Below are positions 1 to 64,000 of a stretch of 64,000 bases of DNA, piece by piece. The translations under genes and the position numbers were made by a program. The stretch is from Paludibacteraceae bacterium. Its GTDB lineage: Bacteria; Bacteroidota; Bacteroidia; Bacteroidales; Paludibacteraceae. Numbering within the stretch: the stretch's first letter is position 1; each line of letters opens with the position of its first letter. The notes beneath the pieces were generated by a model. It saw only the letters and a program-made list of their open reading frames with translations, was not told where the DNA came from and ran no database searches. The DNA lies in assembly GCA_017559385.1 (NCBI GenBank), contig JAFYSK010000052.1, positions 1 through 64,000 on the forward strand. The letters run 5' to 3'.

Positions 1-394
1 GTGTAAAATTACTAAAAATCAACGACTTATGCAAATTTTTTGAGAGAAAAATCGGTGGAAAAATCGATTTTGAGAAGTACGGTTTACAAAATATAAGTTA
101 TTATAAGTCAATTAGTTAGGTACAAAAGGTGATACAGTGACATTACCGAAAGATCACCGAGAGACAACCGAGAGAAGAGCGACAGAACTCCCCAAAACTA
201 AAAAGTGCTGTTTGTTAAGATTGCTTTCCTGAAAAGGTTGACTGGAGTCCTAAAAAGGTTGACTCTTTGAAAGAGCACAAAAAGCCAAAGAGGAATCTTG
301 TCTTCTCTTATGTACTATAGGTAGCATAAGATCGTTTCATCTATCTTTTTTGGAAATAATACGCACAACACTTGCATATATGCAAAAAAAATTG
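1..394. other. Gene-free stretch with a 17-bp direct repeat
   Basis: I see no plausible gene here. A 17-bp unit of the form TCCTRAAAAGGTTGACT occurs at 227-243 and 248-264 with 16 of 17 bases identical (period 21). The stretch at 140-190 is rich in CCGAGAGA-like words. The last 25 bases belong to the ddl promoter. The repeat could be a remnant of a mobile-element end or another member of the short tandem repeats found across this window. Confidence 0.5.
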
Positions 395-403
395 TAATTT
401 TGC
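371..403 (+). promoter_or_regulatory. Bacteroidetes-type promoter of ddl
   Basis: CTTG at 371-374, a 20-bp spacer, then TAATTTTGC at 395-403. This matches the Bacteroidetes sigma consensus (TTTG, about 20 bp, TAnnTTTG). It places the transcript start after the TTG codon at 400, so translation must begin downstream at 430. Confidence 0.8.
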
Positions 404-429
404 ACGCAAAATTGTTCAACGACATCAAT

Positions 430-1461
430 ATGAAACGAAATATAGCCATTATAGCAGGAGGAGATAGCTCCGAATATGAGGTATCGCTGCGCAGCGCAGC
501 GGGCATAGAGTCTTTCTTAGCCGACCAAAAGCAATACACCACTACTATCGTACTTCTACGAGGAAATGAGTGGAAAGCCAAAATCAAGAGCCAAGAACCA
601 GGAGCCAAGAATCAAGATGAGTGGGTAGAGATAGATAAGAATGATTTTTCGTACACCTACAACGGAGTTAAAAACACATTTGACTTTGCCTATATTACTA
701 TACACGGTACTCCAGGCGAGAACGGCGTATTACAAGGTTACCTAGACATGATTGGTCTCCCCTACTCTTGCTGTGGCGTATTGGCAGCAGCGATGACCTT
801 CAACAAATACACCTGCAATCACTACCTGAAAGGTTTTGGCGTGAAAGTGGCGGAGAGTGTGCTATTGAGGAGTTCAGAAGTTCAGAAGTTCAGTAGTGAG
901 GAGATTGTAAAGCAAGTGGGATTGCCATGCTTTATTAAGACCAACGTAGGTGGTTCGTCGTTTGGTGTAACCAAGGTCAAGACACTAGAAGAGGTAGAAC
1001 CTGCTATTGAGAAAGCCTTCGCTGAAGGCGACGAGGTGATCTGTGAGGCATTTATGAAGGGTATTGAAATCACTTGCGGCGCATACAAGACCAAAGAGAA
1101 AGCGGTTGCCTTCCCTATTACCGAAGTAGTGACTAGCAACGAGTTCTTTGATTACGATGCCAAATACAATGGTCAGGTGGACGAGATTACCCCTGCCCGT
1201 ATCCCCGACGAAGTACGCGATGCAGTACAAGCCATGACACTGAGGATCTACGATATTCTGGGATGCAAAGGTATTATTCGTGTAGACTATATATTAACAG
1301 GCGATAAGGCGAAAGGCGAAAGGCTAGAGATAAATCTCTTAGAGGTGAATACCACACCAGGTATGACCGCGACATCCTTCATCCCACAACAAGTGCGCGC
1401 AGCGGGATTGAATATTGGCGAGGTGCTGAGTGAAATTGTGGAAGACAATTTTATAGTTTAG
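430..1461 (+). CDS. ddl: D-alanine--D-alanine ligase
   Basis: ATP-grasp ligase that joins two D-alanines for peptidoglycan precursors in the cytoplasm (343 aa). The N-terminus reads IAIIAGGDSSEYEVSLRSA, the family's phosphate-loop start. The C-terminal magnesium/ATP site is EVNTTPGMT. I chose the ATG at 430 because an upstream TTG in frame (400) lies inside the promoter. Three short repeat-derived segments interrupt the protein in frame: SQEPGAKNQD (DNA 588-617), SSEVQKFSS (870-897) and GDKAKGERLE (1299-1328, just before the active-site strand). They look like low-complexity insertions in surface loops. A prenyl synthase gene follows at once. Function is certain; the effect of the insertions is unknown. 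Confidence 0.95.
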   Translation: MKRNIAIIAGGDSSEYEVSLRSAAGIESFLADQKQYTTTIVLLRGNEWKAKIKSQEPGAKNQDEWVEIDKNDFSYTYNGVKNTFDFAYITIHGTPGENGVLQGYLDMIGLPYSCCGVLAAAMTFNKYTCNHYLKGFGVKVAESVLLRSSEVQKFSSEEIVKQVGLPCFIKTNVGGSSFGVTKVKTLEEVEPAIEKAFAEGDEVICEAFMKGIEITCGAYKTKEKAVAFPITEVVTSNEFFDYDAKYNGQVDEITPARIPDEVRDAVQAMTLRIYDILGCKGIIRVDYILTGDKAKGERLEINLLEVNTTPGMTATSFIPQQVRAAGLNIGEVLSEIVEDNFIV

Positions 1462-1486
1462 TGTTTAGAGTTTAGTGTTTAGTGAC

Positions 1487-2479
1487 ATGGACATTAATAA
1501 AGAGATACTGAATCTAGATTGGAAGCGTGAGCCATATGGCTTGTACGAGCCTATTGAATATACGCTAGCGGCGGGTGGCAAGCGCGTGCGTCCACAATTG
1601 GCGATGATTGCTAGTCAGCTATTTGGCGGCAAAGATGAAGAGGTACTGCCTGCGGCATTGGCGTTGGAGGTATTCCACAACTTCACGCTGCTGCACGACG
1701 ATGTGATGGACAAGGCTGATGTGCGTCGAGGCAGACCAACCGTGCATGTCAAGTGGAACGAGAACACCGCTATCCTATCGGGTGATCAGATGCTGATAGA
1801 GGCATATAAACTATTGTCAGGCGTACCCGCCGATAAACTGCCTAAAGTGCTGCAACTATTCAACAAGATGGCCACTGAGATCTGTGAAGGTCAGCAATAC
1901 GATGTGGACTTTGAAAGCCAAGAGCAAGTTGCTATAGAAGAATATCTCAAAATGATTCGACTAAAAACCTCGGTACTACTGGCCAATGCACTGCAAACAG
2001 GTGCCTATATAGCAGGTGCAGATGAGCGAGCACAAGAGGTGCTGTACAAGTTTGGTATCCATATTGGACTAGCCTTTCAGATACAAGATGATATTCTGGA
2101 TGTATGGGGCGACCCTAAAACATTTGGCAAAGCCGTAGGAGGCGATATCAGTTGCAACAAGAAGACTTTTGTGTATCTAGAGGCGGTAAGGCGATTAGGC
2201 GATGAGGCAATGAGGCGAAAGATTAAAGGCGATGAGGCGCGGCCAGCGACCGAAGCGAAAAGTCTGGAGAAGTGGTATAGCCAAGTATTGGAGGACAACA
2301 CGGAGAAGATTACAGCAGTAAAAGAGATATTTGAGCTATTGGATGTGCGCTCCGCATGTGAAAAGGTGGTGGAAGACTATACAAGAAAAGCACTTGCGTT
2401 GCTAGAGCAACTGCCTCAAAACGAGGCGACAGAGCAACTGCGTCAATTGGCCAATAAACTCAATACTCGAAAAGATTAA
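1487..2479 (+). CDS. Polyprenyl (isoprenyl) diphosphate synthase, first copy
   Basis: All-trans prenyl diphosphate synthase (330 aa) that adds isopentenyl units to an allylic diphosphate. The first aspartate-rich motif is LLHDDVMDKADVRRGRPTVH and the second is FQIQDDILDVWGDP. The GGKRVRP motif near the N-terminus binds diphosphate. Its size suits a farnesyl/geranylgeranyl or medium-chain enzyme; product length cannot be read safely. Start: ATG at 1487 rather than the GTG at 1475, which lies in a GTTTAGAGTTTAGTG spacer repeat. A repeat of the AGGCGATNAGGCGA type at 2181-2244 is translated in frame as RRLGDEAMRRKIKGDEAR, just after the second Asp-rich region. A second family member is at 5376. 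It probably shares a transcript with ddl. Confidence 0.88.
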   Translation: MDINKEILNLDWKREPYGLYEPIEYTLAAGGKRVRPQLAMIASQLFGGKDEEVLPAALALEVFHNFTLLHDDVMDKADVRRGRPTVHVKWNENTAILSGDQMLIEAYKLLSGVPADKLPKVLQLFNKMATEICEGQQYDVDFESQEQVAIEEYLKMIRLKTSVLLANALQTGAYIAGADERAQEVLYKFGIHIGLAFQIQDDILDVWGDPKTFGKAVGGDISCNKKTFVYLEAVRRLGDEAMRRKIKGDEARPATEAKSLEKWYSQVLEDNTEKITAVKEIFELLDVRSACEKVVEDYTRKALALLEQLPQNEATEQLRQLANKLNTRKD

Positions 2480-2528
2480 AACCCTTAAAAACTCTTATAA
2501 CTTTTAGAACACTTTAATCCCCACACAT

Positions 2529-3299
2529 ATGCCTTATCGTCGATTACCCAAAACAGACCAAGCACGCCTGCGAGCTCTGAAGCAAGCTATTCAGCATGCT
2601 GGCGAAGTAGAGTTTAAGCAACAAGCTATCAACTACCGCACCATCACAGAGGCGCAGCGATTCCTATTGCTATTCGAAAACCAAGTGGCACAATACCAGG
2701 CTAACTTCGACTCGAAGGTGTCTGATAACAAGCAGTATCGCCACAAGGTGCGTAATGCACGCATGTATATCTCGCACTTTATTCAAGTGCTGAACCTGGC
2801 AGCTATACGAGGCGAGATTAAGAAAGGGCAAAAAGAACTATACAAGCTAGATCCAAACAACCACACCTTGCCTGATCTAAGCACTGAAGAGAAGTTGCTA
2901 GAATGGGGCAAGAATATCATCGAGGGTGAACAAGCGCGTACTAGTCAAGGTGGTTTCCCAATCTACAACCCAGCCATCAACAAGGTGCAAGTGCACTACA
3001 ACATATTCCGCGAGCACTACACCACCCATAAACTACATACAAAGACGCACAATCGTTCGTATGCCAGCATCGAGGATATGCGTGCACAGGCCGATACCAT
3101 CATCCTGAGCATATGGGATCAGGTAGAAAACTTCTACAAAGATGAGCTACCATATGCCAAGCTACAGAATTGTCAGGCATATGGTATGATATACTACTAC
3201 CGAAAGGGGGAACCTAAATTGAGTCCGCAAACCGATCAACAGATACTTAGCGACCGCGCTCAACAGACGAAACTAAAATGGTTTGAGACGGAAGAATGA
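2529..3299 (+). CDS. Conserved hypothetical protein (Bacteroidales)
   Basis: 256-aa soluble, basic protein with no signal peptide or membrane segment. I do not recognise a named domain. The N-terminal half is predicted helical (RLRALKQAIQHAGEVEFKQQ and a later VRNARMYISHFIQVLNLAA). The C-terminal half has aromatic-rich stretches such as NPAINKVQVHYNIFREHY and YGMIYYYRKGEPKLSP. It follows a TTAAAACTTTTAG-type spacer. Its last 53 bases overlap the 3' end of the convergent 5-formyltetrahydrofolate cyclo-ligase gene. Clean codon structure throughout supports a real gene. Confidence 0.8.
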   Translation: MPYRRLPKTDQARLRALKQAIQHAGEVEFKQQAINYRTITEAQRFLLLFENQVAQYQANFDSKVSDNKQYRHKVRNARMYISHFIQVLNLAAIRGEIKKGQKELYKLDPNNHTLPDLSTEEKLLEWGKNIIEGEQARTSQGGFPIYNPAINKVQVHYNIFREHYTTHKLHTKTHNRSYASIEDMRAQADTIILSIWDQVENFYKDELPYAKLQNCQAYGMIYYYRKGEPKLSPQTDQQILSDRAQQTKLKWFETEE

Positions 3300-3870
3300 T
3301 ACGATGCACACGCTGATCATGGCGTGATGAAGGAACCTGCTCGATCAACTGGAAATCATAGCCCACGCCTATCAAAGTAGCGTGGGTTTGTTTTTTGATA
3401 AAGCGATCGTAATAACCGCCGCCACGACCTAGACGGCGACCCTTCTCATCAAAAGCCACAGCAGGCACAATCACTAGATCAATCTGACCGGTATAGGCAG
3501 GAGTGGTAGGCTCTGGTATGCCAAACTTGCCACGGTGCATATGCTCGTTGCCTGCATATGGGTGCACAGTCATGCCACGGCGATGGCTGACAGGGAAAAG
3601 GATGGTCTTCTCCTTCTTATAGCGCTTGACCAAAGGTAGGACATCTACCTCGTTTTGCACTGGATAATAAATCAAAATAGTTTTAGCCTCACGAAAACAC
3701 TGCATCTGCTGGAGCTGTTGAAGAATAGACTCAGACGCCTCGGCACGATCAGCGGCCGACATAATACGACGCTTCTGCACCAAGAGCTCGCGCACTTGAT
3801 TCTTCTCGCGCTGAAGCTTGTGGCTAGGTAGTAATTGGAGCAATTGCTTGATGTTACTTTCGAAAAGCAT
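3247..3870 (-). CDS. 5-formyltetrahydrofolate cyclo-ligase
   Basis: ATP-dependent enzyme (207 aa) that converts 5-formyl-THF to 5,10-methenyl-THF in folate recycling. The family signature is clear: VIVPAVAFDEKGRRLGRGGGYYDRF (residues about 145-170), preceded by IPEPT. The longer reading frame starts upstream at 3924, but the minus-strand promoter TAATTTTGC lies at 3893-3901, so the ATG at 3870 (LFESNIKQLL) is the likely start. The N-terminal 40 residues are longer than in E. coli YgfA. The stop codon lies 53 bp inside the convergent neighbour, an unusually long 3' overlap. Confidence 0.92.
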   Translation of the reverse strand: MLFESNIKQLLQLLPSHKLQREKNQVRELLVQKRRIMSAADRAEASESILQQLQQMQCFREAKTILIYYPVQNEVDVLPLVKRYKKEKTILFPVSHRRGMTVHPYAGNEHMHRGKFGIPEPTTPAYTGQIDLVIVPAVAFDEKGRRLGRGGGYYDRFIKKQTHATLIGVGYDFQLIEQVPSSRHDQRVHRIILPSQTILVSSVERGR

Positions 3871-3892
3871 AAGACTAATTTTTAATTGGACT

Positions 3893-3925
3893 GCAAAATT
3901 ACACTTTTTTTTTGATATATGCAAG
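3893..3925 (-). promoter_or_regulatory. Promoter of 5-FTHF cyclo-ligase
   Basis: On the minus strand: CTTG (3922-3925), 20 bp, TAATTTTGC (3893-3901). This decides the start at 3870. Confidence 0.75.
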
Positions 3926-3970
3926 CATATATGCTCAGATTATAATCCTGGCAAAAATATTTGCGATATA

Positions 3971-4003
3971 TTTGTGTAATCCAAAAAAAAGCAGTAACTT
4001 TGC
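3971..4003 (+). promoter_or_regulatory. Promoter of the kelch-like lipoprotein
   Basis: TTTG at 3971-3974, 20-bp spacer, TAACTTTGC at 3995-4003. The gene starts 17 bp later, at 4020. The leftward promoter at 3893-3925 lies back to back with it. Confidence 0.8.
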
Positions 4004-4019
4004 GGGAAATTTTGTTACT

Positions 4020-5375
4020 ATGCGATACTTTATATTCACACTACTCATTCTAGCAAGCATCCTTGTAGGATGCACACCGCAAAATGAGGACGAGACATCA
4101 ACGGAAAACAGAGTGCATCTTTTTACCTTTGTTAAAGACACACTCAACCCTGGTCTAACTGAAGCGACATACACGATTGAGCACCGCAGCGACACCGGAT
4201 TGATCTATTGCAAGGACTCTCTACGTTTTGGTACGCGTCTGGACAGTGTAGTGCCTTATATCACCTATAAGGCTACACCTGGTTCTGCCACTTTCTTTCT
4301 ACCTAATGATACAATCATTAGCACCGGTTCGGACACACTGGATTTTACACAGATGCCTATTTACCTGCTGGTGACAGCATCAGATATGAAGACCGAGCGA
4401 TGGTATCGCATAGATATTCACGCACACCAGGTGAACCCTGACCTATATGTATGGGAGCAACTGACAGAGGAAATTTTTCCTATGCAGCACTGCAAGACCG
4501 AGGCGATGTATGTGCAAGATCAGTTTGTGCTGTATGTAAACAACGGATTGAGCACTACAGTATATGAGTCGAAGAATGGTAGCAGTTGGAGCAAGGCTAG
4601 CGCGCCTACGGGCTTACCTACTGCATGTCAGGTAGAGGATATAGTAGCGCATAACGACACATTGTACTATATTGATATTGACAAGGAACAGTTATACCTA
4701 TCGGCTAATCATATTGACTGGACCGCCACAGATTATAGCACAGCCAGTTTCAAGCCAATCAATATGCTGATGAGCTACAATCAGCAAGTGTGGTGCATCA
4801 TTCAGGACCGTAGCAGCAATAAGTTACAACTAGCTACTATACACGAAGGGCAAATCACACCACAAAGCTATATTGCGGGTCTTAGCCAAGGCTATCTGCC
4901 AGATAAATTCCCGATTAGTGATTTTGCTGCGACGGAGTTTGAGAGCAGCAGCGAGCGTCCAAGAGCAATGATAGTGGGCGGCCGCAGCATGAATGGCGAC
5001 CCAATCAACACCAGATGGAATCTAGAGTATGTGGTGACCACTGACACCTATCGCCTGAAGGACTTTACCATATCACAACCTAGTTTCCACACCCTGACAG
5101 GTGCATCCGTGGTGCAATACGGAGGACATCTTATCATGTTTGGCGGAATAGATAATGATGTTGATTGGAATACGGACATCCTATACTCGGACGACGAAGG
5201 CATGAACTGGTATCAACCAGATACAGCTAGCAACCAGTTGCCAGCCGAGTACAAGAGCCGACAAAATCAATCGGTGCTCATCCACAATAATAGTTTGTAC
5301 CTTATAGGCGGACAATCGAACGACCAATCGTTTAGCGATGTGTATCGCGGACGACTCAATTCATTGCAATTCTAA
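4020..5375 (+). CDS. Lipoprotein with kelch-like beta-propeller
   Basis: 451-aa exported lipoprotein. Residues 1-18 form a signal peptide with lipobox LVGC. Residues about 25-140 form a beta domain ending in an YRIDIHAH strand. The rest reads as a propeller with blade motifs such as MIVGGRSMNGD, LIMFGGIDNDVDWN and LYLIGGQSNDQS (kelch-like GG pairs). The layout resembles a Bacteroidales family I remember as DUF6242, but I cannot verify that. Start: ATG at 4020 directly after the promoter; the longer frame upstream is non-coding. It abuts the next prenyl synthase with no gap, so the two are translationally coupled. The role is unknown, perhaps binding or anchoring at the outer membrane. Confidence 0.8.
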   Translation: MRYFIFTLLILASILVGCTPQNEDETSTENRVHLFTFVKDTLNPGLTEATYTIEHRSDTGLIYCKDSLRFGTRLDSVVPYITYKATPGSATFFLPNDTIISTGSDTLDFTQMPIYLLVTASDMKTERWYRIDIHAHQVNPDLYVWEQLTEEIFPMQHCKTEAMYVQDQFVLYVNNGLSTTVYESKNGSSWSKASAPTGLPTACQVEDIVAHNDTLYYIDIDKEQLYLSANHIDWTATDYSTASFKPINMLMSYNQQVWCIIQDRSSNKLQLATIHEGQITPQSYIAGLSQGYLPDKFPISDFAATEFESSSERPRAMIVGGRSMNGDPINTRWNLEYVVTTDTYRLKDFTISQPSFHTLTGASVVQYGGHLIMFGGIDNDVDWNTDILYSDDEGMNWYQPDTASNQLPAEYKSRQNQSVLIHNNSLYLIGGQSNDQSFSDVYRGRLNSLQF

Positions 5376-6359
5376 ATGAAAGATCTGCAGTTACATATAC
5401 GCCCCGAGTTTGCGCAGTTTGAGGAAGCTTTTGCTCAAGCATTAAGCACCAATCATCCGCTACTGACGGAGGTACTGGGCTATATCCACTCGAAGCGTGG
5501 CAAGCAGTTGCGTCCGGTACTGGTGCTACTATCGGCAGCCCTATGCCGCGGCATCACCAGCAAAACGATACAGACAGCGGTGGTGCTAGAACTGACGCAC
5601 ACCGCATCGCTAGTACACGACGATGTAGTGGACAATTCGCCTACCAGACGAGGTGGCAAGGCCATACAAGAGCAATGGACCAATAAGATTGCGGTGCTGA
5701 CTGGCGACTATATGCTAGCCAAAGTGATCAGTCTGCTATCGGAGATCCGCAATGCGAACATCCTGAGTATCGTGTCAAGCATGAGTAAGGCGCTGACCAG
5801 TGGCGAACTACTGCAACTGCATGCGGGTCAGTCGATGTGGATCAGCGAGAAGCAATACAATCAGATCATTGAGCAGAAGACGGCCTGCCTGTTTGCTGCA
5901 TGCAGCGAAGCCGGAGCTGCCAGCACCGGTGCTACCACACGCCAGATGACGGCGATGCGCAATTATGGTATGCATCTGGGTATGTGTTTTCAAATCAAAG
6001 ACGATATACTAGACTATTCGGATATAGAGGATATAGGCAAACCTACGATGAACGATATCCAAGATGGCAAGGCGACCTTACCCTTACTGATATCCCTACA
6101 ACGTGCCAGCAAAGAGGAGGCACAGGCTATCCGCGAGAAAGCGGAGGCGCTGGCCAGCAAGTCGAAACAGATAGACCGCTTTGCCACAGAGCAGGATATC
6201 AAATCGTTTGTGCTACGCTACGATGGCATACGCTACTCTGAACAACAGATGCAGATGCACCGCAAAAAGGCAATAGAAGCCCTGTCGATTTTCCCCAATG
6301 GCAAACATAAAGACAGCCTGATAGCCATGCTAGACTACGCCATTAATCGCATTAAATAG
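5376..6359 (+). CDS. Polyprenyl diphosphate synthase, second copy (octaprenyl type)
   Basis: 327-aa trans-prenyl synthase. Diagnostic motifs are GKQLRPVLVLLSA, SLVHDDVVDNSPTRRGG (first Asp-rich motif) and CFQIKDDILDYSD (second). The motif set and length match long-chain quinone side-chain synthases (IspB-like), so its likely product is the menaquinone tail precursor. It starts immediately after the lipoprotein stop codon. It is distinct from the copy at 1487, which has a different first-motif context (HNFTLLHDDVMD). A strong bidirectional hairpin follows. Confidence 0.9.
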   Translation: MKDLQLHIRPEFAQFEEAFAQALSTNHPLLTEVLGYIHSKRGKQLRPVLVLLSAALCRGITSKTIQTAVVLELTHTASLVHDDVVDNSPTRRGGKAIQEQWTNKIAVLTGDYMLAKVISLLSEIRNANILSIVSSMSKALTSGELLQLHAGQSMWISEKQYNQIIEQKTACLFAACSEAGAASTGATTRQMTAMRNYGMHLGMCFQIKDDILDYSDIEDIGKPTMNDIQDGKATLPLLISLQRASKEEAQAIREKAEALASKSKQIDRFATEQDIKSFVLRYDGIRYSEQQMQMHRKKAIEALSIFPNGKHKDSLIAMLDYAINRIK

Positions 6360-6381
6360 GCTGGCATAGAGATAGAAAAGA

Positions 6382-6408
6382 AAAAGACAGCTCAAAAGGC
6401 TGTCTTTT
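6382..6408. terminator. Bidirectional hairpin terminator
   Basis: AAAAGACAGC (6382-6391), a 7-nt loop, and GCTGTCTTTT (6399-6408) form a perfect 10-bp stem between the convergent prenyl synthase (ends 6359) and sufD (ends 6413). A-tract and T-tract flanks let it serve both strands. Confidence 0.85.
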
Positions 6409-6412
6409 CTTG

Positions 6413-7063
6413 TTATAAAATATTTTCAATAGTCTGATTTAGCTCTTCGCGTACGCCCTCGTCGGTCAGGGTGCGCAGCACCTCGTCAAAGAAGGCTTGC
6501 AGGAGCAGTTTGGAGGCGGTAGCACGATCGACGCAGCGCTGTTGCATATAGAAGAGTGCCGCCTCGTCTAGTTGGCCCGTGGTAGCACCATGGCTAGCTT
6601 TGACATCGTCGGCATAGATTTCGAGTTGTGGCTCGGTGAGCATATCGGCATGGCGCGAGAGGAGGATATTGCGGTTGGTCTGGTATGCCTCGGTTTGCTG
6701 AGCATCGGGTTGGATCTTTAAGCAGCCTTGAAAAGAGGCTTTGGTATGGTCGTCGAGGACGAACTTGATGACCTGGGATGAATAGCCCCCACCTATATTA
6801 TGTATTACGCGCGCGCGAAGATGCGCCTGTTGATAGTGATGCAATAGGGCCATACTATAGATCTCGGTACGGCATCCAGCGCCATTCTGCTCAACGGTGA
6901 GGTTGGCATGCCATTGGGCATCGGATTGATCCTGCGCTAGGCAGATGACATGAAGCTTCAATACGGACTCGGCCTCCTGGATGATATGCCAATGCATATC
7001 CACCTCATTGATGAAGACTAGCTCACGCGTCTGGCCTGCGGGTATGATATAATCTACTTTCAC
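6413..7063 (-). CDS. sufD: Short SufD-like Fe-S assembly scaffold protein
   Basis: 216-aa protein matching the beta-helical core and C-terminal region of SufD/SufB. Motifs: TSKASFQGCLKI-like strand (here DHTKASFQGCLKIQPDAQQ), QTNRNILLS, PQLEIYADDVKASHGATTG and DEAALFYMQQRCVD. SufD proteins are usually about 440 aa; this one has lost the N-terminal helical domain and part of the core. It lies 18 bp after sufC in the same operon, so it probably forms SufBC2D with a SufB encoded elsewhere. No sufB is adjacent. The coding frame is intact with no sign of decay. It is either a natural minimal SufD or the product of a deletion. Confidence 0.85.
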   Translation of the reverse strand: MKVDYIIPAGQTRELVFINEVDMHWHIIQEAESVLKLHVICLAQDQSDAQWHANLTVEQNGAGCRTEIYSMALLHHYQQAHLRARVIHNIGGGYSSQVIKFVLDDHTKASFQGCLKIQPDAQQTEAYQTNRNILLSRHADMLTEPQLEIYADDVKASHGATTGQLDEAALFYMQQRCVDRATASKLLLQAFFDEVLRTLTDEGVREELNQTIENIL

Positions 7064-7081
7064 AGTCGTATTGCTTTATAA

Positions 7082-7822
7082 TTATTCATTGAGGAAAGCG
7101 TAGCCTTTCTCTTCGAGTTCTAGTGCTAGTTCCTTGCCCTCGGTACGAACGATCTGTCCGTCGGCCAAGACATGTACGAAGTCAGGCACAATATAGTCGA
7201 GCAATCGTTGGTAGTGGGTGATGACAATAGAAGCTGTCTGTGGGGTCTTGAGTGCATTAACACCCTCAGCCACGATACGGAGTGCATCAATATCCAAGCC
7301 AGAGTCGGTTTCGTCCAGAATAGACAGGCATGGTTCAAGCATGGCCATTTGGAAGATTTCGTTGCGTTTCTTCTCGCCACCTGAGAAGCCTTCGTTAACA
7401 GAGCGGTTGGTCAGTTTATTGTCCATGCCAACTAGTGCCTTCTTCTCGCGCATGAGTTTGAGGAAGTCGGTAGCTTTGAGAGGTTCTAGGCCTTGGTGCT
7501 GGCGTTTCTCGTTAACGGCAGTACGCATAAAGTTGACCATGGATACACCAGGTATCTCTACTGGGTATTGGAAGGAAAGAAAGATACCTTCGCGTGCACG
7601 CTCCTCAGGAGACATCTCCAAGAGGTTTTTGCCGCGGAACCAGATTTCACCTTCGGTAACGGTATATGCAGGGTGACCCGTTAGGACATTAGATAAGGTG
7701 GACTTGCCTGCGCCATTAGGACCCATGATGGCATGTACTTCGCCTGGACGAACGGTCAGGTTGAGTCCTTTTAATATCTCTTTGCCTGCTATTGAAGCAT
7801 GTAAGTTTTTTATCTCGAGCAT
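7082..7822 (-). CDS. sufC: Fe-S cluster assembly ATPase SufC
   Basis: 246-aa ABC-type ATPase that powers the SufBCD scaffold. Walker A is [14 protein letters not shown], the ABC signature is [12 protein letters not shown], Walker B is [14 protein letters not shown], and the switch His is in [12 protein letters not shown]. Length and motifs are canonical. The start lies 13 bp inside the 3' end of the upstream M28 peptidase gene, implying translational coupling. In most genomes sufC follows sufB; here it follows prs and a peptidase gene. Confidence 0.96.
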
Positions 7823-8817
7823 ATTGTAGTGATTACAGTCTGGCCGACTGCTTGTAAAGTTTGTAGGTTAATATTTTGCATATCATCTCGCTGGGTATGC
7901 CACCACGACGAGAATCCAGTGTTAGTATCTTCCTTGTAATCAATCACATCCAGGCATGGAATACCGGCAATGGTGTTGATATAATAGTGGTCATCTGTAA
8001 TAGGATAATAGGTGGTGTTTCTGACAAAGTAGCGTCCATATCCTAGTCGGGCAGCTGTTCGCCAGAGTTTCTCGACATAGCCTTGGGCATATTGCATGGA
8101 GAAGTACTCACGTGGGAAGGTCGCAAGAGGATCGCCTACCATATCCAGCAAGATGCCGTATTGGATATTGAGAGTTGAATGTTGAGAGTTGAGAGTTGAG
8201 AGTTTGTATTCTTTTGCCCATAGCTGGCTGCCTAGGCACCAAGTATCTGGACGTTCCTGGCCAGTATAGTGGGTAGGTGTACCCATATCCTCGCAGTCGA
8301 AGAAGACAACTTGCACAGTAGGTATGGCCTGTCCTTGTGCTTTTAAACTGGCCAATTGGCGCACTATTTCCAAGATGACGCCCACACCACTAGCACCATC
8401 GTTGGCACCTAGTACGGGTTGAAATCGCTGGTCATAATCCTCCTCTTCGTCGGACCAAGGACGGCAGTCCCAGTGCGCACAAAGCAGGATGGCTGGCAAG
8501 GAAGATCCCTCGATCAGGGCAGTGATATTGCGGATAGGCTGCTGCTGACCTGCATAGTTGATCATGGTACCGGTCTGCTGCTGTACTTGGGCCCCATGAC
8601 GCTGCAACTGGGCCACTAGCCAGTCGCCACATAAGCTATGCTCCAAGGTACCCGGAACACGCGGACCAAAAGCCACCTGCGCCTCAATATACGCATACGC
8701 AGAGTCCGCCGAGAAAGTTGAGAGTTGAGAGTTAGTTGTAGAAGACTGTTGCTGTTTTACGCAAGACACGCACAACAGCAACAGCACCAATATACCATAT
8801 TGAATTCCCCTAAACAC
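7810..8817 (-). CDS. M28-family zinc peptidase / glutaminyl cyclotransferase-like lipoprotein
   Basis: 335-aa exported protein. The signal peptide ends in a lipobox-like LLCVSC (residues about 14-19). The zinc site residues fit the M28/glutaminyl-peptide cyclotransferase fold: CAHWDCRP (His, Asp), [11 protein letters not shown] (Asp), FFDCEDMG (Glu) and TDDHYYIN (His near the C-terminus). Bacterial QC-like members either cyclise N-terminal Gln or cut peptides; the sequence does not decide. Two in-frame stretches come from GTTGAGA repeats: TNSQLSTFS (DNA 8716-8735) and [13 protein letters not shown] (8168-8205). It sits between prs and sufC and overlaps sufC by 13 bp. Confidence 0.85.
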
Positions 8818-8870
8818 TAAACTCTAAACACTAAACAGTAGCGGCTCTGCCGCGTTCACTAAACCCTAAA
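8818..8870. repeat. Spacer repeat CTAAACACTAAAC with a GC palindrome
   Basis: The gap between prs and the M28 gene consists of ACTCTAAACACTAAAC words interrupted by GCGGCTCTGCCGC, a small hairpin, followed by CACTAAACCCTAAA. The same words occur in reverse sense near 1462-1486. No coding signal. Confidence 0.7.
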
Positions 8871-9833
8871 TCAGTGGATATTCAATTCGCTGACAGAGCG
8901 ATGATTTTGAATAGCCAAGATAGTTTGTGCGATAGGTTTAGCCATAGATGCGATATTGACCTTGGCGCAACGAGTACGATCAAATGGGATAGAATCGGTA
9001 AACACCAACTCTTCGAGCGATGAGTTAGCCACGCGCTCGCATGCAGGACCTGACATTAAGCCATGAGATACCAAAGCACGAACAGACTTAGCACCCGCCT
9101 CGATCATCACCTCAGCCGCCTTGCACAATGTACCCGCAGTATCGGCAATATCATCAATAATCACCACATTCTTGTCCTTAACATCACCCAAGACGCGCAT
9201 CTCGCCTATCTGGTTAGCATTAGGGCGATGCTTATAACAGATTACCATAGGTACATCTTGCTTGGTAAGTGCAGTAAGCTTCTTAGCAAACACCGATGCA
9301 CGTTTGGTACCACCTACATCAGGAGAAGCTACGATCAGGTTATCCAAATCAAGTGCTTGCACATAGTCAGCCAACACATTGGCACCATAGAGGTGATCCA
9401 CTGGGATATCAAAGAAGCCTTGGATTTGATCGGCATGAAGGTCAACGGTGATGACACGGTCGGCACCTGCACCCTGAATCATGTTGGCACATACCTTGGC
9501 ACCAATAGATACGCGTGGCTTATCCTTACGATCCTGACGCGCCCAACCGAAATATGGGATCACAGCGATCACCTTATACGCACTAGCACGCTTAGCAGCG
9601 TCAATAGCGAGAAGCAACTCCATAATATTATCACTCGTGGGGCAAGTAGATTGCACGATATACACAGATTGACCACGAACAGACTCCTCGAAACTAACGG
9701 CAAACTCACCGTCAGAAAAACGAGCTACCTGGATATTACCCAATGAACATCCTAAATAATCACAAATACGCTTAGCAAGCTCACCTCCCTGAGAACCTGC
9801 AAACACTTTGTAGGGACTTGTTTCCACTATCAT
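8871..9833 (-). CDS. prs: Ribose-phosphate pyrophosphokinase (PRPP synthetase)
   Basis: 320-aa enzyme making PRPP from ribose 5-phosphate and ATP for nucleotide, His and Trp synthesis. Hallmarks: FSDGEFAVSFEESVRGQ, the catalytic flexible-loop region YFGWARQDRK, and the PRPP-binding loop VVIIDDIADTAGTLCKAAE. Length is canonical. It has its own promoter and leads a leftward run: prs, M28 peptidase, sufC, sufD. Confidence 0.97.
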   Translation of the reverse strand: MIVETSPYKVFAGSQGGELAKRICDYLGCSLGNIQVARFSDGEFAVSFEESVRGQSVYIVQSTCPTSDNIMELLLAIDAAKRASAYKVIAVIPYFGWARQDRKDKPRVSIGAKVCANMIQGAGADRVITVDLHADQIQGFFDIPVDHLYGANVLADYVQALDLDNLIVASPDVGGTKRASVFAKKLTALTKQDVPMVICYKHRPNANQIGEMRVLGDVKDKNVVIIDDIADTAGTLCKAAEVMIEAGAKSVRALVSHGLMSGPACERVANSSLEELVFTDSIPFDRTRCAKVNIASMAKPIAQTILAIQNHRSVSELNIH

Positions 9834-9870
9834 GACAAAACAGAATTAAATAGTTATTTTGAATTAAAGT

Positions 9871-9903
9871 GCAAAGATAATGCTTTTTTTTGACATACGC
9901 AAA
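9871..9903 (-). promoter_or_regulatory. Promoter of prs
   Basis: On the minus strand: TTTG (9900-9903), 20 bp, TATCTTTGC (9871-9879). The start codon is 38 bp downstream. Confidence 0.8.
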
Positions 9904-9949
9904 CACTCTTACAAATATTTGTAAAAATATAAGAAAATGTCATGGCATT

Positions 9950-9982
9950 CTTGGAACTATAAGAAAAAAGTTGTAATTTTGC
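9950..9982 (+). promoter_or_regulatory. Promoter of the FemAB-like gene
   Basis: CTTG (9950-9953), 20 bp, TAATTTTGC (9974-9982). Confidence 0.75.
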
Positions 9983-10040
9983 ATGATTTTTGCAAACGCC
10001 CTTTTTACATTTAGGGCTATATAAATAAAATTGAACACAC

Positions 10041-11000
10041 ATGACACCTAAGGAGCAATATTGCAATCTCTGTAAGACAGACACCTCTATCCCCGTATTT
10101 ATGCAAGACTGGTGGATGGATGCCGTATGTGCCGGCAAATGTTGGGATGTACTACTCTGCTATGATTCAAATGGTCAGATTGGCGCAGCCATGCCTTATC
10201 TGCTTCGGCGACGCATAGGTCAGAGTTATATAGTCATGCCTCAAATGACTCAAATAGGTGGTCTGTGGATTAGAACCGATCTACAACAGGATTCAGCACA
10301 AGTGCAGACGATATGCCAGAACATTGCACAGCAATTGCACGCACTAGACCTGGCTTATTACTATCAACAGTTTCCTATACACTCATCGGCGGTAGAGGAA
10401 TTATCTCAACAAGGGTTCAGCATCCAAGAACGCGTGACATATCGTATAGAGGATGTGAACGACATGGATGCGCTCGTGGCAACCTTCTCCAAAAACAAAA
10501 AACGCCAATTGCAAAAAGCACAAGTTCTGCACGCCGACCTAACACTAAATCCAGAGGATTTCTACCGCTTTCATGTACAATGCCTCCAGCAGCAAGGCAA
10601 ACAGATTAACTATGTGCGCGAATTTCTCCTCGTATTGGAACGCAAAACAACCCGTTTAAACTGTGGTCAGATTATTGCTATTAGAAATGCTGAAGACGAA
10701 CTGCTAGCAGCAGCCTATGTAGTATGGGACGCACATTCGATGTACTATCTCATACCATGCTATAGCGAGCAGTATAAAGACTCGGGAGCTGGTGCATTGC
10801 TCGTGCTAGAAGCCATCAAATTGGCCCACGAGAAAGGCTTAGCCTTTGACTTTGAAGGCAGTATGATCAGCGGAGTAGCTAATCACTACAAGCAATTTGG
10901 TAGCACTGCTACAACATACTATAGTGTTGAGAAATATTATAAATGGTGGTTTAGGTTGGCTACACTATATAATAGGATTAAAGAGCGCAAGATGCACTAA
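10041..11000 (+). CDS. FemAB/BioF2-like GNAT-fold acyltransferase
   Basis: 319-aa cytoplasmic protein with the layout of the FemAB-like GNAT family. An N-terminal half begins FMQDWWMDAVC and contains MPYLLRRRIGQSYIVMPQ. The C-terminal acetyltransferase half contains TFSKNKKRQLQKAQ, AAYVVWDAHSMYYLIPCYSE and the terminal DFEGSMISGVANHYKQFG motif. In Bacteroidales such genes sit near polysaccharide or cell-envelope genes. Here it converges on a flippase gene, 6 bp apart end to end. The substrate is unknown; envelope aminoacyl or acyl transfer is an inference. Confidence 0.8.
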   Translation: MTPKEQYCNLCKTDTSIPVFMQDWWMDAVCAGKCWDVLLCYDSNGQIGAAMPYLLRRRIGQSYIVMPQMTQIGGLWIRTDLQQDSAQVQTICQNIAQQLHALDLAYYYQQFPIHSSAVEELSQQGFSIQERVTYRIEDVNDMDALVATFSKNKKRQLQKAQVLHADLTLNPEDFYRFHVQCLQQQGKQINYVREFLLVLERKTTRLNCGQIIAIRNAEDELLAAAYVVWDAHSMYYLIPCYSEQYKDSGAGALLVLEAIKLAHEKGLAFDFEGSMISGVANHYKQFGSTATTYYSVEKYYKWWFRLATLYNRIKERKMH

Positions 11001-11006
11001 ATAGTC

Positions 11007-12287
11007 CTAGGATTCTTTTAACCCATCATCATAACGCTTTACCTGCAAGAGCATCCATACTATTTGCAACAGAAGTGCCAGTACGGTGGCCAGTGAATAG
11101 CAGATTACAGCTAGCAAGAAATTGCCAGCCCATACGCCTATGGCTAGACCCATGATGCGCAATAATGCGAGCACGATCTCGAAGGCCAGGCACCACTTTT
11201 GTTGCATAAAGACATCAAACAAGTAGTTGATGCTGCACGATAGTAGGCTAACGAACAGCCAAGGTAGCATCCAACGCAGATATAGCCCCGAGAGATGCCA
11301 TTGGGCGCCTAGTAACCAAGCTGTAAGATCTGGCAGAACGAACCAAAGTACAGCAAACGCGGGCAGCACAAGGGCTGAGGTAAAGATGATGAACTTGCGG
11401 AAGATATCACCGATAGGCAACGAATGATGTACACGGTTCATAGTGGACTGGTACATGACCTGATAAATGGCTCGGGTGACCGTGCCAATAGGAGTGTAGC
11501 CAAGTAGCAAGGCTAGGCAGAGAAAACCGACTGCCTTGGAGCCAAAGAACGGCGTGAGGAGCAAGACGGGCATCTGGCCTGCCAACATATTGATAAGACT
11601 TTTAGGCAGTACAAAACAAGGGAAATTGCGGTATTCAACGGCCTGTTGACGCACATCGGTCCAGGTGATTTGCCTCAGCGATTGCGATAGCTGTTTGCGA
11701 TAGCGCAGCAGGCTGGTAAATAGGGATAAGAGGGGTGCAATGACCACTGCGTAGATCATACCACCACTCATAACACCGCCATATCCAAAGGCCAATTTAC
11801 CACCCGCAGAGAATAGATTCTGGGAGACTTGGTAGCGACTAATGGAAGAATATTTACGCCGGCGTATATACCAGTAGTTCAGCAAGTTCCAAGCGCCAAT
11901 AGCCAGCACATAGAGGGGCATAAGCCAGTAGAAAGAGGCTAACTTAGGGGCATTGAATAGAGCACTAATAGGGCCCGAAAATAGGGCACTGATGGCCACT
12001 AGAGCGGTGACAGCGAGCAACCAGAGTAAACCAGCGCCTAGCACATTATTGGCATCGCGATCGTCCTTAGGCAAAACGATGGCATAATAGTACTCGGCCG
12101 TAGAAAGAACCACGAGGACTCCACCAATGCTCATGAATAGATTGAGCAAACCAAAATCATCGGGCGAGAACAGGCGGGTAAGGATGGGATAAACAAGCAG
12201 GCCGATGACCTGCGCCACCACATTGGCCGATAGCAATTTAGTAAAATTGCGCACACCAGATGATTGGATGAAGTTCAAAAGACTCAT
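11007..12287 (-). CDS. Polysaccharide flippase of the MOP/Wzx family
   Basis: 426-aa integral membrane protein with about 12-14 hydrophobic segments. It is typical of Wzx-type flippases that move lipid-linked oligosaccharides across the inner membrane. The N-terminus VRNFTKLLSANVVAQVIGLL followed by TRLFSPDDFGLL is the family signature. Start: ATG at 12287, because the upstream TTG (12299) lies within the minus-strand promoter. No glycosyltransferases are adjacent; the FemAB-like gene converges on it. Confidence 0.9.
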   Translation of the reverse strand: MSLLNFIQSSGVRNFTKLLSANVVAQVIGLLVYPILTRLFSPDDFGLLNLFMSIGGVLVVLSTAEYYYAIVLPKDDRDANNVLGAGLLWLLAVTALVAISALFSGPISALFNAPKLASFYWLMPLYVLAIGAWNLLNYWYIRRRKYSSISRYQVSQNLFSAGGKLAFGYGGVMSGGMIYAVVIAPLLSLFTSLLRYRKQLSQSLRQITWTDVRQQAVEYRNFPCFVLPKSLINMLAGQMPVLLLTPFFGSKAVGFLCLALLLGYTPIGTVTRAIYQVMYQSTMNRVHHSLPIGDIFRKFIIFTSALVLPAFAVLWFVLPDLTAWLLGAQWHLSGLYLRWMLPWLFVSLLSCSINYLFDVFMQQKWCLAFEIVLALLRIMGLAIGVWAGNFLLAVICYSLATVLALLLQIVWMLLQVKRYDDGLKES

Positions 12288-12295
12288 ATTCGACT

Positions 12296-12328
12296 GCAAA
12301 AGTAGTAAATTTCTGGCGAAAAAACAAA
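12296..12328 (-). promoter_or_regulatory. Promoter of the flippase gene
   Basis: On the minus strand: TTTG (12325-12328), 20 bp, TACTTTTGC (12296-12304). This rules out translation from 12299. Confidence 0.75.
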
Positions 12329-12363
12329 AAAATTCATTAATTTAATCAAAAATCGTGAATATA

Positions 12364-12396
12364 TTTGCACAAATAAAAAAAAAGCAGTAAATTTGC
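12364..12396 (+). promoter_or_regulatory. Promoter of tonB
   Basis: TTTG (12364-12367), 20 bp, TAAATTTGC (12388-12396). The leader is about 85 nt. Confidence 0.8.
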
Positions 12397-12484
12397 AGAC
12401 TGAAATGGTAGCCTTGCGAACTAATAAGGCTAAAATCCATGAAAAGACACCATATAAAGTACTGAATTAAAAACACATAAAGAT

Positions 12485-13165
12485 ATGCAACTAAAGAAAT
12501 CACCTAAAGTAAGCTTGGAAGACAAGAAACTCATCTACACATTGATGGGTGCCTTGCTTGTTTTGAGCATCTGCTTTGTCGCATTTGAATGGACAGAGAA
12601 AGAAGTTACTAAGTACGATGTAGTAGATCAAGACTTCCTGATTGAGGAAGAGATTGACATCCAACAAACTACCCAAGAAACCCCTCCTCCACCTCCACCA
12701 CCAGCAGTACAAGAGGTAGAGATCTTGAATGTGGTAGATGACGATGTAAAGACTGAGAGCGTTGAGATCAAGACCGAGGACGACAAGGATGTTGAGGTTG
12801 TGATTGCTCCTCCAGTAGAGGCTCCTGTAGTAGAAGAGGTAGAGGAAGAGATCTTCGTAGTTGTAGAGTCAATGCCAGAGTTCCCAGGCGGTGCACAGGA
12901 GATGATGAAGTTTATTGCTGAGAACATCAAATACCCTGTTATCGCTCAAGAGAATGGTATCCAAGGTCGTGTAATCTGCCAGTTCGTGATTGAGAAAAAC
13001 GGTAGCGTAACTGACATCCAAGTAGTTCGTTCATCCGGTGATGCATCATTGGACAAAGAGGCAGAGCGCGTGATCAAAAACATGCCTAAGTGGAAACCAG
13101 GTAAGCAACGTGGTAAGCCAGTACGCGTGAAGTACACTATTCCAGTTGCCTTCCGCTTGCAATAA
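12485..13165 (+). CDS. tonB: TonB-family energy transducer
   Basis: 226-aa periplasm-spanning protein coupling inner-membrane energy to outer-membrane receptors. A single TM segment lies at residues about 19-36 (LIYTLMGALLVLSICFVAF). A Pro-rich PPPPPPP segment and an acidic Glu/Val-rich linker follow. The C-terminal TonB domain (about 135-226) has MPEFPGGAQEMMKFI, KYPVIAQENGIQGRV and the end motif KYTIPVAFRLQ. No exbB/exbD adjoins it, so the partner proteins are encoded elsewhere. A TATAGCC-type spacer repeat follows. Confidence 0.93.
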   Translation: MQLKKSPKVSLEDKKLIYTLMGALLVLSICFVAFEWTEKEVTKYDVVDQDFLIEEEIDIQQTTQETPPPPPPPAVQEVEILNVVDDDVKTESVEIKTEDDKDVEVVIAPPVEAPVVEEVEEEIFVVVESMPEFPGGAQEMMKFIAENIKYPVIAQENGIQGRVICQFVIEKNGSVTDIQVVRSSGDASLDKEAERVIKNMPKWKPGKQRGKPVRVKYTIPVAFRLQ

Positions 13166-13167
13166 CA

Positions 13168-13206
13168 ACTCCCTATAGCCTATAGCCCCTAGCCTATAGC
13201 CTAAAA
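13168..13206. repeat. CCTATAGCC spacer repeat
   Basis: CCTATAGCCTATAGCCCCTAGCCTATAGCC fills the gap between tonB and recG. The same family, in the form GGTTATAGGCTATGGG, is at 33461-33510. Confidence 0.7.
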
Positions 13207-13216
13207 GTGGAGCAGG

Positions 13217-15313
13217 ATGGATCTATCCATACAAAATATAGAATACTGTAAGGGTGTCGGCACAAAGCGTGCCGACATTCTTCGTAAAGAGCTGGGTGTG
13301 AAGTCGGCTCTGGACTTGCTATATCAATTTCCGTATAAATATATCGACCGAAGTAGGTTCTACTATATCCACGAGATAGAGGACGAGGATACTTATGTGC
13401 AGATCATAGGTCATATCACCGAATGGCACACCATAGGTGCTGGTGCAGCTCAACGGCTGAGTGCCACCTTCACCGATGGCAGGCACAATATAGAGCTAGT
13501 ATGGTTCAAAGGAATTAAGTATGTCAAACTAGAGCGAAATGTGAAGTACCTGCTGTTTGGCAAGCCATCTAGATTTAATCACCAGTACAATTTTGTTCAC
13601 CCTGAACTAACGCCCATGAGTAAGGTGCAGCCTGAGATGGCCAAGGGACTAGAGCCGCACTATAACACCACTGAGGGTATGAAGCGTACGGGAATGAACT
13701 CGAAGGCGATTCGTACGATTGTAGCACAACTAATACCTCATCTACGCCGTCAGGGTGTGCCTGACACATTGGGGATGGATATGTTAGAGAAGTACCATCT
13801 GATGGGTTTGAACGATGCACTAGCCAATATACACTTTCCGGTAGATAACACGGCTATGCAGCATGCGCGCGAACGACTGAAATTTGAGGAGCTATTTTAC
13901 ATCCAGATGCAGATACTGCGTCAGATGAAGCGTCGCGAGCTGAACGAGGGTTATGTGATGCCTATTGTAGGTAAGCATTTTCATAGTTTCTATCGCGAGT
14001 GTTTGCCCTTTGAGTTGACCAATGCGCAGAAGCGTGTAGTGCGTGAGATACAAACGGATATCAAGACGGGTAAGCAGATGAACCGATTGCTGCAAGGCGA
14101 TGTAGGTAGTGGAAAAACGATGGTAGCTTTGCTGACCGCGTTACTAGCTATAGACAACGGCTATCAAGCATGCATCATGGCTCCAACGGAGATCTTGGCC
14201 AATCAGCACTATGAAAGTATCTGCAAGATGCTGTCGCCTCTGCAAGCAGGGCCTAAAGTAGCGCTGCTAACGGGCTCCACTACCGCCAAGCAGCGTCAGC
14301 CATTGCACGAGCAACTGCAAAACGGCGAGATCGACCTGCTGATAGGTACGCATGCGTTGATAGAGGACAGCGTGCAGTTTGCCAATTTAGGATTGTGTAT
14401 CATTGACGAGCAACACCGCTTTGGTGTAGCGCAGCGTGCCAAGTTGTGGAACAAGAACACGCGTCCGCCACATATATTGGTGATGACAGCCACTCCTATT
14501 CCGCGTACGTTGGCGATGACGGTGTATGGCGACTTACAGGTGAGTATCATAGATGAATTGCCACCGGGCAGAAAACCCGTGCAGACATTGCACTATGTGA
14601 ATACTAGAAGAACATCGATCAATCAGTTTATCGAGCAACAGATAGGTTTAGGCCGCCAGGTGTATGTGGTATATCCATTGATCAAAGAGAACGAAAAGAT
14701 GGAGCTGCAAGATCTGCAAAACGGCTATAACCAGTTGTGTCAAACCTTCCCCCAATACCGTATATCGATGGTACATGGCCAGATGCGTGCCAAGGACAAA
14801 GACGAGCAGATGCGTCGCTTTGCTTGCGGCGAGACGCAGATACTGGTAGCTACCACGGTGATAGAGGTAGGTGTGAATGTGCCCAATGCTAGTGTGATGA
14901 TCATAGAGAACGCCGAGCGTTTTGGTTTGAGCCAATTGCATCAGTTGCGCGGTCGTGTAGGTCGTGGGGCAGAGCAGAGCTATTGCATTCTATTGACCAA
15001 TGTAGAGCAGAGTAAGGATACGCGCAAGCGGATGGATATCATGGTGGCCACTAATGATGGTTTCCGAATAGCGGAAGCTGACTTGCAGTTGCGTGGTCCA
15101 GGCGATCTAGAAGGCACTCAGCAATCGGGTTTGCCATTTGAATTGCATATTGCCAGTTTATCAACGGATGGTCAGTTGCTAGATATAGCTCGTCAAGCAG
15201 CGCTGGAGATATTGGATGCCGATCCTTTGTTAGAGGAGATGCACAACCGAATATACAAACAGCGACTCGATTTTCTTCGAATCGCTGCAGGTAGTTGGGG
15301 AGAGATATCTTAA
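13217..15313 (+). CDS. recG: ATP-dependent DNA helicase RecG
   Basis: 698-aa superfamily 2 helicase that remodels stalled forks and Holliday junctions. An N-terminal wedge/OB domain (about 1-250) is followed by the helicase core: LLQGDVGSGKT (Walker A), MAPTEILANQH (Ia), IIDEQHRFGV (DEQH box), MTATPIPRTLAM (III), ATTVIEVGVNVPNA and QLRGRVGRG (VI). Length is close to the usual 690-700 aa. Confidence 0.97.
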   Translation: MDLSIQNIEYCKGVGTKRADILRKELGVKSALDLLYQFPYKYIDRSRFYYIHEIEDEDTYVQIIGHITEWHTIGAGAAQRLSATFTDGRHNIELVWFKGIKYVKLERNVKYLLFGKPSRFNHQYNFVHPELTPMSKVQPEMAKGLEPHYNTTEGMKRTGMNSKAIRTIVAQLIPHLRRQGVPDTLGMDMLEKYHLMGLNDALANIHFPVDNTAMQHARERLKFEELFYIQMQILRQMKRRELNEGYVMPIVGKHFHSFYRECLPFELTNAQKRVVREIQTDIKTGKQMNRLLQGDVGSGKTMVALLTALLAIDNGYQACIMAPTEILANQHYESICKMLSPLQAGPKVALLTGSTTAKQRQPLHEQLQNGEIDLLIGTHALIEDSVQFANLGLCIIDEQHRFGVAQRAKLWNKNTRPPHILVMTATPIPRTLAMTVYGDLQVSIIDELPPGRKPVQTLHYVNTRRTSINQFIEQQIGLGRQVYVVYPLIKENEKMELQDLQNGYNQLCQTFPQYRISMVHGQMRAKDKDEQMRRFACGETQILVATTVIEVGVNVPNASVMIIENAERFGLSQLHQLRGRVGRGAEQSYCILLTNVEQSKDTRKRMDIMVATNDGFRIAEADLQLRGPGDLEGTQQSGLPFELHIASLSTDGQLLDIARQAALEILDADPLLEEMHNRIYKQRLDFLRIAAGSWGEIS

Positions 15314-15337
15314 GGACACCTAAGGTGCTGTTCTAGT

Positions 15338-15385
15338 CGCGGCACTGCCGCTGTTATAAGGGTTTTAATAGTTTTAAAGGTGTTT
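15338..15385. repeat. Spacer repeat with GC palindrome after recG
   Basis: GCGGCACTGCCGC (a small palindrome at about 15341-15353) is followed by TTATAAGGGTTTTAATAGTTTTAAAGG. It is another example of a short AT repeat paired with a GCGGC/GCCGC hairpin, and may act as a transcript end. Confidence 0.6.
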
Positions 15386-15417
15386 GACTAGCCTCGGAAG
15401 TGTCTAAGTTAACTATA

Positions 15418-18309
15418 TCAAAAACGTGGGCGTCCGCCTGACTCGTACATCTGTTGTTGCCAAGCTGCGTGTCCAGTAGCTTTGAGATTACCCATACGAT
15501 TAAGTTTATATGTAAAGGTCAACATGAAGTATGTTGGCAGGGTATTGAATTTTTGATAAGATACTGAGTTGTCGCTAACTGTTTGCACGATATTCTTCTT
15601 GTCTTGGAGGATATCATATACTTTGAGGGTGAGCGTAGAGTTGTTCCATGTCTTATCAATAGAAGCATTCCAGATTAACTCATTGATATCAGACAAGCCT
15701 TGGTAACCATGGCGTGAAGTATAACTTAGGTCAGTAGCGATATTCCATGACTTAGGCAGATGGAAGGTGACATCACCAGAGATGATCCAGTCGCCTACAT
15801 GGCTTACGTTTTTCTTATTAAGCGAATTGAGGGTGAGCGAATAGATATTGGTATTCTTAACGCCTATATCCACAATCTTATGAGTAAAGCGAAGGGTCAA
15901 GTCGCTACTCATACGGAAGTTACCCGTCTTAGACTCATCACCCAGAGGCAATTGATCCGCAGCAATCAATTGGGCTATCTGGCTAGCGTCTTGTTCGCGA
16001 AGTACGTATGCAACACGTTGGTTATAGCTTACAGCGGTGCGTGAATGGAACTGGAACATCTTGTTGCAGAATGGGGTGTTCGACATAAAGTGTGCACCCA
16101 AATACCATGGAATCATCTCCGCATTGACTGTTTGGTTGTAGCGTTTGCCGGTTTGATCATAGATGGTATTGTTGGTCAAGGCATCCTGTGTGAGGTTAGC
16201 ATTCATACCAACCATGATGCTCGAGAACTTCTCCTGATTAAACTTGGAGTACATAGCAAAGATGTTGTGTCGGAAAGCAGGGTTTAGGCCCAAGTTGCCG
16301 ACTGTCTCGTTCATAGCATCGGAGTTATTTCGAACCGGTTCCATTTGTTGGATAGAAGGTTGATTGACATTGCCGCGATAGTTGATGCGAGCAAACTCCT
16401 TTTTGCCGAACTTGTAGCGGAAGCGCACATTAGGTGACCAGTTGAATCTATTATATAATGTATCGCGCGCGAGGACACCGCCGTAGAAAGTCTGCGAGTG
16501 GGTTTGAGTAGCCAACACACGTGCACCGGCAGTGAGGTCAATTTTCTCGCTAACCCATCGGTAGTTGAGTTCTAATTGCTCGGTGTACATATTATTGATG
16601 AGCGAGTTGGAGAAGTCGTAGTCATACTGATAGTCGCCCGACACACTGTCCATAGAGTATTGATCTTTGACAGAATTGCGGTTGTTACCCGAGAGCGAGA
16701 GCACCATCTCTAGGAAGTGATTTTTGCCATAGATAGGCTCGACATAGGATGTGCGTAGCGAGTAGCTAAGGGCATTGTTGTGCGACTGGGTATATTGGTC
16801 CACGAGTGCGCGTGAGAGGATATTATCCCAAGCATAGGTATCGGTATTACCCTTGGTGTTGGTAAAACTGATGTTAGCACGCATGGTGATGGATCGTCCA
16901 GGTTTAGCGAACTTGTGGTTGTATATCGCACGAATTGATGCTTTAATCTCTTCGTTGAGGCTTTCTTGGAGTTGGTAACCATCGTTGATGCGTACGGAGT
17001 CGCGGTCGTAGATATAGTTGTTGGACTGATTAGAATGCGACTGGCTATAGCTGATTTGTGGGCGAAGAATAATCTTGTTGAGCGAGTCGATTTGATACTC
17101 TAGTTCTAGGCGCATTTGTGCATCCCATGAGTTGGATAGTTTGACGGTAGAGTCGCGATCGAAATAGGTAGCGTCTTCGCTATAGCTCTCCTTGTTGGAC
17201 AGGGTGCGGGTATCGTTGTTGGAGTGTGTGATAGTAGCATCTCCGCCAAGGAGGAGAGATGTTTGGCTATCCTTCTTTTCGATTTTGCTATTGAGGTCGA
17301 TATTGGTATTGATACCGATATTTTCTGAGGCGGTGACGCCGGCATTTTGTCCACCGAACCATCCGCGTCCACGGCCAGAGCGAATTTCATTGGTGTTATT
17401 AGCACCCGCCAAGATGGTGGTTTGGCTCTCTCCTAGCAGTAGGTTGGTGAATAGGTTGGCATTGTAGCGGAAGTCGTTGCCAAAGAAGTGGGCAGCACGC
17501 TCGGCATCGGTGGTGCCATAGGCAGGGTTGCCATAGTCAAAAGCTCCGCCATCATCGGTGATGATGTCGGCACCTAGAGCGCCAGAGTAGTTGCCAAAGA
17601 GGCCTTTTTTGCGGTCCTTCTTGAGGCTGAGGTTGATGATACGCTCGCCCTCGTCGTCGTCAAAACCGGTCAGTTTGGCCATATCGCTCTTTTCGTCGAT
17701 GACTTGAATCTTATCAATCATATCAGCTGGAATATTCTTGGTAGCTGTTTGTACATCGTCACCAAAGAACTTCTTTCCATCAATACGAACTCCCTTAATC
17801 TCCTCGCCATTGATAGTCACTTTACCTTCTTTATCCACCTCTACACCGTTCATCTTCTTGAGCAGGTCCTCCACATTGGCGTTCTCCGCTACCTGATATG
17901 CAGCAGTGTTATACTCAATGGTATCACCCTTGACGGTCATCTCGGCTGCATGTCCCTGCACGCTGACCTCATCTAGGTGGTGCACTTGCTCCTGCATACG
18001 AATATTACCCAGACGGATATCTTGAGCCTTCATCTCTACCCATTGTGTATGGTCGCCAAATCCGACAGCAGAGATGATGAGTTTGTACTTGCCGGCAGAG
18101 ATATTCTTCAAGGCAAAAGAGCCATCTAGGTATGCTTGTGTACCCTGCACCATGGTAGAATCAGTTCCTCTGTAGGAAAACAATCGTACAGTAGCCAACT
18201 CTACAGGACTAGCATCTGTCTTGGAAACTACAACACCAAAGATTGATTTTTGTGCCATGGCAGTCATAGCCATGACAAAAAGTGTGAGTATAAGAGTAAT
18301 CTTTTTCAT
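15418..18309 (-). CDS. Outer-membrane beta-barrel protein with carboxypeptidase-like N-domain
   Basis: 963-aa outer-membrane protein. The signal peptide ends at AMAQ (about 19). A CarboxypepD_reg-like domain (FGVVVSKTDASPVELATV) spans about 22-110. A plug-like region follows, with VEDLLKKMNGVEVDKEGKV, IRIDGKKFFGDD-like and PADMIDKIQVIDEKSD. The rest is a large barrel ending in Phe. This is the Bacteroidetes TonB-receptor-related family that lacks a clear TonB box. The ligand is unknown. Its upstream region carries two palindromes on a promoter-like element, so it is probably regulated separately from the operon behind it. Confidence 0.88.
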   Translation of the reverse strand: MKKITLILTLFVMAMTAMAQKSIFGVVVSKTDASPVELATVRLFSYRGTDSTMVQGTQAYLDGSFALKNISAGKYKLIISAVGFGDHTQWVEMKAQDIRLGNIRMQEQVHHLDEVSVQGHAAEMTVKGDTIEYNTAAYQVAENANVEDLLKKMNGVEVDKEGKVTINGEEIKGVRIDGKKFFGDDVQTATKNIPADMIDKIQVIDEKSDMAKLTGFDDDEGERIINLSLKKDRKKGLFGNYSGALGADIITDDGGAFDYGNPAYGTTDAERAAHFFGNDFRYNANLFTNLLLGESQTTILAGANNTNEIRSGRGRGWFGGQNAGVTASENIGINTNIDLNSKIEKKDSQTSLLLGGDATITHSNNDTRTLSNKESYSEDATYFDRDSTVKLSNSWDAQMRLELEYQIDSLNKIILRPQISYSQSHSNQSNNYIYDRDSVRINDGYQLQESLNEEIKASIRAIYNHKFAKPGRSITMRANISFTNTKGNTDTYAWDNILSRALVDQYTQSHNNALSYSLRTSYVEPIYGKNHFLEMVLSLSGNNRNSVKDQYSMDSVSGDYQYDYDFSNSLINNMYTEQLELNYRWVSEKIDLTAGARVLATQTHSQTFYGGVLARDTLYNRFNWSPNVRFRYKFGKKEFARINYRGNVNQPSIQQMEPVRNNSDAMNETVGNLGLNPAFRHNIFAMYSKFNQEKFSSIMVGMNANLTQDALTNNTIYDQTGKRYNQTVNAEMIPWYLGAHFMSNTPFCNKMFQFHSRTAVSYNQRVAYVLREQDASQIAQLIAADQLPLGDESKTGNFRMSSDLTLRFTHKIVDIGVKNTNIYSLTLNSLNKKNVSHVGDWIISGDVTFHLPKSWNIATDLSYTSRHGYQGLSDINELIWNASIDKTWNNSTLTLKVYDILQDKKNIVQTVSDNSVSYQKFNTLPTYFMLTFTYKLNRMGNLKATGHAAWQQQMYESGGRPRF

Positions 18310-18328
18310 ACGTTATAAAAATCGACCT

Positions 18329-18372
18329 CTATAATGCACATTATAGGGCAAAATAATACATGTATGTATTAT
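18329..18372 (-). promoter_or_regulatory. Twin palindromes over the OMP promoter
   Basis: CTATAATG-CA-CATTATAG (18329-18346) and ATAATACAT-GT-ATGTATTAT (18353-18372) are both perfect palindromes. Between and within them the minus strand reads TTATTTTGC (18348-18356), a near match to the -7 element, so the pair looks like a repressor operator. Functional role is inferred. Confidence 0.55.
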
Positions 18373-18420
18373 ACAAAAACTGTGCCATTGATTGATAATA
18401 CATCTATAATCCACGCACAC

Positions 18421-18449
18421 AACAAGGGAATCTCGTGAATTCCCCTGTT
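18421..18449 (-). terminator. Hairpin after the leftward small propeller gene
   Basis: AACAAGGGAAT (18421-18431), a 7-nt loop, and ATTCCCCTGTT (18439-18449) form an 11-bp stem with one mismatch. It lies 27 bp beyond the stop codon of the propeller gene at 18476. Confidence 0.55.
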
Positions 18450-18475
18450 ATAGGCTAATATATGTCGTCACACGA

Positions 18476-19294
18476 TTACTTTACGGTAATCAGGTAAGTT
18501 TTTCCCTCTATGGTTGAGAATGCTATCTTGCCTTGAGCAGCATAAGGGTACATAGCAATCATATCTGGTGATGTCAATACTTGCACTTTGCCATTGAGTG
18601 TATAAGCCACGATGGAAGCGGCAGTAATAAAGTGTCCATCATCCGTATCGTGCATAGCTACGAGTGTATTATTGTTGTACCACTGAGCGGCACGGCAGTC
18701 TTCTCCGATAAAGGTGTTATTGCTGCCGTCCAAGTTGCAAACATAGCAACCATGTCCGCTGAGATAATAACACACTTTGCTGTTATCAGGTGACAGGGAT
18801 GTCCAGATATAGATTTTGTCCTCAGTGCCGAAAGGAGCCAACAAGCGGCGTTGACCATTTTGCTCAACATACATGAGTCCATCCTCGTTGTGCAAGGCAA
18901 TAGGGGTATTGACTGCCACGCGTTTGCCAAGTACAGACTTGGTATTGTTCTTGAGGTTGGCACTGATGGTTTTAGTGATAGCTTCTTTGCCAGGGTGGAA
19001 GGTGCGTTCGGTGAAGGCAATCTCGTTGCCAGACTTGCTAATCTTGACATCAAAACCGGCGTTGGTGGCACGACTTAGGGTAGTGATTTTGCCTGTTTGT
19101 AGGTCATAGCGTTGAAGTCCCTTGGTGGTGCCGGTGGTGAGCAGGATATAATCGCCTGCAGGACTGATACCTGCTACGCGCGCATCCTCAAAAGAAGCGG
19201 CTGGCAAGTGCTCTATAGAAAGTATCTCAAAAATCTGTGCGCTAGCCAATATGGAAATTGCACATGCAGCTATTAAGAGAAATGATTTTTTCAT
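18476..19294 (-). CDS. Small secreted propeller protein (PD40/TolB-like), left copy
   Basis: 272-aa exported protein with signal peptide ending ILASAQ (about 20). The body has repeated WD40-like/PD40 strands: VAGISPAGDYILLTT, FDVKISKSGNEIAFTE, SLSPDNSKVCYYLSG. It ends in KTYLITVK. A clear paralogue (279 aa) lies at 29829 on the other side of the locus, sharing ISP-GDYLLLT, WDVKIS and AMYPYAA/AIYPAAA motifs. It has no enzyme motif; a ligand-binding or scaffold role is an inference. It sits downstream of the left amidase, after a hairpin. Confidence 0.8.
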   Translation of the reverse strand: MKKSFLLIAACAISILASAQIFEILSIEHLPAASFEDARVAGISPAGDYILLTTGTTKGLQRYDLQTGKITTLSRATNAGFDVKISKSGNEIAFTERTFHPGKEAITKTISANLKNNTKSVLGKRVAVNTPIALHNEDGLMYVEQNGQRRLLAPFGTEDKIYIWTSLSPDNSKVCYYLSGHGCYVCNLDGSNNTFIGEDCRAAQWYNNNTLVAMHDTDDGHFITAASIVAYTLNGKVQVLTSPDMIAMYPYAAQGKIAFSTIEGKTYLITVK

Positions 19295-19347
19295 TGTTGC
19301 AATTCGTTATATATGATTGATTATTATTGTATTTACGTTTTAGTTGT

Positions 19348-19382
19348 CATACTAGTGACTAGCAGCGCCAATCACTAGTATG
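19348..19382 (-). terminator. Perfect 11-bp inverted repeat after the left amidase
   Basis: CATACTAGTGA (19348-19358), 13-nt loop, TCACTAGTATG (19372-19382). It starts 8 bp past the amidase stop. There is no T-tract on the minus strand, so it may be an RNA-stabilising or attenuating hairpin rather than a classic terminator. It contains the ACTAG word of the spacer repeats. Confidence 0.5.
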
Positions 19383-19389
19383 ATGAGTA

Positions 19390-22389
19390 TCATTGCTCTA
19401 CGCGAGCACCGGTAATAGTAAATAATTGATCGTTCACACGAATGTAAACACGGTTATCGCGCAGTATTTTTTCTATTTGCTTAGTTTTGTGCTCGGTATT
19501 CTCCAAATCTGTAGCAACAGTCTTGAATGTAGCCACGATATGGATATCAGAGGTAACTGTCAAGTTAAGTGGATTGTCAGTTAACTGGTCATCGCCTACA
19601 GTCCAATTAACAAACTCACAGCCCTCAGCTGGAGTGGCTGTAAGAGTAGCGGTAGCGCCTTCTTCATAGGTGCCAGCACCGGTTACGGTACCCATAGATG
19701 GGTCGTTGACTGTAGCAGAGACAGTATAAGATGGTTTGGACAACGTGAAGCAATATTTTTCAGCAGCAGGAGTAGATACTACTCTGTCAGCAGCATGAGG
19801 CATAGCATATACAGCCACGCACTTACCAGCATTGCCACTAGCAGCATCTGCTGCGATATAGAGGTTACCTGCATAATCCCATGCAAAGTCCATGAGTGAG
19901 TGGTGAGTAACGGACTTGCAATCCACCTCGGTGCCTTGGTTCCAAACAGGCATTCCGTCCACGACAGGATATACGGTAAACGCACCACCGGTACCTGATC
20001 CGACTGAAGCTATAGCGACTTGTGTAAAGTCGTTGTTGAAGCGGATAGCACCGCAGCGGTGATATGGCTGTTTAGGATCTTCGTTGAAGGCGGTAGAACC
20101 GTCAGCAGCATTAAACTTCATCAATGTGGCTGCGTCTGTTCCACTGCGATGTTGGCACAGCCATACATTGCCCTCCTGGTCGTACTGCACTTGTGAACCA
20201 GCGTAGTTAACGACATGTCCACGGAAAATTTCGCGACTAGGAACGGTAGTCCATTTTTTAGCTTCGCCTAGGTCATACTCGCTGCAATAGAAGTGGTGCG
20301 ATGTAAAGTTGACAATAGCTTCTTGGCAACCAGATAGCATAAGGAGTTTGAGATCGTTGCCTGAACCTTGTACGTCGAAACCAATATTAGGTCCGGCAAT
20401 AAACTTGCCTGTCTCGGCATTACCCTCGTATAGACTATAGATACCGCAATAGGTGTGTGAGCAGTTGCGTTTTTCGGTAGCCATGAATGTGTTTTCGTTT
20501 TCCACAGCCATCACACGTGACCAGCCTACTACAGCTCTCTCTTGCCAGTCTGCTGCATTGGGGTGGCTAAACACATATGGGTCTGCCTCCCAGAGTATTT
20601 GTCCGTCTGGAGACATAGAGGACACGAAGATGCGACCATCGTCCGATACACGTACGCGGTAAGGAGAATAGCCGCCAGAAGCAGTACCATTGAAGTAAGG
20701 ACGTGTTTGTTTTACACGACCACCGTTGTAGCCGTATCTAATTTTGTCCCCTTGGTTAGGCATACGACGAGCTTTACCATCGGGATTGAGGATATAAAGT
20801 CCCGCTCCGTCCACATAGCTAATATAGTTGGAATAATTAGAATTATCCTTTGCATTAGGCATACCCTCTACTACGAACACAGTACCAAAGTTGTCGTTTT
20901 CAGGGTTATTGTCAATATCGATGGATGTGGGGCTATATAGTTTAACTGAGTTGTTGACGAAAGTAGGTTGAGTGACAGCAGCACCAGTAACATCCACACG
21001 CCATGTCAGTTGTTTGCCACGTGGCAGAACAGATGTTTGGATGACATCCTTGTAGCCATCTACAGGTACATTCTTATAATCGCGTACTACATAGTCTTTT
21101 TCGCCGTCGTTAAAGATAATCTTGACGGTAGCTGCAGGTGCATTGAGCCACCAGAGAAGTGTTACCTGTGTGCTATCCGCATTGAGCTCAGCTGTTAGTC
21201 CGTATGCAAACGGATTGAGATTAGCGGCGTTGGTATCTCCTCCAGGTGTTGGAGTAGGGTCAGTATTATCATCGTCGTCGGTGCCCGTAGTCAGGAAGAC
21301 TTGTGCGTAACTGGTCTTATCAGCAGTAACGATAATAGATTGTGTGTACTTTTTATAACCATTAGCGCGCACGGTAATAGTATAGGTGCCAGGAGCGAGG
21401 TTCTCGTAAACGAAGACACCATTGTAGTTATTATCGGTAGTATAGCATTTTTGATTTTTGAGCATGCGTGCTACGTAGTTGTAGCAGTTGGTCATGATGG
21501 TATCGCCGGCAGCGTTGGTAAGATATACTTTAGCGCCATTGATAGGCATATAGATATCGTTGGCTTTGCGACCGGTGTAATAGGTTTGGTTGATCTCTTT
21601 ATCCTTGGTGCGGACATATCCCATGATGTATCCTTTGGACTCGCCAGCTTTGCCAAAGTAAGCCTGTATGCCACGGAAGTAGCGCAAACCTTCTTGGCAG
21701 CACCAATCAGGGTTGAGTGCACGGTGGCGGGCTGGTTGGTAGGTATGGAAATAGCCTTCGGAGATATATCCAGGAATACCATGTTTGAGTACGCCATAAT
21801 AACCGGTGTAGCCTACTCCGTCAATATAGCTAGTGGAAGAACTACCCCATTGTGAGATGTCAGCATAGATGCCTGGTTTTTCGAGCGACCATGTAGAGTT
21901 GTACTCCATGCCTTGTTGGTGAATATCAAAGAGCAATGGCCACATCGTTTTGGTCATATTAAGACTACCTTTGGCATAATCGTTGCCTGTTTTGCCACGG
22001 AACCAAAGGGATGGGTAGTTGGTGGTAGCACCTTCTGAGAGTGCGTTGGAGTGGATAGAGATGAAGTAGTCCGCTCCTGAGTGTTGCGCTTCAGCTGCGA
22101 TGGTAGTTAATGCAGGGCTTGTGCCGCACTTGGTGTGTGACATGACAACGGTGTGACCTGCCGCTTGCAGTTTCTCGCGCAGGTAGTAGGCTTTCCACAT
22201 GTTGGTGTTGGACTCGTAGAAACCTAGCGTATCAGGTCTGCCTGTGCTAGACAAAGGTGGATAGGAGATAGTACCCATAGGTCGGTCGTTGGATCCCCAA
22301 CCGCCATGACCGGGGTTGACATAGATTTTTGCCGCGAAGGCAAAGGTGGTAGCCGCGAAGGCTAAGGTAAGAAATAGTGTTTTCTTCAT
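19390..22389 (-). CDS. Secreted zinc amidase fused to propeller and InlB-like repeat (left copy)
   Basis: 999-aa secreted protein. Signal peptide 1-19. Amidase_3 (N-acetylmuramoyl-L-alanine amidase) domain about 21-260 with zinc ligands His28 (VNPGHGGWG), Glu59 (FYESN), His113 (ISIHSNA) and catalytic-type Glu211 (ISEGYFHT). A carboxypeptidase-like/PEGA domain follows at about 280-370 (YNGVFVYENLAPGTYTITV). A linker TDDDDNTDPTPTPGGDT comes next, then a LNPFAYGL module with propeller (about 390-890), a divergent InlB B-repeat (about 905-970) and a short C-terminal tail NRVYIRVNDQLFTITGARV. It likely cuts peptidoglycan of other cells or remodels its own envelope. It is 14 bp behind the 1139-aa gene. 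The right-hand paralogue is at 30706. Confidence 0.87.
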   Translation of the reverse strand: MKKTLFLTLAFAATTFAFAAKIYVNPGHGGWGSNDRPMGTISYPPLSSTGRPDTLGFYESNTNMWKAYYLREKLQAAGHTVVMSHTKCGTSPALTTIAAEAQHSGADYFISIHSNALSEGATTNYPSLWFRGKTGNDYAKGSLNMTKTMWPLLFDIHQQGMEYNSTWSLEKPGIYADISQWGSSSTSYIDGVGYTGYYGVLKHGIPGYISEGYFHTYQPARHRALNPDWCCQEGLRYFRGIQAYFGKAGESKGYIMGYVRTKDKEINQTYYTGRKANDIYMPINGAKVYLTNAAGDTIMTNCYNYVARMLKNQKCYTTDNNYNGVFVYENLAPGTYTITVRANGYKKYTQSIIVTADKTSYAQVFLTTGTDDDDNTDPTPTPGGDTNAANLNPFAYGLTAELNADSTQVTLLWWLNAPAATVKIIFNDGEKDYVVRDYKNVPVDGYKDVIQTSVLPRGKQLTWRVDVTGAAVTQPTFVNNSVKLYSPTSIDIDNNPENDNFGTVFVVEGMPNAKDNSNYSNYISYVDGAGLYILNPDGKARRMPNQGDKIRYGYNGGRVKQTRPYFNGTASGGYSPYRVRVSDDGRIFVSSMSPDGQILWEADPYVFSHPNAADWQERAVVGWSRVMAVENENTFMATEKRNCSHTYCGIYSLYEGNAETGKFIAGPNIGFDVQGSGNDLKLLMLSGCQEAIVNFTSHHFYCSEYDLGEAKKWTTVPSREIFRGHVVNYAGSQVQYDQEGNVWLCQHRSGTDAATLMKFNAADGSTAFNEDPKQPYHRCGAIRFNNDFTQVAIASVGSGTGGAFTVYPVVDGMPVWNQGTEVDCKSVTHHSLMDFAWDYAGNLYIAADAASGNAGKCVAVYAMPHAADRVVSTPAAEKYCFTLSKPSYTVSATVNDPSMGTVTGAGTYEEGATATLTATPAEGCEFVNWTVGDDQLTDNPLNLTVTSDIHIVATFKTVATDLENTEHKTKQIEKILRDNRVYIRVNDQLFTITGARVEQ

Positions 22390-22403
22390 AATATGTTTGT
22401 TTG

Positions 22404-25400
22404 TTATTTCACACGGTGGCCGGTGATGGTATATACTTCATCGCCGCGGAGGATGTAGATCTTGCCATCATACATGATCTTGCGTACTTGAGGTTTGGTC
22501 TGTTGCTCCGCTTCAGGTGCAACAGGGATAGAGGTGGTGACTGGTTTTTGGAAGGAGAAATAAAGATTGCCCTGATCAGCCATTGAACGAAGGAATGCAT
22601 CGTCAATAACAAAATATCCGCGATACCCCAGAATCTTATCGCTGGTATTAGTAACCTTCGCCAAACGGTTGTCTGCTACAAGGATATAAGCATTTTCTGG
22701 GAGAGTGGTTGGGTTGAGCACTCCTTGGAAACTCACATAATCAGCATACGTACCATAAGGCATTCGAGTACCATCGAAGAATCGCCAATATGGCAACCCT
22801 GAATAAGTAAGATAAGGCTTATTCACATCAGCCTCAGGTTTTATCAGATATGCTATACCTGCCTCCATGTATCTATTTTCATCTGCCACCGTTTTGTCAG
22901 GATGTGCTGCATTCCAGTTATCCCAATACTCGTCTAATGTAATAAAGTTGAGGACCGCTACAGGGTCTCCTGACTCAGTATATGTTTCCGTAACGCTATT
23001 AAAGACTCTAATATCAGCATTCTTTAATTCATCGGGCAAGTGACTTATCGGCAAATCAAATGGGAGACAAATAGTATTATACATTCCACCTGCAAACTTG
23101 CGGTCCATTGTTACATTATGAGGAGTTGTACCATAATTCTGATTATTCAATAAGCTTAACACATCGTTGTTTGTTGCATCATATGGATCCTTGGTCAAAT
23201 CAGGCGTAGGATCTTCTTCTTGGAGACGTGTATCAACATAGGTAGCATAGAGTTTCATATTATCCCGATAGACATAATGTACGATATCTCCAGTTACACT
23301 ACCATCTCGCCAGGCAAGGAGTTGGTCTGCTCTAAGAGCTGTGTTCCATTGGTACCAATCTGCAGGAGTCCCAATTACCGTACCTGCATCATTTTTTACG
23401 GTCAATGTAGAGCAGGGCAGTTTTTTCCAAGTTATTGGCAAACGTTTTTCACTTCCAACTGTTTTGGGTAAATCACAAGCTCTATCAGACCACCATGGGC
23501 GCCAATGCTCGGGCTGTCCATATTCAATAAAATTTTTATCTGTATAGTCTGGTGATGCAAAATACGTGACATCCCCACCGTTAGTAGCTCGTGCTATAGT
23601 TGTGCGGTTAATAAACATATACAACATATAGGCCCAACGTGCATTAAGAGTTGCATTACTATTTTTGTAAACAATTTCTTTCCCATTAACATGTTCGATA
23701 TATTCACCCAACCAAGCAAATGGAGTTGTTTCATTACTAACATCTGCCGATAAATAATTTGCATTTTGACCAAATCGTTCTGTAATAAATCCTGCTACGT
23801 CATACTCCTCATACCCCGTAACATATCCTTTATCATTACGATTAGCTACACTCACCCCTTGTTGTTGAAGTTTATCAATATACCCTTCAAATTGAGCTTG
23901 ATATAACCGCCACAATCTTGTATTCCATTTGGTATCATATTCTGGCTTACTTATATCTTGACCTTCCTTAAACAAATTCCACCATGTCACGGTATAATCT
24001 CCCTCCTCAAAATGCGCAGTAAGAGTGACATCTTTAACAGCCGAGAATGTGTATGGATTATCCGTAGAAACGGCGGTACTACCCTCTTTCCAGCAAACAA
24101 ACTTATAGCCATCTTTGGATTGAGCAAAGACTTCTACAGGATTACATGCTGGAACCTTACCTTCCGCATCGAATCCAGCAGTAATCGTTGCAGAACCTCG
24201 AGTTGCATCGGCAGTTACATTTATCACATAAGACTCATCCGATGCACAATTAACTTCAAATGCGAATCTAGAAGCCGCAGGGGTAGAAACCACTTCATCT
24301 GCTGTGCGAGGTAACGCCCATGCTTTTAACTTTTCATGAGAGTAACCACACGCATATATATTATTGGCATGATCCCATGCAAATCCCGGAAGGTTATTTC
24401 CAATAGATGTCATATCAATTTCATATTCCATAGTTAGTTTTGGCTTTCCATTCTCTTTGTCTACCTTGTAAATTGTAGCCCAACCAGCCGTTCCTGTTGT
24501 GTACGAAGTTGCTGTCGAGACACCTGATATCGACTTATTAGAAGATTTACCTGACACTATCAGTTTTGTAAAATCCTTATTAAAACAAATTCCAGCGCCA
24601 CCTCGGTTCAGCATCTTTTCTCGAAGATCCACAACACCTTCCTTATTAACATGCATTAACGTAGGAAATTTAATAGCATCGGAGCTACTTCCACGATGTT
24701 GACAGAACCAATAACCGCCTTCATTGTCATACACTATCTGTGCAACATTATACGCAACAACTGTATTATCTAGTGTCCATTTGTTTGTAGGAACGGTAGT
24801 CCATGTTGAACTTTCTCCTATATTATACTCCGAAAATGTATATTGACCTGAAACTGCTTGAAGAGCATTTTTTGTTCCTGACAACAACATAATTTGTAGA
24901 TTTTCTCCACTACCTTTCGTATCAATATCACAGTTTAAAGCAGCAATAAACTTCCCACTAGCATCTTCTAACTCTTCCGTATTAGCATCGCGCGTTCCTA
25001 CAAGTACTTTCTTCCAGCCAGTCGCAGACCAATTGGCCGGTCTATCTTCAGCATCACTAAATATATACTTATCTGCTTCAAATAACACACCTCTATCCAC
25101 AGGAGCGCACAAAGTAATAAACACACGGCCATCATCAGATACGTGCACGCGATTTGGAGCATAAACATTATATCCACTTTCGTTGACTGTTATTTTTTCT
25201 GCAGCAGTATATGTTATTCCTCCATTATAACCAGCTGTCGCATTGGGAGTAGGCAAATTTCGGAATGCTGCATCAAACACATACAAGCCCGCACCTAAGC
25301 CCCAACTCAAATACTCATTATAAGGCTTACCTGAAGCACCATTAGTCGTGCCTTTCTTCGTTGTAATATCATGCAAACCTTCTATCACAAACACATGACC

Positions 25401-25823
25401 GAAATTAGGGTTTTCTGGATTATTATCAATATCAATAGAACGAGGATGATACAAATAATATTCTTGATCTATCACCGTTGGCGTATTTACCGCTGCACCT
25501 TTGACATCTACGCGCCAACCTAGATTATCCACTCCGCCACGATATTGACCTGGGATTTCTGACAAGTCAAGAGATAATGCATAATCATGCTTTGCATTAT
25601 ACGCCGTGCAAGAATAGGTATAAACATCTGTTTTTGTAGCAATATCATATACTACCACCTTCACCGAAGTTGCGGGGGCATTGATGGAAAACTGAATATC
25701 CAACTGCATCGGATTCAATGCATTTACACTAGACCTCAACCCATACGCAAAGGGGTTGAGATCGGCGGCTAAGGCACTAAGACTAATAACGAAAATAGAT
25801 AAAATAAGTAGAAGTTTTTTCAT
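22404..25823 (-). CDS. Large secreted propeller/InlB-repeat protein, left copy
   Basis: 1139-aa exported protein. Signal peptide about 1-19, then the DLNPFAYGL module. A propeller-like region follows (about 120-530; SIDIDNNPENPNFGHVFVIEG, VHVSDDGRVFITL). A divergent InlB B-repeat spans about 545-610. A second InlB-like repeat begins VTWWNLF at 614 and closes LYATYV at about 857; it encloses a long helical insert (RLWRLYQ, FAWLGEYI, RWAYMLYMFINR, FIEYGQPEHW). Then come a MYNTICLPFDLP domain (about 930-1090) and the tail KIYILRGDEVYTITGHRV, a sorting-signal-like end. It heads the leftward operon. The paralogue at 26357 shares every module. The 22.7-25.8 kb part is more AT-rich in codon choice than its neighbours. 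No enzymatic motif found. Confidence 0.82.
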   Translation of the reverse strand: MKKLLLILSIFVISLSALAADLNPFAYGLRSSVNALNPMQLDIQFSINAPATSVKVVVYDIATKTDVYTYSCTAYNAKHDYALSLDLSEIPGQYRGGVDNLGWRVDVKGAAVNTPTVIDQEYYLYHPRSIDIDNNPENPNFGHVFVIEGLHDITTKKGTTNGASGKPYNEYLSWGLGAGLYVFDAAFRNLPTPNATAGYNGGITYTAAEKITVNESGYNVYAPNRVHVSDDGRVFITLCAPVDRGVLFEADKYIFSDAEDRPANWSATGWKKVLVGTRDANTEELEDASGKFIAALNCDIDTKGSGENLQIMLLSGTKNALQAVSGQYTFSEYNIGESSTWTTVPTNKWTLDNTVVAYNVAQIVYDNEGGYWFCQHRGSSSDAIKFPTLMHVNKEGVVDLREKMLNRGGAGICFNKDFTKLIVSGKSSNKSISGVSTATSYTTGTAGWATIYKVDKENGKPKLTMEYEIDMTSIGNNLPGFAWDHANNIYACGYSHEKLKAWALPRTADEVVSTPAASRFAFEVNCASDESYVINVTADATRGSATITAGFDAEGKVPACNPVEVFAQSKDGYKFVCWKEGSTAVSTDNPYTFSAVKDVTLTAHFEEGDYTVTWWNLFKEGQDISKPEYDTKWNTRLWRLYQAQFEGYIDKLQQQGVSVANRNDKGYVTGYEEYDVAGFITERFGQNANYLSADVSNETTPFAWLGEYIEHVNGKEIVYKNSNATLNARWAYMLYMFINRTTIARATNGGDVTYFASPDYTDKNFIEYGQPEHWRPWWSDRACDLPKTVGSEKRLPITWKKLPCSTLTVKNDAGTVIGTPADWYQWNTALRADQLLAWRDGSVTGDIVHYVYRDNMKLYATYVDTRLQEEDPTPDLTKDPYDATNNDVLSLLNNQNYGTTPHNVTMDRKFAGGMYNTICLPFDLPISHLPDELKNADIRVFNSVTETYTESGDPVAVLNFITLDEYWDNWNAAHPDKTVADENRYMEAGIAYLIKPEADVNKPYLTYSGLPYWRFFDGTRMPYGTYADYVSFQGVLNPTTLPENAYILVADNRLAKVTNTSDKILGYRGYFVIDDAFLRSMADQGNLYFSFQKPVTTSIPVAPEAEQQTKPQVRKIMYDGKIYILRGDEVYTITGHRVK

Positions 25824-25872
25824 GGTATAATGTGAGTTTTACAATGCAAAAAGTAGATTTAAATTTTAAGGC

Positions 25873-25905
25873 GCAAAGATAACATTTTTTTATGGAACAC
25901 ACAAG
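25873..25905 (-). promoter_or_regulatory. Promoter of the leftward propeller-amidase operon
   Basis: On the minus strand: CTTG (25902-25905), 20 bp, TATCTTTGC (25873-25881). Confidence 0.75.
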
Positions 25906-26079
25906 TATTTTTTAGGTTTTATGTTATATAACATATATTAAAGTGGAAATTTTAAAAGTTTTAGAAGTTTTAAAGGTTCTAAAACGCGGGACTGAGTGAC
26001 TGTAGAACGGCTTCGCCTATTAGACTCAGTGAGTCATATTTAAGTACAATCAAAGTATGAGGAAAGGCATAGGAATAGC

Positions 26080-26170
26080 GCGTCTATTGTGCGATTATTG
26101 TCCGTGAATTGTGCGTAAATTGTGCGTCTATTGTGCGTAAATTGTGCGTAAATTATGCGTAAATTATGCG
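26080..26170. repeat. Eight tandem 11-bp units (GCGTAAATTGT)
   Basis: Units start at 26080, 26091, 26102, 26113, 26124, 26135, 26146 and 26157, then a final GCG. Consensus GCGTAAATTGT with one to four changes per unit. The period equals about one helical turn, so every unit presents the same DNA face. It lies between the two divergent operons. Confidence 0.9.
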
Positions 26171-26246
26171 ACAAAGATAGGAGAAGGGAGAATAATGAAA
26201 GGCGAAATGGAAAAAGTATGTTGTGCAACATAAAATCTAAAAATTG

Positions 26247-26278
26247 CTTGTCTATTCCAAATTTTAGTTGTACCTTTG
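26247..26278 (+). promoter_or_regulatory. Promoter of the rightward propeller-amidase operon
   Basis: CTTG (26247-26250), 20 bp, TACCTTTG (26271-26278). Confidence 0.75.
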
Positions 26279-26356
26279 TGCGTTTTTATGCTAATGAATT
26301 AGCACAACCATCTTTACCACACCTAAAGGTACATATCTGAAAAGCACACAACCACC

Positions 26357-29300
26357 ATGAATTCAAACACATACACCACCTCGGCTATGCGCAGGATATG
26401 CGTAACCATCTTGGTTATACTATGCAGTCTGAGTAGCTATGCTGTCACCGGACTAAACCCATATGCATACAAAATGGAGTTTGGAGGTCAATCGGATAAC
26501 AACCGAAAGATGACCTTCAGATATTGGCTCAACGCACCCGCCAAAAATGTAAGTATCAGCATATCATATCAAAACGACAACACTCCTCTGACCATGCAAT
26601 ACGCTGGCACAGGCAATGAGGGAGTAAACGAGGTGACTGTATCTACTGCAGGTTTGCCTGCGGGTACAGATATATCATGGAGTGTGACGGTGGCCAACGC
26701 CTCTAATACCGAGCCTAAGCAAGTTAGCACAGATTATCGATTCTATTGTCCACACGGCGTGGCTATTGATACCGATCCCATGTCGGAGCACTTTGGTAGA
26801 ATATTAGTCACAGAGACGCTGAATGGCAAAACGGGAACAAGTGGACGTAATTATATCTCCAAAACAAATGGTACGAGCGGAACCATCAAGGCAGGACTGT
26901 ATGCCTTTGACGCGCAGTTTAAGTTGATTGGCGACAAAGGTGCACCTCATACGGGCGGTAATAGTTTCAGCCAAGTAATGGGTTCGTTTACCAGCGGATA
27001 CGGCAATTTTGATGGTGGTCATCAGCCTTACCAAGTGAAGATATCTGATGACGGCCGCATCTTTGTATCCTGCTGCGACCTGCAGACTAGTGGTACTGTC
27101 GTTTGGGAACTGTCGGAAGACCTTAACACTTGGACGCCTATCATACAAGGCACAAGAGGTTGGAGTAACTATCAGTTGATGAACGAGAATGGTCAGTTCT
27201 ACGCAGGATTCAACTGCAGCATGGATGTGATAGGTAGCGGCAAGGACTTGAAGCTACTGCTCTACTCTTCCTCACAGACTGGTGTTCGTAGCCACCACGC
27301 CGATCAATTCCGTTTGGATGAATATCCTATTGGTACTCATACGGGATCCGTGTGGAATGGAACGATCAACTCTATCTGGGCACCAGGAGCTAGAAAATAC
27401 GGCGTTGTATATGACAATGTGCGTGTGATATATGACGGTGAGGGTGGCTATTGGTTAGGTGCTAACCGTGCGACAGAAAAAGAAAACGAGCCTAACTTGG
27501 TGCATGTCAATGCAAATGGGGTTAGAGATCAATACTCTTACGACTACGATTTCTTTGGCGGACCAGGCATCGCATTGCATACCCCAACCTATGCGGGCAA
27601 AGATAGCAAATGGATGTTCAAAGGTATGTCTAAATCAAACTCGAAAGCTGCCAACGGACGATTTGGTATTTGGAAGATATCTAAAAATGCTGATGGCAAC
27701 ATGCTGCGTAGCCGTATTTGGACGGTTACATCGACGAACATGGGACGCAACCATAATGATTTTGCCATCGACTACGCTGAGAACCTCTATATAGTGGGCA
27801 ACTCAGGCGAGCGCATCTTGGCTTTTGCGTTGCCATACGGAGGTGTGAAGACTACACCTGCTAGAAGCACCTTTACCCTAGAGGCTGTAGATAACTCGAA
27901 GACTTACATGGTTACTACTGGCGTAAATGAAGAAGGATACGGAACTACAACGGGCGATGGATTGTATCACTACGAAGAGAGCGTAACGGTAACTGCTACA
28001 CCTAGTGATGAGAATAGATATGAGTTTGTGAATTGGACCAAAGGTGGCGTAGAAGTGTCTAAGAGTAGCACGTATAGTTTTACGGTGACAGAAAAGGTTG
28101 ATTTGGTGGCTAACTTCAAAGTGAAGGAGTTTACCGTGGAGTTCTTTAATCTGTTCCAAAACAAACAGGATGTAACAGACTATTATAAAGGCGCTGAGGC
28201 AGGAATGGATAAGACAAGAAACTCGCGTTTGTGGAGATGGTTCCAGGTGGAACTAAATAATTTTGACGATACTAGCACAACAGACAAAGGAGAACACACA
28301 CCTACAGGAAAGAACACGCGTTTCCATGTCGCAGGATTTTTCTCTGGTAGATTCGATGTTAACGAGGCATATCTTTTGGGTAATACACATCCTACCAAAA
28401 CAAATAAAAGCAACAATCAGGCGTTTAAATGGTTAAGCGATTACCTAGTATTTATGAATGGTGGGAACAAAATCACTAGAGTTAGCCAATATCACGATTC
28501 AGACGATCGTATGGGATATTTCATGTATTTATTCATAAATAGGACTGATACTGCTTACAATGGTGAATTAAATAATTGCAATTGCATTGTCATAGGTGAA
28601 GATTGGGGATCAAAGCACGAATTTTGGAAAAAAACAAATGGCAATTATGACAAAAGCAAGAAATTCATAGACTATGGCAAACCCGACTACTGGCGCAAAT
28701 GGTGGCAACAGATATACTGCGGAATGGACACCACATGGAACTATGACAAAGCCATGCCTACGCCCAACGATTTGCCAACGAGAGCTGCAGCTGATGGATG
28801 GATTGTACAAGCAGATTGGAAACCAAGCAATTGGCACCAATGGAACAATCAAGAGGCTAACCCAGGCAAGCTACTAGGTTGGTACTATGGCGAGAAGAAT
28901 CCAGGCACCTGGAAGGATGATGTGAGCCAAGTGAAGATTGTGCACAACATCAACAAGAGCGGCAACCTGATAGCCATCTGGGTACCTACAGAAATTCACG
29001 AAGAGAAGAACAACTACGATGTGGCTAAACTGATGACCACACAAGGCCCAACCCACGATGTTAAGGTGTATCGTCGCTTACAAGCTGGCATGTACAACAC
29101 CATCTGCCTGCCATTTAATGTAGATAAGTTGCCTGAAGCATTAGCCGGAGCGACAGTTATGCGACTAGTAGGCTCGGAGCTAGAGAACGAGGAGGTATCC
29201 GAAGAGACTCTGAGTGATAATAATGTGACATTGAACTTTGAACAGGTGGATTTTAGCGAGGGTAACAAGATGTATGCCGGCTATCCATACCTGATCATGC

Positions 29301-29743
29301 CACAAACAGATATCACCGATTGGATAACCTTTGAAGGCATCCACAAAGATAGTGTTTACACCGGAGAAGGCAAAACCATCACAACTGCTTATGCTAGCAT
29401 GCACGGACACATCAACCCATCTGTTATCGAAGCTAGCCACACCACATTGTTGCTAGTAGCAGGCAACCAATTGGCTGTACCGATGGATGATGGCGAGATG
29501 ATGGGTCTGCGTGCGTACTTCACCCTGGAAGGTACAGCTGCAGCATACGACATGGGTGGACAATCCGCACTACAAATAGGAAAGAAAGTAACAACCGACA
29601 CACCAGAAGTACCTGAAGTGGCGGAAGATATAGAAACGACCCAACCTAGCCGCGAGAAGCCAAGAAAAGTGATGTACGAGGGTAAGATATATATCATACG
29701 CGGCGAGGAAGTGTATAACATGAAGGGTGAACGAGTGAAGTAA
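26357..29743 (+). CDS. Large secreted propeller/InlB-repeat protein, right copy
   Basis: 1128-aa exported protein. The start at 26357 gives a 10-residue lead before the signal peptide RRICVTILVILCSLSSYA; an ATG at 26387 is an equally good start. After it come the GLNPYAYKM module, a propeller-like region (VAIDTDPMSEHFGRILVTE, VKISDDGRIFVSC), a divergent InlB repeat (about 520-590), and an InlB-like repeat opened by VEFFNLF (592) and closed by LIAIWV (about 875). The last encloses a helical insert (RLWRWFQVEL, FKWLSDYLVFM, YFMYLFINR, FIDYGKPDYW). A MYNTICLPFNVD domain and the tail KIYIIRGEEVYNMKGERV follow. Module order equals that of the 1139-aa protein at 22404, from which it is separated by a divergent promoter region. 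Likely surface-exposed; function unknown. Confidence 0.82.
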   Translation: MNSNTYTTSAMRRICVTILVILCSLSSYAVTGLNPYAYKMEFGGQSDNNRKMTFRYWLNAPAKNVSISISYQNDNTPLTMQYAGTGNEGVNEVTVSTAGLPAGTDISWSVTVANASNTEPKQVSTDYRFYCPHGVAIDTDPMSEHFGRILVTETLNGKTGTSGRNYISKTNGTSGTIKAGLYAFDAQFKLIGDKGAPHTGGNSFSQVMGSFTSGYGNFDGGHQPYQVKISDDGRIFVSCCDLQTSGTVVWELSEDLNTWTPIIQGTRGWSNYQLMNENGQFYAGFNCSMDVIGSGKDLKLLLYSSSQTGVRSHHADQFRLDEYPIGTHTGSVWNGTINSIWAPGARKYGVVYDNVRVIYDGEGGYWLGANRATEKENEPNLVHVNANGVRDQYSYDYDFFGGPGIALHTPTYAGKDSKWMFKGMSKSNSKAANGRFGIWKISKNADGNMLRSRIWTVTSTNMGRNHNDFAIDYAENLYIVGNSGERILAFALPYGGVKTTPARSTFTLEAVDNSKTYMVTTGVNEEGYGTTTGDGLYHYEESVTVTATPSDENRYEFVNWTKGGVEVSKSSTYSFTVTEKVDLVANFKVKEFTVEFFNLFQNKQDVTDYYKGAEAGMDKTRNSRLWRWFQVELNNFDDTSTTDKGEHTPTGKNTRFHVAGFFSGRFDVNEAYLLGNTHPTKTNKSNNQAFKWLSDYLVFMNGGNKITRVSQYHDSDDRMGYFMYLFINRTDTAYNGELNNCNCIVIGEDWGSKHEFWKKTNGNYDKSKKFIDYGKPDYWRKWWQQIYCGMDTTWNYDKAMPTPNDLPTRAAADGWIVQADWKPSNWHQWNNQEANPGKLLGWYYGEKNPGTWKDDVSQVKIVHNINKSGNLIAIWVPTEIHEEKNNYDVAKLMTTQGPTHDVKVYRRLQAGMYNTICLPFNVDKLPEALAGATVMRLVGSELENEEVSEETLSDNNVTLNFEQVDFSEGNKMYAGYPYLIMPQTDITDWITFEGIHKDSVYTGEGKTITTAYASMHGHINPSVIEASHTTLLLVAGNQLAVPMDDGEMMGLRAYFTLEGTAAAYDMGGQSALQIGKKVTTDTPEVPEVAEDIETTQPSREKPRKVMYEGKIYIIRGEEVYNMKGERVK

Positions 29744-29828
29744 GGCGAAGAGCGAGTATCGGGTAACGGATACCGGGAAGGAAAGCAAATAAATAAACAA
29801 TATAACTAATAAAAATTTAACAAAATCT

Positions 29829-30668
29829 ATGAGAAAAACCATTCTACTAGTTGCAATCGCTCTTGTGAGCGTAGTTGCACACGCACAGGTACTGAAGATA
29901 GTATCTATGCAACAGATTGCTACCCCTAGCAATATGGAAGGCAAAGTAGTGGGCATCAGTCCTAAAGGCGACTACCTGCTGCTGACCGACATGAGTAACA
30001 AAGGTCTGGTTCGCTACGACTTGGCTAGCAAGGCAGCAACCACCATCACCGAAGCAGAAGGTGCAGGCTGGGATGTAAAGATCAGCCAAGATGGCAACAA
30101 GATCACTTACCGTCAAGTACGCGTAGATGCGAACCAAATGGTAAGAAACGACATCATGCAATACAATATGGCTGAAGGCAAGACCGTATTGCAAGCAAAA
30201 AACACACGCGGTACTGCAGCCTTGGTAGATGCAACAGCCGCTAGCACCGTAGCCATAAACGAGGATCTCCACTTGGTACTCAATCGCAACGGCAAGAGCA
30301 TCGTGCTGACTCCAAACGGCACCAACGAGGCATACAACTGGGCAAGCATCTCACCTGATGGCAGCAAGATCTTGTACTATGTATCAGGCAAGGGTTGCTT
30401 CGTATGCGACATCAACGGCAAGAACGTACAAAAAATAGCTAACCACTGCCGCGCACCAAAATGGTATAACAACAACACCATCGTTGGAATGGCAGACGAG
30501 GATGACGGTAAGGTATTGACCGCTTCTGCTATCGTACTCTACACCTTGGACGGCAAAAGCCAAATCCTAGTAGGCAAAGATATGATGGCTATCTATCCAG
30601 CAGCTGCTGAAGGCAAAATCGCATTCTCTAACGCAGCGGGCGAAATGTATTTATTGAATGTGAAATAG
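29829..30668 (+). CDS. Small secreted propeller protein (PD40/TolB-like), right copy
   Basis: 279-aa exported protein, signal peptide ending VVAHAQ (about 20). The body has PD40-like strands: VVGISPKGDYLLLTD, WDVKISQDGNKITY, ASISPDGSKILYYVSGKGC. It ends EMYLLNVK. Close paralogue of the 272-aa protein at 18476; both keep a CFVCD/CYVCN motif, a WYNNNT motif and matching ends. It lies 85 bp after the 1128-aa gene and 37 bp before the right amidase. On the left side the amidase comes first. Role unknown; constant company with the amidase suggests a shared task. Confidence 0.82.
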   Translation: MRKTILLVAIALVSVVAHAQVLKIVSMQQIATPSNMEGKVVGISPKGDYLLLTDMSNKGLVRYDLASKAATTITEAEGAGWDVKISQDGNKITYRQVRVDANQMVRNDIMQYNMAEGKTVLQAKNTRGTAALVDATAASTVAINEDLHLVLNRNGKSIVLTPNGTNEAYNWASISPDGSKILYYVSGKGCFVCDINGKNVQKIANHCRAPKWYNNNTIVGMADEDDGKVLTASAIVLYTLDGKSQILVGKDMMAIYPAAAEGKIAFSNAAGEMYLLNVK

Positions 30669-30705
30669 TTTAAAGTTGAATGTTTAAAGTTGAAAGGCTA
30701 AACAT

Positions 30706-33459
30706 ATGAAAAAGCTTATATTATCCATCTTTGCATTGTGCTGCTTTGCTATGTCAGCTAGCGCACTCAAAGTATATATCAACCCTGGTCACGGTAGCTG
30801 GGGAGCTAACTGCCGCCCAATGGCAACCATTAACTACGCAGCAGGTGATACCCTCGGATTCTTCGAGTCAAACACCAACTTGTGGAAAGCCTTCATGCTC
30901 GAGAGCAAACTATTAGGCGCAGGTTATAGCGTAAAAATGTCACGCCGCGCTTCTGGCGGTAGTGGTACCAACGAGTTTAACAAAGCACTCTCTACCATCT
31001 GTACAGAGGCAGAGAACTACGGTTCAGACTACTATATCTCTATCCACTCTAACGCTGGTCCTGAAGGCGAGTTAGGTGGTGCAAATGGTAAGTTTGCTAA
31101 CTACCCAGTAATCCTTTATCGTGGTTATACCAACGAGCCTAAAGTGCCAAAGAGCCACGAGATGTCTGTAGCATGCGTCAAGCGTCTATACGAGGCATTC
31201 TGGACCAACCCAGGTAAACCAAACGGTGGCGGTGGACCAGAGCCAACAACATTCTACTCACCTAGCAACCCACGCATAGTAGGTGACTTGTCATTCTACG
31301 ACTCCTCTTCTGACTATGGTTATCTAGGCGCATTGAAGCACAATATCCCAGGTTACTTGTCAGAGGGTTACTTCCATACCTACAGCCCTGCTCGTCACCG
31401 TGCATTAAGCCCAGAGTGGTGCCGTCAAGAGGGTGTTCGCTATTTCCGTGGTATCCAAGATTACTATGGCAAAGCAGGCGAGAAAGTTGGTTATATCATG
31501 GGTTATGTACGCTCTAAGACTGAGAAATTCAGCCACAAGTACTATATCCCTTACACTGGTTCGAATGACGAGTATTTGCCTCTCAACGGCGCTAAGATCG
31601 TTCTCCGCAACGAGGCTAACGAGGTGATCAAGACCGACTGCTACAACTACGTAAAACGCAAACTCACAAACCAAGACTACTACACCACAGACCATAACTA
31701 CAATGGCGTGTTCGTATTCGAGAACTTGGCACCAGGTAAATACACCCTCTATGTACACAAAGCTGGTTACAAAGATTTGGTACAAGAGGTGACTGTAACT
31801 GCAGACAAAACTATCTATCCACAAATCTTCATGGAGAAAGGTAGCCCAAGTACTGAACCAAATGTTTCTCCTGCAGACCCAGATATCGTATGGGAACTCA
31901 ATGGTGGTAGCGTACCAGGTGGTCATGTTCCTACCAACGAGGAGCTCTGGAACACCTTCAAACCATATTATAACACCTACTATGGTCTCAACCGTGCAGA
32001 CCAACCTATCACTGCGGTATCTACCTTCGCCGCAACTAAAATGTGCGAGATCATGACCGACGAGAAGTCTGAGTATAAATGGTTGGGTAACTATATTGCA
32101 GATGTGGCTGCTGCGGCTGGATACATATTGACCAATGATCCTAACGCAACCAACATGGAAAGAGATTGGCGTTGGCATGTACACGCATTCTTCAACTGCT
32201 CTAATGGAGACTTAGCTGTAAAAACAGCCAACTTCTCTACCGCTGGTAAACCTGAGGCATGGGGACTTGCATACCAAATAGCAACTGGCACTAGTGCCAC
32301 CTTGCCATACAAGGTTACAGCTACCTACACATTGCCTACCCCAGTGAAGGACGGCTATGTATTCGTAGGTTGGTATGACAACCCAGAGGGTACAGGCACC
32401 CCAATCGTATCTATTCCAGCAGGTTGGCAAGGTACACTATACGCTATATGGCGCGAGGCGGACCCATCCGACGTGACATGGGTACTCAACGGCGGTAACG
32501 TAGGTACCACCAAGCTACCAGAGGAGATCACCGGCGCTCCATACACCATCCCTACTCCAACCCGCACAGGTTATGTCTTCCTCGGATGGTACGACAACCC
32601 TAACTACACAGGCGAGGCGTTGACCGTATTGCCTGTAGGATGGAAGGGTACACTTTACGCTAAATGGCGTGAGGCGAAAGTGACATGGGTATTGAACGGA
32701 GGTAAAGTAGTCAAAGAGATCAGTGGCGCTGACGCAGTGAAAGTACCAACCCAAGAAGAACTGTGGGCTAGCTACAAAGAGGCAGCTGGAATCACTGCTC
32801 TTGGTACACTAGAGGAGATTGCGTCTAAGGGTGCTGGTCAACCACACAGTAGTGCAGATACGCCTTGCGGTTGCCGTGTGATCTGCGGCAAACTGACTTC
32901 TGCTGGTGTACAAGCTGCCTTTGGTAAAACAGAATGGAAATGGCTCAAGGAATATATCATGAGCGTACAAACTAGCCTTACCGACGACCTCACCGCAGCT
33001 GCATGGCGCTATGCGATTGCCGCATTCTTCTTGCAATCCATCCACGATTCATGGCCAGTATCCGAGAACTTCGCTGAGGCAGGTAAACCAGAGCAATGGG
33101 GTCCATATTACCAAAAGGCACATGCTGACGGTAACACCGGTACTACCATCGTAGAGATAGAGTTGCCAAGCAAGATCGAAGGCGCTCCATACACCATCCC
33201 TACTCCTGTAAAGGATGGTGACGTGTTCATCGGTTGGTATGACAACGCTAAGGGAACAGGCGAGGCGTTGACCGTATTGCCAGTAGGTTACGACGGTACT
33301 GTTTACGCTATCTGGAAATCCACACCAACTAGCGTAGAGGACATTGTTCGTCCAACATTGGATGTAAATGCTCCTATGTACGACATCATGGGTCGCCAGG
33401 TGGATGCCACCTACCGCGGTATCGTTATCCAAAATGGTAATAAGTATTTGCTGAGATAA
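30706..33459 (+). CDS. Secreted zinc amidase with nested InlB-repeat modules (right copy)
   Basis: 917-aa secreted protein. Signal peptide about 1-20. The Amidase_3 domain keeps all metal and catalytic residues: INPGHGSWG, FFESNTN, ISIHSNAG, YLSEGYFHTY. A carboxypeptidase-like domain follows (YNGVFVFENLAPGKYTLYV). Then come three Listeria-Bacteroides/InlB-type repeats, each opening W.LNGG and closing LYA.W: residues about 396-582, 592-654 and 661-870. The first and third are about three times the usual length because each holds a helical insert (NEELWNTF / QEELWASY, YKWLGNYI / WKWLKEYI, AGKPEAWG / AGKPEQWG). The second is a plain repeat. The tail is a type IX-like sorting end (MYDIMGRQVDATYRGIVIQ). 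It is followed by a strong terminator. Confidence 0.88.
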   Translation: MKKLILSIFALCCFAMSASALKVYINPGHGSWGANCRPMATINYAAGDTLGFFESNTNLWKAFMLESKLLGAGYSVKMSRRASGGSGTNEFNKALSTICTEAENYGSDYYISIHSNAGPEGELGGANGKFANYPVILYRGYTNEPKVPKSHEMSVACVKRLYEAFWTNPGKPNGGGGPEPTTFYSPSNPRIVGDLSFYDSSSDYGYLGALKHNIPGYLSEGYFHTYSPARHRALSPEWCRQEGVRYFRGIQDYYGKAGEKVGYIMGYVRSKTEKFSHKYYIPYTGSNDEYLPLNGAKIVLRNEANEVIKTDCYNYVKRKLTNQDYYTTDHNYNGVFVFENLAPGKYTLYVHKAGYKDLVQEVTVTADKTIYPQIFMEKGSPSTEPNVSPADPDIVWELNGGSVPGGHVPTNEELWNTFKPYYNTYYGLNRADQPITAVSTFAATKMCEIMTDEKSEYKWLGNYIADVAAAAGYILTNDPNATNMERDWRWHVHAFFNCSNGDLAVKTANFSTAGKPEAWGLAYQIATGTSATLPYKVTATYTLPTPVKDGYVFVGWYDNPEGTGTPIVSIPAGWQGTLYAIWREADPSDVTWVLNGGNVGTTKLPEEITGAPYTIPTPTRTGYVFLGWYDNPNYTGEALTVLPVGWKGTLYAKWREAKVTWVLNGGKVVKEISGADAVKVPTQEELWASYKEAAGITALGTLEEIASKGAGQPHSSADTPCGCRVICGKLTSAGVQAAFGKTEWKWLKEYIMSVQTSLTDDLTAAAWRYAIAAFFLQSIHDSWPVSENFAEAGKPEQWGPYYQKAHADGNTGTTIVEIELPSKIEGAPYTIPTPVKDGDVFIGWYDNAKGTGEALTVLPVGYDGTVYAIWKSTPTSVEDIVRPTLDVNAPMYDIMGRQVDATYRGIVIQNGNKYLLR

Positions 33460-33460
33460 G

Positions 33461-33510
33461 GCTATAGGTTATGGGCTATGGGTTATAGGTTATAGGTTAT
33501 AGGCTATAGA
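33461..33510. repeat. GGTTATAGGCTATGGG spacer repeat
   Basis: About six imperfect 8-9 bp words (GGTTATAG, GGCTATGG) directly after the amidase stop codon. Same family as 13168-13206. Confidence 0.75.
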
Positions 33511-33517
33511 CAACGAG

Positions 33518-33553
33518 AAATCGCTCTCCAAAGATTGGGGAGCGATTTTTTTT
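33518..33553 (+). terminator. Intrinsic terminator of the right amidase operon
   Basis: AAATCGCTCTCC (33518-33529), 7-nt loop, GGGGAGCGATTT (33537-33548) pair along 12 bp (one G-U), followed by a run of T to 33553. It separates the amidase operon from the C10 protease. Confidence 0.9.
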
Positions 33554-33562
33554 GATAAAATA

Positions 33563-33595
33563 ATTGCATATATGCAATATTTTCTGTATCTTTGC
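33563..33595 (+). promoter_or_regulatory. Promoter of the C10 protease operon
   Basis: ATTG (33563-33566), 20 bp, TATCTTTGC (33587-33595). Confidence 0.75.
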
Positions 33596-33638
33596 AGGCT
33601 GAATTATTACATGCAAAAATGTCGGCATACTTTAGAGT

Positions 33639-36470
33639 ATGAAAAAGATTATCACACTTACCATTGGATTGCTTTGCGCTAGCATAATTTTGTTAGCTCG
33701 TACTCCACAAGAGGCGGCGCTGATTGCTAGCCAGTTTATCACCCAATCAAACGCCACTCCTACATTGCGTTTGCAGAAAGCTGCGGCTGCTACCAACGTG
33801 ACCGCACCCGTGGAATTGGCTTTTACACAATACCAAATAGACCAGACTACACCTGCGATATTCGTATTCAACAGCACTGACCAGGGATTTGTACTCGTCA
33901 GTGCAGAAGACAACGCTCGCGCCGTACTAGGTTACTCCGACGAAGGCACATTCGACGCGAACAACATCCCAGAGAACATGCAGTTCTGGCTACAGATGTA
34001 TGCAGATGAATTGAGGCGATTAGGCGATAGAGCACCCCAAAAATCAGCAGATTTTTCGGGGACCCCGCTGGCGAAAGGTAAGGTGAATAGGCGAGAGGTT
34101 AAAGGCAAAAGGTTAGAGGCAGAAGCTGAGAGTTATCCAACCATCAGCCCTATCTTGGGTGAGACCGTATGGGGACAAGGTGAGCCATTTAACAACAAGT
34201 GCCCACAAATAGGCAACCAACGCACCGTGACCGGTTGCGTGGCGACAGCAATGAGCCAAATCATGTATGCACACAAATACCCTACCAAAGGTACGGGCAG
34301 TCATTCATACACCACGGAAACCAAGAAACTGAAAGTAAATGCTGACTTTGGCAATACCACCTACGATTGGGCAAACATGATACCCGACTACAACAAGTCA
34401 TACACCTCTACCCAAGCTGATGCCGTGGCTACACTGATGTTTCACGCAGGCGTAGCAGCAGATATGGATTACACCGTGGACGGTAGCGGAGCCGTATCAT
34501 CCATCGCCTTGGCAGCCATGACCGAGTACTTTGGATATAACAAAGCGATCAATGTTCTGCCAAAAGACTTTATGAAAGAGGAGCAAATCCTACAAGCCAT
34601 TGCTTCCGATCTACAAGCAGGTCGTCCACTGTTTATCGGCGGTGCGACTGTCAAACAAGAAGGACACGCCTTTGTGTGCGATGGCATGAAGAGCGATGGA
34701 TATCTACATATCAACTGGGGTTGGTATGGCATGGCTGATGGATATTTTGCGCTATCCGCCCTAGCGCCTGAGATGCAAGGAACAGGAGGCAGCTCAAGCA
34801 ACCTAGCGTTTACCGAAAGAGTATGCATCTATTCCAATATTATACCTAGTGCAGGTGGCGAGGCAATGCCATTGGTGACCATTGATAAATTGACTCGCAC
34901 ATCCAGTGATGCCATTAGCAAAACAACAGCAGTTGATTTTAGTTTGGATGTATTCAGTAGTACAGGTATTGCTACCGCAGCAGGTACAGTGACCTACTTC
35001 ATCTACAATAACGAAGGAGAAGTAGTAGATAAAGTAGGAATAGGTACTTTCGAATTAGATCCTGGTTATTACTACACCAATGCTATCACTTTAACAGGAT
35101 ACCTGCCTAGCAGTTTGGCACAAGGTAACTACGAGTTGGAAATTCGCTATATCGATGACAACGGGAAAGATCACCCTATCCTAGTCAAAGGGCTAGGCGA
35201 GGTACGCGTGCCATTTACCGTGACAAGCAGCCAGTTTGTGTTCGGCGAGACACCTGAAGCAGAAAAAGAAATGCGCCCATTCACCAATGCTGATTTCAGT
35301 TTGGTACAAGGCAGCAAGACATGGTCGGTGGATCTGTTCTCCAGTCAATTTTGGGCAGACGCTCCATCCGAGACCGATGTGCTCATCCGCTGTAACATTC
35401 ACAGCAATAGCGACAAGTCGGTGATAGGAACTTACACCATGGAGGCAGGTACTATTGACGCCAACGCCATGTATGCCGAGGGCTACTACAACGCTTGTTA
35501 TCAATACCAACCTACCGCCTTGCATCTGACTATCCTACCTGCAGAAGGAGAAAAAGTGACTGTACAATTCTACATGGAGGTCAATGGCGAAGTGATGCAA
35601 GGTGCATACACCACCACACCTGATTGGTACTCCACCGATGGTAGCCAGTACTATTACAACACGGATTACACATTTGACCTAGCTACTACCCTCTCTGCAT
35701 CCAAGGCACTACAAATAACAAAAGCATTGAGCCATACAAGTTTGACGGAGATGAGCTACTTCGTAAATGGAACCATCTCCACCATGCGCAATACGCCTGA
35801 GCAAATTGTGCAATACAAGAGTGCACGCTTTGATATCTCGGACGATGGAACCACCGACAACCAGTTCTACTGTTACAATACCCGCTGGCTTGACAATAGC
35901 GACTTTGTTACGGGTAACGAAATAGGTGTAGGCGACAAAGTGGTAGTATTAGGACAACTACAAAACTACAATGGTAACACACCAGAAATCAAAGGATATG
36001 TGTATCAGCACATAGCAGCCGAGCAACCTGAGGTGGATTACTCCATCAAAAACCTACAGGTAACCACCAACCAAGATACCGTATTCTTTAACTTCGAAAG
36101 TGAAGCATCTTATTTCCATGTCAAGATACTAAAGGAAGATGGTTCGAAAGCTGCAGAAGGTATTATTGACTTCAAGAATGTGTATATCATCTTGGAAGAT
36201 GGCACCTACACCCTATGGATTAGACCAGTAGATGAAGCACAAGAGTATTATATAGGCGATGCAGTAGAAGTGCAATTTGAAATCAATACTACAACTACAG
36301 GTATTGAGGATTTGAACACGCAACAAACTGTCGTTCTCTACGATTTGATGGGTCACGTGGTGGATCAAAAGATGTCAGGCGATAATCGTCCTTTTGATGT
36401 ACCCGCTACTGGTATATATATCCAACATACAAATAAGCAGACAACCAAGATTTATATCAACAAACGATAA
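33639..36470 (+). CDS. C10-family cysteine protease (streptopain/interpain type), secreted
   Basis: 943-aa secreted protease. Signal peptide about 1-20; Spi-type propeptide about 21-125 (FVFNSTDQGFVLVSAEDNARAV). The catalytic domain is about 165-400 with Cys200 (VTGCVATAMSQIM), His343 (EGHAFVCDG) and the INWGWYGMADGYF motif. The C-terminal beta domains end in a type A-like T9SS tail (VVLYDLMGHVV, GIYIQ). An unusual segment at residues about 125-164 (DNA 34012-34130) comes from the AGGCGATTAGGCGATAG repeat family plus a CCCCAAAAATC palindrome. It lies exactly at the propeptide/mature junction, where activation cleavage would occur. The stop overlaps the DUF1599 start (TAATG). Confidence 0.9.
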   Translation: MKKIITLTIGLLCASIILLARTPQEAALIASQFITQSNATPTLRLQKAAAATNVTAPVELAFTQYQIDQTTPAIFVFNSTDQGFVLVSAEDNARAVLGYSDEGTFDANNIPENMQFWLQMYADELRRLGDRAPQKSADFSGTPLAKGKVNRREVKGKRLEAEAESYPTISPILGETVWGQGEPFNNKCPQIGNQRTVTGCVATAMSQIMYAHKYPTKGTGSHSYTTETKKLKVNADFGNTTYDWANMIPDYNKSYTSTQADAVATLMFHAGVAADMDYTVDGSGAVSSIALAAMTEYFGYNKAINVLPKDFMKEEQILQAIASDLQAGRPLFIGGATVKQEGHAFVCDGMKSDGYLHINWGWYGMADGYFALSALAPEMQGTGGSSSNLAFTERVCIYSNIIPSAGGEAMPLVTIDKLTRTSSDAISKTTAVDFSLDVFSSTGIATAAGTVTYFIYNNEGEVVDKVGIGTFELDPGYYYTNAITLTGYLPSSLAQGNYELEIRYIDDNGKDHPILVKGLGEVRVPFTVTSSQFVFGETPEAEKEMRPFTNADFSLVQGSKTWSVDLFSSQFWADAPSETDVLIRCNIHSNSDKSVIGTYTMEAGTIDANAMYAEGYYNACYQYQPTALHLTILPAEGEKVTVQFYMEVNGEVMQGAYTTTPDWYSTDGSQYYYNTDYTFDLATTLSASKALQITKALSHTSLTEMSYFVNGTISTMRNTPEQIVQYKSARFDISDDGTTDNQFYCYNTRWLDNSDFVTGNEIGVGDKVVVLGQLQNYNGNTPEIKGYVYQHIAAEQPEVDYSIKNLQVTTNQDTVFFNFESEASYFHVKILKEDGSKAAEGIIDFKNVYIILEDGTYTLWIRPVDEAQEYYIGDAVEVQFEINTTTTGIEDLNTQQTVVLYDLMGHVVDQKMSGDNRPFDVPATGIYIQHTNKQTTKIYINKR

Positions 36471-37018
36471 TGAAAACCCCAGAACAATTTGACATTGTGG
36501 CAAACAAGTGCCGCAGAATTTACGAGCTAAAGATGAAGGATTACGGTCCAAGCTGGCGCATCATGCGTCCACAGACCGTGAACGATCAGTTGTTTATCAA
36601 AGCCAAGCGTGTACGCGAAATCGAACAGACTGGCGTAAACATGGTGGGCGAAAGCATTGAGGGCGAAATGATGGCTATTGTCAATTATAGCATCATCGGA
36701 CTAATCCAACTGTTTGAAGGCTATGCCGACTCGGTGGATATGACCGCAGATCGCGCTATCGAGCTATACGATCACTATATGGCGGAGGCTAAAGCACTGA
36801 TGCTAAAAAAGAATCATGACTACGGAGAGGCATGGCGAGATATGTTTGCATCTAGCCTAACCGACATCATACTAACCAAGATCAATCGCAACAAGCAGAT
36901 AGCTGCCAATGACAATCAGACACTGATATCAGAGGGTGTGGATGGCAACTATTTTGATATGCTCAATTATGCGGTGTTCTACCTTATCAAAGTAATGGAA
37001 AATGAAACAAAAATCTAA
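36470..37018 (+). CDS. DUF1599 protein (nucleotide modification-associated domain 1)
   Basis: 182-aa cytoplasmic protein with two tandem copies of the domain: DYGPSWRIMR..LFIKAKRVREIE (about 25-50) and HDYGEAWRDMF..ILTKINRNKQI (about 118-147). The family is linked by name to nucleotide modification; the reaction is not established to my knowledge. One-base overlap with the protease gene upstream and 17-bp overlap with the DoxX gene downstream show tight coupling. The order DUF1599-DoxX-tpiA is common in Bacteroidales. Confidence 0.88.
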   Translation: MKTPEQFDIVANKCRRIYELKMKDYGPSWRIMRPQTVNDQLFIKAKRVREIEQTGVNMVGESIEGEMMAIVNYSIIGLIQLFEGYADSVDMTADRAIELYDHYMAEAKALMLKKNHDYGEAWRDMFASSLTDIILTKINRNKQIAANDNQTLISEGVDGNYFDMLNYAVFYLIKVMENETKI

Positions 37019-38117
37019 ATTCAAAACCTTCGTCGCTAGCATTGCACGTACCTTGCTAGGATTGGTGTTTATCTTCTCGGGCTTTGTAAAAGCAGTTGAT
37101 CCACTGGGTACCGTTTACAAGATCGAGGATTACCTGAAGGCTTTTGGTGGCTTCTTCACCGATATGCTACCCTTGGCCACAGCCGCTGCCATAGGCATGA
37201 TAGCACTAGAGTTCGTGCTGGGTATATGCATGACATTGAATGTGCGTACACGATTCACCTCGTGGATAGCCCTACTATTCTATTGTGTCATGACTCCACT
37301 GACACTATATATTGCTATTAAGAACCCTGTTAGCGACTGTGGATGCTTTGGCGATGCCATCGTGATTAGTAATTGGCAAACATTTACCAAGAACATCATA
37401 TTACTAGCCTTGGCCGTTATACTGGTAGCATGGCGCGAGCATATACACCAGTTGTGGAATGGTATGGTAGAAATAGTGATCTCCATCGCAGCTCTGGCTA
37501 TGGTAGGAGGTTTGATGGGATATACATACCGACATTTGCCAATCATGGATTTCCGTCCATATAAGATAGGCAACAATATTCCTGAACTAATGGAATGGCC
37601 AGAAGGGGCAGAACAAGACCAATATGAGTTCACCTTTATCTATAGCAAAGATGGCGTAGAGCAAGAGTTTACACTGGACAACTATCCTGCTAATGACGAC
37701 TCATGGACCTTTGTGCGTCAAGAGCAAAAACTCATCAAGAAAGGTTATGAGCCACCTATTCATGACTTTGAGATCATCAATGCTGAAGAAGAGGATCTGA
37801 CTGAGGATATATTGAGTTCAATCGATCCTGTAACCCTAATAGTCATGTACGATTTGACCAAGGCCGACAAAGCACAGATGACCAAGGTACAAGCCATATA
37901 CGACAACTGTATAAGCAACGACCAACCATGTTATATCCTGACAGGCTCGCAAACTGACCATATCATTGGTTTTAGCCTGGAGTTCCCTGATTTGACCGAC
38001 TGCATCTGCACATGCGACCCTGTCACTCTGAAGACCATCGTGCGTGCCAATCCAGGCGTAATCGTAGTGCAAGAAGGTACAATCATTGACAAATACAATG
38101 TGAGAAATCGCAACTAA
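37002..38117 (+). CDS. DoxX-family membrane protein (BT_3928 type)
   Basis: 371-aa inner-membrane protein. Four to five TM segments lie within residues about 10-170 (ARTLLGLVFIFSGFVKAVDP is the DoxX signature), with a CGCFGD motif after TM3. The soluble C-terminal half (about 190-371) has a thioredoxin-like flavour but no CxxC; it ends in DLTDCICTCDPVTLKTIVRA and GVIVVQEG. It is probably redox-related in the envelope. It overlaps DUF1599 by 17 bp. A CTAG spacer repeat separates it from tpiA. Confidence 0.87.
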   Translation: MKQKSKFKTFVASIARTLLGLVFIFSGFVKAVDPLGTVYKIEDYLKAFGGFFTDMLPLATAAAIGMIALEFVLGICMTLNVRTRFTSWIALLFYCVMTPLTLYIAIKNPVSDCGCFGDAIVISNWQTFTKNIILLALAVILVAWREHIHQLWNGMVEIVISIAALAMVGGLMGYTYRHLPIMDFRPYKIGNNIPELMEWPEGAEQDQYEFTFIYSKDGVEQEFTLDNYPANDDSWTFVRQEQKLIKKGYEPPIHDFEIINAEEEDLTEDILSSIDPVTLIVMYDLTKADKAQMTKVQAIYDNCISNDQPCYILTGSQTDHIIGFSLEFPDLTDCICTCDPVTLKTIVRANPGVIVVQEGTIIDKYNVRNRN

Positions 38118-38153
38118 TCTAACTAGCAATACTAGCCGTACTAGTTCTACTAG
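38118..38153. repeat. ACTAG decamer spacer repeat
   Basis: CTAACTAGCAATACTAGCCGTACTAGTTCTACTAGG: ACTAG recurs every 8-10 bp. Family members are also at 40192-40235, 43114-43152, 46700-46738, 53727-53762 and 57573-57618. Confidence 0.8.
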
Positions 38154-38189
38154 GCAAAAACAATTATTAACTATATAACTTTTAAGACA

Positions 38190-38939
38190 ATGAGAACAAA
38201 AATGGTTGCAGGCAACTGGAAAATGAACATGACCCTGCAAGAAGGTGTAGCTTTGGCTACCGAATTGAAGAATCAAGTAGTAAACCCATCATGCGCTGTG
38301 GTAATCAGCACTCCATTCATCCACTTGGCTACCGTAGCTGAGCTATTGAAGGACAGCCCTATCGCAGTAGCTGCTGAGAACTGCGCGGATAAAGAGAAAG
38401 GTGCATATACCGGCGAGGTAAGCGCTGCTATGGTAGCATCTACTGGTGCTGAGTATTGCATCCTAGGTCACTCTGAGCGTCGTGCATATTACGGCGAGAC
38501 ATACGAGATCTTGAAAGACAAAGTAGAACTCGCTCTCGCTAACAACCTCAAGCCAATCTTCTGCATCGGTGAGGTAAAAGAGGAGCGCGAAGCTGGCCAA
38601 CAAAACGAGGTTGTGAAAGCACAACTAGAGGGTTCTGTATTCCACCTCAGCGCTGAGGACTTTGGCAAAATTGTATTGGCATATGAGCCAGTATGGGCCA
38701 TCGGTACAGGTTTGACCGCTACCCCAGAACAAGCACAAGAGATCCACGCATATATCCGCAGCCTAGTAGCTGAGAAATACGGCGAGCAAGTAGCTGAAGA
38801 TTGCACTATCCTCTACGGTGGTAGCTGCAACGCTAAGAACGCTGCTGAGCTCTTCGCTAACCCAGATGTTGATGGTGGTCTTATCGGTGGCGCTAGCCTC
38901 AAGGCTGCTGACTTCTGCGCAATCATCGCAGCACGATAA
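38190..38939 (+). CDS. tpiA: Triosephosphate isomerase
   Basis: 249-aa glycolytic TIM-barrel enzyme interconverting DHAP and GAP. The N-terminus has [10 protein letters not shown] (Asn/Lys active site), the catalytic His is in [13 protein letters not shown], the catalytic Glu in [13 protein letters not shown], and the phosphate loop is LIGGASLKA. Canonical length. It is 2 bp upstream of the carbonic anhydrase gene. Confidence 0.98.
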
Positions 38940-38941
38940 TT

Positions 38942-39463
38942 ATGGCACTCATCGTTCCTGTACGCGGATTCACTCCGCAAATAGGTAAGGATTGCTTTCT
39001 AGCAGAGAACGCAACTATCGTCGGTGACACCGTCATCGGCGATGGCTGCTCGATTTGGTTCAACGCCGTGCTGCGCGGCGACGTCAACTGGATCAAGATT
39101 GGCAACCATGTGAACATCCAAGATGGCTCGGTGCTACACACTCTGTACGAGAAAAGCACCATCACTATCGGCGACTATGTCTCCGTAGGACATAATGTGA
39201 CCATCCACGGAGCTGATGTACATGACTACGCACTCATCGGTATGGGTTCGACTCTATTGGACGGAGTCGTAGTAGGAGAAGGCGCTATCGTAGCCGCCGG
39301 ATCACTGGTACTAAAGAATACACAAATCGGCCCATACGAAGTGTGGGGCGGCGTACCAGCTAAGTTCATCAAGAAGGCCGATCCTGAACAAACCAACGAG
39401 ATCAATCGCAAGATTGCACACAACTACGCCATGTACGCTAGTTGGTACAAAGATGAAGAGTAA
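38942..39463 (+). CDS. Gamma-type carbonic anhydrase family protein
   Basis: 173-aa left-handed beta-helix protein of the YrdA/PaaY/gamma-CA group. Hexapeptide repeats run throughout (VGDTVIGDGCSIWFNAVLRGD). Metal ligands expected in the family are seen in SVLHTLY, SVGHNVTIHG and the following H. Such proteins are often zinc or iron hydratases or unassigned. It follows tpiA with a 2-bp gap. Confidence 0.9.
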   Translation: MALIVPVRGFTPQIGKDCFLAENATIVGDTVIGDGCSIWFNAVLRGDVNWIKIGNHVNIQDGSVLHTLYEKSTITIGDYVSVGHNVTIHGADVHDYALIGMGSTLLDGVVVGEGAIVAAGSLVLKNTQIGPYEVWGGVPAKFIKKADPEQTNEINRKIAHNYAMYASWYKDEE

Positions 39464-39482
39464 CTCATTAACCCGAATTAGT

Positions 39483-40187
39483 ATGTACAAACGAATACTA
39501 TTAAAACTCTCCGGCGAGAGCCTAATGGGAGAAAAAGGCTACGGCATTGACGAGAATCGTCTGGCAGACTATGCCACACAAATACAAAACATCGCTAATA
39601 AAGGTGTACAAATAGGTATCGTGATCGGCGGAGGCAACATCTTCCGCGGACTAAGCGGCGCACAAAAAGGTTTTGACCGCGTCAAAGGCGACCAAATGGG
39701 TATGCTGGCTACAGTGATCAACTCACTGGCCCTCTGCTCGGCACTAGAGGCTATCGGACAAAAAGTACGCGTGATGACTAGCGTGCGCATGGAGCCAATT
39801 GGCGAACTTTACTCTACCGCAGCAGCACTCCGACTGATGGACGAAGGCAATGTGGTCATCATCGCTGGCGGTACAGGTAATCCATACTTCACTACCGATA
39901 CCGCTTCTGTGCTTCGCGCCATTGAGATCAAAGCAGACGTCATGATGAAAGGTACACGAGTAGATGGTATCTATACGGCAGACCCAGAGAAAGACCCTAC
40001 TGCCACCAAGTTCACAGAGATCACCTATGACGAGGTACTCACACGCAACTTGCGCGTAATGGACCTGACCGCTATCACCATGTGCCGCGAGAATAAGATG
40101 CCTATCTATGTATTTGATATGGACACCGTGGGCAACCTGGAGAAAGTCATCAACGACGAACCAATAGGTACACTAGTAAAACCATAA
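39483..40187 (+). CDS. pyrH: UMP kinase
   Basis: 234-aa amino-acid-kinase-fold enzyme that phosphorylates UMP to UDP. Motifs: ILLKLSGESLMGEKGYGID, IGGGNIFRGLSG, AGGTGNPYFTTDTA and KGTRVDGIYTADPEKD. The start is the ATG at 39483 (YKRILLKLSGE), not the longer frame at 39414 that overlaps the carbonic anhydrase gene. The next gene is frr, the usual pyrH-frr pair. Confidence 0.97.
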   Translation: MYKRILLKLSGESLMGEKGYGIDENRLADYATQIQNIANKGVQIGIVIGGGNIFRGLSGAQKGFDRVKGDQMGMLATVINSLALCSALEAIGQKVRVMTSVRMEPIGELYSTAAALRLMDEGNVVIIAGGTGNPYFTTDTASVLRAIEIKADVMMKGTRVDGIYTADPEKDPTATKFTEITYDEVLTRNLRVMDLTAITMCRENKMPIYVFDMDTVGNLEKVINDEPIGTLVKP

Positions 40188-40191
40188 TAAA

Positions 40192-40235
40192 ACCCTAGAT
40201 TAACTAGTACGACTAGTATAACTAGAACGACTAAA
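40192..40235. repeat. ACTAG decamer spacer repeat between pyrH and frr
   Basis: TTAACTAGTACGACTAGTATAACTAGAACGACTA: ACTAG at steps of about 10 bp. Confidence 0.8.
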
Positions 40236-40251
40236 CAAAACTCTTACTAAT

Positions 40252-40812
40252 ATGATTGAACCTAGCAAAATTAAATCAGATGCTGCGGAACTCATGGAGT
40301 CTGCAGTGATGTATCTTGATGATGCTTTGGCTCGTATTCGCGCGGGCAAAGCTAGTGCACGAATCCTAGATGTAGTGAAAGTAGAATACTACGGACAGAT
40401 GAGCCCACTTGCTAATGTGGCTACTATCACCACACCTGACGCACGCACCATCCAAATCCAACCATGGGAGAAGAAGATGATTGCCGAGATCGAACGCGCT
40501 ATCATCAACTCCAGCGTAGGACTCGCACCTAGCAACAACGGTGAGAGCATTCGCCTGATGATCCCACCATTGACTGAGGAACGTCGTAAAGAATTGGCTA
40601 AACAGTGCAAGGGCGAGGCTGAGAACGCAAAAGTCAGCATCCGCAATGCTCGTCGTGATGCCATTGACACCCTCAAAAAACAAATCAAAGAGGGCTTGCC
40701 AGAGGATGCTGAGAAAGATGCGGAGAACGATGTTCAAAAGTTGCACGACAAGTATGTGAAACAGGTGGACGAGATCTACGCTAAGAAAGAGAAAGAGATC
40801 ATGACCGTGTAA
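40252..40812 (+). CDS. frr: Ribosome recycling factor
   Basis: 186-aa RRF that splits post-termination ribosomes with EF-G. Signatures: ALARIRAGKASARILD, VEYYGQMSPLANVATI, PPLTEERRKELAKQCK and the C-terminal helical arm. Canonical length (185). Confidence 0.97.
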   Translation: MIEPSKIKSDAAELMESAVMYLDDALARIRAGKASARILDVVKVEYYGQMSPLANVATITTPDARTIQIQPWEKKMIAEIERAIINSSVGLAPSNNGESIRLMIPPLTEERRKELAKQCKGEAENAKVSIRNARRDAIDTLKKQIKEGLPEDAEKDAENDVQKLHDKYVKQVDEIYAKKEKEIMTV

Positions 40813-40815
40813 TCT

Positions 40816-40920
40816 CTTAGTTTAAAGTTTATAGTTTAATGTTTAAAGGCGTAGGATAGGCAAGATGTTGCCGCTAAATCACCTATAAACTCTAAGCATA
40901 ATCTCTAACCTATCAAGCTA
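40816..40920. repeat. GTTTAAAGTTTATAG-type spacer repeat
   Basis: TAGTTTAAAGTTTATAGTTTAATGTTTAAAGG (40818-40849) and a weaker AACTCTAAGCATAATCTCTAACC stretch lie between frr and the Omp85-type gene. No promoter of the usual form is seen, so the barrel gene may be read through from frr. Confidence 0.65.
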
Positions 40921-40950
40921 CGATTTCTCATAATAGCAATAGCATGGGCA

Positions 40951-42078
40951 TTGGTTGTACCAATGTCTCATGCTATTTCGCTTGATAGTCTGCTGAACCT
41001 ACCCGCTATGGGTATTCCTGTCGTTAACTATTCCCCCGAATCCACCTGGGAGTTTGGCGCTGCTGCACAAGGCTATTTTCGTCTTCCCAACCAAGAGCGC
41101 ACCTCTATTGTTCAACTAGACGGAACCTACTCTCTCAACCATCAATGGTATATCAACACACAAGGCAACTTGTATTTCGGGAATAGGGAGTCCGGCATCA
41201 ATAAAAAAGGATCACGCGCATGGCAATTGCAGTTTCGTGCAGGTTACAGCAACAGACCCGCCACCTACTACGGCACATATAATGACCCGCATTTCGCCAA
41301 CCAAGGCAACATGGGCATAGGTATGTTGCGCCAAGGTACACCCTACCAATTACAACGAGGTTACCTGAATGTGCAAGCACCTATTTATCTAGGCAAGCAC
41401 TTTGCCATAGGTCCTATGACCGATGTAATGATAGCAAAATATGCTATTGAAGATATATACACCACCAAAAATCCTTTGCTACAAATAGGGCTAGGAGCTG
41501 TGGTTCAATACGATAGCCGCGACAATGTCTTCTACCCTACACGAGGTATATTCTTCAAGGCATCTGCTGCAGCCGCCTGGACCAACAAAACCGATATTCC
41601 ACAAGGACAACAGGCGACAATCAATGGTCTGCTATCGGCCGACCTGCGACAGTACATTTCGCTACCACACGATTTGGTCATTGCATGGCAACTAAAGGGA
41701 CAGTTCATGCTATCGGAATACTTCATCTCACACCTTACCCTATACCCTATGCTACCACGCCTAGGCGGACAAGATGGATTGAGAGGTATCAATAGCGACA
41801 TGTTTCGCGATGACATCATGATGGCTCTTCAAGCTGAACTGCGCATACCTATATGGAGTATCTTCCGCGCCACCGTGTTTGCCGGAGTAGGCGATGTTTA
41901 CGATTTTCACAACTGGCACTGGGAAGTTCCAAAAGTGAGCTACGGACTAGGTCTACGAGCTGCAATCAACAAGGCCAAAGTAAATATCCGCTTTGATGTA
42001 GCACGCAGCAATGTAGATCCAAGATGGAATAATATCAACGCATATAGCTTTTATTTAACCGCCACAGAGGCGTTTTAA
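40951..42078 (+). CDS. Omp85/BamA-type outer-membrane beta-barrel protein
   Basis: 375 aa from the first usual start codon (TTG at 40951). The fold is the C-terminal barrel of the BamA/Omp85 'surface antigen' family without visible POTRA domains: VQYDSRDNVFYPTRGIFF, LPRLGGQDGLRGI (the family RGF/RGY-like motif), FAGVGDVYDF and a final YSFYLTATEAF with terminal Phe. The open frame extends back to 40909 and encodes a perfect signal peptide core (KLRFLIIAIAWALVV), but that begins with ATC at 40912, where an ATG would be expected. The TTG start would cut the signal peptide in half. True initiation is therefore probably at 40912 on AUC, or the base is a sequence error. Confidence 0.8.
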   Translation: MVVPMSHAISLDSLLNLPAMGIPVVNYSPESTWEFGAAAQGYFRLPNQERTSIVQLDGTYSLNHQWYINTQGNLYFGNRESGINKKGSRAWQLQFRAGYSNRPATYYGTYNDPHFANQGNMGIGMLRQGTPYQLQRGYLNVQAPIYLGKHFAIGPMTDVMIAKYAIEDIYTTKNPLLQIGLGAVVQYDSRDNVFYPTRGIFFKASAAAAWTNKTDIPQGQQATINGLLSADLRQYISLPHDLVIAWQLKGQFMLSEYFISHLTLYPMLPRLGGQDGLRGINSDMFRDDIMMALQAELRIPIWSIFRATVFAGVGDVYDFHNWHWEVPKVSYGLGLRAAINKAKVNIRFDVARSNVDPRWNNINAYSFYLTATEAF

Positions 42079-42125
42079 TAACTCTATCACAACTGACTGG
42101 CCTACAACAAGGCAACCCAACAACG

Positions 42126-43115
42126 ATGAAAGGACTAGTAATCAAATCAACCGGCACGAGTTACGGCGTGCACTTTGAAGATGGCACCACGGCAGACTGC
42201 CATGTTAAAGGCAATTTCCGTATCCGTGGTATTCGATCGACCAATCCAGTGGCTATCGGTGATTATGTAGAAGTCACTACCAATGAGGATGGCACCCACT
42301 GGATAACCGAACTATACGACCGCAAGAACTACATCATTCGTCGCGCCACCAACCTTAGTTATGCCTCGCACATATTGGCAGCCAATGTCGATATGGCTGC
42401 ACTGATTGTAACCATCAACCATCCTAAGACCTCAACTACTTTTATTGATCGTTTCCTAGCCACATGCGAAGCCTACCGTGTGCCTGCATGTTTGATTTTC
42501 AACAAGATTGACCTTCTTAACGAGGAAGAGCTACAAGAGTTAGCCTCTCTTCGTCAACTATATGAATCACTAGGCTACCCCACCTATGCCATATCGGCAT
42601 TGGATCTAGCCTCAACGCCTGATCGCCCAATTGTCTCATCACCGCTATATAGCATCTTTCACGACCGAGTTACCCTACTATCCGGCAATTCAGGCGTAGG
42701 CAAGTCCACCCTACTGAATGCCATTTTCGGCAAAGATATTGCTCGTACTGGCGCTATCTCGTCGGCACACCACAAAGGTATGCACACTACCACTTTCTCC
42801 GAAATGTATCCGCTGGGCGACATTGAAACACTTGACACTCTTAAAACTCCTTCGACTCCAGGAGTACGCTCCTGGATTATTGACACTCCTGGTATCAAGG
42901 GCTTTGGACTATTGGATCTAGAAAAAGAGGAAGTGGGACATTATTTCCGAGATATCTTCCACGTCAGTCGCGACTGCCGCTACTCCAACTGCCTACACAC
43001 AGGCGAACCAGGTTGTGCAGTCTATCAGGCAGTGGCCAAGGGCGAAATTGCACTATCACGATATGAGAGTTACCTGAGTATCCTAGACGACACCCAAGAA
43101 AACAAATATCGCTAG
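42126..43115 (+). CDS. rsgA: Ribosome small-subunit-dependent GTPase A
   Basis: 329-aa circularly permuted GTPase that matures the 30S subunit. OB domain about 1-80; G4 FNKIDLL (about 121-127), G1 LLSGNSGVGKSTLLNAI, G3 DTPGIKGFG. The C-terminal zinc finger has Cys/His in C..YSNCLHTGEPGC. Between G1 and G3 an extra segment (about residues 234-252, IETLDTLKTPSTPGVRSW) is encoded by a repeat-like stretch with the palindrome CCAGGAG-TACG-CTCCTGG (42858-42875). Standard RsgA lacks this segment. An ACTAG spacer follows. Confidence 0.95.
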   Translation: MKGLVIKSTGTSYGVHFEDGTTADCHVKGNFRIRGIRSTNPVAIGDYVEVTTNEDGTHWITELYDRKNYIIRRATNLSYASHILAANVDMAALIVTINHPKTSTTFIDRFLATCEAYRVPACLIFNKIDLLNEEELQELASLRQLYESLGYPTYAISALDLASTPDRPIVSSPLYSIFHDRVTLLSGNSGVGKSTLLNAIFGKDIARTGAISSAHHKGMHTTTFSEMYPLGDIETLDTLKTPSTPGVRSWIIDTPGIKGFGLLDLEKEEVGHYFRDIFHVSRDCRYSNCLHTGEPGCAVYQAVAKGEIALSRYESYLSILDDTQENKYR

Positions 43116-43152
43116 TATCACTAGTTGCACTAGCATAACTAGAATAACTAGT
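43114..43152. repeat. ACTAG decamer spacer repeat after rsgA
   Basis: ATCACTAGTTGCACTAGCATAACTAGAATAACTAGTAA: five ACTAG words at 8-10 bp steps. Confidence 0.8.
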
Positions 43153-43202
43153 AATTTTGCATTTTTTTCATCACACTGACAAGTTTTAGCAGTTTGACGC
43201 AG

Positions 43203-43211
43203 TAATTTTGC
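43203..43211 (+). promoter_or_regulatory. -7 element before a small membrane-peptide ORF
   Basis: TAATTTTGC at 43203-43211. The -33 TTTG is not at the usual distance. A second TAATTTTGC is at 43152-43160. Confidence 0.45.
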
Positions 43212-43258
43212 CGTCGAAACCCAAAAACAACATGTTTAACTGCTAAAACAAAACAGAA

Positions 43259-43357
43259 ATGAACCTATTTTTTACATTATTCATCAGTATTGCTTCGGCT
43301 ACAATCATTACTTTTTGCCTCGACATGGTATCACAATTTTTTAACCATGAAGCATAA
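43259..43357 (+). CDS. Possible 32-aa single-pass membrane peptide
   Basis: A short ORF (starts NLFFTLFISIASATIITF, then a polar end CLDMVSQFFNHEA) lies between rsgA and recA, 48 bp after a -7-like element. One hydrophobic helix of about 18 residues with a charged tail is typical of small membrane proteins. No homologue is known to me. It could also be chance. It fills a gap of about 350 bp that otherwise holds only repeats and the recA promoter. Confidence 0.45.
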   Translation: MNLFFTLFISIASATIITFCLDMVSQFFNHEA

Positions 43358-43370
43358 AATATCATGCACA

Positions 43371-43403
43371 CTTGCATATGTACAAAAAAATATGTAACTT
43401 TGC
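43371..43403 (+). promoter_or_regulatory. Promoter of recA
   Basis: CTTG (43371-43374), 20 bp, TAACTTTGC (43395-43403). No obvious SOS-box palindrome is visible. Confidence 0.78.
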
Positions 43404-43415
43404 ACCCATAAAGCA

Positions 43416-43458
43416 AAACCCTTAAAACTTTTAGAACTTTTAAAACTTTTAAAACCTT
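43416..43458. repeat. AAAACTTTTAGAACTTTT spacer repeat in the recA leader
   Basis: CCCTTAAAACTTTTAGAACTTTTAAAACTTTTAAAACC: 10-bp words AAAACTTTT(A/T). The same family precedes the genes at 2529 and hisS. Confidence 0.8.
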
Positions 43459-43466
43459 ATAAGATT

Positions 43467-44474
43467 ATGGCTGAAATTAAGAAAACTCCATCTCCTGAGA
43501 AACTAAAAGCCTTGCAAAACGCAATGGCAAAAATTGATAAAGATTTTGGTAAAGGCGCCATCATGAAGCTTGGCGATGATAAGATTGAAGATATACCTGT
43601 TATTCCTACAGGTTCTGTAGGATTAAATATTGCATTGGGCGTAGGTGGTTATCCTCGCGGCCGTGTCATCGAGATCTACGGTCCTGAATCATCTGGTAAG
43701 ACTACCCTAGCTATCCATGCAATGGCAGAGGTGCAAAAGCAAGGCGGTATAGCTGCTATCATCGACGCAGAGCACGCCTTTGACCGTTTCTATGCCGAGA
43801 AACTAGGTGTTGACACCAACGAACTGCTTATTGCGCAACCTGACTGCGGCGAGCAAGCACTGGATATCGCAGACGAGTTGATACGCTCTGCTGCTGTAGA
43901 TCTAGTAGTAATTGACTCTGTAGCAGCCTTGACACCAAAAGCTGAAATCGAAGGCGATATGGGTGACAACCGAGTAGGATTGCACGCACGATTGATGTCG
44001 CAAGCTTTGCGCAAACTGACGGCTACTATCAATAAGACCCAAACCACCTGCATCTTCATCAACCAATTGCGTGATAAGATCGGCGTTATGTTCGGTAGCC
44101 CAGAGACTACCACAGGTGGTAATGCCCTCAAGTTCTACGCTTCAGTTCGTTTGGACATCCGCAAGAGCACCGCTATCAAAGATGGTGATGAAATCATCGG
44201 TAACCAAGTGCGTGTGAAAGTCATCAAGAACAAAGTGGCTCCTCCATTTAAGAAAGCCGAGTTTGACTTGATGTTCAACGAGGGTATTTCACACGCAGGC
44301 GAATTGCTTGACATGGGCGTAGAGAAAGGTATCATCACCAAATCTGGATCATGGTTCAGCTACGATGGCAACAAACTGGCACAAGGTCGCGATGGCGCCA
44401 AGAAAGTGCTAGTTGACAACCCTGAACTAGCAACTGAGATCGAAGAGAAGCTCATGGCTGCCCTCAAGAAGTAA
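43467..44474 (+). CDS. recA: Recombinase RecA
   Basis: 335-aa recombination and SOS protein. Walker A is GPESSGKTT, Walker [12 protein letters not shown]2 region [22 protein letters not shown]-terminal [16 protein letters not shown] is typical. Canonical length; no intein. Confidence 0.98.
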
Positions 44475-44476
44475 TC

Positions 44477-46003
44477 TTGAAGCAACAGACACTCATATTA
44501 ACCCCTGAGAAAGCACACGACATGGAGCAACAGTTCCGTGTCGTGAAGCGTTCTGTTGATGCACGCCAGAGGCAGTTAAAGGTCAACCTAACCCTTTTGA
44601 CAAACGACAATGGCCAGTTCATAGAAAAAGATGCACCTATCCCACTCTATGAAGCACCCATATTCCACGATGTACACCATGCCCAGCATAGCGTAAACAT
44701 TATTGGAGCGGGGCCCGCAGGACTGTTTGCAGCACTAACCCTCATAGAGAATGGAATCAAACCCATCATCTACGAACGCGGCAAACAGGTGGCCGAGCGC
44801 AAAAAGGATATTGCCATACTCAACCGCAACCAAGGACTCAACACCGAGTCCAACTACTGCTTTGGCGAAGGCGGAGCAGGTACCTTCTCCGATGGCAAAC
44901 TGTACTCACGCAGCAAGAAACGCGGCAATATGCAACGCGTGATGGAGCTATTCCATCATTTTGGTGCCAAAGATAATATCCTATACGAGGCACATGCACA
45001 TATCGGTAGCGACAAACTACCTAATATCATCCGTTCCATGCGCGAGTGCATCATTGAACATGGCGGCGAAATTCACTTCTCCACATGTGTGGATGAATCT
45101 CTTTTCCAAAGCCTTATCGCCTCATCACCTCATCGCCCTACAATATTAGCGATTGGCCACTCGGCACACGATACCTATCAGATGTTGATGAATGAGGGTG
45201 TACAACTAGAAGACAAAGGTTGTGCGATGGGGGTTCGAGCTGAGCATCCACAAGCATTGATCAACCGCCTGATGTACCACGACCCATCGCCAGAACTGGT
45301 CCAACTACTAGGCAACGCATCTTACTCATTGGTGACACAGGTGCAAGGTCGTGGCGTATACTCCTTCTGCATGTGCCCAGGCGGACATATTGTGCCTGCC
45401 GGTAGTGCACTTAACAGCTGCGTGGTCAATGGCATGTCTGCCAGCCACCGCAACTCGCCTTTTGCCAACTCGGGCATGGTAGTCGAGATTCGTCCAGAGG
45501 ACCTTGCTGGTCTAGTTCTGGAGTTTAGAAGTTTAGGAGTTCAGGAGTTTAAGCTTCAAGGTCTTACTTTTCAACAGTATTTAGAGCACTTAGCATATAA
45601 ACATGGCGGTGCACCCTCTTTAGCTCCAGCACAACGACTGAAAGACTTTGTAGATGGACGACATAGCCAGACATTGCCTGCTTGTAGCTACCTGCCTGGC
45701 ATGGTTTCTAGCCGTTTGGACGAGTGGTTGCCCGCACATATCGGCAAGCGCTTGCAGCAGGGCTTCAGGGATTTCGACCGTAAATACCGTGGTTTTTTGA
45801 CCAACGATGCTGTTATCCTAGGCGTAGAAAGCCGATCTAGTAGCGCCGTACGTATCCCACGCGATCCAGACACATTACAGTCAGTCTCTACCCCAGATCT
45901 TTACCCATGTGGTGAAGGTGCTGGTTATGCCGGCGGCATCACATCCTGCGCCTTGGACGGCATCAATGTAGCCCTAGCCATCGCTCATACCTTTAACCTA
46001 TAA
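44477..46003 (+). CDS. FAD-dependent oxidoreductase (COG2509 type)
   Basis: 508-aa flavoprotein. A short N-terminal domain carries RVVKRSVDARQRQLKVNL, then the FAD-binding Rossmann motif VNIIGAGPAGLFAALTLIE (about 73-90). The family box NYCFGEGGAGTFSDGKLYSR and the C-terminal PCGEGAGYAGGITSCALDG follow. Substrate unknown. The start is TTG at 44477, two bases after the recA stop; the next ATG (44522) would remove residues conserved in the family. An AGTTTAGGAGTTCAGG repeat (45519-45562) is translated in frame as LEFRSLGVQEFKLQG. It is cotranscribed with recA, followed by tcdA. Confidence 0.88.
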   Translation: MKQQTLILTPEKAHDMEQQFRVVKRSVDARQRQLKVNLTLLTNDNGQFIEKDAPIPLYEAPIFHDVHHAQHSVNIIGAGPAGLFAALTLIENGIKPIIYERGKQVAERKKDIAILNRNQGLNTESNYCFGEGGAGTFSDGKLYSRSKKRGNMQRVMELFHHFGAKDNILYEAHAHIGSDKLPNIIRSMRECIIEHGGEIHFSTCVDESLFQSLIASSPHRPTILAIGHSAHDTYQMLMNEGVQLEDKGCAMGVRAEHPQALINRLMYHDPSPELVQLLGNASYSLVTQVQGRGVYSFCMCPGGHIVPAGSALNSCVVNGMSASHRNSPFANSGMVVEIRPEDLAGLVLEFRSLGVQEFKLQGLTFQQYLEHLAYKHGGAPSLAPAQRLKDFVDGRHSQTLPACSYLPGMVSSRLDEWLPAHIGKRLQQGFRDFDRKYRGFLTNDAVILGVESRSSSAVRIPRDPDTLQSVSTPDLYPCGEGAGYAGGITSCALDGINVALAIAHTFNL

Positions 46004-46020
46004 CCTATCATCTCTAAACA

Positions 46021-46695
46021 ATGTTTACAAGAACAACTCAACTCATAGGTCATGATGGTTTTCGTGCCTTGCAAGAGGCACGTGTGATTATATTCGGTGT
46101 GGGAGGTGTTGGCGGTTGGTGCGCCGAAAGTCTGCTACGCACAGGCATCGGACACCTAACATTGGTAGATTTTGATGTAGTTGATCGCACTAACCTTAAT
46201 CGCCAGATAGTGGCTACATACGATAATATCGGGCAAAGCAAAGTAGTTGAAATGCAAAAACGACTACTCACCATCTATCCTGAAGCAGATGTACAAGTGA
46301 TAGAGCGCCAATATAATGCTGAGACAGCAGCTAGTTTTGATCTATCACAATACGACATCGTCGTTGATGCTATTGACATGGTGGACTGCAAGGCACTCTT
46401 ACTCTACAATGCCACCCACGCAGGTTGCAAGGTCTTCTCTAGCATGGGAGCTGGTCGAAAACTCAATCCACAGCACATCCGCACAGCAGAATTTTGGAAG
46501 GTACAGGGGTGCCCGCTCGCACGCGCGTTGCGTACGCGCATTAAAAAGGAAAAGCTAGTACTAGCTTCAAAGATCCAATGTGTCTATTCAGAAGAGATTG
46601 CAGGTGACCAAGGCACTCTCGCACCAGTAGTAGGCGTCTTCGGTATGACCTTAGCCAGCATGGTCATAGAGCATATATGCTCAAAAAAATCCTGA
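46021..46695 (+). CDS. tcdA: tRNA threonylcarbamoyladenosine dehydratase (ThiF/E1-like)
   Basis: 224-aa ATP-using enzyme that cyclises t6A in tRNA. The adenylation motif is IIFGVGGVGGWCAESLLRTG, with DFDVVDRTNLNRQ and a VVDAIDMVDCK loop. It ends with EEIAGDQGTLAPVVGVFG, diagnostic of TcdA (CsdL) rather than ThiF/MoeB. Usual TcdA proteins are about 240-270 aa; this one is slightly short at the C-terminus. It lies 17 bp after the FAD gene. Confidence 0.92.
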   Translation: MFTRTTQLIGHDGFRALQEARVIIFGVGGVGGWCAESLLRTGIGHLTLVDFDVVDRTNLNRQIVATYDNIGQSKVVEMQKRLLTIYPEADVQVIERQYNAETAASFDLSQYDIVVDAIDMVDCKALLLYNATHAGCKVFSSMGAGRKLNPQHIRTAEFWKVQGCPLARALRTRIKKEKLVLASKIQCVYSEEIAGDQGTLAPVVGVFGMTLASMVIEHICSKKS

Positions 46696-46699
46696 AAAA

Positions 46700-46738
46700 T
46701 ATACTAGCCATACTAGTTTTCAACTAGCCGTACTAGAA
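46700..46738. repeat. ACTAG spacer repeat between convergent tcdA and topB
   Basis: ATACTAGCCATACTAGTTTTCAACTAGCCGTACTAG: four ACTAG words; it overlaps the last codons of topB. Confidence 0.75.
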
Positions 46739-48673
46739 CTGTTCCGCGTAGGTGCATCCCTCGCGCCAACGCGAACAACCATATCGGGTACGGCCACGGA
46801 TGATGATTCCTTTGCCACAAACAGGGCAACGCATTCCCGATTTATCAGATTTCACCTCGCGTACAACCTCAGAGGTCATCTGTTTGAGCTCGTCCAAGAA
46901 CTGTTGCGCCTGAAAGTCACCACGCTCAATCTCACGGAGTTTCTTCTCCCAAATACCGGTCAATTCGGCGGATTTTAACAGTGGAGAGATTATCGTATGA
47001 ATCAAATTAATACCCAATTCGGTGGCCTTGATATTCTTTTTCTCGCGAATGATATACTTGCGTTGGAAAAGTTTCTCTATGATCGCCGCACGTGTACTAG
47101 GACGACCTATACCATTCTCCTTCATGGCATCTCGCAACTCCTCATTGTCAACGGTCTTACCCGCTGTTTCCATCGCGCGTAGCAATGTGGCCTCGGTATA
47201 GTACTTAGGTGGCGTTGTGGTTTTCTCTTGTAATTGAGGTTCGTGAGGCCCTTGTTCGCCTTTCTTAAACGCAGGCAAGGCCTTCTGGCTAGTCTCAGCG
47301 TTATCTTGGCCATCAGAGGTGTCTGGGGTATCCTTTGCAAAAACCTCACGCCAACCTTGTTCAAGTATTTCGCGACCTGTAACCTTGAATGGAATCTCTC
47401 CGACCTGAGCCAACACGGTAGTGTTCGACACTTGACATGGAGGATAGAATGCTGCTATAAAACGGAGTGCGACCATATCATATACCTTACGCTCCATATC
47501 CGTCAGGTTATTAGGTCGCTGTCCCGTAGGAATAATAGCGTGGTGATCGGTCACCTTGCTATTATCAAACACTTTTTTAGACTTAGGCAGACTACCAGCA
47601 CCTTTGCCACCATCTGCCTTTAGCGTTAGCAGCGGAGCCACCTGAGGGAAGTAATCCTTGATACCCTGCAATGTAGCTGGCACCTTAGGATAGATATCAT
47701 CACTCAGGAACGTGGTATCCACGCGAGGATAGGTCGTTACGTGTTTCTCATACAAGCTTTGGATAATCTTTAGTGTATCGTCGGCCGATAGTCCATAGCG
47801 TTTGTTACACTCCACCTGCAGAGAGGTCAAGTCAAAGAGACGTGGAGCATACTCCATACCCTTCTTCTTCTCCACAGATGTTATCTCCAGTGGGAGGTCC
47901 TTGATTGTATCCACCAGCTGCTGTCCTTGTTCAAGCGATGTGATGGCATATTCATCTTCCTCTACTGGCAACTGAGCCGAAAAAATGGTATCACGGTAGT
48001 TCGTCTTCAGTTCCCAATAGGTACGCGCCACGAAGTTCTCTATCTCATGTTGACGTTTGACTATCAGCGCCAACGTAGGAGTCTGCACACGACCTATGCT
48101 GAGCACCTGACGATCCTTGCCTACCCCCTTAGCGAAGCGCAGCGTATATACGCGTGTGGCGTTCATACCTAATAGCCAATCACCTATAGCACGCATCATA
48201 CCTGCTTCATAGAGGTGTTGGTAGTGACTTTGGTCCTTCAAATTGGCAAATCCTTCACGGATAGCATCTTCAGTCAACGAAGATATCCATAGGCGCTTTA
48301 CGGGGACGTTGCAACCCGCCTTTTGGTACACCCAACGCTGGATCAACTCTCCCTCTTGGCCGGCATCACCACAGTTGATGACCATCTCGGCCTTGGCAAT
48401 CAGATCCTTAATGATATTAAACTGCTTGATAATCCCCTTATCATCACTCACCTTGATACCAAAACGAGCAGGTACCATAGGCAGCGAGGATAAGTTCCAC
48501 CCCTTCCATTGCTCGCTATATTCGTGAGGATCCAATAGCGCACATAAATGACCAAAAGTCCATGATACACAATAACCATTACCCTCCATAAAACCATCGC
48601 GCTGGGTGTTAGCACCTAGCACGCGAGCTATATCTCTTCCCACAGAGGGTTTTTCGGCAATACAGAGAATCAT
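46733..48673 (-). CDS. topB: DNA topoisomerase III (type IA)
   Basis: 646-aa type IA topoisomerase. Toprim start ILCIAEKPSVGRDIARVLG with DAGQEGELIQRW; active-site Tyr in TTYPRVDTTFLSDD; domain motif NGIGRPSTRAAIIEKLFQR. One C-terminal zinc ribbon CPVCGKG..YGCSRWREGC. It decatenates DNA. In Bacteroidales such TopB copies are often chromosomal housekeeping; no element genes are close. Confidence 0.95.
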   Translation of the reverse strand: MILCIAEKPSVGRDIARVLGANTQRDGFMEGNGYCVSWTFGHLCALLDPHEYSEQWKGWNLSSLPMVPARFGIKVSDDKGIIKQFNIIKDLIAKAEMVINCGDAGQEGELIQRWVYQKAGCNVPVKRLWISSLTEDAIREGFANLKDQSHYQHLYEAGMMRAIGDWLLGMNATRVYTLRFAKGVGKDRQVLSIGRVQTPTLALIVKRQHEIENFVARTYWELKTNYRDTIFSAQLPVEEDEYAITSLEQGQQLVDTIKDLPLEITSVEKKKGMEYAPRLFDLTSLQVECNKRYGLSADDTLKIIQSLYEKHVTTYPRVDTTFLSDDIYPKVPATLQGIKDYFPQVAPLLTLKADGGKGAGSLPKSKKVFDNSKVTDHHAIIPTGQRPNNLTDMERKVYDMVALRFIAAFYPPCQVSNTTVLAQVGEIPFKVTGREILEQGWREVFAKDTPDTSDGQDNAETSQKALPAFKKGEQGPHEPQLQEKTTTPPKYYTEATLLRAMETAGKTVDNEELRDAMKENGIGRPSTRAAIIEKLFQRKYIIREKKNIKATELGINLIHTIISPLLKSAELTGIWEKKLREIERGDFQAQQFLDELKQMTSEVVREVKSDKSGMRCPVCGKGIIIRGRTRYGCSRWREGCTYAEQF

Positions 48674-48702
48674 AAATGGATCTATATGGGCTTATTGTTT
48701 AC

Positions 48703-48746
48703 GATTGAGAGTAGTATGTTTATTGCTAAACAGACCACTCTCAATC
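48703..48746 (-). terminator. 13-bp inverted repeat after the tyrosine kinase gene
   Basis: GATTGAGAGTAGT (48703-48715) and ACCACTCTCAATC (48734-48746) pair with one mismatch, loop 18 nt. It lies 17 bp past the wzc-type stop. No T-run, so it may be a partial terminator before topB. Confidence 0.55.
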
Positions 48747-48762
48747 CTATATCAAAACGATT

Positions 48763-51075
48763 CTATTTCTTTTTTCCTTTGGCGGAATTGCCATAGCCAT
48801 AGCCATAACCATAACCCACCTTCTTGGCATCTGCGCCATTGAGCACTGCCATCATCTTAGGAAGACGTTGTTGCTCCGCAGTTTGATTAATAAAGTTAAC
48901 CAAGTCAAATGTTGTGTAGTTTGCACGAGTAACATAGACAGTCATATCTGCTAAACGACCCAGCAAATACGTATCACCAATCATTGCTACCGGAGCCGAA
49001 TCAACAATCACATAATCATATCTCTCGCGCAGTTGTACAAATAGCTCATCTAGGCGCTCGCTCTGTAGCAACTCACTTGGATTAGGAGGTATCACACCTG
49101 CAGGTAAAATATCTAGGTTATTTGTAATACCTGAAGGCACAATAGTATCATCCACCGTATAACCATCTTCTGCCACATAAGTGGTCAGGCAGCCTTGAGT
49201 AGGCAAGTTAAGATAATGCGCCAACATAGGTTTACGTATATCCAATCCTACCAGTGCCACGCGCTTGCCTAGCAACGACAATGAAATGGCCAAATTGGTT
49301 GCCACATATGACTTACCTTCGCTATTCACACTCGAAGTCACCAATAATACCGGACACTTTACATCCTTAGGCTGTGTAAAGCGGATATTAGTACGCAAGG
49401 TACGGAACAACTCGGCTGACGCTGAGTTCTCACCCTCATGCACTGCCACATGGTTACCATGATGATTATTCACCAATGTGCCTACTACAGGAATCTTCAA
49501 TCTGCGCTCCAACGCTACAGTTTCATCCGAAATACGATTATTCATTATATCGTACATCACCATCACTACTACAGGGAACAATAATCCTAGTATCAAACTG
49601 ATCAACCCCACAACAGACAATCTAGGCTCTACTGGAGTTGGGTTCATCTGTGGTGTATTCACCACCTTAGCTGGATTAACAGTTGAAGCCAAGGTCAAGG
49701 CATTCTCCTCGCGTTGCTTATATAGGAACAGATACAACTCCTCCTTGAGAACCTTATTACGCAGCACCTCTATATACTGCTGCTCTTGACTTGGCAACTT
49801 ACTACGTTGACTCTTGATTTTACCTTGGCGAGCTTCAATATCCTGCTTTGCAATGGTAAGGGTGTTGGTCAACGAATTAATGGTGGTCACAATATTCTCA
49901 CGCATTACAGCCAATTGCGACTCCATCTGATGCAATATTGGGTTACTCTCGCTAGCTGTACGACGTACACGCATACGATCAAGCATCAATTGGTTGTACT
50001 CACTTATCAAACTGATAAGCGCCACATCGTTAATACCGATATTAGCTGGAATCAAGTTGTTCTTTTTGCTTTCGTCAGATACATACTCAGCCACATAACT
50101 GACCAAATTCAGTTGTGTCTCTATTTCTGCCACTTGTTTCCTATACTCTGCTCCTTCGTGCAAAGCTAACGCAGCCTCTGATTCCAGATCTACAATATCA
50201 TAGCGTTTTTTATACTTTGTCACATCGTCTTCGGCATCTGCCAACTCTTGTTCAATTAGGCGCAAGCGCTCTTCGATAAAAGCGGCTGTATTGCTAGCCA
50301 TGATATTCTTATCTAATACTGCGTCCATATTGTACAACTCTATCTCCTTACGAATAAAGTCACGACCACGGATTGGCATATCTGTGGTAGTAGATAGCTG
50401 AATAATATTAGATTCCTTGCGCACAGGAGAAGCTGATATGTTTCGCTTGTAGTTATCAATCAATGGCAACTGAGGTAATGTCAGCATTCGATATTTATCG
50501 CCCACTTCTATCTCCTGTGGAGCATGGATATTAAAGGATATCGAGCCTATACACGTCTCAAATGGCACAGTCAAATCCTGCACTTTATGACGACTGCGGA
50601 GCCAACGGCCATAGCGTACTTTTACCACATAATCATCCTTACGAACCTTCAATTCGATTCGCACACTACGAGTCACAGTGTCCAAATATACTGGAGGATA
50701 TACCACCGAAAGATCACGACCTGGATATTGGCCTATCCACTTGAACGATTCATACTTACGATACTCGGTTTGCAAGTCCAACTCCTTGACTACTTGCACC
50801 AAAATATCACGCGAGGTCAATAGCTCCACCTCATCATCTGTTGTTTTTGAGCTACTCATTCCTATCATGGATGACAACATCTCAAAATTAGGCAATGCCT
50901 CTTCCTCTTCGCGTAACATGATACTGGCATCCACCTTAAACTTCTTGGTAGTTGACACATAGGTATATGCACCTATGGCTCCACATACCGCGCAACTAAG
51001 CACAAACCAATACCAATTCTTCAAAATACGAATAATCCAGGAACGGATATCGATTTCTTGTTCTTTTTGTGACAT
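48763..51075 (-). CDS. Polysaccharide co-polymerase / tyrosine autokinase (Wzc type)
   Basis: 770-aa inner-membrane protein. TM1 is about 24-44 (WFVLSCAVCGAIGAYTYV), followed by a large periplasmic coiled-coil Wzz/GNVR part (about 50-490) and TM2 about 505-525 (VVGLISLILGLLFPVVVMV). The cytosolic BY-kinase has Walker A SSVNSEGKSYVATNL, A' ALVGLDIRKP and B YVIVDSAPV, and ends in an autophosphorylated-type tail KVGYGYGYGYGNS. It controls capsule/EPS chain length with the Wza-like export protein upstream. It is 28 bp downstream of that gene. Confidence 0.94.
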   Translation of the reverse strand: MSQKEQEIDIRSWIIRILKNWYWFVLSCAVCGAIGAYTYVSTTKKFKVDASIMLREEEEALPNFEMLSSMIGMSSSKTTDDEVELLTSRDILVQVVKELDLQTEYRKYESFKWIGQYPGRDLSVVYPPVYLDTVTRSVRIELKVRKDDYVVKVRYGRWLRSRHKVQDLTVPFETCIGSISFNIHAPQEIEVGDKYRMLTLPQLPLIDNYKRNISASPVRKESNIIQLSTTTDMPIRGRDFIRKEIELYNMDAVLDKNIMASNTAAFIEERLRLIEQELADAEDDVTKYKKRYDIVDLESEAALALHEGAEYRKQVAEIETQLNLVSYVAEYVSDESKKNNLIPANIGINDVALISLISEYNQLMLDRMRVRRTASESNPILHQMESQLAVMRENIVTTINSLTNTLTIAKQDIEARQGKIKSQRSKLPSQEQQYIEVLRNKVLKEELYLFLYKQREENALTLASTVNPAKVVNTPQMNPTPVEPRLSVVGLISLILGLLFPVVVMVMYDIMNNRISDETVALERRLKIPVVGTLVNNHHGNHVAVHEGENSASAELFRTLRTNIRFTQPKDVKCPVLLVTSSVNSEGKSYVATNLAISLSLLGKRVALVGLDIRKPMLAHYLNLPTQGCLTTYVAEDGYTVDDTIVPSGITNNLDILPAGVIPPNPSELLQSERLDELFVQLRERYDYVIVDSAPVAMIGDTYLLGRLADMTVYVTRANYTTFDLVNFINQTAEQQRLPKMMAVLNGADAKKVGYGYGYGYGNSAKGKKK

Positions 51076-51103
51076 AATATTTATTTTTCCTTAATAAACT
51101 GGT

Positions 51104-51913
51104 TTATTTCTTGTTTAATACACCTGTATTAGATAATACGGATACTACCACTGTAGTTGCACTAGACAACGTACCTACCATACTTAGCCAAAGGCTAATA
51201 GATTGGTTACTAGTAGTACGCGCTTGGTTTGGCTCCACCATCACCACGTCATTTTGCTGCAAATAGAAATATGGCGATTTGAATATTTCATCGCTACGCA
51301 GGTCCAATCGAGCAAACTCCAATTTGCCATTATTCTCACGGGTAATCAACACATTATCACGACGACCATATTGGGTCATATCGCCAGCCATACCCAATGC
51401 CTCAAGAATAGATATACGACCATTGTTCAAATAATAGGTTCCTGGATTCTTCACCTCGCCCAACACCGTCACACGCGCATTCAAAAAACGCATCGTTACA
51501 ATTGGATCCACTATTTGTGTGCTCAGCTTATCCTGAATCATATTAATCACCTCAGACTGTGTCATATCCACCACGCGCAATTTTCCTAGCACAGGAAAGT
51601 TAATCTCACCATTACCATCCACTGTATAATATTGAAACGATGGAGTCGTTGGAATATTACTACTAGTTGGAGTAGCATAAGCCACGTTAGGCAAGTTATA
51701 GGGCACTACAGCCTCAGGATCCAAAGCAGATACTATAATCACCAACGCATCATTCACCTTAACGCGTGGTTCTGGCTGCGACTCCATATACTTATTAATC
51801 TCTTCTGCACTCTCAGCAGTCACCGGACGAAAATACGCCAGTTGCTTTGGAGATACACACGAAGACATGAATGCCACTACTAATAGCAGCAAGAATAAAC
51901 TCTTTTTTAACAT
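51104..51913 (-). CDS. Polysaccharide export lipoprotein (Wza family)
   Basis: 269-aa outer-membrane lipoprotein: signal peptide with lipobox MSSCVS (Cys about 19). Poly_export domain (YFRPVTAESAEEI, VKVNDALVIIVSALDPEA) and SLBB domain (RVTVLGEVKNPGTYYLNNG, ISILEALGMAGDMTQYG). A C-terminal hydrophobic stretch SIWLSLSMVGTLSSATTVVVSVL-like anchors it. It forms the export pore with the Wzc-type kinase behind it. No glycosyltransferase genes follow, so the locus is a split capsule system. Confidence 0.93.
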   Translation of the reverse strand: MLKKSLFLLLLVVAFMSSCVSPKQLAYFRPVTAESAEEINKYMESQPEPRVKVNDALVIIVSALDPEAVVPYNLPNVAYATPTSSNIPTTPSFQYYTVDGNGEINFPVLGKLRVVDMTQSEVINMIQDKLSTQIVDPIVTMRFLNARVTVLGEVKNPGTYYLNNGRISILEALGMAGDMTQYGRRDNVLITRENNGKLEFARLDLRSDEIFKSPYFYLQQNDVVMVEPNQARTTSNQSISLWLSMVGTLSSATTVVVSVLSNTGVLNKK

Positions 51914-51964
51914 GTTAATTCAATATTTTGCTATTATTACTATTCAAAATCCAATTTTAAGCCC

Positions 51965-51997
51965 GCAAAGGTAATACTTTTTTTTGACATACACAAG
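51965..51997 (-). promoter_or_regulatory. Promoter of the wza/wzc operon
   Basis: On the minus strand: CTTG (51994-51997), 20 bp, TACCTTTGC (51965-51973). Confidence 0.75.
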
Positions 51998-52062
51998 ATT
52001 TACATTTTTATTTCATAAAAAACACAGCTTTTTCATGCAATAGTCAAAAAAAAGAGGAATAA

Positions 52063-52095
52063 TTTGCCCATATTGGAGAAAAAAACTACCTTTGC
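52063..52095 (+). promoter_or_regulatory. Promoter of miaB
   Basis: TTTG (52063-52066), 20 bp, TACCTTTGC (52087-52095). Confidence 0.8.
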
Positions 52096-52163
52096 ACAAG
52101 ATTATATAATGCCTTAATATGGGCCTTTTCTAGCCTATAGACTAGAAGGAATACAGATACAAG

Positions 52164-53498
52164 ATGAAGAAATTTTATATTGAAACATACGGATGCCAGA
52201 TGAATGTGGCAGATAGCGAAGTAGTGGCTGCCATCATGCAGACTACTCATTGCGAGTTAACAGACCAAATCAACGAGGCCGAGATTATCATCCTCAACAC
52301 CTGCTCTATCCGCGACAACGCCGAGCAAAAGGTACAACACCGCCTACAGGAACTACGCGGAGGACGCAATCGCAAAAAAGACACACGTTTGATCGGTGTC
52401 ATCGGTTGTATGGCCGAACGCATGGGCGAAGAACTCACACGCGATTGGGGTGTAGATTTTGTAGCAGGACCTGACGCTTACATGGATATCCCCAACCTAC
52501 TAGCACAGTGTCAACAAGGCCTACCTGCTGTCAACATTCAGCTCAGCACTACCGAAACCTACCGCGAAGTCATGCCAGCACGCATTGGCAAACAGATATC
52601 TGGCTTTGTCAGCATCATGCGTGGCTGCAATAATTTCTGCTCATATTGCGTTGTACCCTACACTCGTGGACGCGAGCGCAGCCGCGATGTCGAAAGCATA
52701 AAGAACGAAGTGCTTGATTTACAAGCCAAGGGCTACAAGGAGGTTACATTGCTAGGACAAAATGTCAATTCCTACCGATACACCTATACCGATGAGGCCG
52801 GTAACGAGCACACCGTGGATTTCCCTAGCCTGCTACGCATTATCGCAGAGCTAGTACCACAGATGCGTATCCGTTTCACCACCTCACACCCTAAGGATAT
52901 GTCCGACGAGACATTACATGTCATCGCCGCACATCCTAACCTGTGTAGATTTATCCATCTACCTGTGCAGAGCGGCTCTAACCGCATACTCAAACTCATG
53001 AATCGCAAATATACACGCGAGTGGTACCTCGATCGAATCGCAGCTATTCGCCGAATTTTACCAGACGCAGCCATCAGTACAGACGTCTTCTGCGGATTCC
53101 ATAGCGAAACCATCGAGGAGCACCAAGAGACGCTCTCCCTGATGCGCGAAGTGGGATTTGACTCCGCATTTATGTTTAAGTATAGCGAGCGCCCGGGCAC
53201 ACACGCGCAAAAGCACCTCCCTGACAACATTTCCGAGCAGGAGAAGGTGAGACGCCTCAACGAGATCATCGCACTACAAACAGAACTCTCCCTCGAATGC
53301 AATAAAAAGGAGATTGGTAAGACCCTAGAAGTCCTAGTAGAGGGATACTCCAAGCGCAGCCACGACGACATGTACGGACGAACTAGTCAATACAAAACAG
53401 TGGTATTCCCACGCGAGGGCAGACATATCGGAGAGCTAGTAAAAGTTCAAATTTTAGAGGCAAGTGCTGCTACATTAAAAGGAAAAATCGCAGAATAA
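52164..53498 (+). CDS. miaB: tRNA-2-methylthio-N6-dimethylallyladenosine synthase
   Basis: 444-aa radical-SAM methylthiotransferase. N-terminal UPF0004 domain with Cys in YGCQMN, NTCSIRDNAE and GCMAER. Radical-SAM motif RGCNNFCSYCVVPYTRGRE (CxxxCxxC). C-terminal TRAM domain (LEVLVEGYSKRS to LKGKIAE). All six cluster cysteines are present. It modifies A37 of tRNAs reading UNN codons. Confidence 0.97.
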   Translation: MKKFYIETYGCQMNVADSEVVAAIMQTTHCELTDQINEAEIIILNTCSIRDNAEQKVQHRLQELRGGRNRKKDTRLIGVIGCMAERMGEELTRDWGVDFVAGPDAYMDIPNLLAQCQQGLPAVNIQLSTTETYREVMPARIGKQISGFVSIMRGCNNFCSYCVVPYTRGRERSRDVESIKNEVLDLQAKGYKEVTLLGQNVNSYRYTYTDEAGNEHTVDFPSLLRIIAELVPQMRIRFTTSHPKDMSDETLHVIAAHPNLCRFIHLPVQSGSNRILKLMNRKYTREWYLDRIAAIRRILPDAAISTDVFCGFHSETIEEHQETLSLMREVGFDSAFMFKYSERPGTHAQKHLPDNISEQEKVRRLNEIIALQTELSLECNKKEIGKTLEVLVEGYSKRSHDDMYGRTSQYKTVVFPREGRHIGELVKVQILEASAATLKGKIAE

Positions 53499-53539
53499 TG
53501 CACTTTTTTCTAAAAAAAAGCATTTTTTTGGTTAAAAAA

Positions 53540-53572
53540 TTTGCACGTATAAGAAAAAAGCAGTACCTTTGC
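53540..53572 (+). promoter_or_regulatory. Promoter of the small-protein/greA transcript
   Basis: TTTG (53540-53543), 20 bp, TACCTTTGC (53564-53572). It drives a leader of about 190 nt before the 32-aa ORF at 53769. The leader holds hairpins at 53618-53645 (CAACGAGA/TCTCGTTG) and 53682-53699 (CCATCC/GGATGG). Confidence 0.78.
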
Positions 53573-53726
53573 CGCCGAAAACAATAAATTTTCATAGTTA
53601 AGGTTTAGGTTTAATGGCAACGAGAGGCTGGGAAGTTTCTCGTTGTTTCTTGAACTAACTACAATAAAATGCATACTAACTCCATCCTGCAAGGGATGGT
53701 TAAATTATATATAAGCAGATACATAC

Positions 53727-53762
53727 TAGATCAACTAGTACAACTAGATCCAACTAGAACTA
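53727..53762. repeat. ACTAG spacer repeat in the leader
   Basis: ATACTAGATCAACTAGTACAACTAGATCCAACTAGAACTAA: four ACTAG words at 9-10 bp steps directly upstream of the small ORF. Confidence 0.78.
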
Positions 53763-53768
53763 ACACCT

Positions 53769-53867
53769 ATGAACAACGACAACGACAATCTCATCCCTGA
53801 CTTGACAGATGTAGATGAAGCACGCAAAGCATTTATTGCCAACGAAATTTTTAACAGAAAATATTAA
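53769..53867 (+). CDS. Small acidic protein, 32 aa
   Basis: ATG at 53769; protein begins NNDNDNLIPDLTDVDEARKA and ends FIANEIFNRKY. The strong acidic start and the EARKAFIANEIFNRKY helix resemble small conserved Bacteroidales ORFs I have seen annotated as hypothetical. It has its own promoter and a long structured leader, and ends 41 bp before greA. Function unknown. Confidence 0.7.
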   Translation: MNNDNDNLIPDLTDVDEARKAFIANEIFNRKY

Positions 53868-53908
53868 TTATAAAATAGGCAACGTATGGGTGCCTTTAAT
53901 TATTAAAT

Positions 53909-54379
53909 ATGGCTACAACTTATATGACTGCAGAAGGTCTGCAGAAACTTAAAGACGAGCTCCACCTATTGGAGACTATAGAGCGTCCTCGTGTGATCGC
54001 TGCTATCGCTGAAGCACGTGAAAAAGGCGATTTGAGCGAGAATGCAGAGTACGACGCAGCAAAAGAGGAACAAGGCGTATTGGAAAGCAAAATCGCCATG
54101 ATCAAGGCTAAGATCATGGATGCACGCATCATCGACGAGACTACTATCAGCACCGATGAAGTGCAAATCCTCACCAAGGTCAAGGTACTCAACCTCAAAA
54201 CCAATCAAGAGAAGATGTACCAACTCGTTACCGAAGGAGAGGCCAATGTAGCTGAGGGCAAACTAGCCACCACCACTCCTATTGCCAAGGGCCTACTAGG
54301 AAAAAAGGTGGGTGAGATTGCAGAGGTTGTTGTTCCTGCAGGTAAATTGCAATTCAAGATATTGGAAATCAGTTTATAA
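53909..54379 (+). CDS. greA: Transcription elongation factor GreA
   Basis: 156-aa cleavage factor rescuing backtracked RNA polymerase. N-terminal coiled coil TYMTAEGLQKLKDELHLLE with the acidic tip REKGDLSENAEYDAAKEEQ; C-terminal FKBP-like domain with TPIAKGLLGKKVGE. Canonical length (157). Confidence 0.97.
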   Translation: MATTYMTAEGLQKLKDELHLLETIERPRVIAAIAEAREKGDLSENAEYDAAKEEQGVLESKIAMIKAKIMDARIIDETTISTDEVQILTKVKVLNLKTNQEKMYQLVTEGEANVAEGKLATTTPIAKGLLGKKVGEIAEVVVPAGKLQFKILEISL

Positions 54380-54391
54380 TCCGATTATACC

Positions 54392-54796
54392 ATGACTATC
54401 TTTTCACGCATCATCAAGGGAGAAATCCCTAGCTACAAAGTAGCCGAGAACGACAAGTTTTATGCCTTCTTAGATATCAATCCACTTCAAAAAGGTCACA
54501 CATTGGTAGTTCCTAAACTGCCCGAACCAGAGGCTGACTACATCTTCGACCTTGACGATGATATCTTGAGCGAAATGCTCGTGTTCTCCAAGCAGATTGC
54601 CCAAGGCATCAAAGCTGCTACACACTGCAAGCGTGTAGGCGTGGCTGTCATCGGATTGGAGGTTCCACATGTACATATGCACCTCATACCTATCAACAAA
54701 GAGGGCGATATGTCTTTCTCCAATCAAAAGCTGACCTTGCCTGCTCAGGAGATGGCTGAAATAGCCCTTTCCATTGCACAAACAATGGAGAAATAA
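54392..54796 (+). CDS. HIT-family nucleotide-binding protein
   Basis: 134-aa histidine-triad hydrolase of the Hint group. N-terminus IFSRIIKGEIPSYKVAEND; triad VPHVHMHLIPIN (HxHxH). It likely hydrolyses adenosine phosphoramidates. It is 12 bp downstream of greA and cotranscribed with it. Confidence 0.93.
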   Translation: MTIFSRIIKGEIPSYKVAENDKFYAFLDINPLQKGHTLVVPKLPEPEADYIFDLDDDILSEMLVFSKQIAQGIKAATHCKRVGVAVIGLEVPHVHMHLIPINKEGDMSFSNQKLTLPAQEMAEIALSIAQTMEK

Positions 54797-54846
54797 GCAT
54801 AAAGCACGCTTTTTAACCCACAAAAATGCACATACCAGTCAAAAAA

Positions 54847-54879
54847 CTTGCGTATGTGCTTTTTTTATTGTAACTTTGC
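54847..54879 (+). promoter_or_regulatory. Promoter of waaA
   Basis: CTTG (54847-54850), 20 bp, TAACTTTGC (54871-54879). Confidence 0.75.
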
Positions 54880-54930
54880 ACCTTGATTTATTCGTATTAG
54901 CAGCAATCGTCTTACCGAACATATCAACCA

Positions 54931-56133
54931 ATGAATATATACTTTTGGATATTACGCCTAGCAGCACTCTTTGGCCATCGCAAGGCCAAACAGCTCGTTC
55001 AAGGTCAGAAGCATGCCCTTCATGATGCCTTGCAATGGGCACATTCGTTATGCGGCTCACGCATATTGTGGATACACGCAGCCTCAGTAGGCGAGTTTGA
55101 GCAAGTGCGCCCCATTATCGAGCGCTTGCGCCAAGAGCATTCCCAACGTAAGATTCTGCTTACCTTCTTCTCTCCTTCCGGATACGAAGCACGCAAGAAC
55201 TATCCAATGGTGGACAAGGTGCTATACTTGCCATTTGCTACACTGCGCAATGCCAAGAAATGGGTCAGCACCCTTCCTCTGGAGATGGCTATCTTCGTCA
55301 AATACGAATTCTGGCCTTCGTATCTCAAGCAACTCAAGAAGCACAATATCCCTACCTACTTGATTTCGGCGATCTTCCGCCCTAATCAGTTATTCTTTAA
55401 GCCATGGGGCATCGGATATCGCCGCTTACTGCACTGCTTCACACATATTTTTGTTCAGGATTTAGATTCGCAGCAGTTGCTGTGCAAACATAGTGTCTTC
55501 ACCTCTTCCGTAGCGGGCGACACACGCTTTGACCGCGTCACCCAGATCCAGCGCCAAGCGCAGGAATTGCCTGTAGTCGAAGGATTCACCATGGGAGCCG
55601 ACAAGGTGCTGATAGCGGGTAGCACATGGCCTCACGACGAGCAATACCTCGCGCGCTACCTTGCCGAGCACAACGATCTAAAACTGGTACTTGTACCCCA
55701 TGAGATTGATGCGGATCACCTGCACCAGATATTCCAGCTCTTTGAAGGACGATATACACGCTACACCGAGGCTACACCACTTAATATTGACAAATGTCGT
55801 GTACTTTTAGTCGATACCATCGGTGTTTTGGCATCCATCTACCGCTACGGCAATGTGGCTTACATAGGCGGTGGATTCGGAGTTAGCATCCACAACACCC
55901 TTGAGGCTGCAGTCTATGGCATACCCGTGGTCTTTGGCCCTAAGTGGCAGAAGTTCCGCGAAGCACGTGGCCTGCTACAGGCTCAGGCGGCCTTGTCTGT
56001 CCGCAACTACAAAGAGTTTGCCCGAGCGTTAGACACAGCCTTTGCCACCCAACAGATCATGGGCGAACGCGCAACCCACTATGTACAAAGCGAGTGCGGT
56101 GCTACCGACATCATTTACAAAAAAATATTTTAG
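54931..56133 (+). CDS. waaA: 3-deoxy-D-manno-octulosonic acid (Kdo) transferase
   Basis: 400-aa GT30 enzyme adding Kdo to lipid A precursor at the inner membrane. N-terminal hydrophobic anchor (IYFWILRLAALFG). Motifs WIHAASVGEFEQVRPII (catalytic Glu), KYEFWPSYLKQ, GSTWPHDEQYL, and YIGGGFGVSIHNTLEAAVYG in the CMP-Kdo domain. Canonical length. Confidence 0.95.
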   Translation: MNIYFWILRLAALFGHRKAKQLVQGQKHALHDALQWAHSLCGSRILWIHAASVGEFEQVRPIIERLRQEHSQRKILLTFFSPSGYEARKNYPMVDKVLYLPFATLRNAKKWVSTLPLEMAIFVKYEFWPSYLKQLKKHNIPTYLISAIFRPNQLFFKPWGIGYRRLLHCFTHIFVQDLDSQQLLCKHSVFTSSVAGDTRFDRVTQIQRQAQELPVVEGFTMGADKVLIAGSTWPHDEQYLARYLAEHNDLKLVLVPHEIDADHLHQIFQLFEGRYTRYTEATPLNIDKCRVLLVDTIGVLASIYRYGNVAYIGGGFGVSIHNTLEAAVYGIPVVFGPKWQKFREARGLLQAQAALSVRNYKEFARALDTAFATQQIMGERATHYVQSECGATDIIYKKIF

Positions 56134-56190
56134 TATAATACTCTTAAAACTTCTAGAACAGCAGCTCTGCTGCGCTTAAAACTTTTAGAA
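56133..56190. repeat. TTAAAACTTCTAGAAC spacer repeat with palindrome before hisS
   Basis: CTCTTAAAACTTCTAGAAC, then GCAGCTCTGCTGC (small palindrome at about 56162-56174), then CTTAAAACTTTTAGAAC. It has the same design as 8818-8870: an AT repeat interrupted by a GC hairpin. Confidence 0.75.
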
Positions 56191-56204
56191 CTCTATAATT
56201 TATT

Positions 56205-57593
56205 ATGGCACAAAAACCTAGCATTCCAAAAGGGACACGCGACTTTTCTCCACTTGAGATGGCTCGTCGTAATTATATCTTTGATACCATCAAGGCGGTC
56301 TTCGCTTTGTACGGTTTCCAGCAGATCGAGACTCCAGCCATGGAGAATCTCTCCACCCTCATGGGCAAGTACGGCGAAGAGGGCGACAAACTGCTTTTCA
56401 AGATTCTCAACTCGGGCGACTGGAAATCTGCCATCAGTCACGAAGCGCTAGATACAGCCACTATTGGTGCACTAACCACCAAGGTTAGCGAAAAGGGACT
56501 TCGCTACGATCTTACCGTACCTTTTGCTCGTTTCGTAGTACAACATCGCGACGAGATTCAGTTCCCATTCAAGCGCTTCCAGATTCAACCTGTATGGCGT
56601 GCAGACCGTCCACAGAAGGGCCGCTACCGCGAATTTTATCAGTGCGATGTTGACGTAGTTGGCACCAACTCCTTACTCAGCGAGGTCGAACTCATCCAGA
56701 TACTAGCCGAGGTGTACCGCCGCTTAGGTATCCGCGTATGCTTACATATCAACAACCGTAAGATTCTTGCAGGAATCGCCGAAGTCATCGGTCAACCTGA
56801 GCGAATTATTGACATCACCGTAGCCATCGACAAACTCGATAAAATCGGCATTGATAATGTCAACAAGGAGCTTCTAGACAAGGGTCTCCCTACCGAGGCC
56901 GTCGAGGCACTCCAACCTATCCTCCACCTCAATGGCACCAACAGCGAGAAGCTTGACCAACTCGCCCAAGTGCTAGCCACCTCCGAAACGGGTCTCAAAG
57001 GTATTGAGGAACTCCGCACCATCTTTGCCCTTTATGCACATAGTACACAGGATGGTGACCTGAGCACCTACGAACCTGCTCCATTGCAAATCGAGTTAGA
57101 TCTCTGCCTTGCGCGCGGTCTCAACTACTATACAGGCGCTATCTTCGAGGTGAAAGCCTTAGATGCACAAATCGGTAGCATCACGGGTGGTGGTCGCTAC
57201 GACAACCTTACTGGTATCTTTGGCATGCCTGGCGTATCGGGCGTAGGTATCTCGTTTGGTGCCGATCGTATATACGATGTCCTTTGCGAGCTCAACCTCT
57301 ACCCCGACAACCTTCAGTCCACCACTCAGTTGCTCTTTGCCACCTTCGGTCATGACGAATTGCTCTATGCCACTCGCTGGGCGGGTGCATTACGCAGCCA
57401 AGGATACAGCGTTGAGGTATATCCAGAACCTACCAAGATGAAGAAGCAAATGGGCTATGCCGATGCCAAGCGCATTCCATTCGTAGCCATCGTAGGTACC
57501 GATGAAATGGGGGCAAACAAGGTGATGCTCAAAAACATGACCACTGGCGAGCAACAACTAGTCACCCTAGATGAACTAGTACAACTAGTATAA
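56205..57593 (+). CDS. hisS: Histidine--tRNA ligase
   Basis: 462-aa class II synthetase. Motif 1 region [12 protein letters not shown], motif 2 [21 protein letters not shown], His-A motif [13 protein letters not shown], motif 3 [24 protein letters not shown], and the C-terminal anticodon-binding domain. Length fits Bacteroidales HisRS. Confidence 0.97.
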
Positions 57594-57618
57594 CTAGCCC
57601 TACTAGCATAACTAGCAT
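57573..57618. repeat. ACTAG spacer repeat running out of hisS
   Basis: GAACTAGTACAACTAGTATAACTAGCCCTACTAGCATAACTAGC: the repeat starts inside hisS, coding its last residues ELVQLV, and continues beyond the stop codon. Confidence 0.8.
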
Positions 57619-57619
57619 A

Positions 57620-57650
57620 AAAAAAAGAGAGCTACATGCTCTCTTTTTTT
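57620..57650. terminator. Bidirectional terminator overlapping the ispG stop codon
   Basis: AAAAAAAGAGAGC, loop TACAT, GCTCTCTTTTTTT form a stem of at least 12 bp between convergent hisS and ispG. The ispG codons for KKESM and its TAG stop lie inside the hairpin. Confidence 0.9.
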
Positions 57651-59050
57651 ATCAACTCTAGCAACTGCTCTACAGCCTCTTCTTGCGGAATATTCTTCAG
57701 CACGCATTCTTTGCCCTTGTATAGGCTCACTTTGCCACGGCCTGCACCTACATAGCCATAGTCAGCATCCGCCATCTCGCCAGGACCATTCACTATACAC
57801 CCCATGATTCCTATCTTCAGCCCCTGCAGGTGGGCTGTAGCTGCCTTCACCTCTGCAATAGTTTGCTCTAGATCAAACAAGGTACGACCACAACCGGGAC
57901 AAGAGATATACTCCGTTTTATACATGCGCACGCGCGCGGCTTGCAGGATATCCTTGCTCAGACGTGTCAAGTCCTCAGTAGTAAAATGTACATTGCTCAG
58001 TACCAGTTCGGTGCAATTATGATCCCATAATAGTCGTCCGCACTCAGCCGCAGCATGCAACTGGTAGCTTGCCCAGTCTGTATCATCGTTGCTATAATAC
58101 ACAGTATGGGCTTCCACCTTCACTTGGGTACTCTTTGCATAGCGTATGCTATGTTGCTCATCCGCAAAATAGTCCACTAGCGCACGGGCCACAGGCAACT
58201 CTTTTTCTGGTGCTTCGCTCAGACTAACTCGTATAGTATCGCCGATTCCATCGGCCAAAAGTGCTCCTATTCCTACGGCTGACTTCACGCGTCCATCCTC
58301 TCCTTCGCCAGCTTCTGTCACTCCTAAATGCAGTGGAAAAGCCATCTGCTCCTCCGCCATCTGCCACACTAGCAGGCGCACTGTCGTCACCATCACGCGT
58401 GTATTGCTGGCTTTTATTGATAGCACGATGTCCTTAAAATCTTCTGCCACGGCTACGCGCAAAAACTCCATACAGCTCTCTACCATTCCTTCGGGTGTAT
58501 CACCATAGCGCGACATGATACGATCACTCAAGCTGCCATGGTTCACACCTATACGCAGGGCTGTTTTGTGCTCCTTGCAGATATTAAGCAGTTGAACAAA
58601 TCGATTACGAAGGCGCTCGAGTTCGGATTGATACTCCTCATCGGTATAATCAATCTGCTTAAACTTGCGAGCTGGGTCAATATAGTTACCAGGATTGATA
58701 CGCACTTTCTCTACCACCTTGGCGGCTGCATCTGCCACATCGGACTGAAAATGTACATCGGCAACCAATGGCACTACTTTGAACAATGTTGAACCATCTT
58801 GAACAATCTTGAACAATTCGCCACGTATCTGCGCGAATGACTCCACCTCACGCATACCCTGTGTCGTGTAGCGTAGCAGTTCAGCACCTGCTTGTATACA
58901 GCGCTCAGCCTGAGCCACACTACCTTCGATGTCGTTCGTTGAGGTGTTGGCCATAGTTTGAATTCGAACAGGGTGTTCACTTCCTATTTCCAGATCGCCC
59001 ACCTTAGTGGTAGTCGTATGACGACGATGATATGTCAGTTGTATGTCCAT
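57632..59050 (-). CDS. ispG: 4-hydroxy-3-methylbut-2-enyl diphosphate synthase
   Basis: 472-aa Fe4S4 enzyme, the penultimate step of the MEP isoprenoid route, feeding the two prenyl synthases in this window. TIM-barrel start RRHTTTTKVGDLEIGSEHPV and MANTSTNDIEG; Fe-S cysteines in EYISCPGCGR and IMGCIVNGPGE. E. coli IspG has 372 aa, while Bacteroidetes/plant types are commonly about 600 with an extra domain; this one has an intermediate insert of about 100 aa. A perfect four-unit 10-bp repeat (58779-58818) is translated as ELFKIVQDGSTLFKVV, just before LVADVHF. Start at 59050, not 59071, since the promoter lies directly upstream. Confidence 0.95.
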   Translation of the reverse strand: MDIQLTYHRRHTTTTKVGDLEIGSEHPVRIQTMANTSTNDIEGSVAQAERCIQAGAELLRYTTQGMREVESFAQIRGELFKIVQDGSTLFKVVPLVADVHFQSDVADAAAKVVEKVRINPGNYIDPARKFKQIDYTDEEYQSELERLRNRFVQLLNICKEHKTALRIGVNHGSLSDRIMSRYGDTPEGMVESCMEFLRVAVAEDFKDIVLSIKASNTRVMVTTVRLLVWQMAEEQMAFPLHLGVTEAGEGEDGRVKSAVGIGALLADGIGDTIRVSLSEAPEKELPVARALVDYFADEQHSIRYAKSTQVKVEAHTVYYSNDDTDWASYQLHAAAECGRLLWDHNCTELVLSNVHFTTEDLTRLSKDILQAARVRMYKTEYISCPGCGRTLFDLEQTIAEVKAATAHLQGLKIGIMGCIVNGPGEMADADYGYVGAGRGKVSLYKGKECVLKNIPQEEAVEQLLELIKKESM

Positions 59051-59067
59051 AATAGCACGAATTTGGT

Positions 59068-59100
59068 GCAAAGTTACACAATTATTTCTAATATAGCAAT
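59068..59100 (-). promoter_or_regulatory. Promoter of ispG
   Basis: On the minus strand: ATTG (59097-59100), 20 bp, TAACTTTGC (59068-59076). Confidence 0.7.
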
Positions 59101-59136
59101 AAAAAACAAACTTTTCTACACTTTTTTGCGGGAAAA

Positions 59137-59169
59137 TTTGGTCATATCAAAAAAAAGCAGTACCTTTGC
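59137..59169 (+). promoter_or_regulatory. Promoter of the tRNA-Lys transcript
   Basis: TTTG (59137-59140), 20 bp, TACCTTTGC (59161-59169). The tRNA begins about 170 bp later. Confidence 0.75.
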
Positions 59170-59251
59170 ACCCGCTTTCGAATGGAAGTGTGCTTTTGCG
59201 CAACAACCAAGTAAGTGTTCTTTTAAAATAACCGCTTAAAAACATCCGAGA

Positions 59252-59316
59252 AGCTCGTGGCTTCGAGGATAGAGCGGAGGCATTGAGCACCCCAACGATG
59301 CAGAGCATCGGTCAAT
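59252..59316 (+). other. Structured leader before tRNA-Lys
   Basis: The leader between promoter and tRNA can fold: ATCCGAGAAGC with GCTTCGAGGAT (about 59247-59273), and ATTGA..CGATGC-AGA-GCATCG..TCAAT (59282-59316). It may be processed away with the tRNA 5' end or be a small RNA. No family recognised. Confidence 0.35.
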
Positions 59317-59337
59317 GTGCGAAATTGCCGAACGCGA

Positions 59338-59410
59338 GATTCAGTAGCTCAGCAGGTAGAGCACATCCCTTTTAAGGATGGGGTCCTGGGTTCGAGCCCC
59401 AGCTGAATCA
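59338..59410 (+). tRNA. tRNA-Lys (UUU)
   Basis: 73-nt cloverleaf: acceptor GATTCAG/CTGAATC, discriminator A, D-stem GCTC/GAGC, anticodon stem CATCC/GGATG with loop CTTTTAA (anticodon TTT), T-arm CTGGG-TTCGAGC-CCCAG. CCA is not encoded. A tyrosine recombinase gene follows within 180 bp, so the 3' half (about 59385-59410) is the probable attachment site of the island to the right. Confidence 0.96.
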
Positions 59411-59587
59411 CAAAGTATGAGAATCAGAGAGTTACGTGAGTAACACCCTTGAAAAATCTCAAAATAGTACAAAGTGATAGCAAAAATGATAGCAAAAGTG
59501 ATATCTTTTGACTATCATTTTGCTTTTTAGAGCAAATGATGTTTCACTTCTTCGAGCTTGAGCACGAACAAGCCCGAAGAAAAAAAA

Positions 59588-60985
59588 ATGTCAAACTTTC
59601 AACTAAAAATCGAGGGTGCTACAACCCTTAATTATCGCCCAGCGCAATTGTACCGTAACTCGCAAGGTTGGTACATTGAATATTCTACTCTATCTCAAGA
59701 GCAGAATAAGTTACAAAGAAATCGTATTCGTTTGAATCGCTTGCAAAGGCAAAGTGCAAGCATGGTAGACTTTCGTATGAAAGCAGAGTCGTTGGTGGAG
59801 AGTATAAATATTCAACTCCACTATCATTATGACTCTGTACAAACCGCACCAACTGCGCTCACTCCTTCTGCACAACTCATGCAGCAGATGTATGTTTCAT
59901 TGCCAAGCAACATGCCTATGCCTGTGGCTGTACCATTATCATCTGCTCCTGTAGCTGTGTCTGAATCAATTACGCCAGTCGCAGAAATCGAACAACCTTT
60001 GGCTGTAAGTGAACCACAAAGTAAGCGATTGCATAAGTCAGTCGCTGAAGTGGCAGAAGCATTCTTAAAAGAGAAAGCAGAAGAACTAAAAGAAGGTACA
60101 TTGCGAAGTTACAAAGCATGCTGTAAGCAGATTTGTGCATGGGTAGAGCAGGAGTATCCAAACATTGCAATGAGTCAGTTTACTCCTGAACTAGCTGTTG
60201 AGTACCTCGATTTTGTGAATGGTGGAGGTAATTCTAATGGCAAGAAGCAAGTACGCAAGAAGATAGATGAGAATCGTGTGTCTCCGCGTACATATAACAA
60301 TAACATTAAAATGGCGCGTGCTTTCTTCTCATGGGCTGTAGAGAAATGTTATTGCAAAGTCAATCCATTCTCCAATATGAAGAAAAAGCGCGAGCAACCC
60401 AAACAGCGTACTATCATACCACCAAAGGATCGCGCGCGTATATACGCATATTTTAAGGAGCACAACCCTGCGATGTGTTTAATCATAGAAATGGTTTACA
60501 CTTCGCTCATCCGTCCTATTGAGATTACTCGTATTCAGGTTAAAGATATAGATTTCGCTCATCATTGTATTCACTTGCCAGCGGACAAAACCAAGAACAT
60601 GCAAGCACGTGATAGTCGCATTGACAGTCATTTGCAAGCAGCACTTATGGAGCATGTGAAGCATGCAAATGCAAACGACTATCTATTTGCAGATAAAACA
60701 TGGCAATGTGGAGTCTGTCCGATGGAACGTAAAACATTCACGCATCAATGGATTAAAATGCGTGATGAATTGCAATTGCCAAAAGAATATCAGTTATATT
60801 CGTTGAGGGATACAGGTATCAACGAGATGTTAGAACAAGGTATTCCTGCACTTGATGTCATGCAAGCTGCTGGTCATAGTGATCTTGCAATGACTACTCG
60901 CTACGCAAATCACAAGAACCCAGAACTTATCAACAAGCTTAATTCTCACGCTCCAGGATTTATCATTCAGAAACAAGATATGTAA
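59588..60985 (+). CDS. Tyrosine recombinase (phage/ICE-type integrase)
   Basis: 465-aa site-specific recombinase. N-terminal arm-binding region (about 1-75), Pro/Ala/Val-rich linker (about 95-145), SAM-like core-binding domain (about 150-275), and catalytic domain with Arg309 (TSLIRPIEI), Arg407 (YSLRDTG; the usual box II His is Tyr), His430 (AAGHSD) and nucleophile Tyr439 (TTRYANH). Start at the ATG 59588; the TTG at 59558 is upstream without support. Its place right after tRNA-Lys marks the left edge of an integrated element. The large repeat arrays begin about 280 bp behind it. Confidence 0.93.
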   Translation: MSNFQLKIEGATTLNYRPAQLYRNSQGWYIEYSTLSQEQNKLQRNRIRLNRLQRQSASMVDFRMKAESLVESINIQLHYHYDSVQTAPTALTPSAQLMQQMYVSLPSNMPMPVAVPLSSAPVAVSESITPVAEIEQPLAVSEPQSKRLHKSVAEVAEAFLKEKAEELKEGTLRSYKACCKQICAWVEQEYPNIAMSQFTPELAVEYLDFVNGGGNSNGKKQVRKKIDENRVSPRTYNNNIKMARAFFSWAVEKCYCKVNPFSNMKKKREQPKQRTIIPPKDRARIYAYFKEHNPAMCLIIEMVYTSLIRPIEITRIQVKDIDFAHHCIHLPADKTKNMQARDSRIDSHLQAALMEHVKHANANDYLFADKTWQCGVCPMERKTFTHQWIKMRDELQLPKEYQLYSLRDTGINEMLEQGIPALDVMQAAGHSDLAMTTRYANHKNPELINKLNSHAPGFIIQKQDM

Positions 60986-61250
60986 GTGTGTCGTTAAGCA
61001 AAAAATATCTCAAAACAAAGAACATCCTACATTAGAATGGATTGAAATCAATGGGAATCTCAGTGTTTTCCCGAGACGAGATGTGATTTTCACAGTAAAT
61101 TCTTACCTATATTCAGCGTTTTTCCGGTCTAAAATATCAACCAGTACTGAAAATCAATAACTTAGTGGGTGCAGGGAGATGAAATCTTCCTGCTTACCGT
61201 CACAAGACCCCCCAACCGCCCTGCAACCGCTTGCGCTCTCGCACTCGCTT
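60986..61250. other. Gene-free DNA between integrase and repeat arrays
   Basis: No ORF of interest. The first part is AT-rich and the end is GC-richer (CCGCCCTGCAACCGC). I see no strong hairpin. It may contain integrase arm sites. Confidence 0.4.
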
Positions 61251-61254
61251 TTTA

Positions 61255-61795
61255 GCGGAATATGCAGTCACCTTGATACTTTGAACCTTGATAGTCTCAC
61301 AATAATTTTGCAACCTTTGCAGTCCATGCACATCTCGCGCGCCCATATAGTCTTCATGTGTGCCGATTGACCTTTGCAGTCTTTGTATGTGCGTGCGCCC
61401 TTGATAGTCTATCTATGGTTTGCTGACCTTTTAGAGTCTCGCGCGTGCGCATATATATTAAAGTCACCTATTTGCATGCTGACCTTGAAAGTCTTTGCAT
61501 GTGCTGAAATTCTATGCAGTCCACCAACATCGGGCGCACCTTTGCAGTCTTCTTTTGGTTCTACATTGAAAGTCTTCACCTAATGAGCGAACCGATATAG
61601 TCTCCGTATGCTTTGCGCGACCTTGAAAGTCTATTATGGAGCAATAGCGAAATAGTCTTTTCATGTGCGCGAACCTCTTGGAGTCTTTGCACTATATTTT
61701 GAACCTTTGGAGTCCACTTATAACGCGCCAACCTCTTGAGTCTCATGTGTGCGAAGTGATAGAGTCTCGGCACTTGCGCCCATGCTTGAGAGTCT
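61255..61795. repeat. Degenerate tandem array of about 20 units, period 28 bp
   Basis: AGTC ends each unit and occurs at 61266, 61293, 61321, 61349, 61378, 61406, 61435, 61462, 61490, 61518, 61546, 61571, 61599, 61628, 61654, 61682, 61711, 61739, 61763 and 61791. Steps are 24-29 bp, mean 27.6. Best consensus of the right half is GCGAACCTTTGNAGTCT; the left half is loosely TTNNATGTGY. Units are diverged from each other, unlike CRISPR repeats, and the period is not a multiple of three. No function known. Confidence 0.88.
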
Positions 61796-61849
61796 CCACT
61801 ATGTTTTGCGCCCATCGGGTGCGCGGTATCGGGCTATATATCTATAGAA

Positions 61850-62455
61850 TTTTACCACCGGAGGTAGTTGTCTCTGTAGCACCGCAGGTAGATGACCCAA
61901 TCAATCAATGGGCGGTATTAGCAGGCACATCCGCAGGAGCCACCGGAGGTATACATCCCCCGCTGGATAAGCGCGTTTCTCTCTCACAGCACCGTAGGTA
62001 AACATCCCAGCCGCCAGGCTAAATTACTCTGCCCCACCGGAGGTAAATGTCTCTGAGCACCGCAGGTAGATGTCCAAATTCTTGGGTGGGATAATGCAGG
62101 CAACTCTGCAAGAGCCACCGGAGGTATACACAAACTACTCCCGCCGAGTGTAGGCGAAACCACCGGAGGTATATATCCCCATGCCGTCAGGCATAAACAT
62201 CTCAGCCCCACCGGAGGTAAACATCCCAAAGCACCGCAGGTAGTTATCGGCACCGCAGGTAAACACCGCCCCGCGAGGACGGAAGACCGTAGGTAAACAA
62301 CCCTAAAATCTGGGAGGATGATTGCAGGCACATCCGCAGGAGCCACCGGAGGTATACATCCCCCGCTGGGTTTGAGCACGTTTCTTTCCCACAGCACCGC
62401 AGGTAAATATCCCAGTCGTCAGGCATAAACATCTCTGCCCCACCGGAGGTAAATG
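61850..62455. repeat. Degenerate array of CACCGSAGGTA units, period about 24 bp
   Basis: Near-exact cores CACCG(G/C/T)AGGTA begin at 61856, 61880, 61941, 61990, 62035, 62058, 62116, 62161, 62209, 62232, 62251, 62344, 62395 and 62441, with GACCGTAGGTA at 62285. Weaker units fill the gaps, for example GCCGTCAGGCATAAACATC at about 62184 and 62416, giving roughly 25 units. The flank is usually (A/T)AACATCCC. Alternation of GAGGTA and CAGGTA forms is visible. Not coding: frames shift between units. Confidence 0.88.
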
Positions 62456-62472
62456 ACCAAAAGAAATGTTGG

Positions 62473-62517
62473 GTGACGTGAGGTGACATAAATGTGACAT
62501 GGGTCACCTCTTGTCAC
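62473..62517. other. Imperfect palindrome GTGACGTGAGGTGAC / GTCACCTCTTGTCAC
   Basis: Arms at 62473-62487 and 62503-62517 pair at 13 of 15 positions around a 15-bp centre that itself contains GTGAC. It lies at the right border of the 24-bp array, so it could bind an element regulator or form a hairpin. Confidence 0.6.
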
Positions 62518-62547
62518 TCATTCCAAAAGTTATCATTAGAGCGCGGC

Positions 62548-62636
62548 ACTCAGTCTGAGTACATTCCGCGTTGCAAAAAGTTAGGCGATCCTCGCGTTCG
62601 GTGACAAGGTCGCAATGATAGACGCCAGGCGTCTAT
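62548..62636. other. Two small perfect palindromes before ardA's 3' end
   Basis: ACTCAG-T-CTGAGT at 62548-62560 and ATAGACGCC-A-GGCGTCTAT at 62618-62636. The second may terminate ardA transcription (ardA ends at 62722, leftward). The remainder of 62518-62721 shows no gene. Confidence 0.5.
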
Positions 62637-62721
62637 GGGCGACTTGTACCTCCGCTCTTCCCTCGAAGTCACGAACTTCGCGGGAGCCCTATTCGTTAGA
62701 GCTACCCGCGTTTTAGGCTCC

Positions 62722-63288
62722 TTAGCAGGTGCGAAAGATGTGACCATCAAACTCGGTGTAATCTCCGCCCGTGTCCAAATTGCGCCAAACTGCTCGCCAA
62801 TCTATGAAATACTCAAGATGTGCGGGTATCTCGTAAAGCTCAAAATAGAGTTGCTCTGCGAAATCTTCGGGACTATCAAAATGCCCTTGATAGCAATCTT
62901 CGAAATCTTCCACACTCGCCTCGCTGTCGTAATTGTCCAAATACAACTCGTATGCCTCGCGCTTGTCCACATCTAAGGCGGCAAACTCTTTTATCTTGTC
63001 AAAAGTTTCTTCGCCCATGCAACTCTCAGAATACCAACTCTCAGGGAAGCCCTCAAAATCTTGGTACATGAACTCTACATCCTCCTCATCAGCATGGAGA
63101 CGCTCGCAAAACTCCATAAATTCCTCATAATCGGCAAAGCTTGCAATATCTACCCATGCGCCGGAAATGTCGCCGTTGTTATACTTTCCGTATGTGCCAC
63201 AGTAAACTGCTGGCTCTCCGTTTAGGGTTGCGCGGTGTGCGTTTAGTTCCTCTTGTGTCAATTCCTCACGGTACAATTTTGTTCTCAT
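62722..63288 (-). CDS. ardA: Antirestriction protein ArdA
   Basis: 188-aa acidic DNA mimic that blocks type I restriction enzymes of a new host. The family N-terminus is clear: AVYCGTYGKYNNGDISGAWV, then FADYEEFMEFCERLHADEED and FMYQDFEGFPESWYSES. The protein is strongly acidic, as expected. C-terminal DSPEDFAEQLYFELYEIP fits the third ArdA domain. Typical lengths are 165-180 aa. Its presence marks the island as transferable. Confidence 0.9.
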   Translation of the reverse strand: MRTKLYREELTQEELNAHRATLNGEPAVYCGTYGKYNNGDISGAWVDIASFADYEEFMEFCERLHADEEDVEFMYQDFEGFPESWYSESCMGEETFDKIKEFAALDVDKREAYELYLDNYDSEASVEDFEDCYQGHFDSPEDFAEQLYFELYEIPAHLEYFIDWRAVWRNLDTGGDYTEFDGHIFRTC

Positions 63289-63310
63289 GTTGTTTGTGGT
63301 TTTGTGCCTT

Positions 63311-63328
63311 GGGGAGATTGCTCTCCCC
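63311..63328 (-). terminator. Hairpin between the ArdC-N-like gene and ardA
   Basis: GGGGAGA-TTGC-TCTCCCC, a perfect 7-bp GC stem, 22 bp upstream of ardA. Without a T-run on the minus strand it could be an attenuator or RNA-stability element. Confidence 0.5.
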
Positions 63329-63339
63329 GTTGGCGGGTT

Positions 63340-63675
63340 TTACTTATTATTTGCTATTACTTGCTCGTTGGTAAACTTGAAGACTACAGGGTAAAAAGTG
63401 CCGTTCTCAGTGGTTACGGGTGCGCCCCAAAATAGGTATGCGTGCTCTCCTCTGCGAACGCGTGCGCCTTGTGCTTTCCACTCCTCAAAGGTTTTGAGTT
63501 CCTTGTCCACTACTTGGTAACACTCGCGCAAAAGTTGGTTACGGGTGTAATCGGTGCGACCTGCTGCCGTTGCCATTTCTACCAAGCCGTTGGTAATGGT
63601 TTTAAGATGTTGGCGGTACATTTGGATTTTGCTCATTGTTTGCTCTGCTTGTTTGGTTTGTTTCTTAGTTGCCAT
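63340..63675 (-). CDS. ArdC N-terminal-like ssDNA-binding protein
   Basis: 111-aa protein. The core YTRNQLLRECYQVVDKELKTF followed by EEWKAQGARVRRGEHAYLFW matches the N-terminal ssDNA-binding domain of ArdC-type antirestriction proteins (motif W..G..V..GE.A..FW). The metalloprotease half is absent, so it is a stand-alone domain. Start at the ATG 63675 (ATKKQTKQAEQT). It sits upstream of ardA on the same strand. Confidence 0.75.
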   Translation of the reverse strand: MATKKQTKQAEQTMSKIQMYRQHLKTITNGLVEMATAAGRTDYTRNQLLRECYQVVDKELKTFEEWKAQGARVRRGEHAYLFWGAPVTTENGTFYPVVFKFTNEQVIANNK

Positions 63676-63711
63676 AGTTGTAAACATTTTATTTGTTATA
63701 CGATTTATTTA

Positions 63712-63885
63712 TTATTTCCATGATTGGGTTGTGTACTCAAAATCTACATACTCCTCGTAAATATCGCCCCAACTGACATCCTCATTTGCGGTATTGCTGA
63801 AGCGGTGAGAAACCTTTACATTTACTTGGTTGTTCATTACTTGGTTGCTGAACTCAAGACCGAAAGAAATTGATAGTTGTGCCAT
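63712..63885 (-). CDS. Hypothetical 57-aa protein of the island
   Basis: Starts AQLSISFGLEFSNQVMNNQV and ends acidic/aromatic (WGDIYEEYVDFEYTTQSWK). Start at 63885; upstream codons extend to 63912 but the gene-like part begins at this ATG. Same strand as and 36 bp upstream of the ArdC-N-like gene. I do not recognise it; element accessory protein is likely. Confidence 0.65.
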   Translation of the reverse strand: MAQLSISFGLEFSNQVMNNQVNVKVSHRFSNTANEDVSWGDIYEEYVDFEYTTQSWK

Positions 63886-64000
63886 AATTGTAATTGATTT
63901 GTAGTTTAACATTTGCGTTTAATGCCGTTAGCGTTTGATATAACCTTTACGGTGCTTTATAAGTGTGCGGGCAGAGTGACAACAAGGTTTTTGAAAAACA

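Follow-up and report, generated by a model that had tools for sequence, protein, structure and literature searches.

Tandem words and small hairpins inside conserved genes of a Paludibacteraceae genome

The stretch of DNA analysed here (the window, 64,000 nucleotides), which belongs to a MAG of 2.0 Mb (G000) near Paludibacteraceae gut MAGs, raises the question of how short tandem repeats of the kinds that fill its spacers come to lie inside conserved genes. The repeats within genes are real, as Tandem Repeats Finder (TRF, minimum score 40) called arrays at eight of the ten places named in the original prediction, while the places in the M28 peptidase gene at 8716-8735 and in rsgA at 42826-42878 are weaker. 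The unit range of 8-14 bp given there has to be corrected, the actual periods being 7, 8, 10, and 14. That the reading frame is always kept holds, partly by construction, because ORFs were detected as open frames.

The ddl gene carries three sites, all on the forward strand. Site 1 (576..617) is a TRF array with a period of 14, composed of two heptamers (AGCCAAG/AACCAAG), which is also present in sister G061 and missing from G062, G063, G065, and G068 in the sister alignment, while G064, G066, and G067 carry other extra sequence. Site 2 (868..905) consists of AGTTCAGA octamers (TRF 871-897, period 8), and the aligned sequence is different in each sister. Site 3 (1299..1328) is made of AGGCGAA heptamers (TRF 1299-1324, period 7) common to G061 and G062 and missing from G065, G066, and G068. 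In alignments, the ddl inserts are missing from Bacteroides and Paludibacter Ddl, in line with the expectation that the repeats add residues which the families lack. Compared with solved Ddl chains, this expectation holds for site 3 (six additional residues) but fails for the other two, since the solved chains are longer, not shorter, at site 1 and align gap-free with site 2, with no gain in length. As these two sites show, not every array is an insertion. Further downstream, a TRF array of GTTTAGA/GTTTAGT words spans the end of ddl and the start of the prenyl synthase gene (1450..1482, forward strand), and its words differ in G061. The prenyl synthase insert (2180..2244, forward strand), which comprises GAGGCGAT/AGGCGAA words (TRF 2180-2218, period 8), is missing from G061 and gives about 12 residues more than 6kd7.

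The M28 peptidase gene, on the reverse strand, contains TTGAGAG words (CTCTCAA on the coding strand) at 8168..8205 (TRF 8168-8204, period 7), which are missing from G061 and appear as a CTGTCAA variant at the same position in L102. Its N-terminal stretch (8716..8735, reverse strand) holds two copies of the 7-mer CTCTCAA and does not lengthen the protein relative to the sisters. Four genomes from other families of the order also have CTCTCAA arrays, which were intergenic at the single locus examined in each. The spacer at 8810..8862 (no strand assigned) holds a TRF array of CTAAACA/CTAAACT words with an embedded hairpin, GCGGCTCTGCCGC, at 8841-8853, which recurs within other word arrays (four copies in the own-genome sample described below).

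In the C10 protease gene (34014..34130, forward strand), AGGCGAT words are followed by a CACCCC hairpin (34032-34067) and by AGGCGA/AGGTTA words (TRF 34080-34125, period 14); the hairpin is present in G061, where most of the following array is missing. The rsgA insert (42826..42878, forward strand), in which no TRF array reached the minimum score of 40, combines degenerate ACACTCTTAAAACTCC words with a hairpin, CCAGGAGTACGCTCCTGG, at 42858-42875, and exceeds the corresponding stretch of the solved RsgA chain 1u0l by about 15 residues. Extra residues occur at this site in seven of eight near sisters, clearly repeated in five, and are missing from one. An array of GGAGTTTA/GGAGTTCA octamers in the gene for an FAD-dependent protein (45512..45562, forward strand; TRF 45520-45551, period 8) shares its words with G061 and G064; other words stand there in G062, G063, G066, and G068, and none in G065 and G067. 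The ispG array (58779..58818, reverse strand), built from the 10-mer GATTGTTCAA on the coding strand (TRF 58779-58817, period 10), adds about 12 residues compared with solved IspG. Among sister species, differing words or hairpins at one site are frequent; the content of orthologous sites differs in ddl, ispG, rsgA, the FAD protein gene, and uvrA.

The phenomenon extends well beyond the named genes. A sample of 1.16 Mb of the window genome contained 450 arrays, including 243 intergenic, 132 interior, and 75 at ORF edges, as against 29, 26, 26, and 12 in Markov-2 shuffles of the same sample. Sixty-two interior arrays have a non-triplet period and lie within 55 ORFs, compared with 7-13 non-triplet arrays per sample expected from the shuffles. 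Periods 7 and 8 are the two leading classes (17 and 18 of 62), and no array with either period was present in the three shuffles that gave 26, 26, and 12 arrays; among intergenic arrays, 25 of 243 have period 7. Matches to known families were obtained for 44 of the 49 array-bearing ORFs scanned, including uvrA, ligA, argS, ispH, priA, purD, and murG. The LigA array brings a gain of only about four residues. For periods 7/8/14/16, genic arrays are slightly less perfect than spacer arrays (86.5 vs 89.9% matches, p 0.013) and slightly longer (34.1 vs 32.3 bases, p 0.003), differences that were given no weight.

Genic arrays use the same words as arrays elsewhere in the genome, since 56 of the 62 found matches at other places, against 19 of 62 with reversed words (910 vs 151 places), while the other six had no match elsewhere in the sample. 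Moreover, composite modules of words and hairpins turn up in unrelated genes of one genome. The C10 protease and DEAD helicase genes share a module of 60 bp (95%), copies of which, differing by 2 and 7 mismatches, were also located in two other genomes. The uvrA gene shares 80 bp (84%) with priA, 53 bp (89%) with a mutY-like ORF, and 40 bp (92-95%) with a RecQ-type helicase gene and with nadE. For 52 interior arrays, the surroundings also match elsewhere in the genome, and in 36 of these the best match ends no more than 5 bases from the array on both sides.

A hairpin module, 33-44 bp between fixed ends, occurs at 27 places, of which 19 are inside an ORF and 11 of those in sense. Its stems covary, with 39 two-sided changes vs 11.6 in shuffles and a score of 0.440 vs 0.125, while further pair types (9) stay below the 11.0 of the shuffles. 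At gathering thresholds, Rfam returned a tRNA alone in the window, and the hairpin module there matched no listed family.

Stop codons would explain part of the distribution of words. ATAGGTT/ATAGGCT words, which close all six frames, are confined to spacers (12/12), and GTTCAGGA words in genes lie on the stop-free strand in 9 of 10 cases. However, TTAAAACTTTT words are also spacer-only (30/30), even though either strand leaves two of three frames open, and in 4 of 10 cases genic TTGAGAG words use the stop-prone strand; a stop filter is therefore not a full explanation. Among coding-strand AGGCGANN words, the final two bases are TG/TA in none of the eight units where this would create a stop vs 25 of 32 in other phases; since an open frame is what defines an ORF, this result is partly circular.

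The original prediction offered a mobile or a slippage-driven process. Local slippage alone, in which a native stretch of 7-10 bp multiplies in tandem within tolerant loops and the likeness of words comes from codon and base-composition bias, would account for the dominance of periods 7 and 8, which polymerase slippage predicts, and for native residues resembling the word (Gly-Asp at ddl site 3, for example). Heptamers have also been described as the commonest simple repeats in most genomes (PMC4679880). However, identical words stand at many unrelated loci, and slippage by itself is disfavoured because hairpin-bearing composites recur in unrelated genes and because, at one site with flanks that align, sisters differ in word family; we regard it as unlikely. 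Hardly better placed is recombination between related species, which would swap gene pieces with their arrays, the words themselves being old. Consistent with it, the FAD-site insert, with both its words and its hairpin, is almost the same in G063 and G066, which do not share the ispG insert, and a uvrA stretch of hairpin and words is common to G000 and G066, while G061 differs. Such exchange leaves unexplained the modules common to unrelated genes of one genome, and the changes were probably made by insertion or replacement. Counting against the dispersal reading preferred below, word likeness across genes within a species is only modestly above expectation (0.087 vs 0.044; 104/5000 permutations, four sites), and content at the same site is somewhat alike across species (0.069), so inheritance plays a part.

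Selection for a function, which would make words similar because they serve as binding sites or encode useful linkers, would fit the genome-wide common vocabulary and the retained pairing of the hairpin; for TAACTGA repeats beside start codons, a role in regulation has been suggested (PMC4679880). Yet the content varies or is missing altogether (FAD site in two of eight sisters, rsgA in one of eight), which suits tolerance better than need and makes this reading quite improbable. An assembly artefact, with repeats collapsed or joined into chimeras from metagenome reads, deserves mention since both the window genome and those of its near relatives come from MAG-type assemblies. Yet MAGs that were assembled independently, and from different host animals, keep their frames open while carrying inserts at shared sites, and an artefact is thus scarcely credible.

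The claim that such a process would be new was overstated, because Rickettsia palindromic elements (RPE), cyanobacterial heptamer repeats, TAACTGA repeats, and Nostoc trnL P6b replacements precede parts of it; the invasion of core-gene interiors by several families, with turnover, is a new variant whose parts have precedents. The comparisons below follow the covered portions of the sources. STRR heptamers of filamentous cyanobacteria are mostly 7-bp units at many loci, with hairpins and of unknown function (PMC2670836). Tandem 7-bp units likewise occupy many loci here, but STRR are described there mainly in spacers; in this genome 243 of 450 arrays are intergenic, and words of 7, 8, and 10 bp with nested hairpins lie in the interiors of dozens of conserved protein genes. 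STRR are reportedly found inside an RNase P RNA gene as well. RPE are short palindromic elements standing in frame in unrelated metabolic genes as single elements of about 150 bp (PMC10969869). The hairpin module resembles them in lying in frame within unrelated genes, and is set apart by described length, its modules being 33-44 bp and composites at most 80 bp; unlike those single elements, several tandem word families are involved, with hairpins of 36-40 bp or smaller, and sisters differ at one site. In the Nostoc trnL intron, the entire repeat content of one variable loop, P6b, was replaced repeatedly between lineages (PMC4476775), which concerns a single RNA locus with two classes of repeat rather than many protein genes. 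TAACTGA direct repeats, known from Beggiatoaceae, cyanobacteria, and five Bacteroidetes, form genome-wide heptamer arrays, few of them in ORFs, by an unknown mechanism (PMC4679880). Unlike in this genome, that system is described as having a single word, which in most cases precedes a start codon, with in-ORF cases mostly at protein ends; the own-genome sample held no TAACTGA doublet and 118 single copies on both strands. Yeast mitochondrial GC clusters are palindromic, measure about 42 nt, and undergo spreading, merging, and shuffling (PMC4478555), but tandem word arrays, present here, are not described in the text covered. PARCEL repeats are palindromic, lie in coding sequence, and have apparently been shuffled within genomes (PMC2996958); they are described as a domain of 25 residues in ORFs that lack an assigned function, unlike the known-family genes here. 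In literature on heptamer repeats and palindromic elements, largely outside subscription titles, this pattern was not recognised in any paper.

The reading we prefer, and hold to be reasonably probable, is a frequent dispersal of tiny word-and-hairpin modules, filtered by selection, with tolerant loops overwritten repeatedly. Modules of about 20-80 bp (tandem 7-10 bp words and/or mini-hairpins) would be copied from place to place at a high rate, arriving in genes and spacers alike, perhaps when the host repairs breaks or switches templates, with words and hairpins as primers, which is a guess. Copies that break the frame, add a stop, or disturb the fold would be lost, and those in tolerant loops would persist; with few such loops per protein, the same loop would be refilled repeatedly. 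Words would then expand, contract, and mutate, and whole modules be replaced, leaving sisters different at one place. The order of these steps is likewise what we infer. Alignments to solved chains, together with the known folds of these proteins, suggest that the inserted residues lie in surface loops, and the insert-bearing proteins presumably work. As possible carriers, a Y1 transposase and a reverse transcriptase were considered and set aside, given that neither Y1_Tnp (PF01797, REP/RAYT system) nor RVT_1 (PF00078, retroelement/DGR) had a match in G000, which is 84.92% complete.

A bolder version, to which we give tentative and minority credence, is that an undescribed dispersal system, not a known transposon, retroelement, or simple slippage, pastes word and mini-hairpin modules of less than 100 bp anywhere, and does so often enough that many tolerant loops in core proteins are filled and have their content rewritten over the time that species take to diverge. 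If the dispersal reading is right, the genomes would record where dozens of core proteins tolerate insertions and what content is permitted, and so provide natural data on in-frame insertion scanning that span species. Heptamer-type repeats, which are known chiefly from spacers, would also be a fast source of new peptide loops in core enzymes, and the spread of such words would become testable because the modules can be traced from gene to gene and from species to species.

The contig that carries the window (G000:C63) is 64,776 bp long, of which the window covers positions 1-64000, and it belongs to an assembly (G000) of 2,005,729 bp in 70 contigs with a completeness of 84.92%. The closest named matches of the window ddl gene are Paludibacteraceae MAGs from the gut of cattle, sheep, buffalo and deer, and G000 and its close relatives are MAG-type assemblies as well. 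Tandem arrays were counted in 58% of the genome (1.16 Mb without Ns; 8,228 bases were read as N), with ORFs defined as non-overlapping open frames of at least 100 residues, without gene-finder calls. At the score threshold used, with which such counts vary, 450 arrays were detected, including 243 intergenic, 75 at ORF edges and 132 interior. Shuffled sequence gave fewer, with 29 arrays in one run and 26, 26 and 12 in three others, the latter with non-triplet periods in 13, 13 and 7 arrays and a period of 7 or 8 in none. Arrays were found at eight of the ten places named by the original prediction, while none was detected in the M28 peptidase gene at 8716-8735 or in rsgA at 42826-42878.

Interior arrays with a period of at most 16 that is not a multiple of three number 62 (period 11 was excluded by choice), and with such periods protein-level repetition is no explanation for them. 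They are spread over 55 ORFs, all at 10%-90% of ORF length subject to a 45-base edge rule, and part of them lie near chance level, such as a two-copy array in a PrmA-like ORF. Family matches (NCBIfam E 1e-10 or Pfam E 1e-5) were obtained for 44 of the 49 array-bearing ORFs scanned, some of them under the curated cut-off. Those above it include UvrA, IspH, LigA, ArgS, NadE, RibF, PriA, BirA, PurD, NadA, PhoB, RsmH, MurG, MtaB, two ABC-F proteins, type II dehydroquinase, Ddl and IspG, and a MutY match falls slightly under. The density of these arrays is 61.7 per Mb of coding sequence in G000. At loci around ddl, with ddl itself left out, it is 61.4 per Mb in eight near sister species (5 in 81 kb), 38.3 in other Paludibacteraceae-type MAGs (L029-L060; 11 in 287 kb), 10.1 in Bacteroidaceae and 12.0 in other Bacteroidales (2 arrays each), and no array was found in 48 kb of Paludibacter. 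As well, period-11 arrays, a family separate from the 7/8/10-mers, form the largest intergenic class (70/243), for instance ATTGTGCGTAA x7.7 at window 26086-26170. Words of 9 bp that contain CTAG (AACTAGCAT, ACTAGTACG and others like them) occur in the spacers at 40203-40233, 43107-43153, 53720-53757 and 57574-57620, in copy numbers unlike those of sister G061.

Comparison with the eight near sisters (G061-G068, genomes of loci L021-L028) and the outgroups G073-G076 revealed inserts that are present, absent or of other content by species. At the second ddl site, where flanks are alignable, the window carries AGTTCAGA, G061 and G063 carry ATATCCA or ATACCCA, G062 GAGGCGAT, G065 GATATCGG, G066 and G067 AGGCGAA with AGGTTAGA, and G064 and G068 less regular sequence. 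All eight sisters have extra sequence in ispG, consisting of 8-mers, 10-mers, the reverse of AGGCGAT or a mini-hairpin string, and ispG of outgroup G076 is short; extra sequence is also found at rsgA in seven sisters and at the FAD-dependent protein in six. In uvrA, alignable in six of the eight (G065 is fragmented and G067 yielded only a paralogue), the site holds a 10-mer composite in G000 and G061, a CACCCC hairpin without its 3' end in G068, arrays of CGCCTCT in G066, CTACAC in G062 and CCAATAGC in G063, and a short unrepeated stretch in G064; outgroups G076 and G073 are short. The words of the window and of G061 agree at the FAD site and at ddl sites 1 and 3 but differ at ispG and ddl site 2, and the prenyl synthase and M28 arrays of the window are missing from G061. 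The arrays had been predicted to add residues, which, against solved chains, holds for rsgA, ispG and ddl site 3 but fails for ddl sites 1 and 2.

The words also form a vocabulary shared within a genome. When up to one mismatch is allowed, 56 of the 62 interior arrays have a 16-base stretch that is found again at another position of the G000 sample (910 places), versus 19 (151 places) when the stretches are written backward, several of the latter being near-symmetric words such as TTGAGAG. Within a species, the words at separate genes resemble each other only modestly more than expected by chance: their shared 7-mers amount to 0.087, compared with 0.069 for one site across species and 0.044 otherwise, and 0.087 was reached in 104 of 5000 permutations, which covered four sites and the species that have inserts. 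AGGCGATGAGGCGAT has 26 copies in G000 and is present in 12 of 61 genus genomes (at least four copies in six, including G000) and in 4 of 198 genomes across the order, again including G000, with a single copy in the other three. CTCTCAACTCTCAAC has 36 copies in G000, where its backward control is also high (31) because the word is near-symmetric, and is found in 9 of the 198 genomes. Seventeen copies occur in G267, from another family of the order, intergenic at one locus read (L282). Further dispersed words, CGCTGAATCTTAAC and AAATCTTATAAATC, have 14 and 18 copies in the G000 sample, and the 14-mer AGCAGTACCTTTGC there represents a frequent TACCTTTGCA-type motif, which we take to be a Bacteroidetes promoter element.

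Placement of the words in genes or spacers reflects in part a translation filter, a pattern that is partly expected because ORFs were defined as open frames. ATAGGTT/ATAGGCT words, for which none of the six frames is open, occur in spacers only (12/12), AGGCGA words lie within genes in 44 of 65 cases, and GTTCAGGA words in 10 of 21, nine of these ten on the coding strand, their stop-free orientation. Other cases do not fit such a filter: TTAAAACTTTT words are confined to spacers (30/30) although partly open, and four of the ten TTGAGAG words within genes are on the stop-prone strand.

Words and hairpins appear to travel together as modules. A 60-bp module of the C10 protease gene (words, hairpin, word) has a 95% identical copy in a DEAD helicase gene of G000 and counterparts at loci in two further genomes, from which it differs at 2 and 7 positions. 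Similarly, uvrA shares 80 bp (84%) with priA and 53 bp (89%) with a mutY-like gene, the latter stretch being a TGTGCGC..GCGCACA hairpin and then AGGCGA words; a CCTACCCCC hairpin of 40 bp is common to uvrA, nadE and a RecQ-type helicase gene. A paralogue filter reduced 33 ORF-ORF pairs to 12: eight contain words or hairpins of these kinds, three look like coding or promoter similarity, and an 11-mer array accounts for the last. By blastn within G000, 52 of the 62 interior arrays matched elsewhere, and in 36 of these 52 the best match ended no more than 5 bases from the array edge at either end. In addition, the peptide of uvrA residues 585-617 has a 64% match in ORFs of 397-398 residues (G061:C19:6369-6467 and G062:C19:127976-128074), which suggests that the composite module also sits in another gene of these sisters.

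The CACCCC hairpin (GCACCCC-stem-CGGGGACCCCG) is present in 21 of 151 genus genomes, versus none for its backward control. Among 21 distinct 37-mers hand-picked from these genomes, the stem pairs in 95.2% of cells, with two-sided changes in 39 cells versus 11.6 in shuffles and a covariation score of 0.440 versus 0.125 (slid versions at most 0.065); further pair types were not raised (9 versus 11.0). The 27 hairpin positions that differ in their flanks comprise 19 within ORFs, some of them short (11 sense, 8 antisense), and eight between genes. Among the 61 genus genomes, the multi-hairpin G014, G025, G039, G054 and G058 are also AGGCGAT-rich, and G047 has eight hairpins and no AGGCGAT word; G014, G025, G054 and G058, together with G160, are not independent of the sisters because they are the same genomes as G066, G065, G068, G064 and G067, respectively. 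In G038 (L272, position 1501), the hairpin occupies an in-frame position close to the N-terminus of an ORF of 246 residues (MNKDVIAPQKSADLSGTPVIIACDFA), presumably an orotidine-phosphate decarboxylase. At L265, L274 and L007:3172-3212 it makes up the loop on top of a larger CCCTCCCT..AGGGAAGGG stem that uvrA has in simple form, which looks as though one hairpin had inserted into another.

We favour frequent dispersal of tiny modules combined with selection for tolerated ones. Modules would be dispersed frequently through the genome, as suggested by their sharing among unrelated genes, selection would leave the tolerated copies, and the small number of loops that accept inserts in each protein would fill up and then be overwritten, as the differing content of orthologous sites suggests. 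Y1 transposase and reverse transcriptase domains had no match in the 84.92% complete G000, and copying by break repair with template switching is our guess. Exchange between species probably contributes as well, because G063 and G066 have the FAD insert in common and not the ispG insert.

Some features of the G000 pattern are found in each of several known systems: cyanobacterial STRRs, TAACTGA repeats, Rickettsia palindromic elements, Nostoc trnL P6b replacements and yeast GC clusters. Our literature search found no account of multiple word families and hairpins invading the interiors of many conserved bacterial protein genes and differing in content among sister species. We rate parts of the pattern as having precedents, and the multi-family invasion of gene interiors by words and hairpins, with differences among sisters, as a new variation on them.
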